From: Chitinophagaceae bacterium IBVUCB2 | Lineage (GTDB): Bacteria > Bacteroidota > Bacteroidia > Chitinophagales > Chitinophagaceae | NCBI GenBank assembly: GCA_002127295.1 | Contig: NFUV01000001.1 | Location: forward strand, 434,001-498,000 | DNA length: 64,000 bases | Direction: 5' to 3' | In this document: positions 1 through 64,000 of the stretch, piece after piece | Position numbering within the stretch: the stretch's first letter is position 1 | Layout of the letters: every line of letters starts with the position of its first letter | The notes under the pieces: generated by a model | Database searches by the model: none | Told to the model about the DNA's origin: nothing | The model's input: only the letters and a program-made list of their open reading frames with translations | Translations under genes and position numbers: made by a program

Positions 1-572
1 ATAGTGGCAAAATGGTTGTTTTTTTTAAAGATACGCTGGAAGGAAAAATCACTGTTGATATTACCGGGGAAAACAAGGGCTTAGTGTATATTGAAACCGC
101 AGCCGTTACTAAAACAAAAAAGAAAGGAGAAAAAACAACTGCTTCTGTTACCGAAAAAAACGGTTACAATCCTGCAATCATCAATGCCTTATTTATTGAA
201 GGGAAGACCTATAAATTTAAAGATCTGCGAATTGACTATAAGGAGGAAAACAACTTAGAAAATTGCTGCGTAGAAAGAATTGCAGGAAACGACAGTATTG
301 CCATTTATCAATGGACAAATAAGGATGGTCGTTTATCCTACTATACCACAACACCAAGATTTAACGAATATGCCGAAAATATTGAACATCCAAAATTTGA
401 CGACGGAGGTTTCAAATCATTTATGGGAATAAAATTAAGCCGTTGTAAAAGCCTGGGCGACAAAATCTATACGATGGCAGATGGCTACTTTTATGAAAAC
501 AAAACAGCTTCCCTGGAAGAGAAGCTGCAAGTATGGAAAAATATTATAAGAGACTATATAGCCTGCTGGTAA
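1..572 (+). CDS. Secreted-type hypothetical protein, 5' end cut by window
   Basis: I do not recognise this family. The frame is open from base 3, three codons before the first ATG at base 12, so the gene almost certainly begins upstream of the window and this is its C-terminal 190 or so residues. The visible start resembles a short beta-strand module (GKMVVFFKDTLEGKI) that also occurs near the N-terminus of the secreted protein at 61241-61807, so the two may be distant relatives. A paired cysteine (ENCCVER) lies near the middle and the C-terminus is helical and charged. It converges with the acyl-CoA dehydrogenase gene, whose stop lies 5 bp away. No function is proposed. Confidence 0.6.
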   Translation, partial: SGKMVVFFKDTLEGKITVDITGENKGLVYIETAAVTKTKKKGEKTTASVTEKNGYNPAIINALFIEGKTYKFKDLRIDYKEENNLENCCVERIAGNDSIAIYQWTNKDGRLSYYTTTPRFNEYAENIEHPKFDDGGFKSFMGIKLSRCKSLGDKIYTMADGYFYENKTASLEEKLQVWKNIIRDYIACW

Positions 573-577
573 ATCAA

Positions 578-1732
578 TTATTTTAATATACTCCGGCTGA
601 TCACAATTCGCTGCACTTCACTTGTTCCTTCATATATCTGTGTGATTTTGGCATCCCGCATTAACCGTTCTACATGGTATTCTTTTACAAAACCGTAGCC
701 ACCATGTACCTGCACAGCTTCTACCGCTGTCCACATAGCTGTTTCAGAAGAAAATACTTTTGCCATGGATGAACTTAATGTGTAATCGATCTTATTATCT
801 TTTTCCCACGCAGCTTTCAGGCAAAGTAATCTTGAAGCTTCAATTTTAGTTGCCATATCAGCCAGCTTAAAAGCAATGGCCTGGTGATTCATGATCTCTG
901 TTCCAAATGCTTTTCTTGTTTTTGCATATTCCCTGGCAAATTCAAATGCGCCGCTTGCAATGCCTAAAGCCTGGGAAGCAATGCCGATTCTTCCACCAGC
1001 CAATGTCTTCATAGCGAATTTAAATCCAAACCCATCCTCTCCTATTCTGTTTGCCTTTGGCACTTTTACATCACTGAACATTACCGTATGTGTATCGCTT
1101 CCACGGATACCTAATTTATTTTCTTTAGCTGCAACGGTTACCCCCGGCCAGTTTTTTTCAACGATCAAACAGTTAATTCCTCTTGAACCCTTTGATCGAT
1201 CCGTTTGTGCCATTACTAAATAGGTAGAAGCGGTACCACCATTAGTTATCCAGTTCTTTGTTCCATTCAACAAATAATAATCCCCTTTATCCTCTGCTGT
1301 AGTTTGTTGTGAAGTAGCATCGCTTCCGGCTTCGGGTTCGCTGAGCATAAATGCCCCGATATGTAATTCGCCGTCCTTAATGCCCTGTGCTAACGGAGTG
1401 AGGTATTTTTGCTTTTGTTCTTCGGTGCCATATTCCTGTATACCGTAACAAACTAAACTATTATTTACACTCATTACTACACTTACGCTGGCATCAATTT
1501 TCGAGATCTCTTCCATTGCCAGCACATAACTAATAGTATCCATTCCTGCACCCCCATATTTGGGGTCAACCATCATACCCAGAAAGCCGAGTTCGGCAAG
1601 TTTCATAACCTGTTCACGGGGAAATTGTTGCTTTTCGTCTCTTTCTATTACTCCCGGTAAGCATTCATTTTGTGCAAAATCTCTTGCCGCCTTTTGAATC
1701 ATCAGCTGCTCTTCAGTCAGTTGAAATAACAT
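578..1732 (-). CDS. Acyl-CoA dehydrogenase
   Basis: A flavoprotein of about 384 residues that would oxidise an acyl-CoA to the trans-2-enoyl-CoA and pass electrons to electron-transfer flavoprotein. The usual three regions are visible: an N-terminal helical domain, a middle beta domain with the FAD-binding signature SEPEAGSD followed by WITNGG, and a C-terminal helical domain ending in QIYEGTSEVQR, whose glutamate is the catalytic base of short and medium-chain members. Chain length of the substrate cannot be read from sequence. An in-frame ATG lies 19 codons further upstream, but a TATCTTTG promoter element (1756-1763) sits between the two, so the start at 1732 is preferred and gives the normal N-terminus MLFQLTEEQ. 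Confidence 0.93.
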   Translation of the reverse strand: MLFQLTEEQLMIQKAARDFAQNECLPGVIERDEKQQFPREQVMKLAELGFLGMMVDPKYGGAGMDTISYVLAMEEISKIDASVSVVMSVNNSLVCYGIQEYGTEEQKQKYLTPLAQGIKDGELHIGAFMLSEPEAGSDATSQQTTAEDKGDYYLLNGTKNWITNGGTASTYLVMAQTDRSKGSRGINCLIVEKNWPGVTVAAKENKLGIRGSDTHTVMFSDVKVPKANRIGEDGFGFKFAMKTLAGGRIGIASQALGIASGAFEFAREYAKTRKAFGTEIMNHQAIAFKLADMATKIEASRLLCLKAAWEKDNKIDYTLSSSMAKVFSSETAMWTAVEAVQVHGGYGFVKEYHVERLMRDAKITQIYEGTSEVQRIVISRSILK

Positions 1733-1755
1733 ATAGTAGATATCGTTTAGGTGTG

Positions 1756-1763
1756 CAAAGATA
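1756..1763 (-). promoter_or_regulatory. Bacteroidota -7 promoter element, acyl-CoA dehydrogenase
   Basis: Read on the minus strand this is TATCTTTG followed by CAC, a full match to TAnnTTTG. It is 23 bp upstream of the chosen start codon and excludes the longer reading of the gene. A TTG lies upstream but only 16 bp away, so the -33 part is weak. Confidence 0.6.
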
Positions 1764-1831
1764 AGGGCAAGCCATTCTACAACATACACCCTTCAGATTT
1801 GCAACTAATTATAGCATTACATTTATTATCG

Positions 1832-1863
1832 TTGTTACGGCAGGCTTTTTTGGCCTAACTTTG
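1832..1863 (+). promoter_or_regulatory. Promoter of ccmE-ccmF
   Basis: TTG at 1832-1834, a 21 bp spacer, then TAACTTTG at 1856-1863, followed by CACC. This fits the Bacteroidota housekeeping consensus (TTG, about 19-21 bp, TAnnTTTG). The ccmE start codon lies 18 bp beyond it. Confidence 0.65.
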
Positions 1864-1881
1864 CACCCGTAAATTAAGGCT

Positions 1882-2331
1882 ATGAAAAAAATCCACATTG
1901 CACTGCTTGTACTGATTGCCGGAGCCATTGCTGTGCTGCTTACTTTTTTAAAAACAACCAGTACTTACGACACCGTTGATACTGCTATTTCAAAACCGGG
2001 CAAATATGTTCACTTAATGGCCAAACTAGATAAATCGCAGCCTGTTGAATACGATGCATTAAAAGATGCGAACTATTTGAGTTTTACGGCTGTTGATACA
2101 TTAGGTAAATCAGTAAAGGTTGTTTATCATAATACAAAACCCGACAATTTCGAGATCAGCGAACGTTTAGTTTTGAAAGGAAAATACAACGATGGGGTTT
2201 TTAACTGTGATGCGATACAAACAAAATGTCCTTCTAAGTATAAAGAAGATATGAAGGCGACAGATAAAAATTTACAAAGCGCTACAACGGAAAAACCTTC
2301 TTCAAACAATTCTGCCGAATCTAAATACTAA
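1882..2331 (+). CDS. ccmE: Cytochrome c maturation heme chaperone CcmE, CxxxY type
   Basis: A 149-residue protein with one N-terminal membrane anchor (about residues 5-23) and a small periplasmic beta domain of the CcmE OB fold. It would carry heme covalently and hand it to CcmF for attachment to apocytochrome c. Where the classical E. coli protein has the heme-binding HxxxY, this one has CPSKY (C116, Y120), the cysteine variant known from archaeal and Desulfovibrio CcmE. A flexible Ser/Asn-rich tail follows. It is the first gene of a pair with ccmF, 6 bp apart. The family call is strong from position, topology and the CxxxY motif; that the cysteine binds heme is by analogy. Confidence 0.85.
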   Translation: MKKIHIALLVLIAGAIAVLLTFLKTTSTYDTVDTAISKPGKYVHLMAKLDKSQPVEYDALKDANYLSFTAVDTLGKSVKVVYHNTKPDNFEISERLVLKGKYNDGVFNCDAIQTKCPSKYKEDMKATDKNLQSATTEKPSSNNSAESKY

Positions 2332-2337
2332 CAGGGA

Positions 2338-4803
2338 ATGGATTATATAGGCGAGCACCTTTTACCCGGACAAATAGGACATTTCTTTATTGTACTCTCT
2401 ATTGTTGCTTCTTTCGTTGCCACATTTTCTTACTTCCGTTCCACTCAATCAAAATCAGAGTTGGATGGAGCCTATTGGAAAAAATTGGCCCGTATTGCCT
2501 TTATTACGGAAGTTATTTGTGTGCTTGGCACTTTTGCAGTGTTATTCTATATTATTCATAGCCATCTTTTCGAATATCATTATGCATGGAAACATAGCAG
2601 CCTCTCGTTAGAATTCAAATACCTGCTTGCTTGCTTCTGGGAAGGACAAGAAGGTAGTTTTATGCTATGGAGTTTCTGGCATTGTATACTCGGGTTGATT
2701 CTGATCAAAACAAGCAGGCAATGGGAAGCACCCGTAATGACGGTGGTTAGCTTTATGCAATTGGCCCTTGCTACAATGATTGCTGGTATTTACATCTTTA
2801 ACTGGAAGATGGGATCTAACCCCTTCATTTTATTAAGGGATTCCGGTGTATTGGACAATGCACCAGCTCTTCATATTGCAGGCGATGTTAATCAACCGTT
2901 GCGCCCAGATTACTTACTATCAATTAAAGATGGTAATGATCTGAATCCATTATTACAGAATTACTGGATGGTAATACACCCACCTGTTTTGTTTTTGGGG
3001 TTTGCATCAACTATTGTTCCGTTTGCTTTTGTTATTGCCGGATTATGGAAAAAGAAATTTGGCGAATGGATCAACCCGGTATTACCGTGGGCTTTATTTT
3101 CTGCTGCTGTCTTTGGGGTTGGGATCATGATGGGTGCCATGTGGGCTTATGAGTCACTCACTTTTGGTGGCTATTGGGCCTGGGATCCGGTGGAGAATGC
3201 ATCTTTAGTTCCATGGTTGATATTAATATCCGGTATTCATACCTTGCTAATTTATAAACACACTGGCCATTCTTTAAGAGCAACGCATTTATTTTTTATT
3301 CTTTCTTTTGGATTTGTACTGTACTCAACTTTTTTAACCCGTAGCGGAATTTTAGGTGAAACATCTGTACATGCTTTTACAGACCTGGGAATGAATTTTC
3401 AGCTGTTAACTTTTTTGCTTGTTTTTGTGGTGCCTGCTTTGGTATATTTTGCCACGAGGTATAAAGAAATTCCAGCCATTAAAAAAGAAGAAGCCGCCTC
3501 ATCAAGAGAATTCTGGATGTTTATCGGGGCATTGGTTTTCTTTTTGTCGGCAATCGTTATAATTGGCAAAACATCACTTCCTGTTTTTAATAAAATTTTC
3601 GGAACAAAGCTGGCTCCTCCGCAGAACATGGAGTTTTCGTATAACCAAATTCAGGTATTCGTTGCTATAATCATAGCTGCATTAACAGCGATCACACAAT
3701 ACTTCAAGTATAAAGAAACCACTGCAAAATATTTCTGGAAAAAAATTGCGATACCTGCCGTATTATCAATCATTGCTGCTTCACTTGTTCTCGGGCTGGG
3801 CGATGTGAATTACAGGAAAGAAACGGTAGGCTTTATGGCAGCAATCTGGATCGCTGTTGCTTGTAGTGTGTTTACAATTATTGCTAATGCTGCTTATATC
3901 TGGATTGGCGTAAAAGGTAAATTAAAAATATCTGGGGGTTCTGTTGCCCATGTCGGTTTTGGTATGGTGTTATTAGGTATACTAATTTCTTCTTCCAAAA
4001 AAGAAGTGTTATCAGACAATGTTAACGGCATTCCGGCTCCATTAGCTGAAACAGAAGACCCTAGAGAAAACCTGACATTGGTAAAAGGGCTTACATCAGA
4101 TATGGATAAATACAGCCTTACTTATGAAGGAGATTCTTCTCATCCTAAAAAAGAGTTGTCTTTTTATAAAATTCGTTTTAAAAGGAAAGATGGTAAAGAG
4201 GAGTTTGTATTAACACCTAATTCTTTTGTAAACTACAAAGGCAACGAAGGATTAATGTCGAACCCGGATGCGAGGCATTACTGGACACATGATGTGTTTA
4301 CATATATTACCTCAATCGCTAATCCAGATAATACAAAAGATACAGCTTCATTTAAACCAGTGCCATTAAAAATAAGTGACACTGTTTTCTACTCGAACGG
4401 TTTTATTATAATGGAAGGTTTAAAAACAAAAGACAGTCTGCCCAAGGAATTGTTTGGAGAAAAGGGACAATTATATGAAGCACCGATGAAAATATATTCA
4501 AAGAGTGGTTCTGTCTATTCCGTAACAACCCGCCTTGCTATCGCAAAGGGTGATATGCTTTCTCTGCCAGATACTATTACAGCTGAAAGTATTATTCTGC
4601 GCCTGCAAAAAGTAAATGCCGACCAAAGTATTGAGCTGGGCATCAAAGAATCTAACTCCATAATGGAATACGTAACTATAAAAGCGTACAAGTTTCCTTT
4701 TATCAGGTTGCTTTGGTTGGGAGTAGTAGTGACGGCTATCGGTATTTTAATGAGCATGGTGCACCGCATTAGCCAAAACCGCAGGAGCCGCCTTCAGTCA
4801 TAA
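2338..4803 (+). CDS. ccmF: Heme lyase CcmF (cytochrome c assembly protein)
   Basis: An 821-residue multi-pass inner-membrane protein of the CcmF/CcsA heme-handling superfamily. It carries the tryptophan-rich WWD-type heme segment GGYWAWDPVENASLVPW near residue 280, preceded by the conserved MGAMWAYE stretch, and conserved histidines on either side (MVIHPPVLFLG). About a dozen hydrophobic segments are seen in the first 560 residues, then a long extracytoplasmic domain (about 570-780) and a final membrane segment near the C-terminus. It would receive heme from CcmE and ligate it to the CxxCH motif of apocytochromes on the periplasmic side. It is co-transcribed with ccmE. The other ccm genes are not in the window. 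Confidence 0.92.
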   Translation: MDYIGEHLLPGQIGHFFIVLSIVASFVATFSYFRSTQSKSELDGAYWKKLARIAFITEVICVLGTFAVLFYIIHSHLFEYHYAWKHSSLSLEFKYLLACFWEGQEGSFMLWSFWHCILGLILIKTSRQWEAPVMTVVSFMQLALATMIAGIYIFNWKMGSNPFILLRDSGVLDNAPALHIAGDVNQPLRPDYLLSIKDGNDLNPLLQNYWMVIHPPVLFLGFASTIVPFAFVIAGLWKKKFGEWINPVLPWALFSAAVFGVGIMMGAMWAYESLTFGGYWAWDPVENASLVPWLILISGIHTLLIYKHTGHSLRATHLFFILSFGFVLYSTFLTRSGILGETSVHAFTDLGMNFQLLTFLLVFVVPALVYFATRYKEIPAIKKEEAASSREFWMFIGALVFFLSAIVIIGKTSLPVFNKIFGTKLAPPQNMEFSYNQIQVFVAIIIAALTAITQYFKYKETTAKYFWKKIAIPAVLSIIAASLVLGLGDVNYRKETVGFMAAIWIAVACSVFTIIANAAYIWIGVKGKLKISGGSVAHVGFGMVLLGILISSSKKEVLSDNVNGIPAPLAETEDPRENLTLVKGLTSDMDKYSLTYEGDSSHPKKELSFYKIRFKRKDGKEEFVLTPNSFVNYKGNEGLMSNPDARHYWTHDVFTYITSIANPDNTKDTASFKPVPLKISDTVFYSNGFIIMEGLKTKDSLPKELFGEKGQLYEAPMKIYSKSGSVYSVTTRLAIAKGDMLSLPDTITAESIILRLQKVNADQSIELGIKESNSIMEYVTIKAYKFPFIRLLWLGVVVTAIGILMSMVHRISQNRRSRLQS

Positions 4804-4887
4804 TTTTGGCTTTTTTGAAACAGCGACTTAGGTAGCTTTGTTGTCAAATTAGAGAATACCAACCCTGTTTTCTATTTTTACAAAGCC

Positions 4888-5598
4888 GTGATTTCATGTA
4901 AATCATACTATATAAAGGCTTTATGCCTGTTGCCGTTCCTGTTGTTACTATCGGGAATGTCTTTATTTGCCCAATCTGACACCATCCCTGTTGCCGCTGA
5001 TTCAACCAAATTAGCCTTGCTGAAAATGAAGGAGCAACGTAAAAAATGGGGGCCAAATGATACTATTTTAACCTCTGCTATTTTCTATCAAAACGAAATC
5101 ATAAACTATAAAGAACAGGACATGGTTTGGATTTCTAAACTCTCTCCTGATAAGCTGGCTAAGTTTATACAAGAATGGACGAGATTGCGCAATGCCGTCT
5201 ATGTTACTTATCCCTACGCAAGAGTAGCGGGTTCAACTATCAACGAAATAAATCTCAAATTGCAGGGAGTAGAATCTAAAAAAGAAAGAAAAGAATACAT
5301 CAAAACCAGGGAGAAAGAATTAAAACAACAATTCAGTGATCCCTTATCTAACCTTTCTGTTTACCAGGGGAAAATTCTAATGAAACTCATCAACCGTCAA
5401 ACTGGTAATAACTGTTACTCCATTATCAAAGAGTATAAAGGCGGATTAAATGCGAGATTCTACCAGACAGTAGCCTTCTTTGTGGGTGGTAACCTGAAAC
5501 AGGAATGGGATCTTAAAGAAAATCAATTAGACAGACAGATTGAAAACATCGTAAAAGAAATTGATGGCAGCTGGTATGGAAATCCATACAGAAACTAA
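4888..5598 (+). CDS. DUF4294 exported protein
   Basis: A 236-residue protein with a Sec-type signal peptide (hydrophobic CLLPFLLLLSGMSLFAQ, cleavage after AQ near residue 29). The mature part is mostly helical and charged, with the conserved WISKLSPDKLAKF and TYPYARVAG stretches I associate with the Bacteroidota family DUF4294. The function of that family is not established. The start used is GTG; the next ATG in frame falls inside the signal peptide and would destroy it. The upstream gene is ccmF (84 bp) and the downstream gene bshB1 has its own possible -7 element, so it is probably expressed alone. Confidence 0.75.
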   Translation: MISCKSYYIKALCLLPFLLLLSGMSLFAQSDTIPVAADSTKLALLKMKEQRKKWGPNDTILTSAIFYQNEIINYKEQDMVWISKLSPDKLAKFIQEWTRLRNAVYVTYPYARVAGSTINEINLKLQGVESKKERKEYIKTREKELKQQFSDPLSNLSVYQGKILMKLINRQTGNNCYSIIKEYKGGLNARFYQTVAFFVGGNLKQEWDLKENQLDRQIENIVKEIDGSWYGNPYRN

Positions 5599-5710
5599 GA
5601 ATTCGTTTACGTATACAATCTTCCGGGCATCAAAAATTTTCCTCTTTACCTATCTTTACTTCGATTAAGTATTCCTTTTTTGCTTTTATCAGTAATCAGA
5701 AATAAATAAT

Positions 5711-6448
5711 ATGAAACTCGACATACTTGCTATTGGGGTTCATCCGGATGATGTAGAACTGGGTTGTTCCGGAACTTTAATCAATGAAATTAAACTTGGG
5801 AAAAAAGCCGGCATTGTAGACTTAACCCAGGGAGAACTTGGCACAAGGGGCACTATTGATACCCGGTATGACGAAGCTGCCAAGGCTGCTATGATAATGG
5901 GAGTACATGTGAGAGAAAATTTAAAAATGCGGGATGGCTTTTTCAAAAATGATGAAGCACATCAATTGCAATTGATTCAGTCCATCCGAAAATATCAACC
6001 AGATATTGTTATTGGTAATGTATTACATGATCGCCACCCTGACCATGGCCGTGCAGGAAATATGATTGCGGAATGTTGTTTTTTATCTGGGCTAGCCAAA
6101 ATAGAAACCAAAGATGAAAAGGGAAATGTACAACAACGATGGAGACCATCGTATGTGTTGCATTATATTCAAGATTGGTATCATGAACCAGATTTATTGA
6201 TTGACATTAGTGATGTATTTGAGCAACGGATGCAAGCTGTACAGGCCTATTCAACACAGTTTCATAGCACCAATACCAACAACGGAGAACCCCAAACTTA
6301 TATTTCCACTCCAGATTTTTTAGAGAGTGTAATTGCAAGAGCCAGGATGTTTGGAAAAAGGATTGGTGTTAAATATGCAGAAGGCTTTATAAGTGAGAAA
6401 AAAATCGGGATAAAAAATCTTAACGCATTAATACAGAACGAAACATAA
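5711..6448 (+). CDS. bshB1: Bacillithiol biosynthesis deacetylase BshB1
   Basis: A 245-residue zinc hydrolase of the LmbE/PIG-L family. BshB1 removes the acetyl group from GlcNAc-malate, the second step in making the thiol bacillithiol. The N-terminal metal and catalytic signature HPDD (H11, D13, D14) and the later motif HDRHPDHGRAG (H109-H112) are both present. Length and the opening MKLDILAIGVHPDD match BshB1 rather than mycothiol or chitooligosaccharide deacetylases. bshC lies 27 kb away in this window, which supports the call; bshA is not visible. A TATCTTTA element at 5651-5658 may be its promoter. Confidence 0.92.
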   Translation: MKLDILAIGVHPDDVELGCSGTLINEIKLGKKAGIVDLTQGELGTRGTIDTRYDEAAKAAMIMGVHVRENLKMRDGFFKNDEAHQLQLIQSIRKYQPDIVIGNVLHDRHPDHGRAGNMIAECCFLSGLAKIETKDEKGNVQQRWRPSYVLHYIQDWYHEPDLLIDISDVFEQRMQAVQAYSTQFHSTNTNNGEPQTYISTPDFLESVIARARMFGKRIGVKYAEGFISEKKIGIKNLNALIQNET

Positions 6449-6553
6449 ACGTTTGTTTGAAAACAACTTAGGTTGAAACGTTAAACAAAATCCACATTTA
6501 TCAATAACAACCGTTTGACTGAATTTTCTGGCTATTTATAAGCATTAATAAGT

Positions 6554-6561
6554 TACCTTTG
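6554..6561 (+). promoter_or_regulatory. -7 promoter element of the desaturase gene
   Basis: TACCTTTG followed by CC matches TAnnTTTG. It ends 18 bp before the ATG at 6580 and overlaps the TTG codon at 6559, so the latter cannot be the translation start. No good -33 TTG was found at the usual distance. Confidence 0.55.
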
Positions 6562-6579
6562 CCGCTGAAACAGTTAACT

Positions 6580-7656
6580 ATGGCAAGCCCAAAATTCTCC
6601 AATGCATCTCAGTCCTTTCATGGCGAATTAAAGAAAAGAATCAGTGAATACTTTACCAAAGAAGGCAAGGCATCAACAGGCAATTTTTCTTTATACTTTA
6701 AAGCGATTTTATTGGTAGTAAGCTTTATTGCAGTTTACACACATCTTGTATTTTATACCCCTACCACCTGGTTAGCTATTGTTGAATGTATTGTACTTGG
6801 CGGTCTTACTGCAGCTATAGGTTTTAATGTAATGCATGATGGATTACACGGCAGCTTTAGCCGCTATAAGTGGGTCAACGAGTTGGCTGGTTTATCACTC
6901 AATTTTTTAGGCGCTAATAATTTTATGTGGCGTTCAAAACATAACATCATTCATCATACCTATACAAATATTGAAGGTATTGATGATGATATTGAAGCAA
7001 AGCCATTGCTTCGTCTTTGTGAAACTCAGAAGTATTATAAGATACACCGCTTTCAGCATTGGTATTTTTGGCTGGCTTATTCACTTCTTTATATCTGGTG
7101 GGTTTTCTTTACAGATTATAAAAAATATTTCCTTGGAAGAATAGGGCCTACTTCACTCACAAAAATGTCAATTGGCGACCATATTTCTTTCTGGGGCTTT
7201 AAATTGCTGCACGCCTTTATTTTTATGGCAGTACCTATTTATACACTTGGATTTTCAACATGGCTTGTAGGTTTCCTTATTTACGGAATGTTTACCGGAG
7301 TAGTACTTAGTATTGTATTTCAATTAGCGCATACGGTAGAGCATACTCATTTCCCTAAAGCTAATGTGGAAACTAACAGAATGGAAGACGAGTGGGCTAT
7401 ACACCAGTTAAAAACCACCGCCAACTTTGCTACCCGCAATAGGTTGATCAGCTGGTGGGTTGGAGGTTTAAATTTCCAGGTGGAACATCACCTTTTTCCA
7501 AGGATATCGCATGTACATTACCCTGCTATTAGTAAGATAATTAAAAAGGCCTGCGAGGATTTTAATGTTCCGTATATCGAATACCCGAAGATGCGCCTTG
7601 CAGTTGCATCACATGTTAATCACCTGAAGACGCTTAGCAGAAAAAATAATCATTAA
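6580..7656 (+). CDS. Membrane fatty acid desaturase (acyl-lipid/acyl-CoA type)
   Basis: A 358-residue di-iron membrane desaturase that introduces a double bond into fatty acyl chains. All three histidine boxes are present: MHDGLH near residue 88, KHNIIHH near 125, and QVEHHLFP near 305; the last, with Gln replacing the first His, is the form seen in front-end and linoleoyl-CoA-like desaturases. Four or five hydrophobic segments separate them. No cytochrome b5 domain is fused, so an external electron donor is needed. The start is the ATG downstream of the -7 element. It is a single-gene unit closed by the terminator at 7681. Regioselectivity cannot be told from sequence. Confidence 0.9.
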   Translation: MASPKFSNASQSFHGELKKRISEYFTKEGKASTGNFSLYFKAILLVVSFIAVYTHLVFYTPTTWLAIVECIVLGGLTAAIGFNVMHDGLHGSFSRYKWVNELAGLSLNFLGANNFMWRSKHNIIHHTYTNIEGIDDDIEAKPLLRLCETQKYYKIHRFQHWYFWLAYSLLYIWWVFFTDYKKYFLGRIGPTSLTKMSIGDHISFWGFKLLHAFIFMAVPIYTLGFSTWLVGFLIYGMFTGVVLSIVFQLAHTVEHTHFPKANVETNRMEDEWAIHQLKTTANFATRNRLISWWVGGLNFQVEHHLFPRISHVHYPAISKIIKKACEDFNVPYIEYPKMRLAVASHVNHLKTLSRKNNH

Positions 7657-7680
7657 TACTTAATTCAAAATATTTTACCC

Positions 7681-7706
7681 GGAGTTGCTTTGCAACTCCT
7701 TTTTTT
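7681..7706 (+). terminator. Rho-independent terminator after the desaturase
   Basis: GGAGTTGC, loop TTT, GCAACTCC, then seven T. The 8 bp stem is perfect, and it lies 25 bp after the stop codon. Confidence 0.9.
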
Positions 7707-7753
7707 ATGCTGTAATATCACATTGCCGATTATCCACAAGTTGGATAGCAATT

Positions 7754-7782
7754 TTGTTCTTAATATAAAGCAGACTAATTTG
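7754..7782 (+). promoter_or_regulatory. Putative promoter of the ureohydrolase cluster
   Basis: TTG at 7754-7756, 19 bp spacer, then TAATTTG followed by CACC. The -7 part is one base shorter than TAnnTTTG, so this is a near match. It is the only candidate upstream of the four-gene run starting at 7808. Confidence 0.4.
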
Positions 7783-7807
7783 CACCGTTTTTCATACCCC
7801 TTTCATT

Positions 7808-8854
7808 ATGTTCAACGATACAACTTTCGACCCCAATAGTGTAAGTAACCCCAATAATAATATATTCGGTTTACCTACCAACGAAGAAGACTCAAGACTC
7901 ATTATTGTTCCTGTACCATGGGAAGTAACGGTGAGTTGTACGGCCAGCACTGCCCGGGCTCCCGACACAATTCTGCGTGCAAGTATGCAGGTTGATCTTT
8001 TTGATCCGGAAATGCCTGATGCGTGGCAGCAGGGTTTTTATATGCGGCCAAGCGACAAAAAGGTGTTGATGAAAAGCGATTACCTGAGAAAAGAAGCCGA
8101 ATTATATATTGACTATATCTCCAAAGGTGATGAAGTAGCCGCCAATACATTTATGTGTAAAACATTGAAGGAAGTAAATGAAGGAAGTGTTTTCATGAAC
8201 AACTGGGTGTATGAACAAACCAAGGCTTTAATGGATAGAAATAAATTGGTTGGATTATTAGGCGGTGACCACAGTACACCCCTTGGTTATATGAAAGCGA
8301 TCGGAGAAAGACATGGCAATTTCGGCATCTTACAAATTGATGCTCATTTTGATTTGCGTGAAGCTTACGAAGGTTTTAATTATTCTCATGCAAGCATAAT
8401 GTATAATGCGCTGAAAGAAATTCCTCAATTGGAAAGGTTAGTTCAAGTGGGTGTTCGTGACTTTGGAAGCGACGAATGGGAATATGTAAAGAATAGCAAT
8501 TTCAGGGTAGTTACTTATTTTGATAAAGAAATAAAGAACCGCCAGTTTGAAGGACAAACATGGAAAAATATTTCAGAAGAAATCATCAGTAAACTGCCCG
8601 ATAAAGTTTTTATCAGCTTTGATATAGATGGATTGGATAGAAAGCTTTGCCCCTTCACCGGAACTCCGGTACCAGGGGGTTTTGAATTAGACCAGATCTT
8701 TTATTTATTTACCCAGTTGGCAAAAAGTGGTAAAACAATTGTTGGTTTTGATTTGAATGAAGTAGGTATAGGAGGTGATACTGATTGGGATGCAAATGTT
8801 GGTGCCAGAGTTCTATATAAGCTTTGTAATTTAATGGTGACAACTAATAATTGA
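7808..8854 (+). CDS. Ureohydrolase: arginase/agmatinase family protein
   Basis: A 348-residue binuclear manganese hydrolase of the arginase/agmatinase/formimidoylglutamase superfamily. The metal-binding motifs are in order: GGDHS (H155), DAHFD (D178, H180, D182) and SFDIDGLD (D272, D274). The GTPVPGG segment resembles agmatinases, but the family also contains formiminoglutamases and guanidino-acid hydrolases, so I do not name the substrate. There is an extra N-terminal region of about 100 residues before the core. It is the first gene of a tight run with a membrane protein (1 bp gap), a radical SAM protein (4 bp overlap) and an EamA transporter (6 bp gap). Confidence 0.85.
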   Translation: MFNDTTFDPNSVSNPNNNIFGLPTNEEDSRLIIVPVPWEVTVSCTASTARAPDTILRASMQVDLFDPEMPDAWQQGFYMRPSDKKVLMKSDYLRKEAELYIDYISKGDEVAANTFMCKTLKEVNEGSVFMNNWVYEQTKALMDRNKLVGLLGGDHSTPLGYMKAIGERHGNFGILQIDAHFDLREAYEGFNYSHASIMYNALKEIPQLERLVQVGVRDFGSDEWEYVKNSNFRVVTYFDKEIKNRQFEGQTWKNISEEIISKLPDKVFISFDIDGLDRKLCPFTGTPVPGGFELDQIFYLFTQLAKSGKTIVGFDLNEVGIGGDTDWDANVGARVLYKLCNLMVTTNN

Positions 8855-8855
8855 G

Positions 8856-9407
8856 ATGGCACAGTTTGAAATTACCCTGAAGAACGAGAAGAAAAAACAA
8901 TACGAACGGATCGCCTTCTTTATCATTATTGCCAATATTGCTGCATTTGCTTTTCTTTCCTTTGCTTCGATTACAAGAACAGGACGAATTTCTTTTTTAG
9001 TCGGGGCTATTGCTGTTTTTATTTGCCTGCTTATTGATTATTTTCTTATTCGCATAAAAAATAATGAGGACACCCCTTACCGGGTTTTTGCTTTATTTCT
9101 CATTTCGATGGTTTGGATCAATTCTTCGTATTGGTGGATTGGGATTATTCTTTTTGTACCCGGATTGTTTTACCTCGTTTCTAAACGTCCTTTGTTGGTT
9201 ATTACTGAGAAAGAGAAAATCATTTACCCTTCTTTTCCGCAAAAAAATATTTCATGGGTTACACTGAATAATGTGATACTAAAAGACGGCTTGTTAACTA
9301 TCGACCTGAAAAACAACAGGCTTATTCAGCAAGCAATAGACGAAAGCAAAACCTCTGTAAATGAGAAAGAATTTAACGACTTTTGCAGGGATCAATTAAA
9401 CAAATGA
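8856..9407 (+). CDS. Membrane protein with four hydrophobic segments and a C-terminal PH-like tail
   Basis: A 183-residue protein I cannot assign to a named family. Four hydrophobic segments (about residues 19-38, 44-66, 78-90 and 93-108) are followed by a 70-residue soluble tail with alternating hydrophobic positions ending in lysine-rich helix, similar in layout to small bacterial PH-domain membrane proteins. Its stop overlaps the start of the radical SAM gene by 4 bp (ATGA), so the two are translationally coupled and may act together. Confidence 0.65.
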   Translation: MAQFEITLKNEKKKQYERIAFFIIIANIAAFAFLSFASITRTGRISFLVGAIAVFICLLIDYFLIRIKNNEDTPYRVFALFLISMVWINSSYWWIGIILFVPGLFYLVSKRPLLVITEKEKIIYPSFPQKNISWVTLNNVILKDGLLTIDLKNNRLIQQAIDESKTSVNEKEFNDFCRDQLNK

Positions 9408-10705
9408 GTTTACAACAATCTCCATATATCCTCTACTCCGATGGTAAGGGTAATATATTTGAAGACACTTCATTATTTGTAACTGGCCGAAGCGGTTGGG
9501 ATGCTTTTGAAGTACCCGTAGATGAATGGATTGAACTACCAAATGGCGGCTCTCTTTACGAACTACCAGGCAGAAAAGGAATTGGCATTGATGTAACAAC
9601 AGGTGAAATGCGTTTATGTGATAAAGGTTGGGCGGTTGCTGCTTTTATTCCACCGGCACATACTGGTTTTTATTTGGCTGCCTACGAAACGGATAAAGAT
9701 GCTCCTACACTCCCTTTGTTTTGTTATACAGCCGCCGGATGGCTGGATAATAAATTCTATGTACCTGCTACGAGGATAGAGCAAGACATACGACAAGATT
9801 GTGAAGGATACGACCAGAAAAAAGTGGAAGAAGGCGTAAAAGTTTTACAGAAACATTATCCGCATAATCGTTTAGTAAGTCACCTTACTAATAATTGTGC
9901 CTTAACTTATACTTGTCCTGCTGCTCGAAATTTTTCTTTAGGCAGATGGGAATGCCCGGTGCCTGTATCGCCGGCATGTAACGCAAACTGCGTTGGTTGT
10001 ATTTCGTTGCAACCAGATGAAGAGCCAATTGTTTCAACGCAAGACCGCTTAACATTTAAGCCGACAGCAGAAGAGATTGTTGAGTTTACCGTGCCGCATC
10101 TTGAATCTGCTCCTTATCCCATCATCAGTTTTGGACAAGGATGCGAAGGTGAGCCATTGTTGATGTGGGAAACCATTAAGGACGCAATCATAGAAATTAG
10201 AAAGCATACCAGGAAAGGAAGTATCAACATCAATACTAACGGCTCTAAACCTGATGCCGTAAGAGCATTGTGTGAAGCAGGGCTTGATTCTATTCGTGTA
10301 AGTACCAACTCTGCAAGAAGAGAAACATACATGCCTTATTATCGCCCCAACAATTATGATTTCAATGATATAGTAGAAAGCCTGAAAGTGGTTACCTCTT
10401 TCGGCGGCTGGACTTCTATCAACTATTTTGTTTTTCCAGGTATGACGGATTCTGTTGAAGAATATGAAGCATTGAGAAAGCTGATCAAAGAAACAGGATT
10501 GAAGATGATACAATGGAGAAATTTCAATATTGATCCTGATTGGTATTTAGGAAAGATCGGTGTAACAGAAATTGGTGAATGTCTTGGTGTAAATCAATTG
10601 CAACAATTGATCAGGGAAGAATTTCCTGATCTGAAGTTTGGCTATTTTAACCCGCCGATAGAACGTATCAAAGGAAAATTTGAAATGGATTTTGCGCATC
10701 ACTAA
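9404..10705 (+). CDS. Radical SAM protein with long N-terminal extension, function unknown
   Basis: A 433-residue enzyme with the radical SAM cluster motif CNANCVGC (C192, C196, C199), which binds a [4Fe-4S] cluster and SAM. The motif is unusually far from the N-terminus: about 190 residues precede it, containing five more cysteines. SAM-binding landmarks follow (FGQGCEGEPLL, then ININTNGS, then DSIRVSTNS). No SPASM-type cysteine-rich C-terminus is seen. The ATG at 9404 is chosen because it overlaps the upstream stop; an upstream TTG is unlikely. Neighbours (a ureohydrolase, a membrane protein and an EamA exporter) do not reveal the substrate. The superfamily call is certain, the reaction unknown. 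Confidence 0.85.
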   Translation: MSLQQSPYILYSDGKGNIFEDTSLFVTGRSGWDAFEVPVDEWIELPNGGSLYELPGRKGIGIDVTTGEMRLCDKGWAVAAFIPPAHTGFYLAAYETDKDAPTLPLFCYTAAGWLDNKFYVPATRIEQDIRQDCEGYDQKKVEEGVKVLQKHYPHNRLVSHLTNNCALTYTCPAARNFSLGRWECPVPVSPACNANCVGCISLQPDEEPIVSTQDRLTFKPTAEEIVEFTVPHLESAPYPIISFGQGCEGEPLLMWETIKDAIIEIRKHTRKGSININTNGSKPDAVRALCEAGLDSIRVSTNSARRETYMPYYRPNNYDFNDIVESLKVVTSFGGWTSINYFVFPGMTDSVEEYEALRKLIKETGLKMIQWRNFNIDPDWYLGKIGVTEIGECLGVNQLQQLIREEFPDLKFGYFNPPIERIKGKFEMDFAHH

Positions 10706-10711
10706 GCTTAC

Positions 10712-11620
10712 ATGAACCAACAACCTGCTCAACGAAATATTTACATCGGAATTGGCCTTGCCGTACTTGCAGCATTTATCTGGTCGGGAAATTTTGTAGT
10801 GGCAAGAGCGGTAAAAAGTGATATACCTCCTATCGGTCTTAGTTTCTATCGCTGGCTGGTTGCGTCAATTATCATCTTTCCTTTTGCGATTAAGAAATTC
10901 AGAAAGGAATGGCGGGTTGTAAAACAATCATGGCATTATTTATTTTGGGCCTCTCTTACCGGTATTGCCTTGTTCAACACATTTGTTTATATAGGTGCCC
11001 ATTATACTTCTGCTATTAACCTCGCTTTAATTGGTACAACCTCCTCTCCCATCATGGCAATTATTTTTGCCCGCATTTTTCTGAAAGAAAAGATTGGCTT
11101 TTTAAAATTGGCAGGTCTTATCACTTGTATCATTGGTGTTTTGTTTTTATTATCAAAAGGTGATTTTAGAAATCTGCTTTCATTGCAGTTTGGAGAAGGT
11201 GATCTTTGGGTATTATTAGCTGCATTTTGTTTTGCGGTGTACAATACGCTGGTAAAGAAAAAACCAGCATCTATATCTCCCGTCAATTTCCTTTTTGTGA
11301 TCTTTAGTCTTGGGGCATTGCTGTTATTGCCTTTCTTTCTATGGGAAACAAATCAATACCCGGCTGTTGAATGGAACATTCCACTCCTTCTATCTGTCTT
11401 ATACCTTGGACTCGGTGCTTCTGTTATTTGTTTTCTTATCTGGAATATCGCTATTAGCAAATTAGGCTCTGGTCGCACAGCCCTCTTTGGTAACCTGATT
11501 CCAGTTTTCAGCAGTATAGAGGCCGCCATTATTTTACATGAAGAGTTTACCTGGGTACATATTACCAGCATGATTATTATATTCATTGGCATTGTATTGG
11601 CCAATTGGAAGCTTAAATAG
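10712..11620 (+). CDS. EamA/DMT-family transporter
   Basis: A 302-residue inner-membrane transporter of the drug/metabolite family. Ten hydrophobic segments arranged as two EamA repeats are visible (about residues 10-145 and 165-300), with the typical opening GLAVLAAFIWSGNFVVAR and the second-repeat segment AFCFAVYNTLVKK. The substrate is unknown; members export amino acids, nucleotides or other small metabolites. It is the last gene of the run that starts with the ureohydrolase, 6 bp after the radical SAM gene. Confidence 0.88.
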   Translation: MNQQPAQRNIYIGIGLAVLAAFIWSGNFVVARAVKSDIPPIGLSFYRWLVASIIIFPFAIKKFRKEWRVVKQSWHYLFWASLTGIALFNTFVYIGAHYTSAINLALIGTTSSPIMAIIFARIFLKEKIGFLKLAGLITCIIGVLFLLSKGDFRNLLSLQFGEGDLWVLLAAFCFAVYNTLVKKKPASISPVNFLFVIFSLGALLLLPFFLWETNQYPAVEWNIPLLLSVLYLGLGASVICFLIWNIAISKLGSGRTALFGNLIPVFSSIEAAIILHEEFTWVHITSMIIIFIGIVLANWKLK

Positions 11621-11735
11621 CTTATTTCCCAAACCTTAACATTTCATAAATCGCCTTTTGTGCAAGTTGCACGGGGTTTGCATCGTTAGTAACAGGTGTG
11701 AACAACAATGGTTTCCGCCCTTAATCACCAAACAG

Positions 11736-11743
11736 TAAATTTG
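11736..11743 (+). promoter_or_regulatory. -7 promoter element of the TonB-like gene
   Basis: TAAATTTG is a full match to TAnnTTTG. It ends 1 bp before an ATG at 11745, so transcription should begin at or after that codon. This favours the in-frame ATG at 11763 as the start. Confidence 0.45.
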
Positions 11744-11762
11744 TATGAACAACGCTTACGTT

Positions 11763-12620
11763 ATGTCTGCAACCCTTGATGCAAAGAACAGAAATCAGGC
11801 CGCTATGATTACCGCCGGATTTGTGGGCTTAATGATACTTATCATGCTTCTTTTAAAATGGAAGCTGCCTGTTTTTGAGCAAATTACTTATTCGCCGGGT
11901 ATTGAGGTAGAGTTAAATCTTCCTGAAGAGCCTGAACCTCCTGCTGATGGTGGTGGCGGTGGTGGAAATCCTGTTCAGGCTGCAGGTGCAGCTGGCATTG
12001 CGGCTCCCGCTCCACCCACACCGGGTGATAAAGAAGATTCAAAAGCTTTGGATGAAAATGAGGATAAGGACAATACAGAAGTTACAAAACCAGTAGCTGT
12101 AAAACCAAAGGCCACAACAATTACCAATACATCTGTAGCCAAAGTAGAACCAAAAGTTGTTGCCCCTCCGGCTCCTCCCCGTCCTAAAGCGGTACTTGGA
12201 AAAACAACAACCGGTGCAGGAAAAGGTGGCGGATCAGCAGATGATTATGATAGAGCCGGTGGAACTGGCACTGGCAGTGGTGTAGGAAACGGTAGTGGTA
12301 CTGGTGGTGGTAACGGAACTGGCAACGGTGGCGGTAATGGCTCCGGCGGTGGAAGTGGCAGCGGACCAAAAGTAACAAGAGGTGATAGAAAAATTGTACG
12401 TCACTACTCCTTTACAGGTGATTTGGATAAAGCAACCGTATATGCAAACATCAGTGTATCACCTGATGGTACTGGTAAATTTATAAGCATTGCAAAAGGT
12501 TCAACGAATACAAGCAATGCTTACAAGCAAGCCATTATGCAATACTTGCAAAATATAAGATTTGATAAATCTGATCATGAGTCTATGCTCACTGTTCAGT
12601 TTAATTTCAGAGTAAACTAA
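11763..12620 (+). CDS. TonB-like energy transducer with Pro-rich and Gly-rich linker
   Basis: A 285-residue protein with one N-terminal membrane segment (about residues 14-33), an acidic and proline-rich stretch (ELNLPEEPEPP, then APAPPTPG), a Lys/Val/Pro region, a long glycine-rich linker (about residues 150-203) and a compact C-terminal domain of about 80 residues with a TonB-C-like pattern. This is the layout of proteins that span the periplasm and transmit proton-motive force from ExbB/ExbD to outer-membrane receptors. No exbB or exbD and no TonB-dependent receptor is in the window, so function is inferred from architecture. An ATG 18 bp upstream is possible but sits on the -7 element. 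Confidence 0.7.
   Translation: MSATLDAKNRNQAAMITAGFVGLMILIMLLLKWKLPVFEQITYSPGIEVELNLPEEPEPPADGGGGGGNPVQAAGAAGIAAPAPPTPGDKEDSKALDENEDKDNTEVTKPVAVKPKATTITNTSVAKVEPKVVAPPAPPRPKAVLGKTTTGAGKGGGSADDYDRAGGTGTGSGVGNGSGTGGGNGTGNGGGNGSGGGSGSGPKVTRGDRKIVRHYSFTGDLDKATVYANISVSPDGTGKFISIAKGSTNTSNAYKQAIMQYLQNIRFDKSDHESMLTVQFNFRVN
12225..12370 (+). repeat. Low-complexity Gly/Ser/Thr/Asn coding repeat
   Basis: A degenerate GGTRRY-type repeat encodes alternating GT, GS, GN and GG units within the TonB-like gene. It makes a flexible linker and is a likely site of length variation. Confidence 0.7.
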
Positions 12621-12641
12621 GAACTAAGGACGGATAATAAG

Positions 12642-12681
12642 AAAAGGGATGTCATGATTTTATTCATAGCATCCCTTTTTT
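12642..12681 (+). terminator. Hairpin terminator after the TonB-like gene
   Basis: AAAAGGGATG pairs with CATCCCTTTT, with a further partly paired inner stem (CATGA and TCATA) and a T run. It lies 21 bp after the stop codon and just before folC. Confidence 0.8.
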
Positions 12682-12696
12682 GTTATTTTGCAGTCA

Positions 12697-14064
12697 ATGA
12701 ATTACCAGCAAACAACTGACTATCTATTTTCCCGGCTACCGATGTTCAGTCGTATGGGTGCAGCAGCATATAAAGCAGACCTTACCAATACTATTAAACT
12801 ATGCGAATCACTGGGCAATCCACAACAAGCTTTTAAAAGTGTACATATAGCCGGCACCAATGGAAAAGGCTCTACCAGTCATATGCTTGCTGCTATTTTA
12901 CAAGCTGGGGGATATAAAACGGGTCTTTACACTTCGCCTCATCTCAAAGATTTCAGGGAACGAATAAAAGTGAATGGCGAAATGGTAAGCGAAGAGTTTG
13001 TGATCAGCTTTACCGAAAACATTACACACCTAATTGAAGAAATTGAACCAAGTTTTTTTGAGATCACAGTCGCTATGGCATTCGATTATTTCAAAAAACA
13101 ACAGGTTGATATTGCCATTATTGAAACGGGTTTGGGGGGAAGATTAGATAGTACCAATATTATTACTCCCGAAATTTCCGTTATTACTAACATTGGTTGG
13201 GATCATATGAATTTATTGGGTAATAGCCTGGAAGAAATTGCTTTTGAAAAAGCAGGCATCATTAAAGAAAATATCCCTGTAGTAATTGGTGAAACGCTTT
13301 CAGAAACATTGCCTGTTTTTGAGAAAACTGCTTCAGCGAAAAATGCGCCTTTTTTTGTGGCCTCACAAAAAAGACAGGCTACCGATTGGAAATGGGAGAA
13401 ACATGAGCTGATCGTAGAGGTAGTGGAAGAACATCATACGGATCATAAAGTATATCATCTTGATCTACCCGGTATCTACCAAACTAAAAACCTGCTGACC
13501 GTTTTGGAAACATGTTTTCAATTACAACAAAAAGGTTGGAAAATTGATGACGCAATAATTCAAAAAGGTTTGCGGGAAACAAAAAAGCTAACGGGATTAC
13601 ACGGTCGTTGGGAAACAATTCATCACTCCCCGCAATTAGTAGTTGATGTGGCTCATAATGTGGAGGGCATGAGGCAATTGGTGCAGCAAATTGAAATGAC
13701 AGAGCATAATGAACTGCATATCATTTTAGGAATGGTAAAAGATAAAGATGTTGATAATGTACTGCGGCTATTACCAAAGAATGCCCGATACTATTTTACA
13801 AAAGCACAAATTCCCCGTGCATTGTCTGAAGATGAATTAGCCATGAAAGCAGAAAGATTGGGTTTGACAGGAAAATCATTCAGCAATATTGATTTTGCGT
13901 TACTCAGTGCTGCACAAAAAGCACATACAAAAGACCTGGTCGTAGTGTGTGGAAGTGTGTTTCTTGTTGGCGAGGTTTCGCTGGCTGCTGTTAAAGAGAT
14001 TTGGGGCAAGGACAACGCCAATGTGCTGGATTATTTCTGGTATTATTTATCAGGAGTTCAATAA
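12697..14064 (+). CDS. folC: Folylpolyglutamate synthase/dihydrofolate synthase FolC
   Basis: A 455-residue Mur-ligase-fold enzyme that adds glutamate to dihydropteroate and to reduced folates using ATP. The P-loop HIAGTNGKGSTSHML (about residues 50-64) and the following SPHL and RERI segments are characteristic of FolC, as is TGLGGRLDSTN. The C-terminal domain contains HGRWE and DVAHN. The start is the ATG at 12697; an upstream in-frame TTG is part of a TATTTTG stretch that may be promoter. The 3' end overlaps the convergent NUDIX gene by 7 bp. Confidence 0.93.
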   Translation: MNYQQTTDYLFSRLPMFSRMGAAAYKADLTNTIKLCESLGNPQQAFKSVHIAGTNGKGSTSHMLAAILQAGGYKTGLYTSPHLKDFRERIKVNGEMVSEEFVISFTENITHLIEEIEPSFFEITVAMAFDYFKKQQVDIAIIETGLGGRLDSTNIITPEISVITNIGWDHMNLLGNSLEEIAFEKAGIIKENIPVVIGETLSETLPVFEKTASAKNAPFFVASQKRQATDWKWEKHELIVEVVEEHHTDHKVYHLDLPGIYQTKNLLTVLETCFQLQQKGWKIDDAIIQKGLRETKKLTGLHGRWETIHHSPQLVVDVAHNVEGMRQLVQQIEMTEHNELHIILGMVKDKDVDNVLRLLPKNARYYFTKAQIPRALSEDELAMKAERLGLTGKSFSNIDFALLSAAQKAHTKDLVVVCGSVFLVGEVSLAAVKEIWGKDNANVLDYFWYYLSGVQ

Positions 14065-14612
14065 GACAATTCATTTAGTTTTTCTAAGGCATATAAAATG
14101 CAACTTATATGCATGGACTGTACTATTTTATGTTCCCTGACAAGTGTTTTTAGCTCGCCGACACTAAGCAAAACAATTTCTATTTCTTCATTCGCATCTA
14201 ACTTTTGCTGCGCCACTTTCTTGCCTCCTTTTGCCAAAAACATATGCAAAAAGTTGGTGTTGGTAGAAGGATTAGGTGATATTTTTCCAAGATAATCATA
14301 CGAAGAAAAAATATAGCCTGTTTCTTCCAATAATTCTCTGGCTGCTGCTGTTTCATAATCTTTATCGGTATCATCCACACAGCCACCGGGAATTTCAATA
14401 CATACTTCGCCGATAGCATGGCGATATTGTTTTATCATCACCACCTTTCCTTCTTCTGTTATTGGCACTACTCCCACCCAGGTAGGAAATTCATATACAT
14501 AATAAGGCTCTACTATTTTACCTGTGGGTGTTTTGTATTTTTCCTTTCTTACTTTAAACCACGGGTCATTGAATAAATATTCGGAAGAAAGTGTTTGCCA
14601 TTGAGAATTCAT
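14058..14612 (-). CDS. NUDIX hydrolase, ADP-ribose pyrophosphatase type
   Basis: A protein of about 184 residues with the Nudix box beginning GGCVDD and ending RELLEETGY; the spacing before the REllEE core is one residue longer than the canonical box. It would hydrolyse a nucleoside diphosphate linked to another moiety, with ADP-ribose or a similar sugar nucleotide as the usual substrate of this subfamily. It is last in a minus-strand run (fbp, ABC ATPase, FKBP, DinB, NUDIX). An in-frame ATG at 14642 would overlap the DinB stop by 7 bp; the ATG at 14612 gives the more usual N-terminus MNSQWQTLSSEYLF. Its stop overlaps the convergent folC stop. Confidence 0.85.
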   Translation of the reverse strand: MNSQWQTLSSEYLFNDPWFKVRKEKYKTPTGKIVEPYYVYEFPTWVGVVPITEEGKVVMIKQYRHAIGEVCIEIPGGCVDDTDKDYETAAARELLEETGYIFSSYDYLGKISPNPSTNTNFLHMFLAKGGKKVAQQKLDANEEIEIVLLSVGELKTLVREHKIVQSMHISCILYALEKLNELSY

Positions 14613-14635
14613 GAGGAATTGTTTCTTGTGTCTCG

Positions 14636-15175
14636 TTACCATTTCATTCTTTCCCGAAGCGAAGTTATATGTGCCACATGATGCTTACCATGCCATGCAT
14701 ACATACCCAGCAGGTACCAGAGGCGCATGGTTTTTTTATGTTCCGGGTGAAAAACTGTACGGTTGTTCCATTCATCATCGGTTACATATTTCAATGCTTC
14801 AAACCACCGGGCATGTAAGGCATGTAATAATGTAATAGAAATATTCACCGGTAACTTTTGTACATCGTGGGTTTCAGCCCACAGTTTTTCTTCGTAAGGT
14901 TTTATAGTTGGGTTATCTTCTGTCAATCCCAATTTAAATCTTATATAAGCATTCATATGACTGTCCGCCACATGATGAACAAGCTGGTGAACTGTCCAAC
15001 CTTCTTCCCTGTAAGGTGTGTGCAGTTGCGCTTCATCCAGGTTTAAAATTGCATTCTCTAAATGAAGAGGCAAGAATTTTATGTCTGCCAACCATTCTAC
15101 TTTTTGTGGAATAGAAAAAGGCTTCGGTTCATAATTACCTATAGGATAGCGAAGATCAGCAGCAACTGTGGGCAT
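14636..15175 (-). CDS. DinB/YfiT-family metal-dependent protein
   Basis: A 179-residue four-helix-bundle protein of the DinB superfamily, closest in pattern to Bacillus YfiT. Three metal-ligand histidines are in place: H67 in QLVHHVADSH, and H162 and H166 in WHGKHHVAHI, at nearly the spacing of YfiT (67, 160, 164). Firmicute YfiT/BstA proteins have been described as bacillithiol S-transferases. Since this genome has bshB1 and bshC, a thiol-transferase role is plausible here, but that is inference. It sits 5 bp from the FKBP gene in the fbp run. Confidence 0.82.
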   Translation of the reverse strand: MPTVAADLRYPIGNYEPKPFSIPQKVEWLADIKFLPLHLENAILNLDEAQLHTPYREEGWTVHQLVHHVADSHMNAYIRFKLGLTEDNPTIKPYEEKLWAETHDVQKLPVNISITLLHALHARWFEALKYVTDDEWNNRTVFHPEHKKTMRLWYLLGMYAWHGKHHVAHITSLRERMKW

Positions 15176-15180
15176 AAAAT

Positions 15181-15618
15181 TTATTTTACTATTTCTAATA
15201 ACTCTACTTCAAATATCAAGGTAGCCCCGCCCGGAATATCACCACCTGCACCCCTGTCACCATAAGCTAAATCAGACGGTATCCACAAACGCCAGTGGCT
15301 GCCTTCACTCATTTGCGGTAAAGCAATCTGCCACCCTTTTATCAAGGCGGTAAGTGGGGCACTAAATGGTTGTCCTCTTTTGAAAGAGTTATCAAATTCC
15401 TTACCATCCAGCAATGTTCCTTTGTAATGTGCCTTTACTTTATCTCTCAATTCTGGTTTTGCACCAGTTCCTTCTTTTATTACTTCGTATTGAATTCCAC
15501 CGGGAAGTTCTTTTACATTTTCTTTGCTGATGTTTTCGGTCATGAAAGCAGCACCGGCTGCCTTTTGTGCTTCAATTTTTCCTTGCATATATTCTCTTAA
15601 TTTATTTTGTGTACTCAT
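15181..15618 (-). CDS. FKBP-type peptidyl-prolyl isomerase, cytoplasmic
   Basis: A 145-residue protein made of a short charged helix (residues 1-30) and one FKBP domain (about 38-145). Core FKBP landmarks are present: VKAHYKGTLLDGKEFDNS, ALPQMSEGSHW, IPSDLAYGDRG and the C-terminal strand TLIFEVELLEI. It would catalyse cis-trans isomerisation of proline bonds. No signal peptide is seen, unlike many Bacteroidota FKBPs, so a cytoplasmic location is likely. It is third in the minus-strand fbp run. Confidence 0.9.
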   Translation of the reverse strand: MSTQNKLREYMQGKIEAQKAAGAAFMTENISKENVKELPGGIQYEVIKEGTGAKPELRDKVKAHYKGTLLDGKEFDNSFKRGQPFSAPLTALIKGWQIALPQMSEGSHWRLWIPSDLAYGDRGAGGDIPGGATLIFEVELLEIVK

Positions 15619-15647
15619 TTTGTAAATAGTGGATGGTCAAGAGTGAA

Positions 15648-16409
15648 TTAGTCCTCCCGCAATGAATGGCCAGTTAGTTTGATAAAAACATCTTCCAGGT
15701 TAGCTAACTTCATTTCTTTTGGTCGTTCAAATCCGGTAGCAATCAAATTATCAATCAGTTTGTCAGGTGTATCCAATGCAATAATATTACCAGCATCAAT
15801 AATGGCTACCCTATCGCAAAGATATTCTGCTTCATCCATGTAATGTGTAGTTATGATAACGGTAGTACCTCTTTGACGAATATTTTTTACAAGCTCCCAT
15901 AAGCTTCTTCTTGCCTGCGGATCAAGCCCGGTGGTCGGTTCATCTAAGAAAATAATACGGGGTTCATTAATTAATGTTGTAGCTACTGAAAATCGTTGCT
16001 TTTGTCCGCCGCTGAGTTCTTTTACTTTTGCTTTGGCCTTGTCTTTCAGGTTTACCATTTCCAATAGTTGCATCGGGTCCACCGTTCGATTGTAAAGACC
16101 ACAGAACAATTCAATCAACTGCAACAGGTTTAACCCGGGATAATAACCGCTGGTTTGTAACTGTACCCCGATTATTTTTTTAATTTCATTCGGGTCTTTA
16201 TCCAGATCAATACCATCTACAATTACCTCTCCACTTGTTTTTTGCCGTAAGGTTTCAATTATTTCAAGTGTAGTCGATTTACCGGCGCCATTGGGACCCA
16301 ACAATCCAAATATTTCTCCCTCCTTCACCTCAAACGAAATCCCTTTTACTGCATTGAATTTGCCGTAATTTTTTACCAGATTTTTTACTGATATTATTGT
16401 TTTTGACAT
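15648..16409 (-). CDS. ABC transporter ATP-binding protein, ABC-2 exporter type
   Basis: A 253-residue ATPase with Walker A GPNGAGKST (about residues 37-45), ABC signature LSGGQKQR, Walker B IIFLDEP and the H-loop THYMDEAE. This fits the CcmA/NodI-like class that pairs with ABC-2 permeases in drug, lipid or polysaccharide export. No permease gene is adjacent: the neighbours are fbp (15 bp upstream) and an FKBP gene (29 bp downstream). The partner must be encoded elsewhere, or the protein has another role. Confidence 0.9.
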   Translation of the reverse strand: MSKTIISVKNLVKNYGKFNAVKGISFEVKEGEIFGLLGPNGAGKSTTLEIIETLRQKTSGEVIVDGIDLDKDPNEIKKIIGVQLQTSGYYPGLNLLQLIELFCGLYNRTVDPMQLLEMVNLKDKAKAKVKELSGGQKQRFSVATTLINEPRIIFLDEPTTGLDPQARRSLWELVKNIRQRGTTVIITTHYMDEAEYLCDRVAIIDAGNIIALDTPDKLIDNLIATGFERPKEMKLANLEDVFIKLTGHSLRED

Positions 16410-16424
16410 GTGTTGAACTAATTA

Positions 16425-17429
16425 TTAAATATAGGTTTCTAATTCTTCCATCATTTTTTTACTCCCAATAAACATGGGTGTACGCTGATGTAATTCCGTT
16501 GGCTGTATATCTAAAATATTCTCTTTACCATTGGTAGCTTTACCCCCAGCTACTGTTAAGATGAATGCAAAAGGATTGCATTCATATAGTAAGCGGAGTT
16601 TTCCTTTTGGTTTATCTGTTGTACCGGGATACATAAAAATACCCCCTTTAATCAGGTTACGATGCACATCAGACACCATACTGCCAATATAACGTTGTGT
16701 ATATGGACCACCGTTCGTTTTATCTTTTTTCTGGCAAACCTGTATATACTCTTGTACTGGCTTTTCATACTGGAAAAAATTACCGTGATTGACAGAATAT
16801 ATTTTTCCCGTATCAGGGCATTTAATATCAGGATGACTTAATGTCCACTCACCGATAGAAGGATCCAATGTAAACCCATTTACACCTCTTCGTGTAGCAT
16901 ATACCAACATAGTAGAAGAGCCATAAACAATATATCCTGCAGCAACCTGCTGATTGCCGGGCTGTAAAAAGTCTTCCTGAGTTACAACAGTTCCAATTTC
17001 TGTTTTGCGACGGTACACACCGAAGATGGTTCCGATAGATACATTTACATCAATATTACTGCTACCATCAAGCGGGTCGAATAAGCAAACATATTTAGAG
17101 TTAGCACTTTTAGCATCATCAAAAGCTACAAAATCATCCAACTCTTCACTGGCAATACCAGCGCAGGCTATACCATGCTTCAGTACACCAGTAAACTGGT
17201 CGTTAGCATATATGTCAAGCTTCTTTACCTCCTCACCTTGTACATTTACCGTTCCAAAATCACCCAGGATATCCACCAGGCCGGCTTTATTCACTTCCGT
17301 ATTTACCCTTTTTGCAGCAAGGCCAATGTTTCTTAACAGGTGCGATAACTCACCAGTAGCTTGTGGAAAGTCTCGTAACTGCTGGATTGTAAACTCATCT
17401 AAGGTTTGAACTTTACGATTAACATTCAT
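16425..17429 (-). CDS. fbp: Fructose-1,6-bisphosphatase, class I
   Basis: A 334-residue enzyme of gluconeogenesis that hydrolyses fructose 1,6-bisphosphate. The metal-binding signature of class I enzymes, LFDPLDGSSNIDVN, is near residue 118, and the later YIGSMVSDVHRNL and GKLRLLYECNP segments complete the substrate site. A longer reading frame begins 20 codons upstream, but a TACATTTG promoter element lies between, so MNVNRKVQTLDEF is taken as the true N-terminus. It heads the five-gene minus-strand run. Confidence 0.94.
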   Translation of the reverse strand: MNVNRKVQTLDEFTIQQLRDFPQATGELSHLLRNIGLAAKRVNTEVNKAGLVDILGDFGTVNVQGEEVKKLDIYANDQFTGVLKHGIACAGIASEELDDFVAFDDAKSANSKYVCLFDPLDGSSNIDVNVSIGTIFGVYRRKTEIGTVVTQEDFLQPGNQQVAAGYIVYGSSTMLVYATRRGVNGFTLDPSIGEWTLSHPDIKCPDTGKIYSVNHGNFFQYEKPVQEYIQVCQKKDKTNGGPYTQRYIGSMVSDVHRNLIKGGIFMYPGTTDKPKGKLRLLYECNPFAFILTVAGGKATNGKENILDIQPTELHQRTPMFIGSKKMMEELETYI

Positions 17430-17450
17430 ACTGGCTCGTTTTGATAATAA

Positions 17451-17458
17451 CAAATGTA
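17451..17458 (-). promoter_or_regulatory. -7 promoter element of fbp run
   Basis: Read on the minus strand this is TACATTTG, a full TAnnTTTG match, 21 bp before the fbp start codon. No -33 TTG is found at standard spacing. Confidence 0.5.
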
Positions 17459-17576
17459 AGGCATTGAGCGGTAGCTGAAAAGTTGACAAGTTAACTCCCT
17501 AAAAATATCGCTAAACAATGCATTTTAGCGACATTTGCCAACTTGTAACCCTATTACAAATCTTGTCAATTTTATA

Positions 17577-18839
17577 ATGAAGGTCTTCAAATTTGGTGGC
17601 GCATCTGTAAATAGTACAGAAAGGATAAAAAATCTTGGTGAAATATTACGGCTCTTTCCGGACGAAAGAATTGTGGTGATCATTTCTGCTATGGGTAAAA
17701 CCACCAATGCCCTTGAAAAAGTAACCGAAGCTTTTTATAATGGTAACACAGAAGAATGTCTTGGCCTCTTTGAACAGGTAAAACAACAACATCTTACTAC
17801 CGCAAAATATTTACTGGTTACAGGATACCTTGCTTGCGAAGCAGAACTAAAAAACTTTTTTACTGAAGTTGAATGGCTATTACATGACAAGCCGGTAAGA
17901 GACTATGATTATTACTATGACCAGATAGTTTGCGCTGGAGAATTATTCTCTACTACTATTGTAAGTGCTTATTTAAATGAAGCAGGGATTAATAATAAAT
18001 GGATGGATGTAAGAGATATCTTCAGAACAGATGATGATTTCAGAGATGCAAATATTGATTGGGATTATACGGCTAAACAAATTTTAAATACTGTAGTTCC
18101 TGAATTTGAAAATGCTGATATCGTATTGACGCAGGGTTTTATTGGCGCTACTGATGAAAATGAAAGTACTACACTCGGCAGAGAAGGCAGTGATTATAGT
18201 GCCGCCGTATTCGCCAATATTTTAAATGCTGAAAGCCTTACCATATGGAAAGACGTGGAATCGGTGATGAATGCTGACCCAAAGCAATTTCCCGGGGCAG
18301 TTCCTATTACTGAATTGAATTATAACGAAGTAATTGAGATGGCTTACTATGGCGCACAAGTTATACATCCTAAAACCATAAAGCCGCTACAGAATAAAAA
18401 TATACCCTTATATGTAAGATGTTTTTTAAATCCGTCATTACCCGGCACTGCTATTCATAATAAACCAGTACATAACCTTCCGCCAATAATTGTGTTGAAA
18501 GAAAAGCAGGTGATCCTTGAAATGAGCTCTAAAGATTTTTCTTTTATTGGTGAACACCACGTAGGCCATCTGTATCATTTGTTTGAAAAGTTTCACATTA
18601 AACCAAATCTTACACAGAATGGAGCAATTAGTTTTATTTGTGTTCTAGATGACCGTACAGATAAAATTGAAAAAATTGCATTAGCCTCTTCTGACTTTTT
18701 GGATGTGCAGGTAATAAAAGGTTTATCACTCCTTACTATCAGGCATTATACAAAAGATATGCTGGAGAAAATTACTGAAGGGAAAAGTGTTTTGCTCAGG
18801 CAGCAAACGACTGATACGATACAATTGTTATTACAATAA
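17577..18839 (+). CDS. lysC: Aspartate kinase
   Basis: A monofunctional aspartokinase of 420 residues that phosphorylates aspartate at the start of lysine, threonine and methionine synthesis. The nucleotide-binding opening KVFKFGGASV and the catalytic GREGSDYSAA segment (about residue 202) are clear, and the region after about residue 300 has the size of paired ACT regulatory domains. The ATG at 17577 puts KFGGASV at the normal distance from the N-terminus; an upstream TTG lies in a promoter-like stretch. No homoserine dehydrogenase is fused. It ends 4 bp from the convergent L,D-transpeptidase gene. Which isozyme this is cannot be told, so the symbol is tentative. Confidence 0.88.
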   Translation: MKVFKFGGASVNSTERIKNLGEILRLFPDERIVVIISAMGKTTNALEKVTEAFYNGNTEECLGLFEQVKQQHLTTAKYLLVTGYLACEAELKNFFTEVEWLLHDKPVRDYDYYYDQIVCAGELFSTTIVSAYLNEAGINNKWMDVRDIFRTDDDFRDANIDWDYTAKQILNTVVPEFENADIVLTQGFIGATDENESTTLGREGSDYSAAVFANILNAESLTIWKDVESVMNADPKQFPGAVPITELNYNEVIEMAYYGAQVIHPKTIKPLQNKNIPLYVRCFLNPSLPGTAIHNKPVHNLPPIIVLKEKQVILEMSSKDFSFIGEHHVGHLYHLFEKFHIKPNLTQNGAISFICVLDDRTDKIEKIALASSDFLDVQVIKGLSLLTIRHYTKDMLEKITEGKSVLLRQQTTDTIQLLLQ

Positions 18840-18843
18840 ATTA

Positions 18844-20034
18844 TTATTGAGCCACTTCGATGGTTACTGTCTGCACCATTTTTTTAGCTACCGGCTTATC
18901 GTGGAGCAAAGCAGGTTTCCAGGTACCCATATTTTCCATCCGATTAATGAGTTCGTCATTTAGATCGTCACCATCTTTAATGCTCTTTAATATTTTGAAG
19001 TTTACGGGAACACCGTCTTTATCCACTACAAATTCTACTTGCACATATGCTTTATTCATTCCTCTTGGAAGATAGCTTACCATATCCTTACCCAATTGTG
19101 CCAGGTAATTCATAAATGCATTTCCACCACCCGGAAACTCCGGCCATTGGTGTACGGCATCCGCCAGCACCCCTACTGATCTTGTGCGATGTTGAACCGG
19201 GGCTCTCTTTACTGGTTTTACTTCTGCCTCTTTTACTTTGCGTGGAGGTACATCGTTAATAAAGTATTGTCCTTTATCCCCAATCATTACAATTGGTAAC
19301 TGCTTGTATTTCTCAAAATAATCAAATGCATCTTCCAACCTATCGGCAAACTTCTTAAGATCATGATCATCTTTAGTAATACTTTCCAGGTATTTTACAC
19401 TTTTCTCTTTATTAAACCGAATGGGGAAAATATGTACAGGAATAAAATCTTGCCCCTGGTTTTTTGCATGCGCCGCCAAAATATACAATTCATCAATTTG
19501 ATCATCCCGGATGGGTATACAACCTACGGTGACACAACTGCCGTGAATAAAAATAGCACTCCCCGGTCTTAATGAATCACTCAATATTCTATCAGAAACA
19601 TTGGGGTAGTTAAGTCCAAGCGATAAATGATAATTGCTCTTAGGATTAAATTCATTAATAGCATAAAAACCTTCCGGCACCTGGTAATCACCCTCCATTC
19701 GTTTGGGCCCCAGGGAACCTGCTAATGCACAAACTTTATAGGTTTTAAAAAGCTGGAACGGCTCTTTAATATCATCCTTTACCCATACTTCCAATTGACT
19801 ATCGTACTTAAAAGAACGGATATAAATATAATTAGCAGGCCATTTTAATTTCTGTGCGGCAAATTGCTTTTGCAGTGTATCTTCTTTCCTTAGTAATGCT
19901 TCGCTGGGCCGGGGAAATGTTTTCTGGTAATCTATAAATGAAAAAGAATTGCCTCCTTTTTGAGAAGGGGGTTGCGCAGTTGCAACAACAAAAAAATTAA
20001 TGAAAAATGCAGATATGAATAGGTTTCTCATCAT
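18844..20034 (-). CDS. L,D-transpeptidase (YafK/YkuD type) with C-terminal TonB-C-like domain
   Basis: A 396-residue exported protein. A signal peptide (residues 1-20, cleavage after TAQ) is followed by a YkuD-fold catalytic domain (about 65-215) with the active-site segment IHGSCVTVGC: H164 and catalytic C172, with G171. This class cross-links peptidoglycan or attaches proteins to it. A basic proline-containing linker (about 262-288) leads to a C-terminal domain (about 295-396) with the TonB-C pattern YVQVEFVVDKDGVP and MGTWKPALL. The combination is unusual: the C-terminal domain may bind another envelope partner. It converges with aspartate kinase. Confidence 0.82.
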   Translation of the reverse strand: MMRNLFISAFFINFFVVATAQPPSQKGGNSFSFIDYQKTFPRPSEALLRKEDTLQKQFAAQKLKWPANYIYIRSFKYDSQLEVWVKDDIKEPFQLFKTYKVCALAGSLGPKRMEGDYQVPEGFYAINEFNPKSNYHLSLGLNYPNVSDRILSDSLRPGSAIFIHGSCVTVGCIPIRDDQIDELYILAAHAKNQGQDFIPVHIFPIRFNKEKSVKYLESITKDDHDLKKFADRLEDAFDYFEKYKQLPIVMIGDKGQYFINDVPPRKVKEAEVKPVKRAPVQHRTRSVGVLADAVHQWPEFPGGGNAFMNYLAQLGKDMVSYLPRGMNKAYVQVEFVVDKDGVPVNFKILKSIKDGDDLNDELINRMENMGTWKPALLHDKPVAKKMVQTVTIEVAQ

Positions 20035-20178
20035 AAACTCTATAGGTACAACGGCAGGTAACGGATTTTATTTTAAGGGTTTAGCCAAACTAGTTGTAAA
20101 GATAAGAGTTCAGTTTCAAAATTTGGAGCCGGAAACATAAACTTTAACGACTCCAAATGCTGAACAATAACTGCCCTC

Positions 20179-21306
20179 CTACAGATTTCCCCTGGCATCC
20201 TGCTCTCTCTCCAAGGCTTCAAACAGGGCTTTAAAATTTCCCTTGCCGAAGCTTTTGGCTCCTTTACGCTGGATGATCTCAAAAAACAAGGTGGGTCTAT
20301 CCTCCAGGGGCTTGCTGAATATCTGTAACAAATAACCTTCATCATCCCGGTCAATTAATATTCCAAGTTCTTGCAAAGGCTGAAGGTCTTCATCAATTTT
20401 ACCCACTCTTTCCAGCACCGTTTCATAATAGCTGGAGGGAATGTTCAAAAATTCTATTCCTCTTTTTTGCAATTCCCTTACTGTGGCGACAATATCTGCA
20501 GTTGCTATTGCCACATGTTGCACTCCTTCCCCGTTATAAAAATCCAGATATTCTTCTACCTGGCTTTTCTTCTTTCCTTCTGCCGGTTCATTGATCGGGA
20601 ATTTTACAAATCCATTCCCATTGCTCATTACTTTACTCATTAGTGCTGAGTACTCAGTAGAAATATCTTTATCATCAAAACTTAAAATATTGCGGAAGCC
20701 CATAACCTCTTCATAAAATTTTACCCAGGGGTTCATCTGGTTCCAGCCCACGTTACCTACACAATGGTCAACATATAACAAACCTGTTGAAGTTGGATTA
20801 TAATTTGTTTTCCACTCCCTGAATCCCGGCATGAAAACGCCATTGTAGTTTTTTCTTTCAATAAACAAATGAACAGTATCACCATAAGTATGAATACCAC
20901 TGATCACCACTTCACCATTATCATCTTTCAAAGTAGTTGGCTCCATGTATGACTTACCACCCCGTTTGGTAGTTTCTTCAAAAGCTGATGTGGCACCCTC
21001 CACTTTTAAGGCAATTACTTTTACACCATCACCATGTTTGTAAATATGATCAGCAATTGGATTCCCTGCTCTTAATGGTGTAGTTAAAACAAAAGTTAGT
21101 TTGTTCTGCCTAATAACGTAGCTCACTTTATCTTTCATACCAGTTTCCGGACCTGCATAGGCCAACGATTGAAAACCGAAAGCCGTTTTATAAAAATGAG
21201 CGGCTTGTTTGGCATTGCCCACATAGAATTCTACATAATCAGTTCCCTGTAACGGTAAAAAATCAGTTTGAGTTTTTTTTTGTTTATCTGTAACTGTCGT
21301 GTTCAT
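20179..21306 (-). CDS. hppD: 4-hydroxyphenylpyruvate dioxygenase
   Basis: A 375-residue non-heme iron enzyme that converts 4-hydroxyphenylpyruvate to homogentisate in tyrosine breakdown. It has two vicinal-oxygen-chelate halves. The iron ligands are H181 (YVDHCVGNV), H264 (VQHVAIAT) and E343 (LFFEIIQRKGA), the standard His-His-Glu set, and the C-terminal helix GKGNFKALFEALE is typical. The ATG at 21306 is chosen over one nine codons upstream because the protein then starts like its homologues. The next tyrosine-degradation enzymes (homogentisate dioxygenase and later) are not in the window. It lies alone between a convergent-side gap and a lipoprotein gene. Confidence 0.94.
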   Translation of the reverse strand: MNTTVTDKQKKTQTDFLPLQGTDYVEFYVGNAKQAAHFYKTAFGFQSLAYAGPETGMKDKVSYVIRQNKLTFVLTTPLRAGNPIADHIYKHGDGVKVIALKVEGATSAFEETTKRGGKSYMEPTTLKDDNGEVVISGIHTYGDTVHLFIERKNYNGVFMPGFREWKTNYNPTSTGLLYVDHCVGNVGWNQMNPWVKFYEEVMGFRNILSFDDKDISTEYSALMSKVMSNGNGFVKFPINEPAEGKKKSQVEEYLDFYNGEGVQHVAIATADIVATVRELQKRGIEFLNIPSSYYETVLERVGKIDEDLQPLQELGILIDRDDEGYLLQIFSKPLEDRPTLFFEIIQRKGAKSFGKGNFKALFEALEREQDARGNL

Positions 21307-21372
21307 GATTTTGAAATTTAATAATGAAATCATTCAGGAAAATAGAACGGCTCATAGCGGCTAAGTTCAAAA

Positions 21373-21499
21373 TCAGATACTATCCATGGCCAGTGTTTCC
21401 ATCAGCAGGTTGAAATTGCTGCGGTGGTCGGTAAAAAGCTTATGTGGATAGTCGGGAAGCATGTGGCAAAGGTAAAACGGAATGAGGGAATAGAAATTA
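21373..21499 (-). other. Possible small ORF or gene remnant between hppD and the lipoprotein gene
   Basis: On the minus strand, 43 codons stay open directly after the stop of the lipoprotein gene, in another frame, and end at TGA (21373-21375). The translation looks protein-like (FYLCHMLPDYPHKLFTDHRS, ending ETLAMDSI) and the codons are more GC-ending than surrounding intergenic DNA. The only ATG that could start it gives about 29 residues. It could be the 3' remnant of a lost gene, a short gene, or chance. Confidence 0.25.
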
Positions 21500-22150
21500 A
21501 TAATTTACTGTATAGTTCTTTGTACCGTATTGAATTAAATCCGTTGAGTCTGAATGGGTGGAAATAATATTTCCATTTCTAATAATATTCCAATAGAAAT
21601 AAACTTTATTACCAGGAACAGGATGATAAGCTGCGGTGACATTTACTAATGTATCTACTGCATTTGCTATTCGTCTTTTTATATGATAGAAAGAGCTATT
21701 TATTAATCCAGATTCAGATTGGCTTGCGGGACAATACTTTCCAAAAAAAACTTCAATAGAATCCGTAACAGGATAACTATTTGTACGATGTATAGTAACA
21801 TTCAGGTAAGAGGATTTTGTAAGGTATAGGGTGTCATTTTTTTCTACACTACTAGGCAAAGTGCTTTGAAACAAATGAAAGGGGTTTTGATAACCCGTTT
21901 TTGTAGCACTGGCAGGTCTGAATGTTTTATCGGGAAATACAAAATTATACTTTCCTCCTCCATCTGAAAGAGTACTATCAAAAGCGTTTATACCATTAGA
22001 AAAAGTTGCTGCATAAATTTTTGCTCCAGGTATTGGGGTTTTCAAATCCCAGTCTAATACAACCCCATTAATAGTATAGCTATCATCCTCATTTTTATCA
22101 CATGAAATCAGAAATAAAAATAAAGGAAGTGCTATTATTATCCTTTTCAT
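21497..22150 (-). CDS. Lipoprotein with N-terminal carboxypeptidase-regulatory-like beta domain
   Basis: A 217-residue protein with a lipoprotein signal (LFLISC, lipidated C17). The next 80 residues (YTINGVVLDWDLKTPIPGAKIYA to KTGYQ) follow the pattern of a CarboxypepD_reg-like beta sandwich, common in Bacteroidota surface proteins. The remainder is beta-rich with a cysteine-containing FFGKYCPAS segment. I do not recognise the full-length family or its role. It is divergent from purK and carries its own promoter at 22171-22203. Confidence 0.7.
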   Translation of the reverse strand: MKRIIIALPLFLFLISCDKNEDDSYTINGVVLDWDLKTPIPGAKIYAATFSNGINAFDSTLSDGGGKYNFVFPDKTFRPASATKTGYQNPFHLFQSTLPSSVEKNDTLYLTKSSYLNVTIHRTNSYPVTDSIEVFFGKYCPASQSESGLINSSFYHIKRRIANAVDTLVNVTAAYHPVPGNKVYFYWNIIRNGNIISTHSDSTDLIQYGTKNYTVNY

Positions 22151-22170
22151 AAAGCAGATTTATTCTATCT

Positions 22171-22203
22171 CAAAACTAAGAAATTAAATAAGAAAAAGAG
22201 CAA
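22171..22203 (-). promoter_or_regulatory. Promoter of the lipoprotein gene
   Basis: On the minus strand: TTG (22201-22203), 22 bp, then TAGTTTTG (22171-22178). The -7 part matches TAnnTTTG fully and the spacer is slightly long. The start codon is 20 bp beyond. Confidence 0.45.
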
Positions 22204-22243
22204 CGGATTGGCTCGGCAAAAGACACATAAAAACCGACATCCC

Positions 22244-22251
22244 TATCTTTG
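22244..22251 (+). promoter_or_regulatory. -7 promoter element of purK, 5 bp before the start codon
   Basis: TATCTTTG followed by CACCC then ATG. It is a full TAnnTTTG match lying so close to the start that the transcript would begin at or within a base or two of the ATG. Confidence 0.5.
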
Positions 22252-22256
22252 CACCC

Positions 22257-23378
22257 ATGTTAAAAATTGGTATCCTCGGTGGCGGACAACTCGGAAGAAT
22301 GCTTTTACAAGCCGCAGCAAATTATCCCGTAGAAACTTTTATAATGGAAAACGATGAGGAGTGCCCGGCAGCACACTTATGCCACCATTTTACCAAAGGG
22401 GATATTAAAGAATTTAATGCAGTGTACAACTTCGGCAAAGGATTAGATGCCATTACCATTGAAATTGAAAATGTAAATGTAGAAGCCTTAGAAAAATTGG
22501 AGGCTGAAGGTGTAAAAATATATCCCAGGCCATCTGTCCTTAAAACAATCAAAAACAAAATCCTTCAAAAAGATTATTACAAAAAAAACGAAATACCTAC
22601 TCCCGAATACGTCGTTACAAATTCATTGAATGAATTAAATCAACAGCAAAGTTTTTTACCCGCTGTTCATAAAATTGGCGAAGGCGGATATGATGGTAAA
22701 GGTGTTCAGCTGCTAAAAACAAAAGAAGATATTGCTAAAGGATTTGATGCTCCGTCTGTACTGGAAAAAATGTTTCCCATACACAAAGAAATTGCACAGA
22801 TGATTGCCATTAATGAAAAAGGTGAACCTGCCCTTTACCCAGCCGTAGAAATGCTTTTCGACCCACAGCTTAATTTATTGGACTATCAATTATGCCCTGC
22901 TGAGCTGGAAGAAAAAACAAAATGGAAAGCTGAGGCAATTGCATTATCAGTTGTAAGAAACTTTAAATCTCCGGGCATCTTTGCAGTAGAGATGTTTGTT
23001 GATAAAGAAGGTAATGTATCCGTAAATGAAACAGCCCCCCGTGTTCATAACAGCGGACATCATACCATCGAAGCACATTATTGCTCCCAGTTTGATATGC
23101 TTTGGCGAATTATGCTTGGCTATCCACTTGGAAATACGGATGCGATATTGCCCTCCATTATGGTGAATATAATTGGTGCCGAGGGCTTCTCCGGTGAAGT
23201 AAAATATGAGGGATTGGAAGAAGTGCTGAAAATTGACAATGCCTTTGTTCATTTATACGGGAAAAAACAGACAAAACCCGGACGTAAAATGGGGCATGTA
23301 ACCGTCCTAAGCAAGGAAAAACAGGAATTGATCCATCAATCGAACAAAATAAAGGGTCTGTTGTTCCCTAAAGCCTGA
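22257..23378 (+). CDS. purK: 5-(carboxyamino)imidazole ribonucleotide synthase PurK
   Basis: A 373-residue ATP-grasp enzyme of purine synthesis that carboxylates AIR to N5-CAIR with ATP and bicarbonate. It opens with the glycine-rich KIGILGGGQLGRM, contains the ATP-grasp core KIGEGGYDGKGV (about residues 141-152) and the late NETAPRVHNSGHHTIEA, which are diagnostic. The start is fixed by the conserved N-terminus. Its partner purE lies 6 kb downstream, separated by an efflux operon. The mRNA may be leaderless (see the -7 element). Confidence 0.95.
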   Translation: MLKIGILGGGQLGRMLLQAAANYPVETFIMENDEECPAAHLCHHFTKGDIKEFNAVYNFGKGLDAITIEIENVNVEALEKLEAEGVKIYPRPSVLKTIKNKILQKDYYKKNEIPTPEYVVTNSLNELNQQQSFLPAVHKIGEGGYDGKGVQLLKTKEDIAKGFDAPSVLEKMFPIHKEIAQMIAINEKGEPALYPAVEMLFDPQLNLLDYQLCPAELEEKTKWKAEAIALSVVRNFKSPGIFAVEMFVDKEGNVSVNETAPRVHNSGHHTIEAHYCSQFDMLWRIMLGYPLGNTDAILPSIMVNIIGAEGFSGEVKYEGLEEVLKIDNAFVHLYGKKQTKPGRKMGHVTVLSKEKQELIHQSNKIKGLLFPKA

Positions 23379-23594
23379 TACCGATAGATTGTAAAAGTGC
23401 AATACTAAAACGAACTGCTGCCATTTTAATTTCATTTTAATCAGCCGGGGTATGAAAGCCTCTTGTCAGCCAGATTAGCCGCTTATAATTACCGAAAAAT
23501 TAGTGCAAGGATTCGTATGCTTTTGACGTCCAAAAGCTTGCAATTATCTGCTACCTTTAGCAACCCAATTTTTTTTACCCATTTTCACCAAACC

Positions 23595-24656
23595 ATGCAA
23601 ATACGTAATATCTCATTTTTGCTTCTCTCTCTCTCCTTATTAGCAGCCTGTGGCGGAAAGAAAAAAGAAACTGCTACACAGACAAAACCGGGCGGATCTA
23701 ACCAGCCTCCAATGACAGTGAATGGCTACATCGTTACCCCTCAGCCATTTCAGGAAGATATTGAGGTTCCAGGAACTATTATAGCGAATGAAATAGTTGA
23801 AATACACCCAGAAGTTTCCGGCCGTATCGTTCAGTTGAATGTAGTGGAAGGGAATTATGTGAGTAAGGGTGCTTTACTGGCGAAGTTATATGATGGTGAT
23901 TTGCGGGCACAGTTGAACAAGATTCAAGTCCAACTTGCATTAGCCAAAAAAACAGAAGAACGACAAGCACAATTATTAAAAATACAAGGTATCAGCCAGC
24001 AGGATTATGATATTAGCTTGTTGCAGGTAAACAGCCTCAATGCCGATATAGGGATTTTGCAGACTAGTATTGCTAAAACGGTTGTCAGGGCACCCTTCAG
24101 CGGTAAAATTGGGTTAAATGCCATTAGTCCCGGTGCATACGTTACTCCTGCTACAGTTATTGCAGTAATTAATCAAACCGATCAATTAAAACTTGATTTT
24201 TCTGTGCCGGAAAAATATACAGGTCAAATTAAAATAGGCCAGTTAGTAACTTTTACATTTGAAGGTTCATCGAAACAGCTTGGCGCTAAAATAATTGCCA
24301 CCGAAGGTAATGTGATGGAAAATACCCGTAGCCTTACGGTTAGAGCCGCAGTAGTTGGAAAAGATCCTGGTTTACTACCGGGAACTTTTGCCAAGGTGAA
24401 ATTAAGCTTTGATCCAGATCCCAATGCCATATTAGTTCCTACTCAAGCCGTGTTGCCACAGGCAAGGGGCAAAAAAGTTATTTTATATAAAGGTGGCACA
24501 GCTGTTTTTGCAGATGTAACTACAGGTATAAGAGATTCAGCCAGGGTACAAATCCTCGACGGCTTACAACCCGGAGATACGGTTGTTGTGACTGGGTTAT
24601 TAAGTGTACGTCCTGAAGCAAAAATTAAAATTGGAAAGATTGTAAGTCAAAAGTGA
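23595..24656 (+). CDS. RND efflux periplasmic adaptor (membrane fusion lipoprotein)
   Basis: A 353-residue adaptor that links an RND pump to an outer-membrane channel. A lipoprotein signal ends at LLAAC (C19). The usual order of modules follows: biotinyl-lipoyl half-motif (GRIVQLNVVEGNYVSKGALL), a short alpha-helical hairpin (about 115-155), the second lipoyl half (RAPFSGKIGLNAISPGAYV), a beta-barrel and a membrane-proximal domain. The start is the ATG at 23595, which places the signal peptide at the N-terminus; the frame is open for 44 codons further upstream but that part is not protein-like. It is the first gene of adaptor, pump and channel. Confidence 0.92.
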   Translation: MQIRNISFLLLSLSLLAACGGKKKETATQTKPGGSNQPPMTVNGYIVTPQPFQEDIEVPGTIIANEIVEIHPEVSGRIVQLNVVEGNYVSKGALLAKLYDGDLRAQLNKIQVQLALAKKTEERQAQLLKIQGISQQDYDISLLQVNSLNADIGILQTSIAKTVVRAPFSGKIGLNAISPGAYVTPATVIAVINQTDQLKLDFSVPEKYTGQIKIGQLVTFTFEGSSKQLGAKIIATEGNVMENTRSLTVRAAVVGKDPGLLPGTFAKVKLSFDPDPNAILVPTQAVLPQARGKKVILYKGGTAVFADVTTGIRDSARVQILDGLQPGDTVVVTGLLSVRPEAKIKIGKIVSQK

Positions 24657-24708
24657 GTAGTCAATATAAAGTATTGCATTTATTCACCATTCACAACAGC
24701 ATAGTAAT

Positions 24709-27700
24709 ATGAACATATCAGAACTCAGTTTACGGCGCCCGGTATTAGCAATTGTGATGAATATCATCATTGTTGTTTTTGGCCTTATTGGTTTTCGATT
24801 TTTAGGCGTCCGTGATTATCCGGCAATTGATCCACCCAATATTAGTGTTCGTACTTCATATCCCGGCGCCAATGCTGATATTATTGAAACAGAGATTACG
24901 GAACCATTAGAAAAAGCGATTAATGGTATTGCGGGAATTAAAAACATGACCTCCAGCAGCAGCAATGGTAGCAGCAATATTAATGTCGAGTTTGATCTGA
25001 GTATTGATTTGGAAGCCGCCGCCAATGATGTAAGAGATAAAGTATCACAAGCACAGCGTTCGTTACCAACTGACCTTGACGCACCTCCTGTAGTTTCTAA
25101 AGCCGATGCAAGTTCCGACCCTATTCTTTCCATGACGGTGCAAAGTATTACCCGCAATCAATTACAAATGTCAGAGTATGCCAATAACGTATTGGTAGAA
25201 AGATTGCAAACAATTCCGGGTGTAAGTGGTATACAGATATGGGGTGAGAAAAGATATGCAATGCGTATCTGGATCGACCCTACTAAATTAGTTGCTTTTA
25301 ATATCACGGCCAATGATGTGCAAGCTGCATTGCTGAGAGAAAATGTAGAGCTTCCTTCCGGAAAAATTTCTGGCAGCAACACTGAGTTAACAGTCCGCAC
25401 TTTTGGAAAAATAAATACAGAAGAAGAATTCAACAACCTGATCATTGCAAATGTTGGCGGTGCCGATATTCGATTATCAAATGTTGGCGAAGCAGTATTG
25501 GGGCCAGAAAATGAAGAGACCGTTTTAAAAGGTGATGGTATTCCCATGATCGCATTGGCCGTAATTCCACAACCCGGTTCAAACTATGTATCCATCTCCG
25601 ATGAATTTTACAAGCGACTGGATGAAATTAAAAAAGATGTGCCGGAAGATGTAAAGATCAATATCGCATTAGATCAAACCAAGTTCATCAAAAAATCAAT
25701 ATTGGAGGTTGAAGAAACTTTGATCATTGCATTTTTGCTGGTGGTAATGATTATTTATGGCTTCTTCCGGGAGTGGATCATTGCGATACGTCCATTAATA
25801 GACATTCCTGTTTCTTTAATTGGTGCATTCTTTATTATGTACATGATGGGGTTCACCATAAATGTATTATCATTATTAGCAATTGTATTAGCTACCGGCC
25901 TAGTAGTGGATGATGGTATTGTAGTTACCGAGAACATCTATAAAAAGATGGAAAAAGGAATGGATAAATGGCAAGCCGCACTAGAAGGAAGTAAAGAAAT
26001 CTATTTTGCCGTAATTGCTACCTCTATCACCCTGGCGGTTGTATTTCTTCCCATTGTTTTCATGGAAGGTTTTACGGGTAGATTATTCCGGGAGTTTGGC
26101 ATAGTGGTAGCAGGTGCGGTATTAATTTCTGCCTTTGTATCGTTAACGCTTACTCCGGTACTTAACGTAAAGCTTTCGAAAAAGAACCCACACAAACATT
26201 CCTGGTTCTACAATAAAACAGAACCATTTTTTAGAGGGATGGAAAATGGATATCAATCTTCCTTGAGAAAATTTATGAACATAAGATGGATGGCCTTTGT
26301 AATTATAGCTGTCTGTATTGTGGGTGGAGTTTTTGTTTTCAAACAATTAAAATCAGAATTGGCTCCCATCGAAGATCGCAGCCAGTTTCGTTTACAATTA
26401 ACGGCACCAGAAGGAACTTCATTTGATGCCATGGATACTTATGTAAACCGCTTGAATACTTTTATGCTGGATTCAGTGCCGGAAAGAGATGTGGTGTTGA
26501 GTGTAACTTCCCCGGGTTTTAGTGGCACGGGTAATGCCAATACAGGCTTTGTAAGAGTTACGCTGGTACCTCCAACCGAAAGAGACCGATCTCAAAAAGA
26601 AATTGTGGCGATGGTAAATAAGAACATGTCGAAATTTAATGAAGGCCGTGCCTCTGTTATTGAAGAACAAACTATTGCCGTTAACCGCCGTGGTGGTCAG
26701 CCGGTATCATTCGTTATTCAAAATAATAATTTCGAAAAGTTAACAGCTATACTTCCTAAAATATTAGAAGAAGCAAGACAAAGTAAAGTTCTTTCAAACC
26801 CGGATATTGATCTTAAATTCAACAAACCAGAATTAAGAGTTGAAATTGACCGATTGAAAGCGGCACAATTAGGGGTGAGTGTAAATGATATTTCGCAAAC
26901 ACTACAATTGGCATATAGTAATCGCCGCTTGGGCTATTTCACCAGGGAAGGAAAACAATATTCTGTACTAGGTCAAGTGTCCCGTAACGACAGAGATGAT
27001 CCCAATGATTTAAAAATATTATTTGCCCGCAACAGCCGGGGCGAACTGATTAGTTTGGATAACCTTGTTACAGTAACAGAATCAAATACACCCCCTGCTA
27101 TTTATCACTTTAACCGTTATAAATCGGCTACCATTTCTGCTGGCTTACAGCCCGGCTTTACTATTGGTGATGGCATAGAAGAAATGGAAAAGATAACGGA
27201 TAAAATGCTGGATGAAACTTTTGCGACTTCCCTATCAGGTTCATCCAGAGATTTTAAAGAAAGTGGCGGTAATATTTTCTTTGCATTGATACTGGCATTT
27301 GCATTAATATTCCTTATTCTCGCTGCGCAATTTGAAAGTTTTATTGATCCATTCATTATAATGACTACTATTTTGCTGGCCATACCTGGTGCTTTTCTGT
27401 GCTTATGGATTTTTGGGCAAACCTGGAATATTTTTTCACAGATTGGTGTGATCATGTTGATTGGTTTGGTAACTAAGAATGGAATCCTGATTGTGGAATT
27501 TGCCAATCAAAACCAGGAGAATGGAATGAAAAAAGTGGAAGCGGCTATTTTTTCTGCCACACAGCGATTACGTCCGATATTGATGACTAGCCTTGCTATG
27601 TCTTTAGGCGCATTGCCATTGGCATTATCATTGGGTGCATCATCAACCAGCCGTATCCCTTTGGGTATTGTGATAGTAGGTGGTATTATGTTCTCCCTGG

Positions 27701-27825
27701 TATTAACATTGTATGTAATACCCGCTATGTATTCATTCTTATCAACCAAGAAAAAGAAAAGCGAGATAGACAAATACACTAACCCGGCATCACAACAAAT
27801 AGAAACTGTAGCCCATCAAGCATAA
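24709..27825 (+). CDS. RND efflux pump, HAE1 family (AcrB-like)
   Basis: A 1038-residue inner-membrane proton antiporter with the twelve-segment RND layout: a first segment at residues 11-31, a large periplasmic loop, a bundle from about 335 to 545, a second loop, and a final bundle from about 855 to 1025. The paired aspartates of the proton relay are seen in GLVVDDGIVVTENI (fourth membrane segment), and the IPVSLIGAF and GLVTKNGILIVEFAN motifs are typical. It would export hydrophobic compounds through the downstream TolC-like channel. The gene is 52 bp after the adaptor gene. Substrate is unknown and no regulator is adjacent. Confidence 0.95.
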   Translation: MNISELSLRRPVLAIVMNIIIVVFGLIGFRFLGVRDYPAIDPPNISVRTSYPGANADIIETEITEPLEKAINGIAGIKNMTSSSSNGSSNINVEFDLSIDLEAAANDVRDKVSQAQRSLPTDLDAPPVVSKADASSDPILSMTVQSITRNQLQMSEYANNVLVERLQTIPGVSGIQIWGEKRYAMRIWIDPTKLVAFNITANDVQAALLRENVELPSGKISGSNTELTVRTFGKINTEEEFNNLIIANVGGADIRLSNVGEAVLGPENEETVLKGDGIPMIALAVIPQPGSNYVSISDEFYKRLDEIKKDVPEDVKINIALDQTKFIKKSILEVEETLIIAFLLVVMIIYGFFREWIIAIRPLIDIPVSLIGAFFIMYMMGFTINVLSLLAIVLATGLVVDDGIVVTENIYKKMEKGMDKWQAALEGSKEIYFAVIATSITLAVVFLPIVFMEGFTGRLFREFGIVVAGAVLISAFVSLTLTPVLNVKLSKKNPHKHSWFYNKTEPFFRGMENGYQSSLRKFMNIRWMAFVIIAVCIVGGVFVFKQLKSELAPIEDRSQFRLQLTAPEGTSFDAMDTYVNRLNTFMLDSVPERDVVLSVTSPGFSGTGNANTGFVRVTLVPPTERDRSQKEIVAMVNKNMSKFNEGRASVIEEQTIAVNRRGGQPVSFVIQNNNFEKLTAILPKILEEARQSKVLSNPDIDLKFNKPELRVEIDRLKAAQLGVSVNDISQTLQLAYSNRRLGYFTREGKQYSVLGQVSRNDRDDPNDLKILFARNSRGELISLDNLVTVTESNTPPAIYHFNRYKSATISAGLQPGFTIGDGIEEMEKITDKMLDETFATSLSGSSRDFKESGGNIFFALILAFALIFLILAAQFESFIDPFIIMTTILLAIPGAFLCLWIFGQTWNIFSQIGVIMLIGLVTKNGILIVEFANQNQENGMKKVEAAIFSATQRLRPILMTSLAMSLGALPLALSLGASSTSRIPLGIVIVGGIMFSLVLTLYVIPAMYSFLSTKKKKSEIDKYTNPASQQIETVAHQA

Positions 27826-27834
27826 AAACGGATT

Positions 27835-29151
27835 ATGACGATTAAAAGTTTTTTCTTACCGATATTTCTTTTCGCAGCGCTATCATCTTCAGCACAACGT
27901 TTGCTGACATTAGAAGAAGCTATCGCTACTGCATTAAAGCACAACTACGATATTCAATTATCAAAAAATGATTCTGCTGTAGCTGCATTAGATTATTCAT
28001 ACCGCAATGCTGCCTTCTTGCCAAGATTAAATGCCACAGCAGGCACAACCTGGAACAGCAATAACCAGAAACAAACATTAGCCGATGGTACTAAAAGAGA
28101 ACAAAACGGAATTAAATCAAGCAATATCAATGCTGCCCTAAACTTAAACTGGACTTTGTTTGATGGTTTAAAAATGTTTGTAACAAGAGACAAGGCGGAA
28201 GAACTGATCAAGCTTGGAGAATTAGGAATAAAGAACCAGGTAATAAATACAGTTGCCACGGTTATTACTACTTACTACAATATTGTAAGACAGAAACAGC
28301 AATTAAAAGCTACCGAAGAACAAATGTCGCTCAGCCTGGAAAGAGTTAAGCTTGCACAATACAAATTAGATATTGGAGCTGGTGCTAAACCAGATGTTTT
28401 GCAAAGTAAAGTTGACAATAATGCTCAAAAAGCACTTCAATTGGAACAGGAGGCAACAATTGCACAATTAAAAGAGCAGTTGAACCAGGCTATGAATATT
28501 AAGGATGCAGCTCCATATGATGTATCAGATTCAATCCCATTAAACACAGGATTGGCTTTGGGAGATATTCAGAACAGCATTGCTATTACGAACCCTTCTA
28601 TTCAAATTTTAAAGAAGAATATTGATATAGCGGGTCTTACATTAAAAGAAAGAAAAGCCGAAAGATGGCCAACAGTTTCGTTTAATTCCGTTTATAATTT
28701 TACCCGAACCAACAACCAAACTGTTATCAATCCCTTCTCTCCTCTTTTTAACCAAAGTAAGGGTTTAAACTATGGCGTAACAGCAGCAATCCCTATACTT
28801 AATAACTTCAATGCCAAACGTCTTGTTCGACAGGCTGCATTAAACATACAGTACCAGCAATTAGTGTTGGAGAACCAGGAATCTCAATTGAACCTGGCAG
28901 TCATCAATGCATTTTTAGAATATGAGCAACAGAAAAAAGCATTGGCTTTAGAAGAAGAAAATATTCTGCTTGCTAAAGAAAATGTGAGTATTGTTTTCCA
29001 GGTATACAGACTTAACTCCACTACCCTTATTCAACTGAAGGAAGCTGAAAAGAGTTTGCAGGATGCGCAAACTAGATTGATCACCGCCCGGTATAATACC
29101 AAGCTGGCGGAAACTGAATTATTACGGTTAAAAGGCGATCTCGTTAAATAG
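27835..29151 (+). CDS. TolC-family outer membrane efflux protein
   Basis: A 438-residue protein with a signal peptide (residues 1-20, cleavage at SSAQ) and two repeated halves of long amphipathic helices, as in TolC-type trimers. The opening [21 protein letters not shown] and the mirrored second-half helices with [12 protein letters not shown] are standard. It would form the outer-membrane exit duct for the RND pump, whose gene ends 9 bp upstream. Confidence 0.92.
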
Positions 29152-29173
29152 TTTTTAGTTACAGGTTTGTAGC

Positions 29174-29181
29174 TATTTTTG
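29174..29181 (+). promoter_or_regulatory. -7 promoter element of purE
   Basis: TATTTTTG matches TAnnTTTG and lies 14 bp before the purE start, so purE probably does not depend on read-through from the efflux genes. No -33 TTG is at the expected spacing. Confidence 0.35.
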
Positions 29182-29195
29182 ACAAAACATTTTTC

Positions 29196-29708
29196 ATGAC
29201 CCCACTTGTAGGAATCATAATGGGAAGCGATAGCGACCTGAATGTCATGCAGGCTGCATCCGATATTCTCAAACAGTTTGATATAGCCCATGAAGTAACG
29301 GTTGTATCTGCACACCGTACACCACATCGCATGATCGAATATGCGCAAACAGCAAAAGGCAGAGGTTTAAAAGTCATTATTGCCGGCGCAGGTGGTGCCG
29401 CACATTTGCCGGGCATGGTTGCTGCTGTTACAGTATTGCCTGTTATTGGCGTACCAATCAAATCTTCTAACTCTATTGATGGTTGGGATTCTGTACTTTC
29501 TATTTTACAAATGCCGAATGGTGTACCTGTTGGTACAGTTGCTTTAAATGCTGCAAAAAATGCCGGCATATTAGCGGCAGAAATTCTGGGTACTGCTGAT
29601 GAATCTGTTTCTCAAAAAGTAGCCGACTATAAAAACTCACTAAACAATGAAGTAATTGAGAAAGTAGAAAAAATGAAAAGAGAAGGTTGGGAAAATAAGT
29701 TTGATTAA
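29196..29708 (+). CDS. purE: N5-carboxyaminoimidazole ribonucleotide mutase PurE
   Basis: A 170-residue octameric enzyme that converts N5-CAIR to CAIR in purine synthesis, acting after PurK. The class I landmarks are all present: [13 protein letters not shown] at the N-terminus (catalytic His not in this segment), [11 protein letters not shown] with the active histidine, and [17 protein letters not shown]. It ends with a lysine-rich helix. It lies 44 bp after the TolC-like gene. Confidence 0.96.
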
Positions 29709-29713
29709 CAACT

Positions 29714-30643
29714 ATGAAGTTTTGCCATCTCCCTTTACTATTTCTAATTTGTATTATTTCCTGCAACAATGACAATAATGTTTTGCAGGAAATTAAACTC
29801 CTCGCTGACTATCCTTCTGCTTCAGGCATAGAATATTCTAATAAACAATACTACATTATTGGTGATGATGCTAATAACCTATTAATACTTGACAGCAATC
29901 TTAATTCAATTGACTCGCTATCACTTTATTCTTTCGCTGAAAAAAGAATATCCAAAAAAATTAAAGCCGACCTCGAAGCCATTTTATTTACCAGAAAGAA
30001 TAAGTTGCTATTGATAGGTTCTGGCTCTTTATCCCCTTATCGAAACATTGCCTGGCTGATTGACCCGCTTACAAAACAAAAGGATACTACCCGGTTGGAT
30101 ACTTTTTATCAGCGATTACAATTGTATGGAATAAAAGAAATAAATATTGAAGGTGCATGCAGTATTCCCGGCTCAATCATCATATCCAACAGAGGAAGCA
30201 AAGGGTTTCCAAAAAATCATCTTGTATTCACAAGTAATTCATTCTGGGAGAAACAGGAATTATCCCCTGTTACCAGTATCATGATTGGCACTAATACTGA
30301 CAGTACCGTTTTTAATGGCGTCTCCGGGATGGCCTATGCATCTAAAAGCGACCAATTAATTTTAACGGTATCAACAGAAGATACCCGCAACAATATTGAT
30401 GATGGTGCCATTGGGAAAAGTTATCTCTGGTTGATCAAAAGTATTTCTTCAAAAAAGAATTGGAAGGCTATAAATCCAAACCGGGTAATTGATCTAGAAA
30501 AAATTGATCCCCGGTTCAAAGGGCAAAAGATTGAATCTGTGTGTATAACAAAAGAAACTAAAAATTTTCTTTATCTCACCCTCGTAGCTGACAACGATAA
30601 TGGCAGCAGCACCCTCTTTAAAGTAGTAGTGGAAAAGGATTAG
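29714..30643 (+). CDS. Lipoprotein, probable beta-propeller, function unknown
   Basis: A 309-residue protein with a lipoprotein signal (LICIISC, C17). The mature part has repeated short beta strands with Asp/Asn-rich turns (YYIIGDDANNLLILD, then LLLIGSGSLSPYRN, then GVSGMAYASKSDQLILT) and resembles single-chain beta-propeller proteins that are common and uncharacterised in Bacteroidota (I think of DUF6929, but I am not certain). It begins 5 bp after purE, so it may be co-transcribed, although a functional link to purine synthesis is not evident. Confidence 0.65.
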   Translation: MKFCHLPLLFLICIISCNNDNNVLQEIKLLADYPSASGIEYSNKQYYIIGDDANNLLILDSNLNSIDSLSLYSFAEKRISKKIKADLEAILFTRKNKLLLIGSGSLSPYRNIAWLIDPLTKQKDTTRLDTFYQRLQLYGIKEINIEGACSIPGSIIISNRGSKGFPKNHLVFTSNSFWEKQELSPVTSIMIGTNTDSTVFNGVSGMAYASKSDQLILTVSTEDTRNNIDDGAIGKSYLWLIKSISSKKNWKAINPNRVIDLEKIDPRFKGQKIESVCITKETKNFLYLTLVADNDNGSSTLFKVVVEKD

Positions 30644-30724
30644 TGATAAAACTAATAAAATGTAGTATTTTTCTAATACATTCTATACATTAACCTTTTA
30701 TCCTTATCATACCAACCCTTGTTT

Positions 30725-32920
30725 ATGATAATACTTACCCGCTTTACAACACTAATAGTTCTCTTTTGTTTCTCTTTAAATGCTATAGCGCAAACACCGC
30801 TCAAAGTAAGGGATGCAAGCATTAAAGGTCCGCAAACATTTGCTATCGTACTCGGTGTATCAAAGTATAAATATGTAAGGCCATTGGCCTACGCAGATAA
30901 AGATGCTATTCTTTTCAAAGATTATTTAAAGTCACCGGGTGGCGGTAGTGTAAAAGATGAAAACATTTTTCTTTTGCTAAATGAAAAAGCTTCTAACGCC
31001 AATTTCTGGGGAAAAGGTTTTCAATGGCTTAAAGCAAAAAACCTGCAGAAGGGGGATAAACTTTTTATATACCTGGCTGGTCATGGTGATGCAATTGATG
31101 AAGACCAGTTCTTTTTCCTGGGCTATGATTGTAATCCCGCAGGTGATAAAAACAATTACCTTGTATCAGGGGCTATACAATTATTCAACCTGAAGAAAAA
31201 GATTGCTGCTGAAACTACTAAAGGCGTAGAAGTTTTTTTTATTATGGATGCCTGCCGTTCCAATGAATTACCCGGTGGTGCCAGCGGACAAAACTTTTTA
31301 AATTCAGCTATCTCTGAAAAAAAAGCCGGTGAAATAATTATGCTGGCAACTGCCGCAGGACAAGAATCACTGGAAGATGCATCTATTGGTTCAGGTCAGG
31401 GTTTGTTTACTTATTATTTAGTAGACGGATTAAATGGCGTTGCTGACTCGGAGAGAAATCCTGACAGTAAAATTACCTTCGCAGAAATTCAGAGCTACGT
31501 AAATAAAAATGTTCCCTCTATTGCGCAGCAACAATTTCGCAGAAAGCAAGACCCTTATTTCTGTTGCAATGAAAACAGTGATAAAATAATCAGCAGTGTT
31601 GATACCGCTTATTTGAGAAAATGGTTACAAAAGAAAAAACAGCAAACAAGACGTGGTGGTGGTAATTCGTTCACAGGTGTTTCTGAAAAAACTTTTCGCC
31701 TATACGAGGCAGATACATTGTTGACAGAAACCTATGAACGTTTTAACCGGGCGGTAGAAAATAAAAATATAACCGGCCGTTCTTCTGCTGAAGAGTTTTT
31801 TCAACAACTGAATACAAAATTCCCAGGCAATCCTTACACCTTGGATGCTAAATCCACATTAGCAGTTGAATATATAAACGAAGCACAGGCAAGAGTTGAC
31901 CGCTACCTGATTTGCGGCGACGATGCATCTGATAGAATTAAAAGAGAAAATACAGCAGCGGCTGACCATCTTGAAAAAGCCATTGCTATGGTGCGGGAAG
32001 ATGATGCGGATTTTGCCAACTCCTTATTAGGAAGAATGTATTTATTAAGAGCTGGTGGTAATAATGCAGATATTCAAACTTCTTTACGCAGTGCTTACGG
32101 AGCTTTAGCTATTGACCCGAATGGTGCTTACATTCAACATAAACTGGCGCAACTTCATCTTAGTAATAAAAATAATGATAGTGCTTTATATTATGCAGAT
32201 AAAGCAGTAAAGACAGCACCTAATTGGGCCTGTGCATTAACAACACTTACATTGGTTAGAAATGCAGCTAATCAACCCGACAACAATAACAACAATAAAC
32301 CGCAAAGTAAAAAGCCACCGAGGAAAAGTAGTTTTGGGGGTGTAACGGGTGCCGGTATCAGCCAATTAACACCTACTTTTTTTAGGGATGGTCAATCTAC
32401 CATTACCGGAGTTAATCCAAGGGATATTTTAAAAGCTGACCTGGGTATCATTTACCAGGTAGGATTAAGTTCTAACATTTCGATTCGTCCTTCAACAGTT
32501 GTTTCAATGGAAGGCGGTGAACTGGTCTATGAAAGAAGACCTCCTACCGGTGGACAAGTTTTCAGAGATACCGTATCACTAAAAACTACTTCGGTAACTG
32601 TTGCACTACCGGTGATAATACATTTGTCCAACAAGAAGATTGCTCCTTATGTTTCATTAGGCCCATCTTTTACTTATATTATTAACCAGGAAAGTGAAAC
32701 AGCTGATATTGTTCCGGTAAAAAAGTCAGTGATGCTGGGTGATGCTGCTTTTGGGCTTGATATAGGTCTGGGTAAAAGCAGGCTTATGCTTTCTCCGGAA
32801 TTAAAGTACACTCAAGGATTTAATAATTTAAAAGGAGATGGTAACAGCGAATTCAGTCGTACCATTTCATCGTTAAAGAAAAGAGGAATTACCTTTAGTA
32901 TTTATTTGAGAGGGAGATAA
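30725..32920 (+). CDS. Exported caspase-like peptidase (C14) with TPR region and C-terminal beta-barrel
   Basis: A 731-residue protein. After a signal peptide (cleavage near AIAQ) comes a caspase/metacaspase p20-type domain (about residues 35-285) with the catalytic pair in YLAGHGD and FIMDACRS. A helical region with tetratricopeptide-like spacing (about 320-505) follows, then an Asn/Lys-rich linker, and a C-terminal domain of about 190 residues that alternates in the manner of an outer-membrane beta-barrel (KADLGIIYQVGLSSNISIRP to the terminal FSIYLRGR). So a cysteine peptidase appears tethered to the outer membrane. The ATG at 30725 is used; a TTG two codons upstream is less likely. The p20 call is firm, the barrel is inferred. 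Confidence 0.82.
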   Translation: MIILTRFTTLIVLFCFSLNAIAQTPLKVRDASIKGPQTFAIVLGVSKYKYVRPLAYADKDAILFKDYLKSPGGGSVKDENIFLLLNEKASNANFWGKGFQWLKAKNLQKGDKLFIYLAGHGDAIDEDQFFFLGYDCNPAGDKNNYLVSGAIQLFNLKKKIAAETTKGVEVFFIMDACRSNELPGGASGQNFLNSAISEKKAGEIIMLATAAGQESLEDASIGSGQGLFTYYLVDGLNGVADSERNPDSKITFAEIQSYVNKNVPSIAQQQFRRKQDPYFCCNENSDKIISSVDTAYLRKWLQKKKQQTRRGGGNSFTGVSEKTFRLYEADTLLTETYERFNRAVENKNITGRSSAEEFFQQLNTKFPGNPYTLDAKSTLAVEYINEAQARVDRYLICGDDASDRIKRENTAAADHLEKAIAMVREDDADFANSLLGRMYLLRAGGNNADIQTSLRSAYGALAIDPNGAYIQHKLAQLHLSNKNNDSALYYADKAVKTAPNWACALTTLTLVRNAANQPDNNNNNKPQSKKPPRKSSFGGVTGAGISQLTPTFFRDGQSTITGVNPRDILKADLGIIYQVGLSSNISIRPSTVVSMEGGELVYERRPPTGGQVFRDTVSLKTTSVTVALPVIIHLSNKKIAPYVSLGPSFTYIINQESETADIVPVKKSVMLGDAAFGLDIGLGKSRLMLSPELKYTQGFNNLKGDGNSEFSRTISSLKKRGITFSIYLRGR

Positions 32921-32934
32921 GGCAAATTCAAAAG

Positions 32935-33085
32935 TGAAAATTAAAAAATATAAACTGAACGATCACAGCTCAAGCAACTATTAATAATGTAGTTAATATA
33001 CAACACGATAAACTAAATTAGAAGGGGTGATCTGCAAGATTTAGAGTACCCTTTCTAATTTTTATTTTTGAATTTTTAATTTTCA
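32935..33085. repeat. 151-bp intergenic stretch bounded by a 13-bp inverted repeat
   Basis: TGAAAATTAAAAA at 32935-32947 is matched by its exact complement at 33073-33085. The interval fills the whole space between the caspase and bshC genes and contains a terminator hairpin. It could be a degenerate miniature element or just AT-rich dyad symmetry. Confidence 0.3.
33015..33061 (+). terminator. Terminator between convergent caspase and bshC genes
   Basis: AAATTAGAAGGGGT pairs with ACCCTTTCTAATTT (14 bp, one G-T pair) around a 19-base loop, followed by a T-rich stretch. It could serve both strands because AAA precedes the stem on the other side. Confidence 0.65.
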
Positions 33086-33091
33086 TCTTTC

Positions 33092-34693
33092 CTACTTCTC
33101 AATCATAACCACAAACTCCTGCTCAAATCCCAAGGAGTTATCATACAATTTTTTTATAAACTCTCTCCCCCATTTTGCATAATAATAAGAAAGATTTTCA
33201 CGCCGTTCCTGTAAGCCTTTTCCGGGAAACAACTGTTCTTTGATGGTATGTATTTGTCGTTGCTGGTCCGTAAATTTTCTTTTTTCTGCCCGTAACATTT
33301 TCTTTTCTAACTCTTGCAGGCGATGCAAGGTTTGTATTTTCAGCGCCTCAACATGCTTTTCTAACGTAGTATCAATTGCAGTAGCTTGTTTTTTTATGGC
33401 ACTGTATAGTTGTTCAGCTTCTGAGAAAGTTCCGTTCAGTTTTAATTTATTATCTGTTTCTCTTGCTACTAATTTATTTATTAATTCCTGCTCCTCTAAA
33501 AAGAAATCTTCAATTGTAAAACCAAGCTTAGTAATTAACGAATGCCATTTTTTTTCTACCAATAAAAATGAATTCCGCAATACTAATACAGGAAATGGCA
33601 CTTTATAGTGTTCAAATAATTTTTTTAACTGTAGCCAATAAGCTGTTTCACCTCCCCCTCCAATAAAAGCGATATTCGGCAATATTGTTTCCTGGTATAA
33701 TCCTCTTAAAATAACATTCGGACTAAACCTTTCGGGGTGTTCCTGCAATTCTTTAAGCAAAGCAGCTTCCGAAAATTTTTCCTCTCCATTCACTACTTCC
33801 CATACTTCATTTCCCTTCTCTATTCTGTCTCTTCTATCTCCTTTTAAATAAAACAAATTGATCTCCCTGGGGTTTGCCTGCACCTTATATCCGGCCTTTG
33901 TCAGATCGGCAGCGGTCTGTTCCACAATTCCAGATGCGGCCTGGTGCAACAAATCATCTTCAAATATTTTAGCCGCTTGCCTTTTTAAATTCGCATTATC
34001 CGGTAATAACACAATCAATCCATATTCGGCAAATAAAGCATTGACAAAACTGAATGTTGCATCCTGAATTGCTGTTCCTTCTTTATAATGCTGGCGAAGC
34101 AACTCAACGATCTCTTTTCCTGAAGGATGAATCAATACCTGCCCTTCAATGGAGTAAATTAGCTTTAACAGTTGCTTATCGATCTTCATTCTGCCAACTG
34201 CACCGGTTTGTTTTGTATTCCATGCCAGCTTTTCTCCGCCAAGCCAGATATGATTTAACTCATCCAAATCAGCATCTTCTGAACCAATATAAAATACCGG
34301 CACAAAATTATTATCCGGCAATGATGCCTTGAGCTGCTCTGCCAGCTTGATTGTATGAAGAATTTTGTAAATAAAATAAAGCGGCCCCGTAAAAATATTA
34401 TTCTGATGTGCAGTGGTAATTGTAAATGTATTACCTGCTAATAACAGGTCGATATTATTTTTTGTTTTTTCAGATGTAACAACAGAAGCATACTGCTTTG
34501 TCAATTCTTCTACTAACACTTTACGATTTATTACAAAATGTTTTCTTTCCTCAATTGCTTTCTTTATCCCCTGCTTAGTGGGCAGCTGTCCAAAAAAAGG
34601 TTGTAGTGCTGCTGCCTGGTCAATATAATCTGTTGCGATCTTTGAGAAAGCTCCTGTTTGCCGGTAAGGTAAGCGGGTAGTTGTACAGTCCAT
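33092..34693 (-). CDS. bshC: Bacillithiol biosynthesis cysteine-adding enzyme BshC
   Basis: A 533-residue protein that joins cysteine to glucosaminyl-malate in the last step of bacillithiol synthesis. The N-terminal Rossmann-like half contains the family stretches TITTAHQNNIFTGPLYFIYK and YIGSEDADLDELNH, and the C-terminal half has a long coiled-coil region (about 425-505) as in the B. subtilis structure. Length is normal. Together with bshB1 in the same window it indicates that the cell makes bacillithiol. It is monocistronic here, with 60 bp to the next gene downstream of its start on the opposite side. Confidence 0.94.
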   Translation of the reverse strand: MDCTTTRLPYRQTGAFSKIATDYIDQAAALQPFFGQLPTKQGIKKAIEERKHFVINRKVLVEELTKQYASVVTSEKTKNNIDLLLAGNTFTITTAHQNNIFTGPLYFIYKILHTIKLAEQLKASLPDNNFVPVFYIGSEDADLDELNHIWLGGEKLAWNTKQTGAVGRMKIDKQLLKLIYSIEGQVLIHPSGKEIVELLRQHYKEGTAIQDATFSFVNALFAEYGLIVLLPDNANLKRQAAKIFEDDLLHQAASGIVEQTAADLTKAGYKVQANPREINLFYLKGDRRDRIEKGNEVWEVVNGEEKFSEAALLKELQEHPERFSPNVILRGLYQETILPNIAFIGGGGETAYWLQLKKLFEHYKVPFPVLVLRNSFLLVEKKWHSLITKLGFTIEDFFLEEQELINKLVARETDNKLKLNGTFSEAEQLYSAIKKQATAIDTTLEKHVEALKIQTLHRLQELEKKMLRAEKRKFTDQQRQIHTIKEQLFPGKGLQERRENLSYYYAKWGREFIKKLYDNSLGFEQEFVVMIEK

Positions 34694-34753
34694 AATATCC
34701 CGTAAAAATAAAATTTGTTAGCCAGCGATTTAATACTGTTCTTAAAATTAACG

Positions 34754-35584
34754 TTACTTTACTTCATACGCTACAACGGTATTTTTCCAAAAGGTAGGAA
34801 CATACAATGTCTTAGTAGCCATATTATACCCGAGGTCTGCTGAATTTATTTTAGCAGCTCTTCCATCTATCAGTATTTGCTTAGAACTATTGGCAGTATT
34901 TACATGATATACTACACCGCCCCATGTAGACACAATAAAATTGTCACCTCCAATATTTTCTATACCATCAGTACCTCCTTCCATTCCATCTACAATCATA
35001 GTTAAGGATTTATCAGCATTCACTTTGTATAAGCCCCCGGCATCCAACACATATAAAATATCTTTATGGAATAACACCCCGTTAGGGCCTTTCAGCTTTT
35101 CGATATGAACTGCAGCCACTCCATTTTGGATACGGAAAAGTTTTTTTTCTTTTGAATCAGAAACATAAATCACCCCGCTGCCATCTATAGAAATATCATT
35201 CAATCCCCCTGCACCCGGCACTTCGATATAGGAAATTATTTTTCCCTGGTGCAGATCAACTACTACTACCTTATCCATATCGGCCACAAATAAGGTATGA
35301 TGAAACAATCCCATCCCTTTTGGCGCATTGAATCCTGTTATCCATTCAGCATTTATTATTTTGCCATCTACTCCTATTTTTCCAATAGAGCCCAGCCCAT
35401 CTTTTCCCCAGGGATCTTTTCCGTCAATATTTGTTATATATAAAACCTGGTGATCGGGGTCAAACAAAACAGATTCAGGTACTTTAAATACAGAATCAGA
35501 TTCCCATTTTTTTACCAATTCAATTTTTTGTGCAATAGTGGTAAACCCAACAGCAAAAAAAAGAATAGAAAAGATATACTTCAT
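34754..35584 (-). CDS. Exported SMP-30/gluconolactonase-like beta-propeller protein
   Basis: A 276-residue protein with a signal peptide (MKYIFSILFFAVGFTTIAQ) and six or so propeller blades (repeats such as GLNDISIDGSGVIYVSD and GPNGVLFHKDILYVLD). The family includes calcium-dependent sugar lactonases and other hydrolases. It is the last gene of the hydroxyproline/arabinofuranosidase operon. An ATG at 35623 overlaps the upstream stop (ATGA), but the ATG at 35584 starts a clean signal peptide and is preferred. In this setting an aldonolactonase role on an arabinose-derived lactone is conceivable, but it is exported and no activity can be assigned from sequence. Confidence 0.75.
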   Translation of the reverse strand: MKYIFSILFFAVGFTTIAQKIELVKKWESDSVFKVPESVLFDPDHQVLYITNIDGKDPWGKDGLGSIGKIGVDGKIINAEWITGFNAPKGMGLFHHTLFVADMDKVVVVDLHQGKIISYIEVPGAGGLNDISIDGSGVIYVSDSKEKKLFRIQNGVAAVHIEKLKGPNGVLFHKDILYVLDAGGLYKVNADKSLTMIVDGMEGGTDGIENIGGDNFIVSTWGGVVYHVNTANSSKQILIDGRAAKINSADLGYNMATKTLYVPTFWKNTVVAYEVK

Positions 35585-35619
35585 AATAGCTAGTTTAATC
35601 TTTTTCAAAGTTACACATC

Positions 35620-36891
35620 TCATGAAAACCTTTCAGGATTAAATGGGATCATATCCATCGATGTGTTTTTTTTATTGATAATTTCATCCACCAATTTACC
35701 TGTTCCCGCACCTAAACTCAATCCCAACATAGAGTGGCCTGTGGCCACCGTCAGGTTCTCATACTTTTTAATTCGTCCGATATAAGGTAATCCATCGGCA
35801 GAGCAGGGACGATAGCCATACCAGATATTTTCTTTTGCAGGCAATGGCACATCGAAATCAGGATAAAAACGTTTCACTGCATCCAGTATTCCTTGCACCC
35901 TGTTCATTCGTGGGGGAGTTTTGTGAGAAGTAATTTCCATGGTTCCGCCAAAGCGAATTTTATTACCATCCATTGGAGTAATAGCTGCTCTACCCTCTAT
36001 CATCACTGCCGGGTAATTTACTTTGTAAGGAGAGTTTTCCAATGTAACTGAATAACCTCTTCCCGGCATCAATGGGATTTTTACATCCAGCAGCTTTGCT
36101 GTTTCTCTTCCCCAGGAACCAGTTGCAATCACCACTTCATCTGTATCAAATGAATTTTTGCTCCCAATACCATTATTTGTAGTAATCACCTTATTAACTT
36201 TCTTGCCTTGCTTTTCAAAACCAACTACTTCTTCATTCGCAATCAATTTGACTCCTTCCTGTTTCAAGTAATTGAGCAGACTTCCCATCAATTTGTTTGG
36301 GAAACAGTGGGCATCACAATTAAACAAGACGGCTCCCTCCCCATTTATTCTTGTTTGTGGTTCCATTGCCTGTAATTCATCTTTGGTTAGCAATTTGGTA
36401 TCCGTCAATCCTAAGGCATGTGCTTTTTCTACCGCATGTCTTGCATGTTCTCCACCAGCTTCTGTTTGAAAAATTTCTAATAAGCCTTTATGTTCATATG
36501 CAAAGTCAAATGCGGGAATGGACAACCACGATTCATATTCCCTCTTACTAAGAATAGCAATATCTCTTAATGGCACAGCAGCAGCTGCTACATGATCTTT
36601 TGTGGCACTGCGAACAAATTTCAATCCCCAGTTGATCAAATTCCAATCCATCCGTGGCTGCACATAAAAGGGGCTTTTTGAATTCCACATCCATTTAAAA
36701 CCCTGCTTTACTATTCCCGGTGTTGCCAATGGTATAAAATGACTGGGGCAGATATAACCACAATTACCATACGAGCAGTTGTCACTAAAATCGCCTTTGT
36801 CTAATACTGCTACATCCCAACCTGATCTTTTTAAATACAATGCAGAACTTAATCCAATGATACCACCTCCGATGATTGTTACTTTAGCCAT
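35620..36891 (-). CDS. FAD-dependent D-amino acid dehydrogenase, probable cis-4-hydroxy-D-proline dehydrogenase
   Basis: A 423-residue flavoprotein of the DadA/DAO family. It has the dinucleotide fold IIGGGIIGLSSALYL at the N-terminus, the SYGNCGYICPSH segment near residue 40 and the late FAD-contact region GYRPCSADGLPYIGR and GHSMLGLSLGAGTG. It should oxidise a D-amino acid to the imine. In an operon with hydroxyproline epimerase the substrate is most likely cis-4-hydroxy-D-proline, giving 1-pyrroline-4-hydroxy-2-carboxylate. The family call is from sequence, the substrate from context. It begins 10 bp after the first GH127-type gene. Confidence 0.88.
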   Translation of the reverse strand: MAKVTIIGGGIIGLSSALYLKRSGWDVAVLDKGDFSDNCSYGNCGYICPSHFIPLATPGIVKQGFKWMWNSKSPFYVQPRMDWNLINWGLKFVRSATKDHVAAAAVPLRDIAILSKREYESWLSIPAFDFAYEHKGLLEIFQTEAGGEHARHAVEKAHALGLTDTKLLTKDELQAMEPQTRINGEGAVLFNCDAHCFPNKLMGSLLNYLKQEGVKLIANEEVVGFEKQGKKVNKVITTNNGIGSKNSFDTDEVVIATGSWGRETAKLLDVKIPLMPGRGYSVTLENSPYKVNYPAVMIEGRAAITPMDGNKIRFGGTMEITSHKTPPRMNRVQGILDAVKRFYPDFDVPLPAKENIWYGYRPCSADGLPYIGRIKKYENLTVATGHSMLGLSLGAGTGKLVDEIINKKNTSMDMIPFNPERFS

Positions 36892-36901
36892 TCTTTACTG
36901 A

Positions 36902-39256
36902 TTATTTTTCTTTTAAAATTCTTACTCCAAAAATTCTTCCAGCTGTTTTACCATGACTCGCATCTATCTTGATAGTTATATAGCTCTTATCTTTTATCAA
37001 TTCCCCAGGCAACACATATTCCTTATTATAAAATTTTCCAGTCACTCCTCCATTCCATTCTTCAGTTAATAATTTTACTCCGTCCACAACAATATCAAAC
37101 TTCCGGTTTTTATCATCCCCAATATAAGTAAGCATTAAAATATTCTTTATACCCGGTATTGTTTTCATTTCAAAAGTAAAATTATTATTGAGTCTTGCTT
37201 CTCTTCCCCGTACTCCCATGGCAGCACTCACATAGCTTTTTTCAGTGGCTACCAATTTATGATCCCGTTCGGGTTGCATCTCTCCCATTCTGAAATTATC
37301 AATTGTCCGCAGTTCCATTTCCTGAGCTGCTTTCTTTTCAGCTTCATATTGTGCCTGGCGGTTAGCCCAATCTGCGTTTGTAAAATAATCCCAATAAACA
37401 CTATAATACTGGTTATACATTTTATAAAAAGGAATCAATGTTACATCCATGGGTTTCCCAACTCCTTTAATGTCGAAGGTCAATGATTGTGATGCAGGTT
37501 TCACCCAATCATTTATGTTTTTATTATCGGTCAACAGAACAGGCGTACCATATACCGGGTCGGGCATTGTTTTACCTAATTGGCCGGCTAAAACTATAGG
37601 ACCATATTTAAAAGCGATCCGGTTAGGGTTATCGGGCATTGCTTCTGTATAAAGGTTCATATCAAATTCAATTTCTATTTGATTTTTTCCTTTTCCTACA
37701 TCAGCGATTGTCAGGTATCCATCTTCACCTGCTTGCAGGTTCAACTTTTGTCCATTCATTCTCACTATCATATTCTTACTCCAAAAAGGCTTCCTGATCT
37801 TTATAATTACAGGGGTTCCTTTTTTATTCTCCACAAGAATTGACACAAGATTACTTTCCGGGAACAGAGTTTCCTGTGTCACTAGCACCCCTTTTTCTTT
37901 CCAGTTTAGTTTAGATGCAATGAAAAGATTGACATATAAAAGAGCCTTCCCATCATGACTATAGATCTGTTCTCCATATTTAGCATGATTCTCTATACCA
38001 CTGCCCACACAACAGGTAAATGTGCGGAACGAATCGCTGAACTGCTTTTGTGTTCCCATTCTTAGTGGTACGAAATAGGTCATCATCCCATTTTCAGGAT
38101 TCTGAGAGGCCAGAATATGATTATACAAAGCTCTTTCATAATAATCACCCATTTGTCCAGAAGGATTCCAGGCAAATAAATGCCTGGTCAGCTTCAACAT
38201 ATTATAAGTGTTGCAGGTTTCGCAGGTAGCATCACTTAAACGTTCGCTCAACGAGTCTTGTGCGCCACAGTATTCATAATTACTATTTCCACCAATGACA
38301 TAGCTATGATGATTTACCATTGTTTCCCAAAAAAAAGAAGCAATTATTTTATCTGTTTCAGCACCTGTCACTTCATATCTTCTAGCAGCACCGATCACTT
38401 TAGGCACATTCGTGTTGCTATGTTTGCCCGGCATCGGGTCTATTTGTTTGGAAAGAGTTCCCATAACAAACTCATCATGAAATTTTTTTGATAACTGTAA
38501 ATATTTTTCATTACCCGTGATCGAATAAATATTTACCAATGCCTCGTTCATTCCTCCGTACTCACAATTCAACATTCTTAATCGCTGTTCTTCTGTCAAT
38601 CCATTTACAATAGTACCCGTCCAGTCTGCAATACCTACTGAAATATCAACTGCCATTTTATTATCACAATATAAATAGGCATCCAATAAACCCGCAAGTA
38701 CTTTATGTAATGTGTACCAGGGCACCCAGCCACCATTCAGATCAAACCCGGCTGTTCTTATTTCTCCACGAGCCACCTGTGCAAAAATGGTATCTTCATT
38801 GGGTACCGCACCTACATATCCTGTTTTTCTTGCAACCTGGCAGCGCCTTAGTTCTTTTACGATATAATCAACTCTTTTTTTGAATTCCAAATTACCCGTG
38901 CTGGCATACATCATTGCGCAAGCAGAAAGATAATGCCCTAATGTATGTCCTGATATTCCGTCTTTTTCCCAACCTCCATAAATAGAATCCTTCACCGGCA
39001 GTCCCGCATGCTTATAAAAACGATATAACAACCTGTCGGGTTTGATCGTTAACAAATAGCCACTGTCTAAGTTCATGGCATGTCGAAATGGGCCGTTTAA
39101 TAATTTAACGTCCCTTAGATTAAATGAATAAGCTTTGACAGGAATAACCGGCTTAACCTTTACTTTTGAAAAATTGTATTCAGGCACATAGGACTGTGCA
39201 ATACCTGCTAACAGCGAAAAGCAAAAACATAACAACAGTAAATTTTTCTTTTGCAT
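36902..39256 (-). CDS. Exported beta-L-arabinofuranosidase-like glycosidase, GH127/GH146 superfamily (DUF1680)
   Basis: A 784-residue protein with a signal peptide (cleavage near GIAQS). The (alpha/alpha)6 barrel (about residues 45-440) carries the zinc-cysteine active site of the family: CETC at 345-348 and the CC pair at 415-416, corresponding to Glu338, Cys340, Cys417 and Cys418 of Bifidobacterium HypBA1, where the second-motif cysteine is the nucleophile. Beta-sandwich domains follow, with a C-terminal domain of about 130 residues (from near 650) lacking in plain GH127 enzymes; this length and tail suggest GH146. It would release beta-L-arabinofuranose. It starts 2 bp after the other GH127 gene. 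Confidence 0.85.
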   Translation of the reverse strand: MQKKNLLLLCFCFSLLAGIAQSYVPEYNFSKVKVKPVIPVKAYSFNLRDVKLLNGPFRHAMNLDSGYLLTIKPDRLLYRFYKHAGLPVKDSIYGGWEKDGISGHTLGHYLSACAMMYASTGNLEFKKRVDYIVKELRRCQVARKTGYVGAVPNEDTIFAQVARGEIRTAGFDLNGGWVPWYTLHKVLAGLLDAYLYCDNKMAVDISVGIADWTGTIVNGLTEEQRLRMLNCEYGGMNEALVNIYSITGNEKYLQLSKKFHDEFVMGTLSKQIDPMPGKHSNTNVPKVIGAARRYEVTGAETDKIIASFFWETMVNHHSYVIGGNSNYEYCGAQDSLSERLSDATCETCNTYNMLKLTRHLFAWNPSGQMGDYYERALYNHILASQNPENGMMTYFVPLRMGTQKQFSDSFRTFTCCVGSGIENHAKYGEQIYSHDGKALLYVNLFIASKLNWKEKGVLVTQETLFPESNLVSILVENKKGTPVIIKIRKPFWSKNMIVRMNGQKLNLQAGEDGYLTIADVGKGKNQIEIEFDMNLYTEAMPDNPNRIAFKYGPIVLAGQLGKTMPDPVYGTPVLLTDNKNINDWVKPASQSLTFDIKGVGKPMDVTLIPFYKMYNQYYSVYWDYFTNADWANRQAQYEAEKKAAQEMELRTIDNFRMGEMQPERDHKLVATEKSYVSAAMGVRGREARLNNNFTFEMKTIPGIKNILMLTYIGDDKNRKFDIVVDGVKLLTEEWNGGVTGKFYNKEYVLPGELIKDKSYITIKIDASHGKTAGRIFGVRILKEK

Positions 39257-39258
39257 GC

Positions 39259-41226
39259 TTAGTAATTAATTTTTACGTCTTTAATTTTTACTGGTAGCCA
39301 CAACTGCATTTCATTTTTGCCCCGGTTAGCCCAGGTATAATATGGAATAGCAGTAATAAGTTTTTTCTCCGTCTTTACATCATCACCTGCTTCATTGACT
39401 GAAATAACGGGGAGTTCGGCTTGCAATGCCACTACCTGTTCGTTCAACACTTTGTAAGGAACAGGAGTAAATTTTATGTTAGCAGGCACCACAATATTCC
39501 ATGCCTTTCCATTATTATCGGCTCCTTCTATACAATACACCAGCGGACCCCGTTGAATAGCAACTCGTCCGTTATTCTGTTTTAGTGAATCTTTTGCTTC
39601 GATTCGTTTTACTTCCATCGGAAAATCAAACTCTACTACATCCCCTTTTTTCCATTCGCTATCAATCACTGCATATCCATTTTCATAAACACTCTTAACA
39701 GCTTTTCCATTTACTATAATGTTAAGATTGGTTGAACCTTCAGCAACAGACCCAGAAGAATAGAGATCACCGGGTACAATGTTATTATTGAACCAACCCG
39801 GAACCCGGATGTGTAATTTGAATTTTCCTTTCTTAGCAGGATCAATATTCAATTTTACTTTTCCATCCAATGGGTAATTGGTTTCCATTTTTACTGCCAC
39901 TTCATTTTTCCCTACAATCATTACCGCATCACTACCTACAAATAGGTTGATCAAAATCGCATTATCATTTTTTGCATAGATATAATCGCCTAAAGAAACG
40001 ACCAATCTTGCAATATTAGCAGGACAACAGGCTGTACCAAACCATTCTCTCCTGTAATGTTGTCCTCTGGAAGCTAATGGATTACCATAGAAAAAACGAT
40101 CACCACTTAAACTCAATCCATCTAATGCGCCATTATATAAACTTCTTTCCAGCACATCTATATATTTACTATCACCAGTTAAAGCATTCATCCGCTGATT
40201 CCAAAATACCATCCCTACACTGGCACAGGTTTCGCAATAGGCCTGTTCGTTGGGCAAATCATAATCTACACTAAATCCTTCATTGCTTCCTGCTGATCCA
40301 ATGCCACCGGTGATATACATATTCCGGTGCACTACATCTTCCCAAACTGTTTTCATTGCTTTCATATAACCTTCATCACCCGTATAGGCTGCCACATCTG
40401 CTGCGCCGGTGTACATATACATGGCCCGCACCGCATGACCCGTAATTTGTGTTTGCTCTTTCACCGGCAACAGATCTTGTGCATACGCTGTGTCTTTCCA
40501 ATCTGTCCAGGTATAACCTTTTGCATAGCGATGACCTCTCTCACTTAATAACCAATCAGCCAGTTTCAGGTATTTTTGATCGTTGGTTGCTTTATACAAT
40601 TTTACCAATGCCAGTTCCAATTCCTGGTGACCAGTTACCCAATGTTTTTTACCCGGACCAAACAATGCATCAAAATGATCGGCCCATTTAATAGCCACAT
40701 CTAATAATTTTCTTTTGCCGGTAGCATTATAATAAGCAACCGCTGCTTCGATCATATGGCCGCAATTGTAATCCTCATGCATACTCATATCTGTGTATCG
40801 CTTCTCCGGCTCATTGAGTGTATATAAAGTATTCAGATAACCATCGGGCTGCTGTGCAGCAGCAATCTTATCGATCCAATCATCACATTTCTTTTCCATG
40901 GCCGGGCTAGGATTATTTTTTAGAGAATAGGCCATTGCTTCCAAAGCTTTGAAAACATCGCTGTCATCATAAAAAATTCCTTCATGTTTTTCACCTTGCT
41001 TACGGGCTACTTTTTCAAAATTGCGAAGCCTGGGTGTCTTTGTTTCGGTTTGATATATACAAGCTTCCAGCGTTTTAGTTGCTACATTATCAATTTTAGG
41101 TTCCCAGAAATTATCGGTGATATTTACTTTAGAAAAACTAACAAACTCAAATTTTTGTAAGGGAGTTTGAGCAAACAGTGTAATACTTAAGAATAGTGTA
41201 CTAAGAATATAGAATGCTTTTTTCAT
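39259..41226 (-). CDS. Exported beta-L-arabinofuranosidase, GH127 (HypBA1-like)
   Basis: A 655-residue enzyme with signal peptide (cleavage after LFAQ). The alpha-barrel domain (about 25-420) shows the whole HypBA1 active site at matching spacing: E316 (acid/base, equivalent to E322), E332 and C334 (E338, C340) and C400-C401 (C417, C418) in EWFGTACC. The DYDLPNEQAYCETC segment is highly conserved in the family. A beta-sandwich C-terminal half follows. HypBA1 releases L-arabinose from Hyp-linked beta-L-arabinofuranosides of plant extensins; the operon context with hydroxyproline genes fits the same role here. Confidence 0.9.
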   Translation of the reverse strand: MKKAFYILSTLFLSITLFAQTPLQKFEFVSFSKVNITDNFWEPKIDNVATKTLEACIYQTETKTPRLRNFEKVARKQGEKHEGIFYDDSDVFKALEAMAYSLKNNPSPAMEKKCDDWIDKIAAAQQPDGYLNTLYTLNEPEKRYTDMSMHEDYNCGHMIEAAVAYYNATGKRKLLDVAIKWADHFDALFGPGKKHWVTGHQELELALVKLYKATNDQKYLKLADWLLSERGHRYAKGYTWTDWKDTAYAQDLLPVKEQTQITGHAVRAMYMYTGAADVAAYTGDEGYMKAMKTVWEDVVHRNMYITGGIGSAGSNEGFSVDYDLPNEQAYCETCASVGMVFWNQRMNALTGDSKYIDVLERSLYNGALDGLSLSGDRFFYGNPLASRGQHYRREWFGTACCPANIARLVVSLGDYIYAKNDNAILINLFVGSDAVMIVGKNEVAVKMETNYPLDGKVKLNIDPAKKGKFKLHIRVPGWFNNNIVPGDLYSSGSVAEGSTNLNIIVNGKAVKSVYENGYAVIDSEWKKGDVVEFDFPMEVKRIEAKDSLKQNNGRVAIQRGPLVYCIEGADNNGKAWNIVVPANIKFTPVPYKVLNEQVVALQAELPVISVNEAGDDVKTEKKLITAIPYYTWANRGKNEMQLWLPVKIKDVKINY

Positions 41227-41304
41227 GCTGTGTTTTATAAGCTATGGTTTCAATCTTCAACTTCGTCACTTTTAATTTCAACATCAACTACTTTCACTTT
41301 GCTA

Positions 41305-42648
41305 TTACAACTTTGGTATTTTATACCCGTTGTGATAGATTGTTGCCAGGTATTTCTTATTAATCTTTTCATCTGTAAATCTGCCAGAATTCTTATCCCA
41401 ATATAATTTATCCCCGGACCGAAAAGCAATATTTCCCATTTGGCTCAACGCTGCAATATGTGAAGCCGATTCGATCGGGCATTTCAACTCTGCCAATTTT
41501 CTTGAACGAATTACACTCACAAAATTTTCCATGTGCTTATCCAATCCATTATCAACCTTTACTTTTCTTTCCACTTTTATTTTATTAGCACTACGACCTT
41601 CTTCAATTACTTCCCAACCACTTCTATCCAGTTGAAGTGTGCCATTATCGCCAATAAAAGCAATGCCATGTTCTTTGTTGAACAACCCATTTTGAATCCC
41701 TAATGCATGATCCCACACCAAATTGAATTTATCGAATTCGTACATAGTGCATAAAGTGTCAGGTGTTTCCTGTGGAGAAGATAGATCAGCAAAATTTCCA
41801 CCCATCGCACTGATAGTTTTAGGAACAGTGGCCTTCATTCCAAGCAATGCATAATCTAATAAATGAACTCCCCAATCTGTCATCAAGCCACCTGCATAAT
41901 CCCAAAACCAACGGAATGTAAAATGAAACCGATTTGCATTAAAAGGTCGTTTTTTAGCGGGACCAAGCCATCTGTCATAATCTACACCGGCAGGCACTGC
42001 CGAATCAGCAACAAAAGGAATTGGCTTTTTCCAGCCGAGGTAGCACCACACTTTTACAGTTCGGATATTTCCCAATTTGCCCGAGTGAGCAAAATCTATT
42101 GCATCCATAAAATGCTGTTGACTTCTTTGCCACTGTCCGGCTTGCACTACTCTATTGTATTTTTTTTGTGCGGCAATCATCACATTACATTCAGTAATGG
42201 AATTACCAACTGGCTTTTCAACATATACATCTTTCCCTGCCTGGCAGGCATCTACCATTTGCAGGCAATGCCAATGGTCAGGTGTGCCGATAATAACAGC
42301 ATCCACAACTTTCATATCAAGCAAGCCCCGATGATCTTTGAAGGTTTTAATTTTCGAAACATCAATATTCATCTTTGACAATTCAGCAAGTCGCTTATCA
42401 ATTACGTTTTTATCAATATCACAAATAGCAACAAGATTTACACCCGGTATTTTTAATATCGCCAGCAAATTCGACCAACCCATTCCGTTCACCCCAATCA
42501 CTCCCACATTTACCTGGTCAGATGGTGCCATTTTACTTCGAAAAATAGCAAATACATCATTGCTGAATGACGATGCTAAAATGCCACCAGCAGCAAGTGC
42601 TGATGCCTGGTAAATAAATTTTTTTCTGGAGGACATAAAATTGTTCAT
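41305..42648 (-). CDS. Exported Gfo/Idh/MocA-family oxidoreductase
   Basis: A 447-residue NAD(P)-dependent oxidoreductase. The N-terminus has a Tat-like signal in the RK form (SRKKFIYQASALAAGG) followed by a hydrophobic stretch, as in many exported Bacteroidota members. The Rossmann core GVIGVNGMG, then ICDIDKN, TPDHWH and the family hallmark EKPVG are present. The C-terminal substrate domain contains WFWDYAGGLMTDWGVHLLD. Members act on sugars and sugar acids. It lies between hypE and the GH127 genes. Sequence does not give the substrate; an arabinose or arabinoside-derived sugar is the contextual guess. Confidence 0.85.
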   Translation of the reverse strand: MNNFMSSRKKFIYQASALAAGGILASSFSNDVFAIFRSKMAPSDQVNVGVIGVNGMGWSNLLAILKIPGVNLVAICDIDKNVIDKRLAELSKMNIDVSKIKTFKDHRGLLDMKVVDAVIIGTPDHWHCLQMVDACQAGKDVYVEKPVGNSITECNVMIAAQKKYNRVVQAGQWQRSQQHFMDAIDFAHSGKLGNIRTVKVWCYLGWKKPIPFVADSAVPAGVDYDRWLGPAKKRPFNANRFHFTFRWFWDYAGGLMTDWGVHLLDYALLGMKATVPKTISAMGGNFADLSSPQETPDTLCTMYEFDKFNLVWDHALGIQNGLFNKEHGIAFIGDNGTLQLDRSGWEVIEEGRSANKIKVERKVKVDNGLDKHMENFVSVIRSRKLAELKCPIESASHIAALSQMGNIAFRSGDKLYWDKNSGRFTDEKINKKYLATIYHNGYKIPKL

Positions 42649-42679
42649 TTAGTGAGACATATTCATCATTCACAATTAA

Positions 42680-43681
42680 CTAAATTACCTGGAACCCATA
42701 CGCATAAGGGTCATCATCTGTATCAATCCAGATAGTATTGTATCCATACACTTTTGCCCAGCCTTCTACAGATGGTCGAATTGCAGGTTTGCCAGCTACT
42801 GTCAACTCCTCTTCAATTCTGCCTATGAATTTGCTACCAATGATACTTTCATGAATAAACTCATCACCTTTCTTCAATTTTCCTTTGGCATACCATTGCG
42901 CCATTCTTGCTGATGTTCCTGTTCCGCAAGGTGAACGATCAATTGCTTTATCTCCATAGAATACTGCATTTCTTGCCGTAGAACCTTCATCCAGCACTGC
43001 ACCTGTCCACAAAATATGTGAACACCCATTTATTGTCGCATCATCTGGGTGAACAAATTCATATTTAGCATTAATATTTTTCCGCAGCTGTCTTGCCCAT
43101 GCAATTAATTTATCTGCAGGATAATGTTCTAATCCCATAAATTTTTTCTGCACATCCACTATTGCATAAAAATTTCCGCCATAAGAAACATCGATCACCA
43201 ATTCTCCCAAATCCGGGCAATCAACCACTAACTCTGTTGAATGTAAATATGCAGGCACATTTGTTAGTTTAACACTTTTTACTTTTGAATCTTGCATTTC
43301 GTAATTGATCATCACCAATCCTGCCGGAGCTTCCATCCTTACCACGCCGGTAATTTTTGGCTGTATTAATCCTTGTTCAATTGCAATGGTAATGGTGCCA
43401 ATAGTTCCATGACCGCACATGGGAAGGCAACCACTGGTTTCAATAAATAAGACGGCCACATCGTTTTGCGGATCATGCGGTGCATAAAGAATGCTGCCGC
43501 TCATCATATCATGTCCCCTCGGTTCAAACATCAGCCCGGTTCTTATCCAGTCATACTCCCGGAGAAAATGTTGCCGCTTTTCACTCATATTTTTTCCTTC
43601 TAAAAGGGGGCCTCCTTCTTTTACTAACCGAACGGGGTTACCACAGGTATGAGCATCAATGCAATTAAATAGGTGCTTCAT
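42680..43681 (-). CDS. hypE: 4-hydroxyproline 2-epimerase
   Basis: A 333-residue enzyme of the proline racemase superfamily that converts trans-4-hydroxy-L-proline to cis-4-hydroxy-D-proline. Both catalytic cysteines are present: C89 in LPMCGHGTIG and C252 in DRSPCGTGTSA. The Cys/Cys pair separates epimerases and racemases from 3-hydroxyproline dehydratases (Thr in the second site). Epimerase rather than proline racemase is favoured by the accompanying D-hydroxyproline pathway genes. It is the first gene of a six-gene minus-strand operon and divergent from the sterol-desaturase-like gene, 35 bp apart. Confidence 0.92.
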   Translation of the reverse strand: MKHLFNCIDAHTCGNPVRLVKEGGPLLEGKNMSEKRQHFLREYDWIRTGLMFEPRGHDMMSGSILYAPHDPQNDVAVLFIETSGCLPMCGHGTIGTITIAIEQGLIQPKITGVVRMEAPAGLVMINYEMQDSKVKSVKLTNVPAYLHSTELVVDCPDLGELVIDVSYGGNFYAIVDVQKKFMGLEHYPADKLIAWARQLRKNINAKYEFVHPDDATINGCSHILWTGAVLDEGSTARNAVFYGDKAIDRSPCGTGTSARMAQWYAKGKLKKGDEFIHESIIGSKFIGRIEEELTVAGKPAIRPSVEGWAKVYGYNTIWIDTDDDPYAYGFQVI

Positions 43682-43716
43682 TCAATTTTTGTAAATTCGT
43701 AATATATTGCTTGCAA

Positions 43717-44991
43717 ATGGAAACTTACGGAAAGATACTACTCATCGCAATGCCAGCCTTTCTGCTGCTTGTACTTTTTGAAAAATGGTATGGCTGGCGC
43801 AAAGGAAAAGATACTGTTCGCAACATGGACATGGTTAGCAGCCTCAGCAGTGGTGTTACTAACGTTACTAAAGATGTTATTGGCTTGTACCTGGTAATAC
43901 TCTCCTACCCATTTTTTCTCAACAACATGGCTGTTACAAGTATCAAGGCTACGATACCAGTTTATATTATTGCTTTTTTTGCATTGGATTTTGCTGGTTA
44001 TTGGGTACACCGCCTCCAGCATGTAAATAATTTTTTCTGGAACGGCCATATTGTACATCATAGTAGTGAAGAATTTAATTTGGCTTGTGCATTGCGACAA
44101 AGCATATCATCCATTGTAAAAATATTTGCTATTTTTTTACTGCCTGCAGCATTATTGGGTGTTCCAGCAGAAGTAATTGGCGTTGTAGCCCCTTTGCATT
44201 TGTTTGCGCAGTTCTGGTATCATACACAGCATATCAACCGCATGGGATTTCTGGAAAAAATAATTGTCACCCCTTCTCATCACAGAGTGCACCATGCTAT
44301 TAACCCGGAGTATATCGATAAAAACTACGGCCAGATATTTATTTTTTGGGATAGATGGTTTGGCACTTTCCAGGAAGAATTACCCAATGTGCCGCCAGTA
44401 TATGGTATTACCCGTCCCGTTCGTACCTGGAATCCTATTAAAATAAATTTTCAGCATGTGTGGTTGCTGATAAAAGATACCTGGCGCACCAACAACTGGA
44501 AAGAGAAATTTTTATTATGGTTTAAACCAACCGGCTACCGCCCTGCCGATGTAGCAGCTAAATACCCGGTGTATAAAATAGAAGATGTGTATCATTTTGA
44601 TAAATATGATACCCGTACATCCCCCTCATTTAACACCTGGTGCTGGGTGCAATTATTAATGCTGCTGTTATTTACCAGCTACCTGTTTGGTAATATTGCG
44701 CTGCTTAACAGTTTAGATAAATCCTATATTATCTGGTACGGAGCCTTTCTTTTCCTAAGCGTTTATGCACTCACCGATTTGATGGACAGGAACCAGTATG
44801 CAATTATTCCTGAAGTAATCCGCAGCGGGCTTGGACTTTATTTTTTATACACACAGAATGATTGGTTTGGTGCCAGCCAATGGCTTTCTACAGTACAATA
44901 TATTTTAGGGACTTATTTCATTTTATCCATTTTGGTGGCGGGTTGGTTTGTGGTGAAGCACAAGAGAGAAGATACAATGGTTATTGCCTAA
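43717..44991 (+). CDS. Sterol desaturase/fatty acid hydroxylase family membrane protein
   Basis: A 424-residue integral membrane di-iron oxygenase. The histidine clusters are HRLQH and GHIVHHSSE (about residues 95-120) and HHRVHH (about 190), in the order usual for the family. Membrane segments flank them, and about 130 extra C-terminal residues form further hydrophobic segments. Family members hydroxylate or desaturate lipids, including sphingolipids, ether lipids and carotenoids; the substrate here is unknown. The ATG at 43717 is chosen over a TTG two codons upstream. It sits between the two hydroxyproline operons but on the other strand, so a functional link is not implied. Confidence 0.88.
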   Translation: METYGKILLIAMPAFLLLVLFEKWYGWRKGKDTVRNMDMVSSLSSGVTNVTKDVIGLYLVILSYPFFLNNMAVTSIKATIPVYIIAFFALDFAGYWVHRLQHVNNFFWNGHIVHHSSEEFNLACALRQSISSIVKIFAIFLLPAALLGVPAEVIGVVAPLHLFAQFWYHTQHINRMGFLEKIIVTPSHHRVHHAINPEYIDKNYGQIFIFWDRWFGTFQEELPNVPPVYGITRPVRTWNPIKINFQHVWLLIKDTWRTNNWKEKFLLWFKPTGYRPADVAAKYPVYKIEDVYHFDKYDTRTSPSFNTWCWVQLLMLLLFTSYLFGNIALLNSLDKSYIIWYGAFLFLSVYALTDLMDRNQYAIIPEVIRSGLGLYFLYTQNDWFGASQWLSTVQYILGTYFILSILVAGWFVVKHKREDTMVIA

Positions 44992-45188
44992 TAATTTTTT
45001 AGCCCGGCTGACTACTACTATCATCGTTTGTTGCGTCGCACTCTTGTACGTTCTAATCACTATTCAGCATGCTGGAAGTTTCCCTTCTCGTTTTATGGGT
45101 TTGTGGTCACTAATATACACTTACCAATTTGTTGAAAACCTGTTCACAATTGCACCTCCCTAATACCCAAGCCCGCAGGCGAATATTC
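44992..45188. other. Intergenic region with a distinctive GC-richer segment
   Basis: No gene is seen in this interval. It contains a sharply different stretch at about 45003-45080, including TTGTTGCGTCGCACTCTTGT and a perfect 10-base palindrome CAGCATGCTG at 45065-45074. It reads like a dispersed repeat or structured RNA rather than ordinary spacer, but I could not confirm copies elsewhere in the window. Confidence 0.3.
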
Positions 45189-45196
45189 TACTTTTG
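45189..45196 (+). promoter_or_regulatory. -7 promoter element of the TPR/Ppx-like gene
   Basis: TACTTTTG followed by TC is a full TAnnTTTG match 49 bp before the start codon. No -33 TTG is at the usual distance. Confidence 0.45.
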
Positions 45197-45245
45197 TCTA
45201 TAAGTCTCAACACCTCGTTTTATTGTGTTAATTCAATCTTCAAGT

Positions 45246-46655
45246 ATGACACTCAGAAAGCTATTTCCGATTCTTTTTTTATTTGTAGTAGTGAATGCAA
45301 CGGCGCAGCCTATAAAAACACAAACAACAGCGCAATTGCTAAAAACTGCCAGTACTCTTTTGCAAGCCCAGCAATTGGAAGCTGCAGAAGAATACTATAA
45401 CACTGCACTTACAAAAGCTATTGCAACCAAGAACCCTTATCACCAGGCGCAGGCTTATGAAGGCTTAGGAAATATTTACAATAAAACAAACCAGCAAACA
45501 CAGGCGATAGCAGCATACCAGAAGTCAGTAAAATTGTACAAAGCACTTGGCATGACAGTTATTGCCGATGTGGTGAACAATCAGTTGCGGGGCTTACTTG
45601 GCTTTGGCGACCTCTATGCCGGCGTAGAAATTGGTGCCAAAGGAATAAAGCTCAGCATCATTGAAGTTAAGATCGATAAAAACGGGGAGAATGATTACAC
45701 GTTGAAATTAGATAGTGCTATCAATACCGATGCCGCTGCTTTATCTTACCAGAGTGAAAAAGAAACTTTTGATGCCGTTACTATTTTTTACAATATCATC
45801 CGTGAGAAATACGAAATTCCTGCTTCAAAAATTCATATTGTTATCAGCAGTGGATTAAAGCAAGAGCTGGATAAATACAATAAGGTAGAATATTTTGCGA
45901 ATGTGGTGCGTCCCAAGGACCTTGACCCCAAAATAAAAATCAATTACATTACTGTTGAGCAAGAAGCAGAACTGAGTTTTAAAGGAATTGTCCCTTCCAT
46001 CAACCGTTTATCTGCTAACCAGCTTGATGTGGGCAGTGGCAACACCAAGGGCGGATATATTAATGCCCGTAAAAGTTTTATTCCTGTAACATTTCCACTA
46101 GGCACCAAATCATTTCAACGTTTGCTGGAAGAAAAAATGCCCGGCAATGCGAATATTGAGGATTACCTGGTAGCGGCAGAAAAAATTATAGTTGACAGTC
46201 TAGGCAGGTTGATTGTTTACCAGTTCCGGGATAAACCAGATTTCAAATCAAGAGATATTATTTATGTATCGGGAGGCGTAGTATGGGCAATAGCTTCGCT
46301 AATGCACCCTGAATTGATAAAACAAAATCATGTAGAGCTGAAACAGGAGGATATTGCCAATTTCCGCAAACTGGTCTATAGTGATTACGATAATCTCATC
46401 AATCCTGATTTAAAAAATAGACTCAATGATGATGATGCAAGAGCTTCTTTGGACAATATAAAACGGGTAGTTAGAACCTACGATCAAAAAGCATTGCTTT
46501 CGGGTACTATCTGGTTAGATGAAGTAATCAAACATATTAACACACTAAATGCATCCAAGAAACTTATTTTTCCAAGATATGCTTATGTAGGCTGGATAAG
46601 CGGATACATTATGGATAAGATCAGTAAGCAATATACCGGTCTGGCGTCACGTTAA
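45246..46655 (+). CDS. Exported TPR protein fused to an exopolyphosphatase-like (actin/Ppx fold) domain
   Basis: A 469-residue protein. A signal peptide (MTLRKLFPILFLFVVVNATAQ) is followed by tetratricopeptide repeats (about residues 30-105, with YYNTALTKA and AYEGLGNIYNKTNQ) and then a domain with Ppx/GppA-like landmarks: LYAGVEIGAKGIKLSIIEV for the first phosphate loop, VDVGSG-like QLDVGSGNTKGGYI for the second, and IIYVSGGVVWA. This fold normally handles nucleotides or polyphosphate in the cytoplasm, so export is unexpected. The ATG at 45246 gives the signal peptide; an upstream GTG is less likely. The function is not established. Confidence 0.72.
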   Translation: MTLRKLFPILFLFVVVNATAQPIKTQTTAQLLKTASTLLQAQQLEAAEEYYNTALTKAIATKNPYHQAQAYEGLGNIYNKTNQQTQAIAAYQKSVKLYKALGMTVIADVVNNQLRGLLGFGDLYAGVEIGAKGIKLSIIEVKIDKNGENDYTLKLDSAINTDAAALSYQSEKETFDAVTIFYNIIREKYEIPASKIHIVISSGLKQELDKYNKVEYFANVVRPKDLDPKIKINYITVEQEAELSFKGIVPSINRLSANQLDVGSGNTKGGYINARKSFIPVTFPLGTKSFQRLLEEKMPGNANIEDYLVAAEKIIVDSLGRLIVYQFRDKPDFKSRDIIYVSGGVVWAIASLMHPELIKQNHVELKQEDIANFRKLVYSDYDNLINPDLKNRLNDDDARASLDNIKRVVRTYDQKALLSGTIWLDEVIKHINTLNASKKLIFPRYAYVGWISGYIMDKISKQYTGLASR

Positions 46656-46673
46656 ATAAATTTACCTATAAAA

Positions 46674-47276
46674 CTAACCTTGCTTACGCAGGTATTTTGT
46701 AAGTATTACGATTTGTTGTCCCTCAACCCTGCCTTCAATCTGTTCAGTGTTATCGGGTACTAAGCGAATATTTCGCACTACCGTTCCAACCTTCGCATTG
46801 ATGGTAGAGCCTTTTACATCTAGTGATTTAGTAAGGACCACCGCATCCCCATTTTGCAGGATCGCACCGTAACAATCTTTATGCAAATCAACTGTACTGT
46901 CATTTTCATGATCGCCGCTGGCCTTGGCCCAGGCAAGTCTTTCCTCATCGAGGTACAACATATCAATACTTTCTGCAGCCCAGCTTTCATTACGTAAGCG
47001 GTTCAGCATTCGCCAGGCCATTACTTGTACAGCCGGCACTTCACTCCACATACTGGTAGTAAGACATTGCCAATGATTATTATCCAGCTCTTTTTTCTTT
47101 TCAATTTGTGCTAAACATTTCGGGCAAATCAATACGGCATCATCCATATTGCCGGTGGCAGGTGGCACTTCATATACTTTCAAATTTTCTGTGGCCTCGC
47201 ATAGTTCGCATTGGTTGCCACTTCGTTGAACTAATAAATCTTCTTGTTTCATAATCGAAAAATCTTTGGCAGACAT
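46674..47276 (-). CDS. PhnA-domain protein
   Basis: A 200-residue protein with an N-terminal zinc ribbon (CELC and CPKC about 30 residues apart), a helical middle and a C-terminal PhnA/YjdM-type beta domain (DCYGAILQNGDAVVLTKSLDVKG). Despite the family name, a role in phosphonate use is not demonstrated. Its first ATG directly follows the stop of the aldehyde dehydrogenase gene, which suggests co-transcription; a second ATG eight codons in (MKQEDLLVQRSG) may be the real start. Why it travels with the hydroxyproline genes is unclear. Confidence 0.8.
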   Translation of the reverse strand: MSAKDFSIMKQEDLLVQRSGNQCELCEATENLKVYEVPPATGNMDDAVLICPKCLAQIEKKKELDNNHWQCLTTSMWSEVPAVQVMAWRMLNRLRNESWAAESIDMLYLDEERLAWAKASGDHENDSTVDLHKDCYGAILQNGDAVVLTKSLDVKGSTINAKVGTVVRNIRLVPDNTEQIEGRVEGQQIVILTKYLRKQG

Positions 47277-48761
47277 TTATTTCAATACTTCTTTCGTCAT
47301 CTCACTATTCACTGTTCTCCAAATCCCTAAAGGATTTTCATTCTTTAACTCATCCGGTAATAATTCATTGGCCCAGTTTTGAAAAGCAATAGGTCTTGCA
47401 AATCTTTTTATCCCATCTGCACCAACAGATGTAAACCTGGAATCCGTTGTTGCAGGAAAGGGTCCGCCATGGTGCATACTTAAACAAACTTCCACTCCCG
47501 TAGGCACACTGTTTAGGATTAAACGGCCGCAAATATTTTTTACAGCATCGACTATTTTTTCATGAATCTGTATGTCACCATCAGTTGCCATTAATGTAAC
47601 TGTAAGTTGCCCCTCAAGTTTATTGGCCACCTGCAGCATCTCTTTCATATCCTTGCAACGAACTACTAATGAATATGGACCAAATACTTCCTGGTGCAAT
47701 ACAGGATTGCTTAAAAATACTTGCCCGCTTGTAGATGCAATGGTCGGGCTTCCCTGGTTCAATTCAGGTTTTGTTTCGCTGAATGCAACCGTATCAACTC
47801 CTTTTTGTGAAAGGGCATGATCTTTTTTCTTCCTGTAATTTTTAAAAATGCCGGGGTGTAACATAGTGCCGGGAGCAATTTTGGTGATTTCTTTTCCTAA
47901 CTCTTCAATAAAAGCATTTAACTCTTTACCATCAAGACCAATGATGATACCAGGATTGGTACAAAATTGTCCTACACCCAATGTGATAGAACCTGCATAC
48001 ATTTTAGCAATTGCTTTTGCATCAGTTTTCATTTTCTCCGGCAACAAAAAAACCGGGTTAACACTTCCCATTTCTGCAAAAACAGGAATGGGTTCTTTAC
48101 GTTGATTCCCCCAATCGAATAATTGTTTGCCCCCATTATAAGATCCTGTAAACCCAACTGCTTTTGTATACGTATGCGTTACTAATGCTTTACCAACTTC
48201 CACACTTGCGCCATGTATATGTGCAAAAATCCCATCGGGCATATTACAATCTGCCGCAGCTTTTATAATGGCTTTTGCCACCATCTCACTTGTTTGTGCA
48301 TGTGCAGGATGTGCTTTTACAACAACCGGGCAGCCGGCAGCAAATGCACAAGCCGTATCCCCACCTGCTGTAGAATAAGCAAAGGGGAAATTGCTTGCGC
48401 CAAAAACAACAACCGGCCCTAATGGAACAAGCATTTTCCTGATGTCTGGTTTTGGTGGTGCTTTATCTGGAATGGCCGTATCTATTCTTGCTTCCAGCCA
48501 CTCTCCTTTTTCGCATGCATCCGCATATTGATTTAATTGAAAAATTGTGCGACCTCTTTCACCCCGCAATCTTGCTTCAGGTAAATTGGTTTCTTCTCCG
48601 GCAACTTTTAATAGCTCATCGCCGCAGGCTTCTAATTCTTTCGCAATGGCCCGCATAAAATCTGCCCGTTGTTTTAATGATAATTTCCGGTAAGCATAAA
48701 ATGCTTTCCAGGCCTGTTGCATGGTATTTTCTATTTCAGTAGATGTTGCGTCGTTAAACAT
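47277..48761 (-). CDS. 2,5-dioxovalerate (2-oxoglutarate semialdehyde) dehydrogenase
   Basis: A 494-residue NAD(P)-dependent aldehyde dehydrogenase. Catalytic residues are N124 (GASNFPF), E230 (FAEMGSVNP) and C267 (GVGQFCTNPG); the last motif is typical of the 2-oxoglutarate semialdehyde dehydrogenase branch. It would oxidise 2-oxoglutarate semialdehyde to 2-oxoglutarate, the last step of hydroxyproline, and also of oxidative L-arabinose, breakdown. It follows the DapA-family gene by 21 bp. The family call is firm and the substrate follows from motif plus context. Confidence 0.9.
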   Translation of the reverse strand: MFNDATSTEIENTMQQAWKAFYAYRKLSLKQRADFMRAIAKELEACGDELLKVAGEETNLPEARLRGERGRTIFQLNQYADACEKGEWLEARIDTAIPDKAPPKPDIRKMLVPLGPVVVFGASNFPFAYSTAGGDTACAFAAGCPVVVKAHPAHAQTSEMVAKAIIKAAADCNMPDGIFAHIHGASVEVGKALVTHTYTKAVGFTGSYNGGKQLFDWGNQRKEPIPVFAEMGSVNPVFLLPEKMKTDAKAIAKMYAGSITLGVGQFCTNPGIIIGLDGKELNAFIEELGKEITKIAPGTMLHPGIFKNYRKKKDHALSQKGVDTVAFSETKPELNQGSPTIASTSGQVFLSNPVLHQEVFGPYSLVVRCKDMKEMLQVANKLEGQLTVTLMATDGDIQIHEKIVDAVKNICGRLILNSVPTGVEVCLSMHHGGPFPATTDSRFTSVGADGIKRFARPIAFQNWANELLPDELKNENPLGIWRTVNSEMTKEVLK

Positions 48762-48782
48762 GGAAGTATAAATTTTATAGAA

Positions 48783-49685
48783 TTACAGAGATGGCCTTGC
48801 AGCAATGCCGTCGTTAATTGTTTTTAAAACAGATTTGCGTTCTTCGCCTTCTAATATTAATCTTGGAGCTCTAACATATTCGCTGCCTATACCCGCCTGT
48901 GCCTCTGCTAATTTTATATACTGTACCAGCTTTGGATGGATGTCTAATTCCAGCAATGGCATGAACCATCGATAGATTTTCGTGGCTTCTGCGATTTTGC
49001 CTTGCTTCACCAAATTGAAAATGGTAACGGTTTCTTTGGGGAAAGCACAAACCAATCCCGCTACCCAACCATCAGCACCTAACACTAATTCTTCCATTGC
49101 TAAGGTATCTACACCACATAATATTTTATAACGATCTCCAAAACGGTTTCTCATTCTTGTAACATTGGTCACATCCCTGGTACTTTCTTTTACCGCTCCA
49201 ATATTTTTATTGCTTTGCAAATCATCAAACATATCCAGTGTTACCTCAATTTTATAATCAACCGGGTTGTTATAGATCATAACCGGCAGATCTGTTGAAT
49301 CAGCAATTGTTTTAAAATATGTCACTGTTTCCCGATGATCGGTTTTATAACGCATAGGCGGTAACAACATCAAGCCCTGGGCTCCCCATTGTTTGGCTAA
49401 TGCTGCCTGGTGTACGGCTTCCTTGGTAGAACCTTCAGCAATATTTATAACTACCGGAACTTTACCTGCGATTTTTTCGATTGCAAATTTGACCAGTGTT
49501 TCTTTTTCATTGGTCGTCAGTACACTGGCTTCACCTAAGGTGCCCCCAAGGATTACTCCATGAATACCGGCCTCCAGCTGAGCTTTTAAATTCTTTTCAA
49601 ATAATGGTAAATCCAACTCATCTGTAGCAGTAAATTTTGTAGTAAGTGCGGGCATAACACCCTCCCATTGAAATGACATATTCAT
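48783..49685 (-). CDS. DapA-family lyase, probable 1-pyrroline-4-hydroxy-2-carboxylate deaminase
   Basis: A 300-residue TIM-barrel class I aldolase-type enzyme. The Schiff-base lysine is K166 (GAVKESTRD), the tyrosine of the triad is Y138 (MIYNNPVDY), and the substrate loop GGTLGE is near residue 47. In hydroxyproline catabolism the family member deaminates 1-pyrroline-4-hydroxy-2-carboxylate to 2-oxoglutarate semialdehyde, and that is the best fit here. Related enzymes dehydrate 2-keto-3-deoxy-L-arabonate to the same product, so either or both substrates are possible. It is the first gene of the minus-strand trio, 212 bp from the divergent subtilisin gene. Confidence 0.85.
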   Translation of the reverse strand: MNMSFQWEGVMPALTTKFTATDELDLPLFEKNLKAQLEAGIHGVILGGTLGEASVLTTNEKETLVKFAIEKIAGKVPVVINIAEGSTKEAVHQAALAKQWGAQGLMLLPPMRYKTDHRETVTYFKTIADSTDLPVMIYNNPVDYKIEVTLDMFDDLQSNKNIGAVKESTRDVTNVTRMRNRFGDRYKILCGVDTLAMEELVLGADGWVAGLVCAFPKETVTIFNLVKQGKIAEATKIYRWFMPLLELDIHPKLVQYIKLAEAQAGIGSEYVRAPRLILEGEERKSVLKTINDGIAARPSL

Positions 49686-49897
49686 TGATTTTAAAGTTGA
49701 TAGGAACGTTTTACGCTTTTAAGATTATTATACTAAAAGGTAAAACAAAAAGAGCTTAAAGGTAAGGCATCATCACCGTTTATCCACAAGACATGACAAA
49801 CGGTTGACTGATCTGGCAAAGGGTGCTTTTGTACGGGAAATAATCATTAATTTTCAATTTCGAAATTTAATTTGCCTTCATATTAAATCAACTGCAA

Positions 49898-52800
49898 ATG
49901 AGACCATTTTCTACCCGGCTAACAAAATTATTGTTCCTGATTTTTTTACCTGGGTTTGTTTTTGCCCAGTCGCTGAGAGATTATTCCCTTCAGCTTACTT
50001 CAGGGAAATACCTGCCTCCGGAAAACAGGAACACTGTCACCAAACAATCGCCAGTATTTGAACAAAGTATCTATGGTGGAAAACACTATGTTACTATTCA
50101 ATTTACAGCAATACCTGATGAGTCAACAAAAAACAGGCTTCGTTATGCGGGGATTGAGTTAATAGATTACATTCCCAACTTTGCATACACTGCTACTATG
50201 GTGGAGAATTTTGATCTTAATACCCTCAAAGAATTTCCTATTCGTAGTATACTTCAGTTTTCATTTATCCAAAAAACAGTGCCGGAAATTATAACTGCCA
50301 AAATTCCGGCTTATGCAATTAAAAGTGCGGGCTATGTTGATGTTGACATTGTATTATATGAAAACCTTTCTAGTGATAAAATAATCAATTCTATAAATGC
50401 TGTTGGCGCTAGTATAATTGCGAATGTGCCTTCATTTAGAATGTACACCATCAGGGTACCGGAATCAAACCTACATCAATTGGTTAATCTGCCATTTGTA
50501 CAATGGGCAGAATACATTGCACCACCAAGTATTATTGAAAATCTCCCTGGTCGTTCTTTACATCGTGCAAACATTTTGAGTGATGGTGTACGTAATTTAA
50601 AAGGAGATGACATGAATGTAGGAGTATGGGATGAAATAGCGAGTCAGCACCTTGACTTTTCTCCATCAGGAAGATTGGTAAATGTTGATGCGGGTGGAGC
50701 CGGAAGCCACGGAACCCACGTATCAGGCACAATTGGAGGAAGAGGTCTTATTGATCCGGCTGCAAGAGGTATGGCTCCGAATGCAAAAATTTATTCGTTT
50801 TTAGCAGCTGGCGATATTCAAGCAGAAATGGCAGTAGAAATTCCTGCCAAAAATTTAATAGCAAGCAACCACTCTTACCACGATGGCACTGGAGTACAGT
50901 GTGGCACAGGTGGGGCTTCTGCATCCTATTCTTTGAGAGCAAGAAATACTGATCTTAACTTAAACAATAACATTTTTCATCTGCATTGCCACTCATCAGG
51001 TAATAATCAACCTGCTTGCTCGGGAGGATGGGGCACAATTACTGGTACTGGTAAATCTGCCAAAAACAATGTAGTTGTCGGGAATATTACTTCAACTGAA
51101 TCGCTTTCCGGTTCTAGTAGCTGCGGACCTGTACATGACGGAAGAATTAAACCAGAGTTGGTTGGAATGGGCACTAATGTATATTCTACTTATACACCAT
51201 TAAACTCATATAATACAATTAGTGGAACGTCGATGTCAACCCCAGGTATTGCAGGAACATTGACTCTTTTAGCCCAACAATACAAAGATTCACATGGAGG
51301 TACACTTCCACCATCTTCTTTAATAAAGAATATTGCATGTAACACGGCTGCGGATCTTGGAAATCCCGGACCTGATTATAGATTTGGATTTGGTCGTATC
51401 AATGCATTGTCCGCTGTTAGAATACTTGAACAAAATCGGTATGCTGTTAATAGTATTGCAACGGGTGCAACTACCGATATTACTATTACTGTGCCGGCAG
51501 GTGCTTCAAGTCTTCGTGTAATGCTTACCTGGAATGATCCTGCTGCTGCGCCAAACTCAAGTTTTGCACTTATAAATAATTTAGATTTAAGAGTTATTGG
51601 AAGTGCTACTCATCTACCGTGGATTTTAGATCCTAATAATCCATCAGCAAGTGCTACACAAGGTGATGACAACTATAGTAATATTGAACAAGTTACTGTA
51701 TCATCGCCTGCGCCAGGAACCTATACCCTTAGAGTAATAGGAGAAGCTATCACGACCGGACCGACACAAACCTATTCATTGAGCTGGGATATTGAACAAC
51801 CATATATTGAAGTAATTTATCCCAATGGCGGTGAGAAATTTAATCCCTCAACTTCTCAGGTAATTACCTGGGATAATGCAGGGATTACCGGAAACCAAAC
51901 TGTGGAATACTCTTTAGACAATGGTGGTACATGGAATATTATCAGCAGTTCAGTTCCATCATTTACAACCAGACTTTCATGGACTCCTCCAGCAGGAACT
52001 AATACAGGTATTGCTTTAATCAGAGTTTCCAGTGGTTCTTTAAGTGATAATAGCAATGCAAATTTTAGTATTCTTGGAACTCCCGCACTTAATGCACCTG
52101 CAGTCGGATGTACAGGCGGGGAAGTAGCTTATACATGGCCTGCTGTTGCCAATGCTACACAATATGATTTATATAGATTAGATGCAGCTACTGGCGATTT
52201 CGTGATACTTGCATCTGATATCATGGGGACTTCGTACACAGCTACGAGCTTACCCGTTGGCTCTACAATATGGGCATCCTTAGTATCCAAAAACAACACT
52301 ACCGGTGCTGTAAGTGAAAGATCAATTGCAAGGTCAATGGTAGTACCTTCCAGCGGTGCAACATTGGGAAGCATTGGCTCAGTTTCCGGCCAGTCAAGTG
52401 TTTGTGGCAATCTCCAAAATGTTCAATATACGGTTCCCGTAGTAACGGGTGCTACATCTTATACATGGACAACGCCACCTAATACAACTATTGCAAGCGG
52501 ACAGGGAACAAATACAATTTTAGTTAACTTTTTTGCTGGTAGCAGTAGTGGCAACGTTACTGTGTTTGCAAGTGCTGGTTCATGTCAAACAGCTACAACC
52601 ACTTTCCCTGTTACATTCAGCAGCGAAGTAACTCCTCCTGTAAGTGGAGGTGATCAAACAAGCAATATATGTCCTCCAACACCAATACCAACATTAACAG
52701 CAACTGCAACTATACCTGCCGGGCATACCTTAACATGGTTTACAGCTGCAACAGGAGGAAGCGTAGTAGCAAATCCAACATTAAGCTCCCCTGGTACAGT

Positions 52801-54289
52801 TACCTATTATGCATCCAGCTCTAACAATACTAGCGGTTGTGTTAGTGCCACAAGAACTCCGGTTACATTAACTATAAATGCAGTGTCTGGAGCAAGCATT
52901 ACCGCAGGCGGACCACTTACATTTTGCCAGGGAGGAAGTGTTGTACTTACCGCTACTGCAGGTACATCTTATATATGGAGAAATGGTGCAACACAAGTCG
53001 CCACTACACAAGCTTATACGGCTACTACTTCTGGCTCATATACAGTTGAAGTAACAACAGGTTCTTGCGTTAATACGTCTACCGCTACAAATGTTACCGT
53101 TAACCCATCACCTGTCGCGGCAATTACTGCCGGTGGGCCAACTACGTTTTGCCAGGGCTTAAATGTTGTTCTTACTGCATCTGCGGGTTCATCCTGGTTG
53201 TGGAGTAATGGCGCAACTACACAAAGCATTACTGTTACTACTTCAGGAAATTATTCTGTCGTAGTTACCAACGCTTCTAATTGCAGTACTACATCTCCTG
53301 TTACAGCTGTTATAGTTAATCCTAACCCTGCAGCAGTAATTACTGCCAGCGGGCCTATAACTTTCTGCCAGGGAGGAAGTGTTATACTTACTGCTAATAC
53401 AGGCAATTCATATTTATGGAGTACGGGTGCAACAACGCAATCAATTACAGTTTCAACATCAGGAAATTATAGTGTTGATGTTACTCAAACCGGTGGCTGC
53501 GTATCATCTTCAGTGGCAACAGCTGTGGTTGTAAATCCATTACCGGCAGCTACAATTACAGCCGGGGGTCCATTAGCATTTTGTAACGGAAATAATGTTG
53601 TATTGACAGCTCCGGCTGGTGGTACATGGATATGGAGAAATGGAACAACACAAGTTGCCACTACGCAATCGTATACTGCTACTACTACCGGCACCTACAG
53701 TGTACAAGTAACAACAGCCGCTGGTTGTTCCAGTACCTCGGCGGTTACCAATGTTGCTGTAAGCCCTAACCCGGTTGCAACGCTGGTTGCGGCTCCTTAT
53801 ACTAAATTGTTCCCGGGTCTAAAAACAACCCTTACTGCTACTGTGAATCCAACCGGAACATATACTTACAGTTGGTTAAGAAATGGTACGGCCGTACCGG
53901 GCGCAACAACTGCTACTATTCCAAATATCGATTTGAATGGTTTAGGCACTTACACAGTAACTGTAACAAACACTACAGGCTTACCATGTTCTAATACATC
54001 CAATTCAGTAGTAATTGCAGATTCGGTAAGTGCTAAATTGTTTGTGTATCCAAATCCATCTAAAGGAGCATTCCAGGTACAATTCTATACTACTAACACA
54101 TCTGCACATACAGTTTCCATTTTTGATTCAAAAGGCAGCGTTGTGTATAGAAAAGAATACAACCTTAGTGTTCCTTACCAGCAAATGGATGTAGATATCA
54201 GAAGACACGGAGCTGGTGTGTACCAGGTGGTATTGCATGACAGAGCAGGAAAGCGACTGGCTTTTAAACAAATAGTAGTCGCTCAATAA
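49898..54289 (+). CDS. Large secreted subtilisin-like (S8) protease with T9SS sorting domain
   Basis: A 1463-residue secreted protease. Domains in order: signal peptide (to about residue 24); an N-terminal propeptide region; the S8 catalytic domain (about 235-515) with D245 (VGVWDE), H271 (SHGTHVSG) and S445 (SGTSMSTPG), and the oxyanion Asn near 369; a jelly-roll P-like domain (about 520-635); two beta domains including a fibronectin-like one; four 72-75 residue Ig-like repeats (1001-1293); another Ig-like repeat; and a T9SS type A sorting domain (about 1378-1463, LFVYPNPSKGAF to the terminal FKQIVVAQ). It should be cell-surface or released. It is divergent from dapA-like and hydroxyproline genes, so a hydroxyproline-rich protein substrate is a contextual guess. 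Confidence 0.93.
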   Translation: MRPFSTRLTKLLFLIFLPGFVFAQSLRDYSLQLTSGKYLPPENRNTVTKQSPVFEQSIYGGKHYVTIQFTAIPDESTKNRLRYAGIELIDYIPNFAYTATMVENFDLNTLKEFPIRSILQFSFIQKTVPEIITAKIPAYAIKSAGYVDVDIVLYENLSSDKIINSINAVGASIIANVPSFRMYTIRVPESNLHQLVNLPFVQWAEYIAPPSIIENLPGRSLHRANILSDGVRNLKGDDMNVGVWDEIASQHLDFSPSGRLVNVDAGGAGSHGTHVSGTIGGRGLIDPAARGMAPNAKIYSFLAAGDIQAEMAVEIPAKNLIASNHSYHDGTGVQCGTGGASASYSLRARNTDLNLNNNIFHLHCHSSGNNQPACSGGWGTITGTGKSAKNNVVVGNITSTESLSGSSSCGPVHDGRIKPELVGMGTNVYSTYTPLNSYNTISGTSMSTPGIAGTLTLLAQQYKDSHGGTLPPSSLIKNIACNTAADLGNPGPDYRFGFGRINALSAVRILEQNRYAVNSIATGATTDITITVPAGASSLRVMLTWNDPAAAPNSSFALINNLDLRVIGSATHLPWILDPNNPSASATQGDDNYSNIEQVTVSSPAPGTYTLRVIGEAITTGPTQTYSLSWDIEQPYIEVIYPNGGEKFNPSTSQVITWDNAGITGNQTVEYSLDNGGTWNIISSSVPSFTTRLSWTPPAGTNTGIALIRVSSGSLSDNSNANFSILGTPALNAPAVGCTGGEVAYTWPAVANATQYDLYRLDAATGDFVILASDIMGTSYTATSLPVGSTIWASLVSKNNTTGAVSERSIARSMVVPSSGATLGSIGSVSGQSSVCGNLQNVQYTVPVVTGATSYTWTTPPNTTIASGQGTNTILVNFFAGSSSGNVTVFASAGSCQTATTTFPVTFSSEVTPPVSGGDQTSNICPPTPIPTLTATATIPAGHTLTWFTAATGGSVVANPTLSSPGTVTYYASSSNNTSGCVSATRTPVTLTINAVSGASITAGGPLTFCQGGSVVLTATAGTSYIWRNGATQVATTQAYTATTSGSYTVEVTTGSCVNTSTATNVTVNPSPVAAITAGGPTTFCQGLNVVLTASAGSSWLWSNGATTQSITVTTSGNYSVVVTNASNCSTTSPVTAVIVNPNPAAVITASGPITFCQGGSVILTANTGNSYLWSTGATTQSITVSTSGNYSVDVTQTGGCVSSSVATAVVVNPLPAATITAGGPLAFCNGNNVVLTAPAGGTWIWRNGTTQVATTQSYTATTTGTYSVQVTTAAGCSSTSAVTNVAVSPNPVATLVAAPYTKLFPGLKTTLTATVNPTGTYTYSWLRNGTAVPGATTATIPNIDLNGLGTYTVTVTNTTGLPCSNTSNSVVIADSVSAKLFVYPNPSKGAFQVQFYTTNTSAHTVSIFDSKGSVVYRKEYNLSVPYQQMDVDIRRHGAGVYQVVLHDRAGKRLAFKQIVVAQ
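52898..53770 (+). repeat. Four tandem coding repeats of 216-225 bp in the protease gene
   Basis: Units begin at 52898, 53123, 53339 and 53555 and each encodes an Ig-like domain starting ITAGGP and FCQGG (varied), with a tryptophan core and a closing VNPxP. They differ by many substitutions, so they are old duplications. They act as stalk or spacer and are a possible recombination site. Confidence 0.85.
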
Positions 54290-54309
54290 TATTTATTAAA
54301 ACCCAACTC

Positions 54310-54345
54310 AAGGCTAAACGTATTTTATACGTTTAGCCTTTTTTA
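54310..54345 (+). terminator. Rho-independent terminator after the protease gene
   Basis: AAGGCTAAACGTA, loop TTTTA, TACGTTTAGCCTT, then a T run. The 13 bp stem is perfect and lies 20 bp after the stop codon. Confidence 0.92.
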
Positions 54346-54376
54346 ATACGTCGCCAGCAAAATCAGAGACGGCATT

Positions 54377-55495
54377 ATGAAACTGCAACCTTTACAGCTT
54401 TATAGAATACGACAGGTGATCCGCATAACCATTCTGTGGATATTGATTGGCATTATACTAGAGCTTCATAATGCGATCAACTACAATCCTTCAACAGGAA
54501 ATTATTTTTTCTATCCGCATTTTGGCGATAATATGCTGCAACATTTATTGATTACTGCGGCAGGGCCTTTGATGGGCGGTTTATTGTTTGGATCTTTCAT
54601 AGTTTTTTATTTGCGGGAAAAATTAAAAACCAGCAGTTATGGCCGTAAGCTTTTCACCCATTCACTTATTTATATCGGCGCTGTATTTGTTTGTGTAGCA
54701 ACTGTTGGTTTTATTGGCGCCCTGAATGACAATACGACCAATGAGTTTATTGAAAAACTATATGATGCAATTATTAATTTACGGGTATTCCGATTAATGT
54801 TTGACTGGTATTTTATTGTAATCATCACTATTTTCCTTTTGGATGTTAGTGAAAAATATGGCCAGGGCATCCTCCGAAAAACATTGCTGGGAAAATATCA
54901 TACACCCAGAAAAGAAGAAAGGGTGTTCATGTTTCTTGACTTGAAATCATCTACCACAATTGCAGAAAGAATTGGCGAAGACGCTTATTTTGATATGCTT
55001 AAACATTTTTACAGTTTAACTAACGAAGCTATCGTTAACAGTAAAGGAGAAATTTATCAGTATGTAGGTGATGAAGTGATCGTATCATGGACAGAAGCAG
55101 ATGCAGTAAGTGATGCCAACTGCCTGAATTGTTTTTACAAAATTAGAGAAGCAATTACTTCTGAAGCTGATGAGTTTAATAAACAGTATGGGGTAACACC
55201 AGCTTTTAAAGCAGCCATACATGCAGGCAGTGTTGCTACCGGAGAAATAGGATTAGTAAAAAAAGATATTGTTTACTCGGGTGATGTATTAAATGCAACT
55301 GCCCGTATGGTTGCGTTGTGCAATCATTACAAAGCTGACCTGCTGATTTCAGATCTATTATTTGAAAAACTAAAAACAAATAAAGGTTACCACTTCCACT
55401 ATTTGGACAGCCCTGACCTCCGGGGAAAAACGAAGAGGTTGGGTTTGTATAGTGTGACGACAATTAACCCTTCGCCTTCACATAATCATAAATAG
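54377..55495 (+). CDS. Membrane-bound class III adenylate/guanylate cyclase
   Basis: A 372-residue protein with four hydrophobic segments (about residues 14-34, 58-80, 95-118 and 140-157) and a C-terminal class III nucleotide cyclase domain (about 180-365). The metal-binding aspartates are D188 (FLDLKSST) and D232 (QYVGDEVIVSW), and the SGDVLNATARM segment carries the later substrate-contact residues. It would make cAMP, or less likely cGMP. No HAMP or sensor domain is recognised. Its 3' end overlaps the convergent ppk1 gene by 32 bp. Confidence 0.88.
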   Translation: MKLQPLQLYRIRQVIRITILWILIGIILELHNAINYNPSTGNYFFYPHFGDNMLQHLLITAAGPLMGGLLFGSFIVFYLREKLKTSSYGRKLFTHSLIYIGAVFVCVATVGFIGALNDNTTNEFIEKLYDAIINLRVFRLMFDWYFIVIITIFLLDVSEKYGQGILRKTLLGKYHTPRKEERVFMFLDLKSSTTIAERIGEDAYFDMLKHFYSLTNEAIVNSKGEIYQYVGDEVIVSWTEADAVSDANCLNCFYKIREAITSEADEFNKQYGVTPAFKAAIHAGSVATGEIGLVKKDIVYSGDVLNATARMVALCNHYKADLLISDLLFEKLKTNKGYHFHYLDSPDLRGKTKRLGLYSVTTINPSPSHNHK

Positions 55496-57533
55496 CCTGT
55501 TGTGCCTCCAGCGGTGTTCCTTCAGAACTTACTCTTTCATTTTCCATTCTGTTACTTAACAACACAGCTTTACAATTATCTTGTAATTGAATATCCAAAA
55601 TATGTTGTAACTCTTCTTGTAAATTTTTGTCATAGATGGGAAACACAACTTCTATCCGGCTATGAAGATTACGATTCATCCAGTCGGCACTTCCCATATA
55701 ATATTCAGGTGCTCCATCATTGTAAAAAACAAAGACTCTTGCATGCTCAAGGTACCTGTCCACAATGCGACGAACTTTAATGTTTTCACTTTGCCCTGGT
55801 ACACCCGGTGCAAGGCTGCAAATGCTCCGCACCAGTAAATCAACCTGCACTCCTGCCCTGCTCGCTTCGTAGAGTTTTTCAATCATAGCTCTTTCCTGCA
55901 AGTTGTTCAGTTTAATAATTATTCTTGCCGGCCTTCCCTTCAATGCATTCTTTATTTCCCGGTCGATCAATTTATTGAAACGTTTGATCATATTAAACTG
56001 CGATACCAATAAGTGTTTGAAGGATATCTTTCCATACAGAACTGGCTGTGTCCTTGATTGCAGGTACACAAATAATTGCTCCAGTTCATCCGCAAATTCA
56101 GGTTGGGTGGTAAAGAGAACATGGTCAGTATAAAATCGACCGGTTGACTCATTGAAATTTCCCGTTGCCATAAAAGAATAATCCTGCCACTTTTTATTCT
56201 CCCATCTTTTCACCAAAGCCACTTTTGCATGCACTTTTAATCCTGGAATGCTATTGATAATTTTTATACCGGCAGCTTTCATCTTCTTACTCCACTTTAA
56301 GTTATTAGCTTCATCAAATCTTGCTTTCAACTCCACAAAAACGGTTACTTTTTTACCATTTTTTGCTGCACTTATCAATGCATTTACAATATGCGAATCT
56401 GCGGCCACCCTATAGAGGGTAACAAAGATTTCTTTAACATGTGGGTCAATGGCTGCTTCATTAAAGAAACGAAGTATGTAGTTATAAGAATGATAGGGAA
56501 GATGTAATAATTTTTCTTTTTCAGCAATACTCTGAAAAATAGAACGATGCGTATCAAACTCCGGGTGAAATACAGGTGACCAATTACTGTAGGTAAGTTT
56601 TCCTTTTACTGGATTAGGCAAACTCCCTAAATCTTTAAGATTGTGATACCGCCCCCCTTCTGCCATTTCTTCTTTACGAAGAAGAAAATATTTTTGAACA
56701 AAATCTTTTACTCCCGCAGGCATTGCACTATCGTATAATAAACGGGTGGCATGGCCTACTTCTCTTTTCTCCAGTTGCTTTTCTATTTTATCGGCCAGGT
56801 CGCCGATGAATTCATCTTCCAGGTTCATTTCTGCATCACGGGTAAGTTTTACACTCCATGCTCCATGCACTATGAAAGCAGGGAAAATTTCCTGCAGATT
56901 TTCACGGATCACATCATCTACAAAAAGAAGATAATTATCCTGACCCAGCTTTGGCAATTCCTTAAATCGGGGCAAATTTGAAGAAGGAATATTTAATACT
57001 GCATACTGGTGCTTTCCGGGAGCTTCTTCAGCCTCTACATCAACAATAAAATATAAGGCATTATTCTCCAAAAAAACATTCGGTTGATTTTCTTTATGCA
57101 ACAACACCGGTTGTAAAAATGACAGCACTTTGGATAAAAAATATTCCCGTATCGTTTCTTTATGTTCTGCACGGATAGGTTCACCATAATAAAGGCAAAT
57201 ATTATTCTGTTGTAATTCCGGAATAATCTCTTCGCTTAATATTCTGCCAAATTCTTGTTGATGTTTTAATACAGTGTCCTGCACCTGCTGCACCAGTTCT
57301 TTGGGATATTCTTCCCGTAGTGATGTTTTTTTTGCATCGATGCTGGTAAAGGCAAAAATAGACGGCATCCTTACCCGGAAAAACTCATCCAGGTTCGACG
57401 AAAAAATAGATAGAAATGAAATACGACTGTAGAGCGGAACAGTTTTGTCGGCCGCCTCCATCAGTACCCGTTGGTTAAAACTAAGCCAGCTTAAATCCCG
57501 GTTCAAAAAAACATACTTATTATCATCTGCCAT
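55464..57533 (-). CDS. ppk1: Polyphosphate kinase 1
   Basis: A 689-residue enzyme that reversibly transfers the terminal phosphate of ATP to polyphosphate. The N-terminal region starts with the family signature FLNRDLSWLSFN. Two phospholipase-D-like catalytic domains follow, with the autophosphorylated histidine H435 (GLKVHAKVAL) and the second histidine H597 (YLEHARVFVF), plus FMATGNFNE and MGSADWMNRNL. Length is normal. The gene overlaps the convergent cyclase gene by 32 bp at the 3' ends, so the two transcripts are complementary there. Confidence 0.95.
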   Translation of the reverse strand: MADDNKYVFLNRDLSWLSFNQRVLMEAADKTVPLYSRISFLSIFSSNLDEFFRVRMPSIFAFTSIDAKKTSLREEYPKELVQQVQDTVLKHQQEFGRILSEEIIPELQQNNICLYYGEPIRAEHKETIREYFLSKVLSFLQPVLLHKENQPNVFLENNALYFIVDVEAEEAPGKHQYAVLNIPSSNLPRFKELPKLGQDNYLLFVDDVIRENLQEIFPAFIVHGAWSVKLTRDAEMNLEDEFIGDLADKIEKQLEKREVGHATRLLYDSAMPAGVKDFVQKYFLLRKEEMAEGGRYHNLKDLGSLPNPVKGKLTYSNWSPVFHPEFDTHRSIFQSIAEKEKLLHLPYHSYNYILRFFNEAAIDPHVKEIFVTLYRVAADSHIVNALISAAKNGKKVTVFVELKARFDEANNLKWSKKMKAAGIKIINSIPGLKVHAKVALVKRWENKKWQDYSFMATGNFNESTGRFYTDHVLFTTQPEFADELEQLFVYLQSRTQPVLYGKISFKHLLVSQFNMIKRFNKLIDREIKNALKGRPARIIIKLNNLQERAMIEKLYEASRAGVQVDLLVRSICSLAPGVPGQSENIKVRRIVDRYLEHARVFVFYNDGAPEYYMGSADWMNRNLHSRIEVVFPIYDKNLQEELQHILDIQLQDNCKAVLLSNRMENERVSSEGTPLEAQQAIYDYVKAKG

Positions 57534-57678
57534 ACTATGGAAAGGTTTATGGACTAAGATAGTGGATTAAGGGAATATTTCTATAATCATTATGCAGAAT
57601 ATATTGGGAAAGTGGGGCATTGATTTTGGACGAAAATTACAGGTCGTTTTGTTTGAAAATTCTTAATGTTATACGTAC

Positions 57679-57692
57679 CTGATTAAAATCAG
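57679..57692. promoter_or_regulatory. FNR/CRP-type palindrome upstream of 57739
   Basis: CTGATTAAAATCAG has perfect 6-base arms with a 2-base centre and fits the FNR-like pattern TGAT-N4-ATCA. It lies 46 bp before the start of a secreted hypothetical gene that leads a group of membrane and iron-related genes. The binding protein is unknown. Confidence 0.45.
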
Positions 57693-57738
57693 TATCCAGG
57701 CTATCTCTATTTTATAACTTACACATATAAAAATTCAA

Positions 57739-58119
57739 ATGAATAGGATAGTATTCATATTTTTAAGCCTTTTATTACTGAACGGAACTACCGAGTTCCA
57801 CCAGGTATGGAAACTGCCCCTATTAGCCCGGCATTACGGGGAGCATTGTAAAAAAGATCCTCACCTTGATTTTTTTTCATTTCTCAAAACACATTACTTA
57901 AACCAGGCAGGTCATAAAGACGATGATGATAATAGGGACCGGGAACTTCCTTTCAAATCAACGGGAACAATTGCTCATACCGATATTTCCGATTTTACGA
58001 AAAAGGTAACCTTATTTGTACCTTCAATTAATAATTGCATCGTAGCCAATACTTACCATCCCGAAGGTATGGTTTGCCATAAAGCCTTTTCTATTTTCCA
58101 CCCTCCCCGCTTCAGTTGA
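57739..58119 (+). CDS. Small exported hypothetical protein
   Basis: A 126-residue protein with an N-terminal hydrophobic signal (IVFIFLSLLLLNG) and a polar mature part rich in His and Asp, including HYGEHCKKDPHLDFFSFLKTHY, GHKDDDDNRDRELPF and a pair of cysteines. I recall proteins of this look beside heavy-metal or oxidative-stress genes in Bacteroidota, but I cannot name a family. The His/Asp content would suit metal binding. It lies 46 bp after an FNR-like palindrome and 70 bp before the DUF2231-like gene. Confidence 0.6.
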   Translation: MNRIVFIFLSLLLLNGTTEFHQVWKLPLLARHYGEHCKKDPHLDFFSFLKTHYLNQAGHKDDDDNRDRELPFKSTGTIAHTDISDFTKKVTLFVPSINNCIVANTYHPEGMVCHKAFSIFHPPRFS

Positions 58120-58189
58120 TTATATACTAACGGACAGTACACAACAGATAGTTGATGTTGTGCATTTCTAATTTTATAATTCAATTACA

Positions 58190-58702
58190 ATGAATGAAGC
58201 TCAAATTCACCTGGCGTTAAATCATGCGCCCTTATTTCTATCGGCTTTTGGTGGAGCCCTTTTAATACTTGGAATGTTCAGGAAAAATAATTCTTACAAA
58301 AAACTCTCTTTATACCTGATGGTATTAGGAGCCATTCTTACAGCCCCTGTTTTTCTTACGGGTGAAGGAACAGAAGAGATGGTAGAAAATCTTCCGGGCA
58401 TTAATGAAACAATGATAGAGCGACATGAGGACATGGCTAAAATAGCACTTGTTATTATTTGCATTAGTGGCGCAGTGGCATTGATAGGATTGCTGTTTCA
58501 AAAGAATGCTGCCTTATCAAAACTTGTTTTCCTTGCTGTGCTCTTTCTTTCTTTTGCCTCTTTTGGGACAATGGCACAAACAGCTCACCTGGGAGGTTTA
58601 ATCAGGCATAGTGAATTGCAAAATACTATACAAACGGGTAATGAAGAAGGAGGAAATTCCTTACAACTCAATAAAAAGAAGAATACTAATGACGATGATT
58701 GA
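58190..58702 (+). CDS. Four-segment membrane protein, DUF2231-like
   Basis: A 170-residue protein with four hydrophobic segments (about 15-29, 40-57, 79-100 and 105-126). The opening HLALNHAPLFLSAFGG with its buried histidine, a second histidine in MIERHEDMAK and a third in TAHLGGLIRH are arranged as in DUF2231-type proteins, which may bind heme. A charged Asn/Asp-rich tail follows. It is terminated by the hairpin at 58711. The function is unknown; the neighbours suggest a role in redox or metal stress. Confidence 0.65.
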   Translation: MNEAQIHLALNHAPLFLSAFGGALLILGMFRKNNSYKKLSLYLMVLGAILTAPVFLTGEGTEEMVENLPGINETMIERHEDMAKIALVIICISGAVALIGLLFQKNAALSKLVFLAVLFLSFASFGTMAQTAHLGGLIRHSELQNTIQTGNEEGGNSLQLNKKKNTNDDD

Positions 58703-58710
58703 GTATTAAA

Positions 58711-58746
58711 AAAATATAAGAGAGGAGTTTACCTCTCTTATATTTT
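58711..58746. terminator. Strong bidirectional hairpin after the DUF2231-like gene
   Basis: A perfect 15 bp stem, AAAATATAAGAGAGG with CCTCTCTTATATTTT, closes the loop AGTTTA. A runs lead in and T runs lead out, so it can act on either strand. Confidence 0.88.
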
Positions 58747-58831
58747 ACAATGCAGGTGATCTAAATAATCGTCTGAATAAATTCACATTCTTAATACCTT
58801 TAAACAACAACCTCAACGTTAAAATTATTTT

Positions 58832-59929
58832 ATGCCAGATCTAAGAAGTATTCAAACAGAAGTTGATGCAGGCTATTTATATAAAAAATTAGCTGAAAAA
58901 GAAGAGGATAAAGCCGTATCGGAAATTTTTCAGCAAATGAGTGAGATTGAACATAATCATGCAATCGCCTTCTTACAAAAACTTAAACTTTCCGAAAGCG
59001 ATATGCCTTCTCCTTCTTTTCGGGCAAAGGCATTAAACCGTATCGGCAAAATTTTTGGTTATGATTATGTACTTGGTGTTTTAATGGATACTGAAAAAAG
59101 TCTTTCAAATTCTATTATTAATCTTAAAAAGAAAACTAACCAGGCTGTCACAGGATCGGAAGCAAATCATGTAAAAGTGCTTCGCAATATCATTGGTCAA
59201 TCCAAAGTATCGGGGAGTACAATAGCCAGGTTTGAAAGCCGGCATCGTTCAGTTGGAGGAAATGCTTTACGGGCTGCAGTATTGGGAGGTAATGACGGAT
59301 TGGTATCCAACTTCAGCCTGGTGATGGGTGTAGCGGGTGCTACTTCCGGACAACAAGGCGTATTATTGGCTGGGTTAGCAGGTTTATTAGCCGGGGCATT
59401 ATCGATGGCATTAGGAGAATGGATTTCTGTAAAAAGCTCACAGGAGTTGTATGAGAACCAGATGCAGATAGAAATGGAAGAATTGGAAACCAGCCCGGAA
59501 AATGAAATGAAGGAATTGGAACTCATCTATAAATCCAAAGGAATACCTGAAGCACAGGCAAAAGAAATGGCAGGAAGAATAATTAATAATAAAGAAGAAG
59601 CACATGAATTACTAGTACGGGAAGAATTGGGAATTAATGCAGAAGAATTAAAGGGTTCGGCTTTTGAAGCAGCACTTTATTCATTCTTCCTTTTTGCTGT
59701 GGGGGCAATTATACCAGTGTTTCCTTTTATGTTTTTAAGTGGGACTACTGCCATTCTTATAAGTACAGCAGCAAGTGCTGTGGGGTTATTTATTATTGGT
59801 TCTGCCATCACCTTATTTACCGGGAGAAATATTTGGTTCTCCGGGTTCAGGCAAGTAATATTTGGGCTTGCTGCTGCCGCTATAACTTTTGGAATCGGTA
59901 AACTAATTGGTGTTAATGTAGCAGGATAA
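58832..59929 (+). CDS. Ferritin-like domain fused to VIT1/CCC1 iron transporter (MbfA-like)
   Basis: A 365-residue protein. The first 130 or so residues form a helical ferritin/rubrerythrin-like domain with carboxylate and His residues at metal-site spacing (KLAEKEEDKA, then SEIEHNHAIAF). The remaining part is a VIT1-family membrane domain with about five hydrophobic segments, the hallmark GGNDGLVSNFSLVMGVAGA, GLLAGALSMALGEWISVKSSQE and a charged cytoplasmic loop. The same architecture occurs in rhizobial MbfA, an inner-membrane iron exporter. It would lower cytoplasmic iron or manganese. It is flanked by a strong terminator upstream, so it is transcribed alone. Confidence 0.88.
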   Translation: MPDLRSIQTEVDAGYLYKKLAEKEEDKAVSEIFQQMSEIEHNHAIAFLQKLKLSESDMPSPSFRAKALNRIGKIFGYDYVLGVLMDTEKSLSNSIINLKKKTNQAVTGSEANHVKVLRNIIGQSKVSGSTIARFESRHRSVGGNALRAAVLGGNDGLVSNFSLVMGVAGATSGQQGVLLAGLAGLLAGALSMALGEWISVKSSQELYENQMQIEMEELETSPENEMKELELIYKSKGIPEAQAKEMAGRIINNKEEAHELLVREELGINAEELKGSAFEAALYSFFLFAVGAIIPVFPFMFLSGTTAILISTAASAVGLFIIGSAITLFTGRNIWFSGFRQVIFGLAAAAITFGIGKLIGVNVAG

Positions 59930-60017
59930 TAGTGCTTATTAAACATATTGATTTGGAAAGAGATCCAGTTTCAACCCTTTTTTAAGTTCCGCATATAGGA
60001 AAAATAAATTTGATAAA

Positions 60018-60035
60018 TTAAACCGTTCGGTCTAA
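60018..60035. promoter_or_regulatory. TetR operator 1, upstream of the regulator
   Basis: TTAAACCG-TT-CGGTCTAA is an inverted repeat with 7 of 8 arm positions matched. It lies 22 bp before the TetR start codon and shares the core ACCGnnYGGTCTnAT with the second site at 60673. Confidence 0.75.
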
Positions 60036-60057
60036 TTTTATTTTTCAACTTTTCCTG

Positions 60058-60651
60058 GTGACTAAAGGCGAACAAACCCGGCAGATGATAATTGAAAAAG
60101 CAGCCCCTCTTTTTAATAAAAATGGGTATGCCGGCACTAGTCTTTCTGATATTATGAAAGTAACGGGTCTTGCAAAAGGCGGACTCTATGGAAATTTCAA
60201 AAGTAAAGATGAAATAGCTGCCATGACCTTTGACTATTCCTTCCAGAAGGTAAAAACAGCGGTATTACAGGCAATAACTCCTTGCAAAACTTGTTCGGAC
60301 AAACTTTACGCAATCCTTGATTTTTATAGCAACTACATTACCAATCCACCTATTTCAGGTGGCTGCCCTTTGTTAAATACAAGTGTGGAAGCAGATGATT
60401 CCTTTCCCTTTCTTAAAACAAAAGCAAGAGCTGCGCAAAATGAAATGCTGGCCTCACTGGTTCAAATATTTCAAACCGGAAAAAAGAATGGCGAGTTTAA
60501 GAAAGATATACAGCCCCAACGGGAAGGCGAAATGATGTATGCTTTAATAGAAGGAGGAATTGTAATGGCCAAGATCAATGATGCGCCAACTATTTTACAT
60601 CGCATACTTGACCGAATTCATGAACATATAAAAACAGACCTGGTAGGTTAA
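60058..60651 (+). CDS. TetR/AcrR-family transcriptional regulator
   Basis: A 197-residue repressor. The N-terminal helix-turn-helix (about residues 1-55) contains FNKNGYAGTSLSDIMKVTGLAKGGLYGNFKSKDEI, a textbook TetR sequence pattern (only part is quoted as a landmark: GTSLSDIMKVTGLAKGG). The C-terminal ligand domain has GGCPLLNT with a cysteine, seen in the AcrR/YxaF-like group. The start is GTG. Matching operators before this gene and before the next one indicate autoregulation and control of the thioesterase gene. The inducer is unknown. Confidence 0.9.
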   Translation: MTKGEQTRQMIIEKAAPLFNKNGYAGTSLSDIMKVTGLAKGGLYGNFKSKDEIAAMTFDYSFQKVKTAVLQAITPCKTCSDKLYAILDFYSNYITNPPISGGCPLLNTSVEADDSFPFLKTKARAAQNEMLASLVQIFQTGKKNGEFKKDIQPQREGEMMYALIEGGIVMAKINDAPTILHRILDRIHEHIKTDLVG

Positions 60652-60672
60652 AATTTTTTTGCTCTAAAATAC

Positions 60673-60684
60673 GACCGATTGGTC
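60673..60684. promoter_or_regulatory. TetR operator 2, upstream of the thioesterase
   Basis: GACCGATTGGTC with following TTAT repeats the ACCGnnYGGTCTnAT core of the first operator (12 of 15 positions identical). It sits 24 bp before the thioesterase start codon and excludes a TTG inside it as a translation start. Confidence 0.7.
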
Positions 60685-60708
60685 TTATTCAAACATAAAA
60701 CAGCCTTT

Positions 60709-61224
60709 ATGCAACACTTGTTAGAGTCATTTTACACGGTTCGCTTCAGCGATTGTGACCCTTTCCGCCATTTGAATAATGCCCGTTACATTGATTATTT
60801 TCTGAATGCACGGGAAGATCACCTGAAACATTACTATGATATGGACCTGGCTACTTTTTACAAGAAAGGTTCAGGATGGGTGGTAGTGCAACATGAGATT
60901 AATTACCTGCGACCGGCAGCATTCAATGAAAAAATTTGTATTCGCACTGGCTTATTGGAAATCAGTAGCGAACACTTGCTGGTAGAAATGACATTGCTGG
61001 ATGAAAAAAAATCCCAATTAAAAGCATTGATGCATACAACATTTACCCCTGTAAGTTTAAATACAGGAAAAAGAGAAGCCCATTCAAATGAGTTCATGGA
61101 ATTTATAAGCGATAAAGCTTTGGCGGATGTAGATAAAGAAGCCATTTCCGTGAAAGAACGTATTGAATACTGGCAACAAATAATTAGGCCGTTAGCAATT
61201 ACACAATCAATTATTATAAAATAA
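60709..61224 (+). CDS. Acyl-CoA thioesterase, hotdog (4HBT) family
   Basis: A 171-residue hotdog-fold protein. The catalytic segment VRFSDCDPFRHLNNARYIDYF near the N-terminus (quoted in part: SDCDPFRHLNNARY) has the acidic residue and HLNN helix of 4-hydroxybenzoyl-CoA-thioesterase-type enzymes. The central helix and beta strands VVVQHEINYLRPA follow. It would hydrolyse an acyl-CoA. The start is the ATG at 60709, after the operator. It is the probable target of the adjacent TetR regulator, which may sense an acyl-CoA or fatty acid, though this is a guess. Confidence 0.85.
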   Translation: MQHLLESFYTVRFSDCDPFRHLNNARYIDYFLNAREDHLKHYYDMDLATFYKKGSGWVVVQHEINYLRPAAFNEKICIRTGLLEISSEHLLVEMTLLDEKKSQLKALMHTTFTPVSLNTGKREAHSNEFMEFISDKALADVDKEAISVKERIEYWQQIIRPLAITQSIIIK

Positions 61225-61240
61225 TAAAACCTGAAACAAA

Positions 61241-61807
61241 ATGAAAAAGTTAATGAGTTTATTCCTGCTTACTGTTCTATTACAAATAGGAACAATTAAT
61301 GCACAACCTGCCCCTGAAAAAGAAGCAGATGGATACCTGAGTGGCGAAATTGTATTAGCTGATAATTCAACGATCACCGGAACAGTAAAAGATAATATCC
61401 GCAAGAAGGGAGAGATAACAGTGCTGCGGGATGGTAAAAAAACAAAGTACAAGGCGGATGAAATTTCTTCTGTTCGTATTGGTAGCAGCAATTATATAAC
61501 CAATGGTTATACTTTCTATGAAGTGCTTTGGCAGGGAACTAATCTTACGCTATTGCGCAAGGCGAATGAGCCATCAGGCGTAAGATATATTGGAGCAGAG
61601 CCAATCGTAATTTCCAACAGCGAAGGAGATATCAATGATTACTTCGTTAAAATAAAAACCGATGCTTCTCTTACTTTGATAAATGCCAAAAATGTCCGGA
61701 ATGTATTAAAGAAATTATGTGGTAACTGTTCTATTACCATTGACGAAACTAAATGGGATACTGCAGCTATTAAAAAAGCCTTAGAAGATTGCGATAAATG
61801 TAAATAG
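61241..61807 (+). CDS. Small exported hypothetical protein
   Basis: A 188-residue protein with a Sec signal peptide (cleavage after TINAQ). The mature N-terminal half is a beta-rich module with a strand-turn-strand pattern (GEIVLADNSTITGTVKDN, then KYKADEISSVRIGS), which resembles the start of the partial protein at the left edge of the window. The C-terminal 40 residues contain a CGNC and a CDKC motif. I do not recognise the family. A terminator hairpin follows it. Confidence 0.65.
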   Translation: MKKLMSLFLLTVLLQIGTINAQPAPEKEADGYLSGEIVLADNSTITGTVKDNIRKKGEITVLRDGKKTKYKADEISSVRIGSSNYITNGYTFYEVLWQGTNLTLLRKANEPSGVRYIGAEPIVISNSEGDINDYFVKIKTDASLTLINAKNVRNVLKKLCGNCSITIDETKWDTAAIKKALEDCDKCK

Positions 61808-61815
61808 GAAAACCC

Positions 61816-61847
61816 ACCGCCTCTTTTCATACTGTGAAAGAGGCGGT
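61816..61847. terminator. Terminator hairpin between the 61241 gene and rimO
   Basis: ACCGCCTCTTTTCA pairs with TGAAAGAGGCGGT (one bulge) around TACTG, followed by ATCTTTT. It lies between convergent genes and may serve both. Confidence 0.75.
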
Positions 61848-61852
61848 ATCTT

Positions 61853-63163
61853 TTATAAAATTACTTCGCCTTCCAAATCGTAGTCGTAAGCTTTGGTAAT
61901 TCTTACATTTACAAATTCACCAATTGGTAATTTTTTTTCGGAGTGAATCACCACTTCATTGTCAACTTCTACTGAATCAAATTCAGTACGGCCCAGATAA
62001 CGACCTGCTTCTTTTTTATCAATAAGTACTTTAAATTCTTTGCCTACCTTTTCCTGGTTTAGTTCCAGTGAAATTTCCTGTTGCACTTCCATTATTTCCT
62101 GGGCCCTTCTCTCCTTCTCTTCATTCGGTACATCATCTATTAAAGCAAAACCGCTGGTGCCTTCTTCATGCGAATAGGTGAAGATACCCATACGGTCAAA
62201 ACGTTGACGCTGTAAGAAACCTTTCAACTCCTCTACATCATCTTCTGTCTCACCTGGAAATCCTGCTATTAACGTTGTCCGTAAACAAATACCCGGAACC
62301 TTTTCACGGATAGCAGCTGTAAGATCTTCCATTTCTTCACGGGTAATCTGCCGCTTCATGGCTTTCAGCATATTGTTAGCTGCATGTTGCAATGGCATAT
62401 CGAGATAATTACAGATATTTTCCCGTTGGCGCATTACATCTAAAATCTCCAATGGAAATTTTGATGGATAAGCATAATGTAAACGAATCCAAACCAACCC
62501 TTCTATATCGGCCAGGCGATTCAATAAGTCCGGCAGCATTCGCTTTTTATAAATATCAAGGCCATAATATGTAAGTTCCTGTGCAATCAGCATTATTTCC
62601 CTTACACCTTTTTTTACAAGACTTTCGGCTTCCTTCACTAACTCTTCTATCGGTCTGCTTACATGTTGGCCTCTCATTAAGGGAATGGCGCAAAAAGCAC
62701 AGGTCCGGTTACAACCTTCAGAAATTTTGAGATAGGCATAATGCTGAGGAGTAGCCAGTAATCTTTCACCGATCAATTCCATTTTATAATCTGCCTCAAA
62801 CTGTTTTAAAATGAGTGGCAATTCCATCGTACCGAAATACGCATCCACTTCAGGAATCTCTGCTTCCAGGTTATTTTTATATCGTTCACTTAAGCACCCT
62901 GTCACATAAACTTTATCCAATTTTCCTCTTCGTTTCAATTCCACCTGGTCAAGAATGGTATTGATGCTTTCTTCTTTTGCCTTATCAATAAATCCGCAAG
63001 TATTCACCACTACTATATTGTGGTCAGATTTCTTATTCTCATGCACCACATCAATCTCATTGGCCAGCAACTGACCGCTCAGCACTTCACTGTCAACCAT
63101 GTTTTTGCTGCACCCAAGGGTGATGATGTTAACCTTATCTCTTTTAAGTGTTTTTGTTTTCAT
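61853..63163 (-). CDS. rimO: Ribosomal protein S12 methylthiotransferase RimO
   Basis: A 436-residue methylthiotransferase that modifies an aspartate of ribosomal protein S12. The N-terminal UPF0004 domain has its three cluster cysteines C18 (LGCSKN), C56 (NTCGF) and C90 (VTGCL). The radical SAM domain has C151, C155 and C158 (CNRTCAFCAIP), and a C-terminal TRAM domain follows from about residue 370. The LGCSKNMVDSE opening distinguishes RimO from MiaB. It starts 24 bp downstream of the ftsY stop, so the two are likely co-transcribed. Confidence 0.94.
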   Translation of the reverse strand: MKTKTLKRDKVNIITLGCSKNMVDSEVLSGQLLANEIDVVHENKKSDHNIVVVNTCGFIDKAKEESINTILDQVELKRRGKLDKVYVTGCLSERYKNNLEAEIPEVDAYFGTMELPLILKQFEADYKMELIGERLLATPQHYAYLKISEGCNRTCAFCAIPLMRGQHVSRPIEELVKEAESLVKKGVREIMLIAQELTYYGLDIYKKRMLPDLLNRLADIEGLVWIRLHYAYPSKFPLEILDVMRQRENICNYLDMPLQHAANNMLKAMKRQITREEMEDLTAAIREKVPGICLRTTLIAGFPGETEDDVEELKGFLQRQRFDRMGIFTYSHEEGTSGFALIDDVPNEEKERRAQEIMEVQQEISLELNQEKVGKEFKVLIDKKEAGRYLGRTEFDSVEVDNEVVIHSEKKLPIGEFVNVRITKAYDYDLEGEVIL

Positions 63164-63187
63164 GCCACAATTCCGCCACTCGGCGCT

Positions 63188-64000
63188 TTATTTATTTTCT
63201 AAATTAAACAAGCTGTCTACAAACTCATGCTTATCGAAGACAAGCAGATCTTCCATTTTTTCACCCACCCCGATAAACTTCACCGGTATATTAAATTGAT
63301 TAGCGATGGCAAGTACCACACCACCTTTGGCAGTACCATCCAGCTTGGTTATGGCTAATGCTGAGACATCGGTAGTGGCCGTAAAATGCTTTGCTTGTTC
63401 TAATGCATTCTGACCGGTTGAGCCATCTAATACCAAAAGAACTTCATGAGGTGCATCAGGTATTGTCTTCTGAATCACTCTTTTAATTTTACCTAATTCA
63501 TCCATTAAATGAGCTTTATTATGTAAACGGCCCGCTGTATCGATCAATACTACATCGCTTTGTTTTGCAACAGCGCTTTGTACTGTATCAAAAGCAACAG
63601 CAGCCGGATCGCTTCCCATATCCTGCTTTACAATCGGAACCCCTACTCTTTCGCTCCAGATTGTAAGCTGATCTACTGCAGCAGCCCTAAAAGTATCGGC
63701 AGCACCCAGTAAAACACTCTTACCAGCCTTCTTAAAATTGTAAGCCAGCTTACCTATTGTAGTAGTTTTTCCAACACCGTTTACACCAACTACTAAAATT
63801 ATATAAGGCTTTGTCGGCAATTCTGTATCAAAAGCATAACTGTTTGATTCAGGAGCATCTACCAGCATTGATTCAATTTCTTCCTGTAGCATTTTATTGA
63901 GCTCAGATGAACCCATATACTTGTCTTTTGCTACTCTCTTTTCTATCCGCTCAATTATTTTTACAGTTGTTTCAATTCCCACATCTGCCCCAACCAATGC
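63188..64000 (-). CDS. ftsY: Signal recognition particle receptor FtsY, N-terminus cut by window
   Basis: The C-terminal 270 or so residues of the SRP-type GTPase that docks signal recognition particle with the Sec translocon. It has the N-domain helices (from GADVGIETT), the P-loop GVNGVGKTTTIGKLA, the DTFRAAAVDQL insertion segment, the G3 motif DTAGRLHN, the G4 TKLDGTAKGG and the closing GVGEKMEDLLVFD. The reading frame is open to the window edge and begins upstream of base 64000 on the minus strand. It is followed by rimO. Confidence 0.95.
   Translation of the reverse strand, partial: ALVGADVGIETTVKIIERIEKRVAKDKYMGSSELNKMLQEEIESMLVDAPESNSYAFDTELPTKPYIILVVGVNGVGKTTTIGKLAYNFKKAGKSVLLGAADTFRAAAVDQLTIWSERVGVPIVKQDMGSDPAAVAFDTVQSAVAKQSDVVLIDTAGRLHNKAHLMDELGKIKRVIQKTIPDAPHEVLLVLDGSTGQNALEQAKHFTATTDVSALAITKLDGTAKGGVVLAIANQFNIPVKFIGVGEKMEDLLVFDKHEFVDSLFNLENK

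Follow-up and report, generated by a model that had tools for sequence, protein, structure and literature searches.

A candidate locus for utilisation of hydroxyproline-O-arabinosides in a Chitinophagaceae bacterium

The window analyzed here, a stretch of 64,000 nucleotides from Chitinophagaceae bacterium IBVUCB2, contains two neighboring operons on the minus strand. The larger one comprises six genes (43681 to 34754, all minus), separated by 31, 78, 2, 10, and -4 bases as computed from ORF coordinates, and this spacing together with the common strand is consistent with a single transcript. The genes encode, in this order, HypE, a predicted 4-hydroxyproline 2-epimerase (42680..43681; PF05544, 422.4 bits), a Gfo/Idh/MocA-type oxidoreductase with a Tat-like N-terminus as judged by eye (41305..42648; PF01408, PF19051), a GH127 protein and a GH146-type protein, both predicted to be exported beta-L-arabinofuranosidases (39259..41226; PF07944/PF20736/PF20737, and 36902..39256; PF07944, PF20736, DUF4986, DUF6805), a DadA-like FAD dehydrogenase, predicted to act on cis-4-hydroxy-D-proline (35620..36891; PF01266, 223.2 bits), and an SMP-30/NHL-like protein that by eye also appears to be exported (34754..35623). 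Pfam and NCBIfam bear out this gene content as first proposed by a sequence-only reading, with one qualification: SGL is indeed the Pfam match of the last protein, but at 24 bits it stays below the cut-off of 26.3, so that the SMP-30 label is weak by Pfam. The closest PDB entry for this protein is 22gu, CJ1041C. The oxidoreductase combines a GFO_IDH_MocA domain with a C2-type C-terminal domain and is closest to PDB 8tdf; a gene of this type also follows immediately after HypE in five other loci (L069, L076, L190, L194, L197). A sequence scan counted 42 promoter-like sites versus 54.6 in shuffles, and 19 terminator-like sites versus 14.0.

The second operon contains genes for a DHDPS-family protein, predicted to be a 1-pyrroline-4-hydroxy-2-carboxylate deaminase (48783..49685, minus; PF00701, 196 bits), an aldehyde dehydrogenase, predicted to act on 2-oxoglutarate semialdehyde (47277..48761, minus; PF00171, 152.8 bits; nearest in the PDB to 3v4c and 1eyy), and, downstream of the dehydrogenase, a YjdM/PhnA-domain protein (46674..47276, minus; PF03831, 85.7 bits). 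The last gene is probably a passenger; it has a counterpart in locus L069. The DapA-family lyase and semialdehyde dehydrogenase of the sequence-only reading are thus found where it placed them. Its span of 34754..54289 holds for the two minus operons, but the membership of a plus-strand subtilase is unsupported. This gene, with a T9SS tail, lies beside the second operon in divergent orientation.

Family assignments and gene conservation give good support to a function of the locus in hydroxyproline catabolism. HypE scores 585.5 bits against NF010578 (4-hydroxyproline epimerase; NCBIfam cut-off 376) and has both cysteines of the expected pair, C89 and C252, as predicted for a Cys/Cys epimerase. 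The DadA-like protein, whose top NCBIfam matches are D-amino acid dehydrogenases, all under cut-off, the DHDPS-family protein and the aldehyde dehydrogenase are assigned by family, with no NCBIfam cut-off reached among the matches listed. The genes for the latter two are tied to HypE in many loci, and the DapA-KGSADH-HypE-DadA core is conserved. On this combination of family membership and conserved core, every step from trans-4-hydroxy-L-proline to 2-oxoglutarate appears to be encoded, as had been proposed. A role of the 48783-49685 product in the lysine pathway is unlikely, because the genome has another DHDPS gene (C2:697618) that scores higher.

Both glycosidase-like proteins contain the GH127 catalytic and middle domains according to Pfam. 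The GH127 protein matches PDB entries 6ex6, 4qjy, and 3wkw. Of these, 6ex6, which we take to be BT3674, an enzyme for arabinogalactan, ranks before HypBA1. Aligned to 3wkw, it keeps H142, Y145, H194, R273, E322, E338, and C340 of HypBA1 as well as the Cys-Cys pair (numbering counted by hand); E322, E338, C340, C417, and C418 are presumably the catalytic and zinc residues. The GH146 protein is far closer to 5opj (498.2 bits), presumably BT0349, than to the best GH127 structure (63.5 bits), and has a Cys3-Glu site (E346, C348, C415, C416). These matches, together with predicted export, agree with the earlier description of two exported GH127/GH146-type enzymes. Aceric acid hydrolase (NF049879) was rejected for both, at 445.7 and 77.7 bits versus a cut-off of 950. 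The available text of PMC10850190 names four substrate-site residues of HypBA1 (His, Tyr, His, Arg), and all four are kept in the GH127 protein along with the catalytic and zinc residues. According to the same text, GH146 includes a Xanthomonas enzyme that hydrolyzes mainly Araf-beta-Hyp, and BT0349 sits in a rhamnogalacturonan-I locus. The two families also act on beta-L-arabinofuranosides other than hydroxyproline-linked ones.

The sequence-only reading had suggested a neighborhood survey of hypE in Bacteroidota, and in this survey the linkage recurs. Within the family of the window, GH127 or GH146 genes were found downstream of hypE in the same-strand run in 24 of 74 hypE loci, from 20 genera (counted by genome group numbers); of the 54 runs that contain DadA, 20 have them between HypE and DadA. 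Based on chance alone, about 0.41 of 72 genomes would be expected, and the maximum in 200,000 simulations was 6. This null was built on PF07944 counts per genome and rounded genome sizes; the counts are lower bounds and may be low, because at most 12 candidates were scored per genome. The 74 loci slightly overstate the number of hypE genes, since a single split gene in genome G035 probably accounts for both L082 and L084, and L081 is a distant paralog (35 percent identity); the survey leaves out G145:C211, a weak match of 22.7 bits. When GH127/146 genes anywhere in the stretch were counted, there were 30 loci, including L027 with a weak GH127 match (about 130 bits). Gene order was similar in several genera. 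Among 60 further hypE loci, 59 from other families and one from the genus of the window, the models matched 5; these loci are the best 60 of a longer list of hypE matches beyond those already included, and in 5 of them the ORF step labeled no HypE. The HypE tree included 25 of these 60. By the same criteria, 50 of the 74 and 55 of the 60 loci have no such glycosidase, several of them being cut by contig ends, and in the same-genus genome G257 the stretch around hypE (L145) contains neither GH127 nor GH146. In L176, a locus labeled unlinked, GH146 and then a fragment of DadA lie close to a contig end, and in L056, from the same genome, the contig stops after GH127; the two may be halves of one operon.

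The linkage was also surveyed from the glycosidase side, in 80 named loci of the GH127 clade: 27 have at least one gene of hydroxyproline catabolism within 10 kb (HypE in 20, HypE plus DadA in 17), and the other 53 have none. The 80 include 13 strain-named genomes, and each of the 11 queried has a Pro_racemase gene that scores over cut-off, a count to be set against how frequent hypE is among their relatives; in 8 of them, all that were compared, HypE was 69-80 percent identical to that of the window. Restriction of the GH127 clade to genomes with hypE is rejected, as six of 11 unlinked clade members in the tree (L155, L162, L164, L167, L168, L170) come from genomes without detected hypE. For the trees, 40 stretches with unlinked glycosidases were chosen among the matches listed; proteins of at most 450 residues and low-scoring ones were excluded, including L031, which is linked, and one fragment of L047. 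L152, labeled unlinked in the tree, adjoins KGSADH.

Accessory genes vary between clusters. Some also carry genes for GH51, alpha-galactosidase-like proteins, DPPIV, or aminopeptidase P, and some for an amino-acid permease, an SNF symporter, or an M1 peptidase. The richest example is Sabulibacter ruber, with SusC-SusD-GH146-GH127-SNF-M1-DPPIV, a divergent AraC, and DapA-KGSADH-HypE-DadA. Lacibacter luteus TTM-7 also has the complete set (L191). Profile models found no SusC/SusD pair in the two operons of the window or in any of the 24 glycosidase-bearing hypE runs; SusC/SusD is present in L245. Peptidase and permease genes are no more common in these 24 runs than in the 50 others (aminopeptidase P 2 versus 2, permease 3 versus 3, DPPIV 0 versus 1, DUF885 0 versus 7); GH51 was found in 2 of each.

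We think that the two operons are a utilization locus for the hydroxyproline-O-arabinosides of plant hydroxyproline-rich glycoproteins, with a probability of roughly two in three (0.65). The exported GH127 and GH146 cysteine glycosidases would take beta-L-arabinofuranose off hydroxyproline residues or hydroxyproline-containing peptides, as suggested by family, active-site residues, and linkage. Peptidases would then cleave the bared chain, and hydroxyproline would be taken up; genes for peptidases and transporters occur in the clusters of some relatives, while the two operons of the window have neither, unless the divergent subtilase beside the second one plays a part. HypE would convert trans-4-hydroxy-L-proline to cis-4-hydroxy-D-proline, the DadA-like enzyme would oxidize the latter, the DHDPS-family enzyme would deaminate the resulting pyrroline to 2-oxoglutarate semialdehyde, and the aldehyde dehydrogenase would yield 2-oxoglutarate. 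These last four reactions are an established bacterial pathway in the available text of PMC4113996, and the proteins of the window are predicted to perform them by family. The freed L-arabinose could enter metabolism via araA, which the genome contains. With arabinose removal and hydroxyproline catabolism combined, the glycosidases would unlock the amino acid as well as the sugar. As to the original idea that the organism strips arabinose and then consumes hydroxyproline, catabolism is supported by family and core, and the glycosidase link by its recurrence (24/74, 5/60, and 27/80 loci), but an extensin-type substrate, rather than another beta-L-arabinofuranoside, is something we infer. The idea leaves the Gfo/Idh and SMP-30 genes unexplained. 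Unlinked clade members, glycosidase-free loci, the missing peptidase enrichment, 6ex6 as closest structure, and G257 without GH127/146 all speak against it.

Several of these points would fit a less probable but serious alternative, a general operon for hydroxyproline from any source, free or from collagen, with GH127 and GH146 recruited for other beta-L-arabinofuranosides such as arabinogalactan-protein side chains or arabinan, and a common plant-derived inducer rather than a common substrate. The core is common without glycosidases, the GH127 clade extends to hypE-less genomes, most of its named loci show no linkage, glycosidase-bearing runs have no excess of peptidases, and the PDB entry nearest to the GH146 protein, 5opj, is presumably BT0349, which belongs to a rhamnogalacturonan-I locus. 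However, the glycosidase genes recur between HypE and DadA across many genera, well beyond the chance expectation, which speaks against this alternative, as does the S. ruber cluster, where SusC/SusD stand together with both glycosidases, a symporter of amino-acid type, two genes for peptidases, and those for hydroxyproline catabolism. We consider it improbable that the link is instead an oxidative, Weimberg-type L-arabinose route joining hydroxyproline catabolism at 2-oxoglutarate semialdehyde, in which Gfo/Idh would serve as arabinose dehydrogenase and SMP-30 as lactonase, followed by a dehydratase, the DHDPS-family enzyme, and a common aldehyde dehydrogenase. The enzyme families suit such a pathway, the weak structural matches of the Gfo protein include L-arabinose 1-dehydrogenases, and of the three IlvD/EDD genes found in the genome, all outside the window, two are on contig C2 together with araA and a third GH127-family gene. 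Yet neither operon contains an arabonate dehydratase (IlvD/EDD), the Gfo/Idh and SMP-30 proteins both look exported by eye, araA is present, and SMP-30 and Gfo genes also occur at hypE loci of PF07944-less genomes (L072 of G086, L069 of G091). A chance neighborhood, favored only by how widespread PF07944 is in the family (at least 87 of 147 genomes), is rejected by the survey of hypE loci, with 24 of 74 against about 0.41 genomes expected and similar gene order in several genera, and has a negligible probability.

In plant walls, extensins are abundant proteins that bear arabinose on their hydroxyprolines and are regarded as resistant to degradation. The preferred reading, utilization of hydroxyproline-O-arabinosides, joins two known systems. 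All four enzyme families of the bacterial trans-4-hydroxy-L-proline pathway (4HypE, c4Hyp oxidase, DHDPS-family deaminase, KGSA dehydrogenase; Zhao et al., 2014, PMC4113996, available text) are also found here, in two neighboring operons, but the window has glycosidase genes between HypE and DadA, and the main text of that paper, as available, does not mention glycos-, arabino-, Pedobacter, or Chitinophaga. The HypBA1-HypBA2-HypAA system of Bifidobacterium longum and Xanthomonas euvesicatoria (PMC6085000, PMC10850190, available parts) acts on arabinosides of hydroxyproline-rich glycoproteins with GH127 and GH146 beta-L-arabinofuranosidases, as proposed here by family. Its further partners are a GH121 beta-L-arabinobiosidase and a GH43 alpha-L-arabinofuranosidase. 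For that system arabinose release is described, whereas the operon of the window additionally encodes hydroxyproline catabolism; the available text of PMC6085000 mentions that a prolyl oligopeptidase gene next to xehypAA is broken, but contains neither "epimerase" nor "catabol". GH127 attack on extensin has likewise been proposed in silico for Latescibacteria, in a genome-wide inference that in its available text describes no link to hydroxyproline catabolism (PMC4454575). As in the polysaccharide utilization loci of Bacteroidota, sugar-stripping enzymes are clustered with catabolism, but the window is without SusC/SusD, which the S. ruber version has, and what its linked pathway breaks down is an amino acid. 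A description of the GH127/GH146 linkage to hydroxyproline catabolism was not found in searches of open-licence literature.

Enzymes that remove arabinose and pathways that burn hydroxyproline are each known, and the survey suggests that many bacteria couple both in one cluster. That the pairing is kept in a good part of the relatives suggests a dedicated way of consuming plant cell-wall glycoproteins. Going further, it is close to an even bet that Bacteroidota have widespread glycoprotein loci, distinct from polysaccharide loci, that deglycosylate hydroxyproline-O-arabinosides, digest the proline-rich chain, and burn hydroxyproline, making extensins a source of carbon and nitrogen. Such loci would carry GH127 and GH146, at times GH51 and alpha-galactosidase, with DPPIV, aminopeptidase P, and M1 in some members. 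If true, they would provide context for the 350-residue GH2-like, GtaA-type, Gfo/Idh, and SMP-30 proteins of the clusters, a source of hydroxyproline-active glycosidases, and a directly testable route by which the carbon and nitrogen of plant glycoproteins could be turned over.

The linkage that the sequence-only reading had seen in one operon, between hydroxyproline and glycosidase genes, recurs in a neighbourhood survey. Pro_racemase is matched in 72 of the 147 genomes of the window's family, and PF07944, the GH127 catalytic-domain model, in 87. Among 74 hypE stretches (73 from relatives, plus the window), a GH127 or GH146 gene was found within the same-strand run after hypE (downstream genes, gaps of at most 500 bases) at 24 loci, whose genomes span 20 genera by genome group number. 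Based on genome sizes and PF07944 counts, one would expect a glycosidase within 8 kb in about 0.41 genomes, and the highest chance count in 200,000 simulations was 6. DadA is part of 54 runs, and in 20 of these the glycosidase is placed between it and HypE; counted over the whole stretch, 30/74 loci have one. The order HypE-GH127-GH146-DadA-SMP30 is shared by L052 and L067, and with one extra gene by L048 and L053. PF07944 was present in 61/72 hypE genomes versus 26/75 others (Fisher p 6e-10, genomes counted singly and kinship ignored). Coupling of hydroxyproline genes with GH127/GH146 in this family is strongly supported by linkage; our literature searches, which covered open-licence papers, found no description of it. 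In one stretch from a genome without a Pro_racemase match (L152, G007), genes for KGSADH, an amino-acid permease, a long GH127 and aminopeptidase P are consecutive.

In the window itself (G000:C1:434001-498000 of a 4.0 Mb genome), all genes of the proposed six-gene minus operon (43681 to 34754) were found on a single strand, with gaps of 31, 78, 2, 10 and -4 bases. Pfam and NCBIfam identify HypE (above its NCBIfam 4-hydroxyproline epimerase cut-off), Gfo/Idh, GH127, a GH146-type protein, a DadA-like dehydrogenase and, as a weak match, SMP-30. The second minus operon (49685 to 46674) does encode a DHDPS-family protein and an aldehyde dehydrogenase, its third minus-strand gene being for a YjdM-domain protein (Pfam). 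The genome has just one other DHDPS gene, presumably dapA, and that gene gets the better score from the family model. As had been claimed, the locus appears to encode hydroxyproline catabolism, a reading strongly supported by sequence. Among the matches listed in the GH127 scan, the closest named relative is a Chitinophagaceae MAG (77 percent identity).

Neighbouring genes were also noted. A fatty acid hydroxylase-family membrane protein (43711-44991, plus strand) is encoded divergently from HypE, the two ORFs being about 29 bases apart; proteins of its cluster are encoded on the strand opposite hypE in 22/74 loci, and it is probably a passenger. A BshC (bacillithiol synthesis) gene (33092-34693, minus strand) follows the first operon, and in 18 loci BshC-type genes are neighbours of hypE in the same orientation. 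A T9SS-tailed subtilase with Ig/PKD-like repeats (49898-54289, plus strand) diverges from the DHDPS-family gene, and the protein encoded at 30719-32920 (plus strand) has, by eye, the caspase-like motifs GHGD and DACRS.

The best solved matches of the window GH127 protein were 6ex6, 4qjy and HypBA1 (3wkw). Its E316, E332, C334, C400 and C401 (numbered by hand) fall at the acid/base, zinc and nucleophile positions of HypBA1. By the same hand numbering, H150, Y153, H200 and R267 align with HypBA1 H142, Y145, H194 and R273, named as the substrate site in PMC10850190. The second glycosidase scored 498.2 bits to 5opj and at most 63.5 bits to GH127 structures, and is therefore GH146-type; that paper reports Araf-beta-Hyp as the main hydrolysis substrate of the Xanthomonas GH146 enzyme. 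Both window proteins start, by eye, with hydrophobic leaders. Neither reached the curated NCBIfam cut-off for aceric acid hydrolase.

In the GH127 tree (50 rows), 16 of the 19 proteins linked to hypE fall in one clade of 27 (support 100/100), together with 11 unlinked proteins, six of them from genomes where hypE was not found. In the GH146 tree (38 rows), all 13 linked proteins share a group of 22 members, the rest being 8 unlinked proteins and one near protein; the support for this group, 90/79, is under the starred level, and the third paralogue of the window genome falls outside. On the HypE tree (95 rows), the presence of a glycosidase requires 21 changes, against a shuffled mean of 24.3 (32/500 shuffles were as low). 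At least four changes are forced by well supported branches, and contig ends explain part of the changes. The pairing of hypE with a glycosidase thus appears to have arisen, or broken up, on several occasions.

Across the phylum, Pro_racemase is matched in 94 of 296 genomes, 79 of them above the cut-off. The best 60 further loci (59 from other families, one from the window's genus) usually have the DapA-KGSADH-HypE-DadA core without glycosidases; GH127/146 models match five (L101, L115, L123, L129, L134), L129 and L134 weakly (384-387 bits). In the stretch from the window's genus, L145, the core is present and GH127/146 was not found. Among the best 80 loci of a contig scan with the GH127 clade, 27 have at least one hydroxyproline-catabolic gene within 10 kb, 20 have HypE and 17 HypE plus DadA; none was found within that distance in the other 53. 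Lacibacter luteus TTM-7 (L191) has the entire gene set except Gfo. Sabulibacter ruber (L245) has SusC, SusD, GH146, GH127, an SNF symporter, M1 peptidase, DPPIV, a divergent AraC, DapA and KGSADH, with HypE and DadA just outside the stretch. Rufibacter psychrotolerans (L255) repeats this order by size and model matches (SusD, SNF and M1 being putative), HypE and DadA again lying outside. Of the 13 strain-named isolates among these 80, 11 were examined, and Pro_racemase was above the cut-off in all 11, a count that covers these genomes alone. In L196 and L219, a DadA-like gene immediately follows GH127, and HypE was not found in the stretch. In L190, the gene next after Gfo/Idh (L190:9013-9990) encodes a Lactamase_B_2-fold protein, and ORFs of similar size occupy the same place in L194 and L197.

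Gfo/Idh and SMP-30 genes are also found beside hypE where the genome has no PF07944 match (L069 in G091, L072 in G086), so that they are not bound to the glycosidases. An oxidative arabinose route, joining the hydroxyproline pathway at their common semialdehyde, is conceivable; against it, its dehydratase was not found in the cluster, and araA is present in the genome.

Accessory genes found by Pfam in some clusters include GH51 (L039, L217), an alpha-galactosidase-like protein (L058), GH95, GtaA-type, GH2-like TIM-barrel, aldose epimerase, AraC regulator, amino-acid permease, aminopeptidase P, DPPIV and DUF885. Six family loci encode a 350-residue GH2-like TIM-barrel protein (L047:6353-7411 and relatives), and at five of these its gene lies between those for GH127 and DadA. 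Comparing same-strand runs with and without GH127/146, all in small numbers, alpha-galactosidase-like and GtaA-type genes were each confined to the former (3/24 versus 0/50), and GH2-like genes were found in 5/24 versus 1/50. Aminopeptidase P (2/24 versus 2/50), permease (3/24 versus 3/50), GH51 (2/24 versus 2/50) and DPPIV (0/24 versus 1/50) were not commoner beside the glycosidases, and DUF885 was found only without them (0/24 versus 7/50). The peptidases thus look like a general feature of hydroxyproline loci. The glycosidases would suit extensin, because it bears both Hyp-arabinosides and serine-linked galactose, and an extensin-type substrate is our best inference for the locus.
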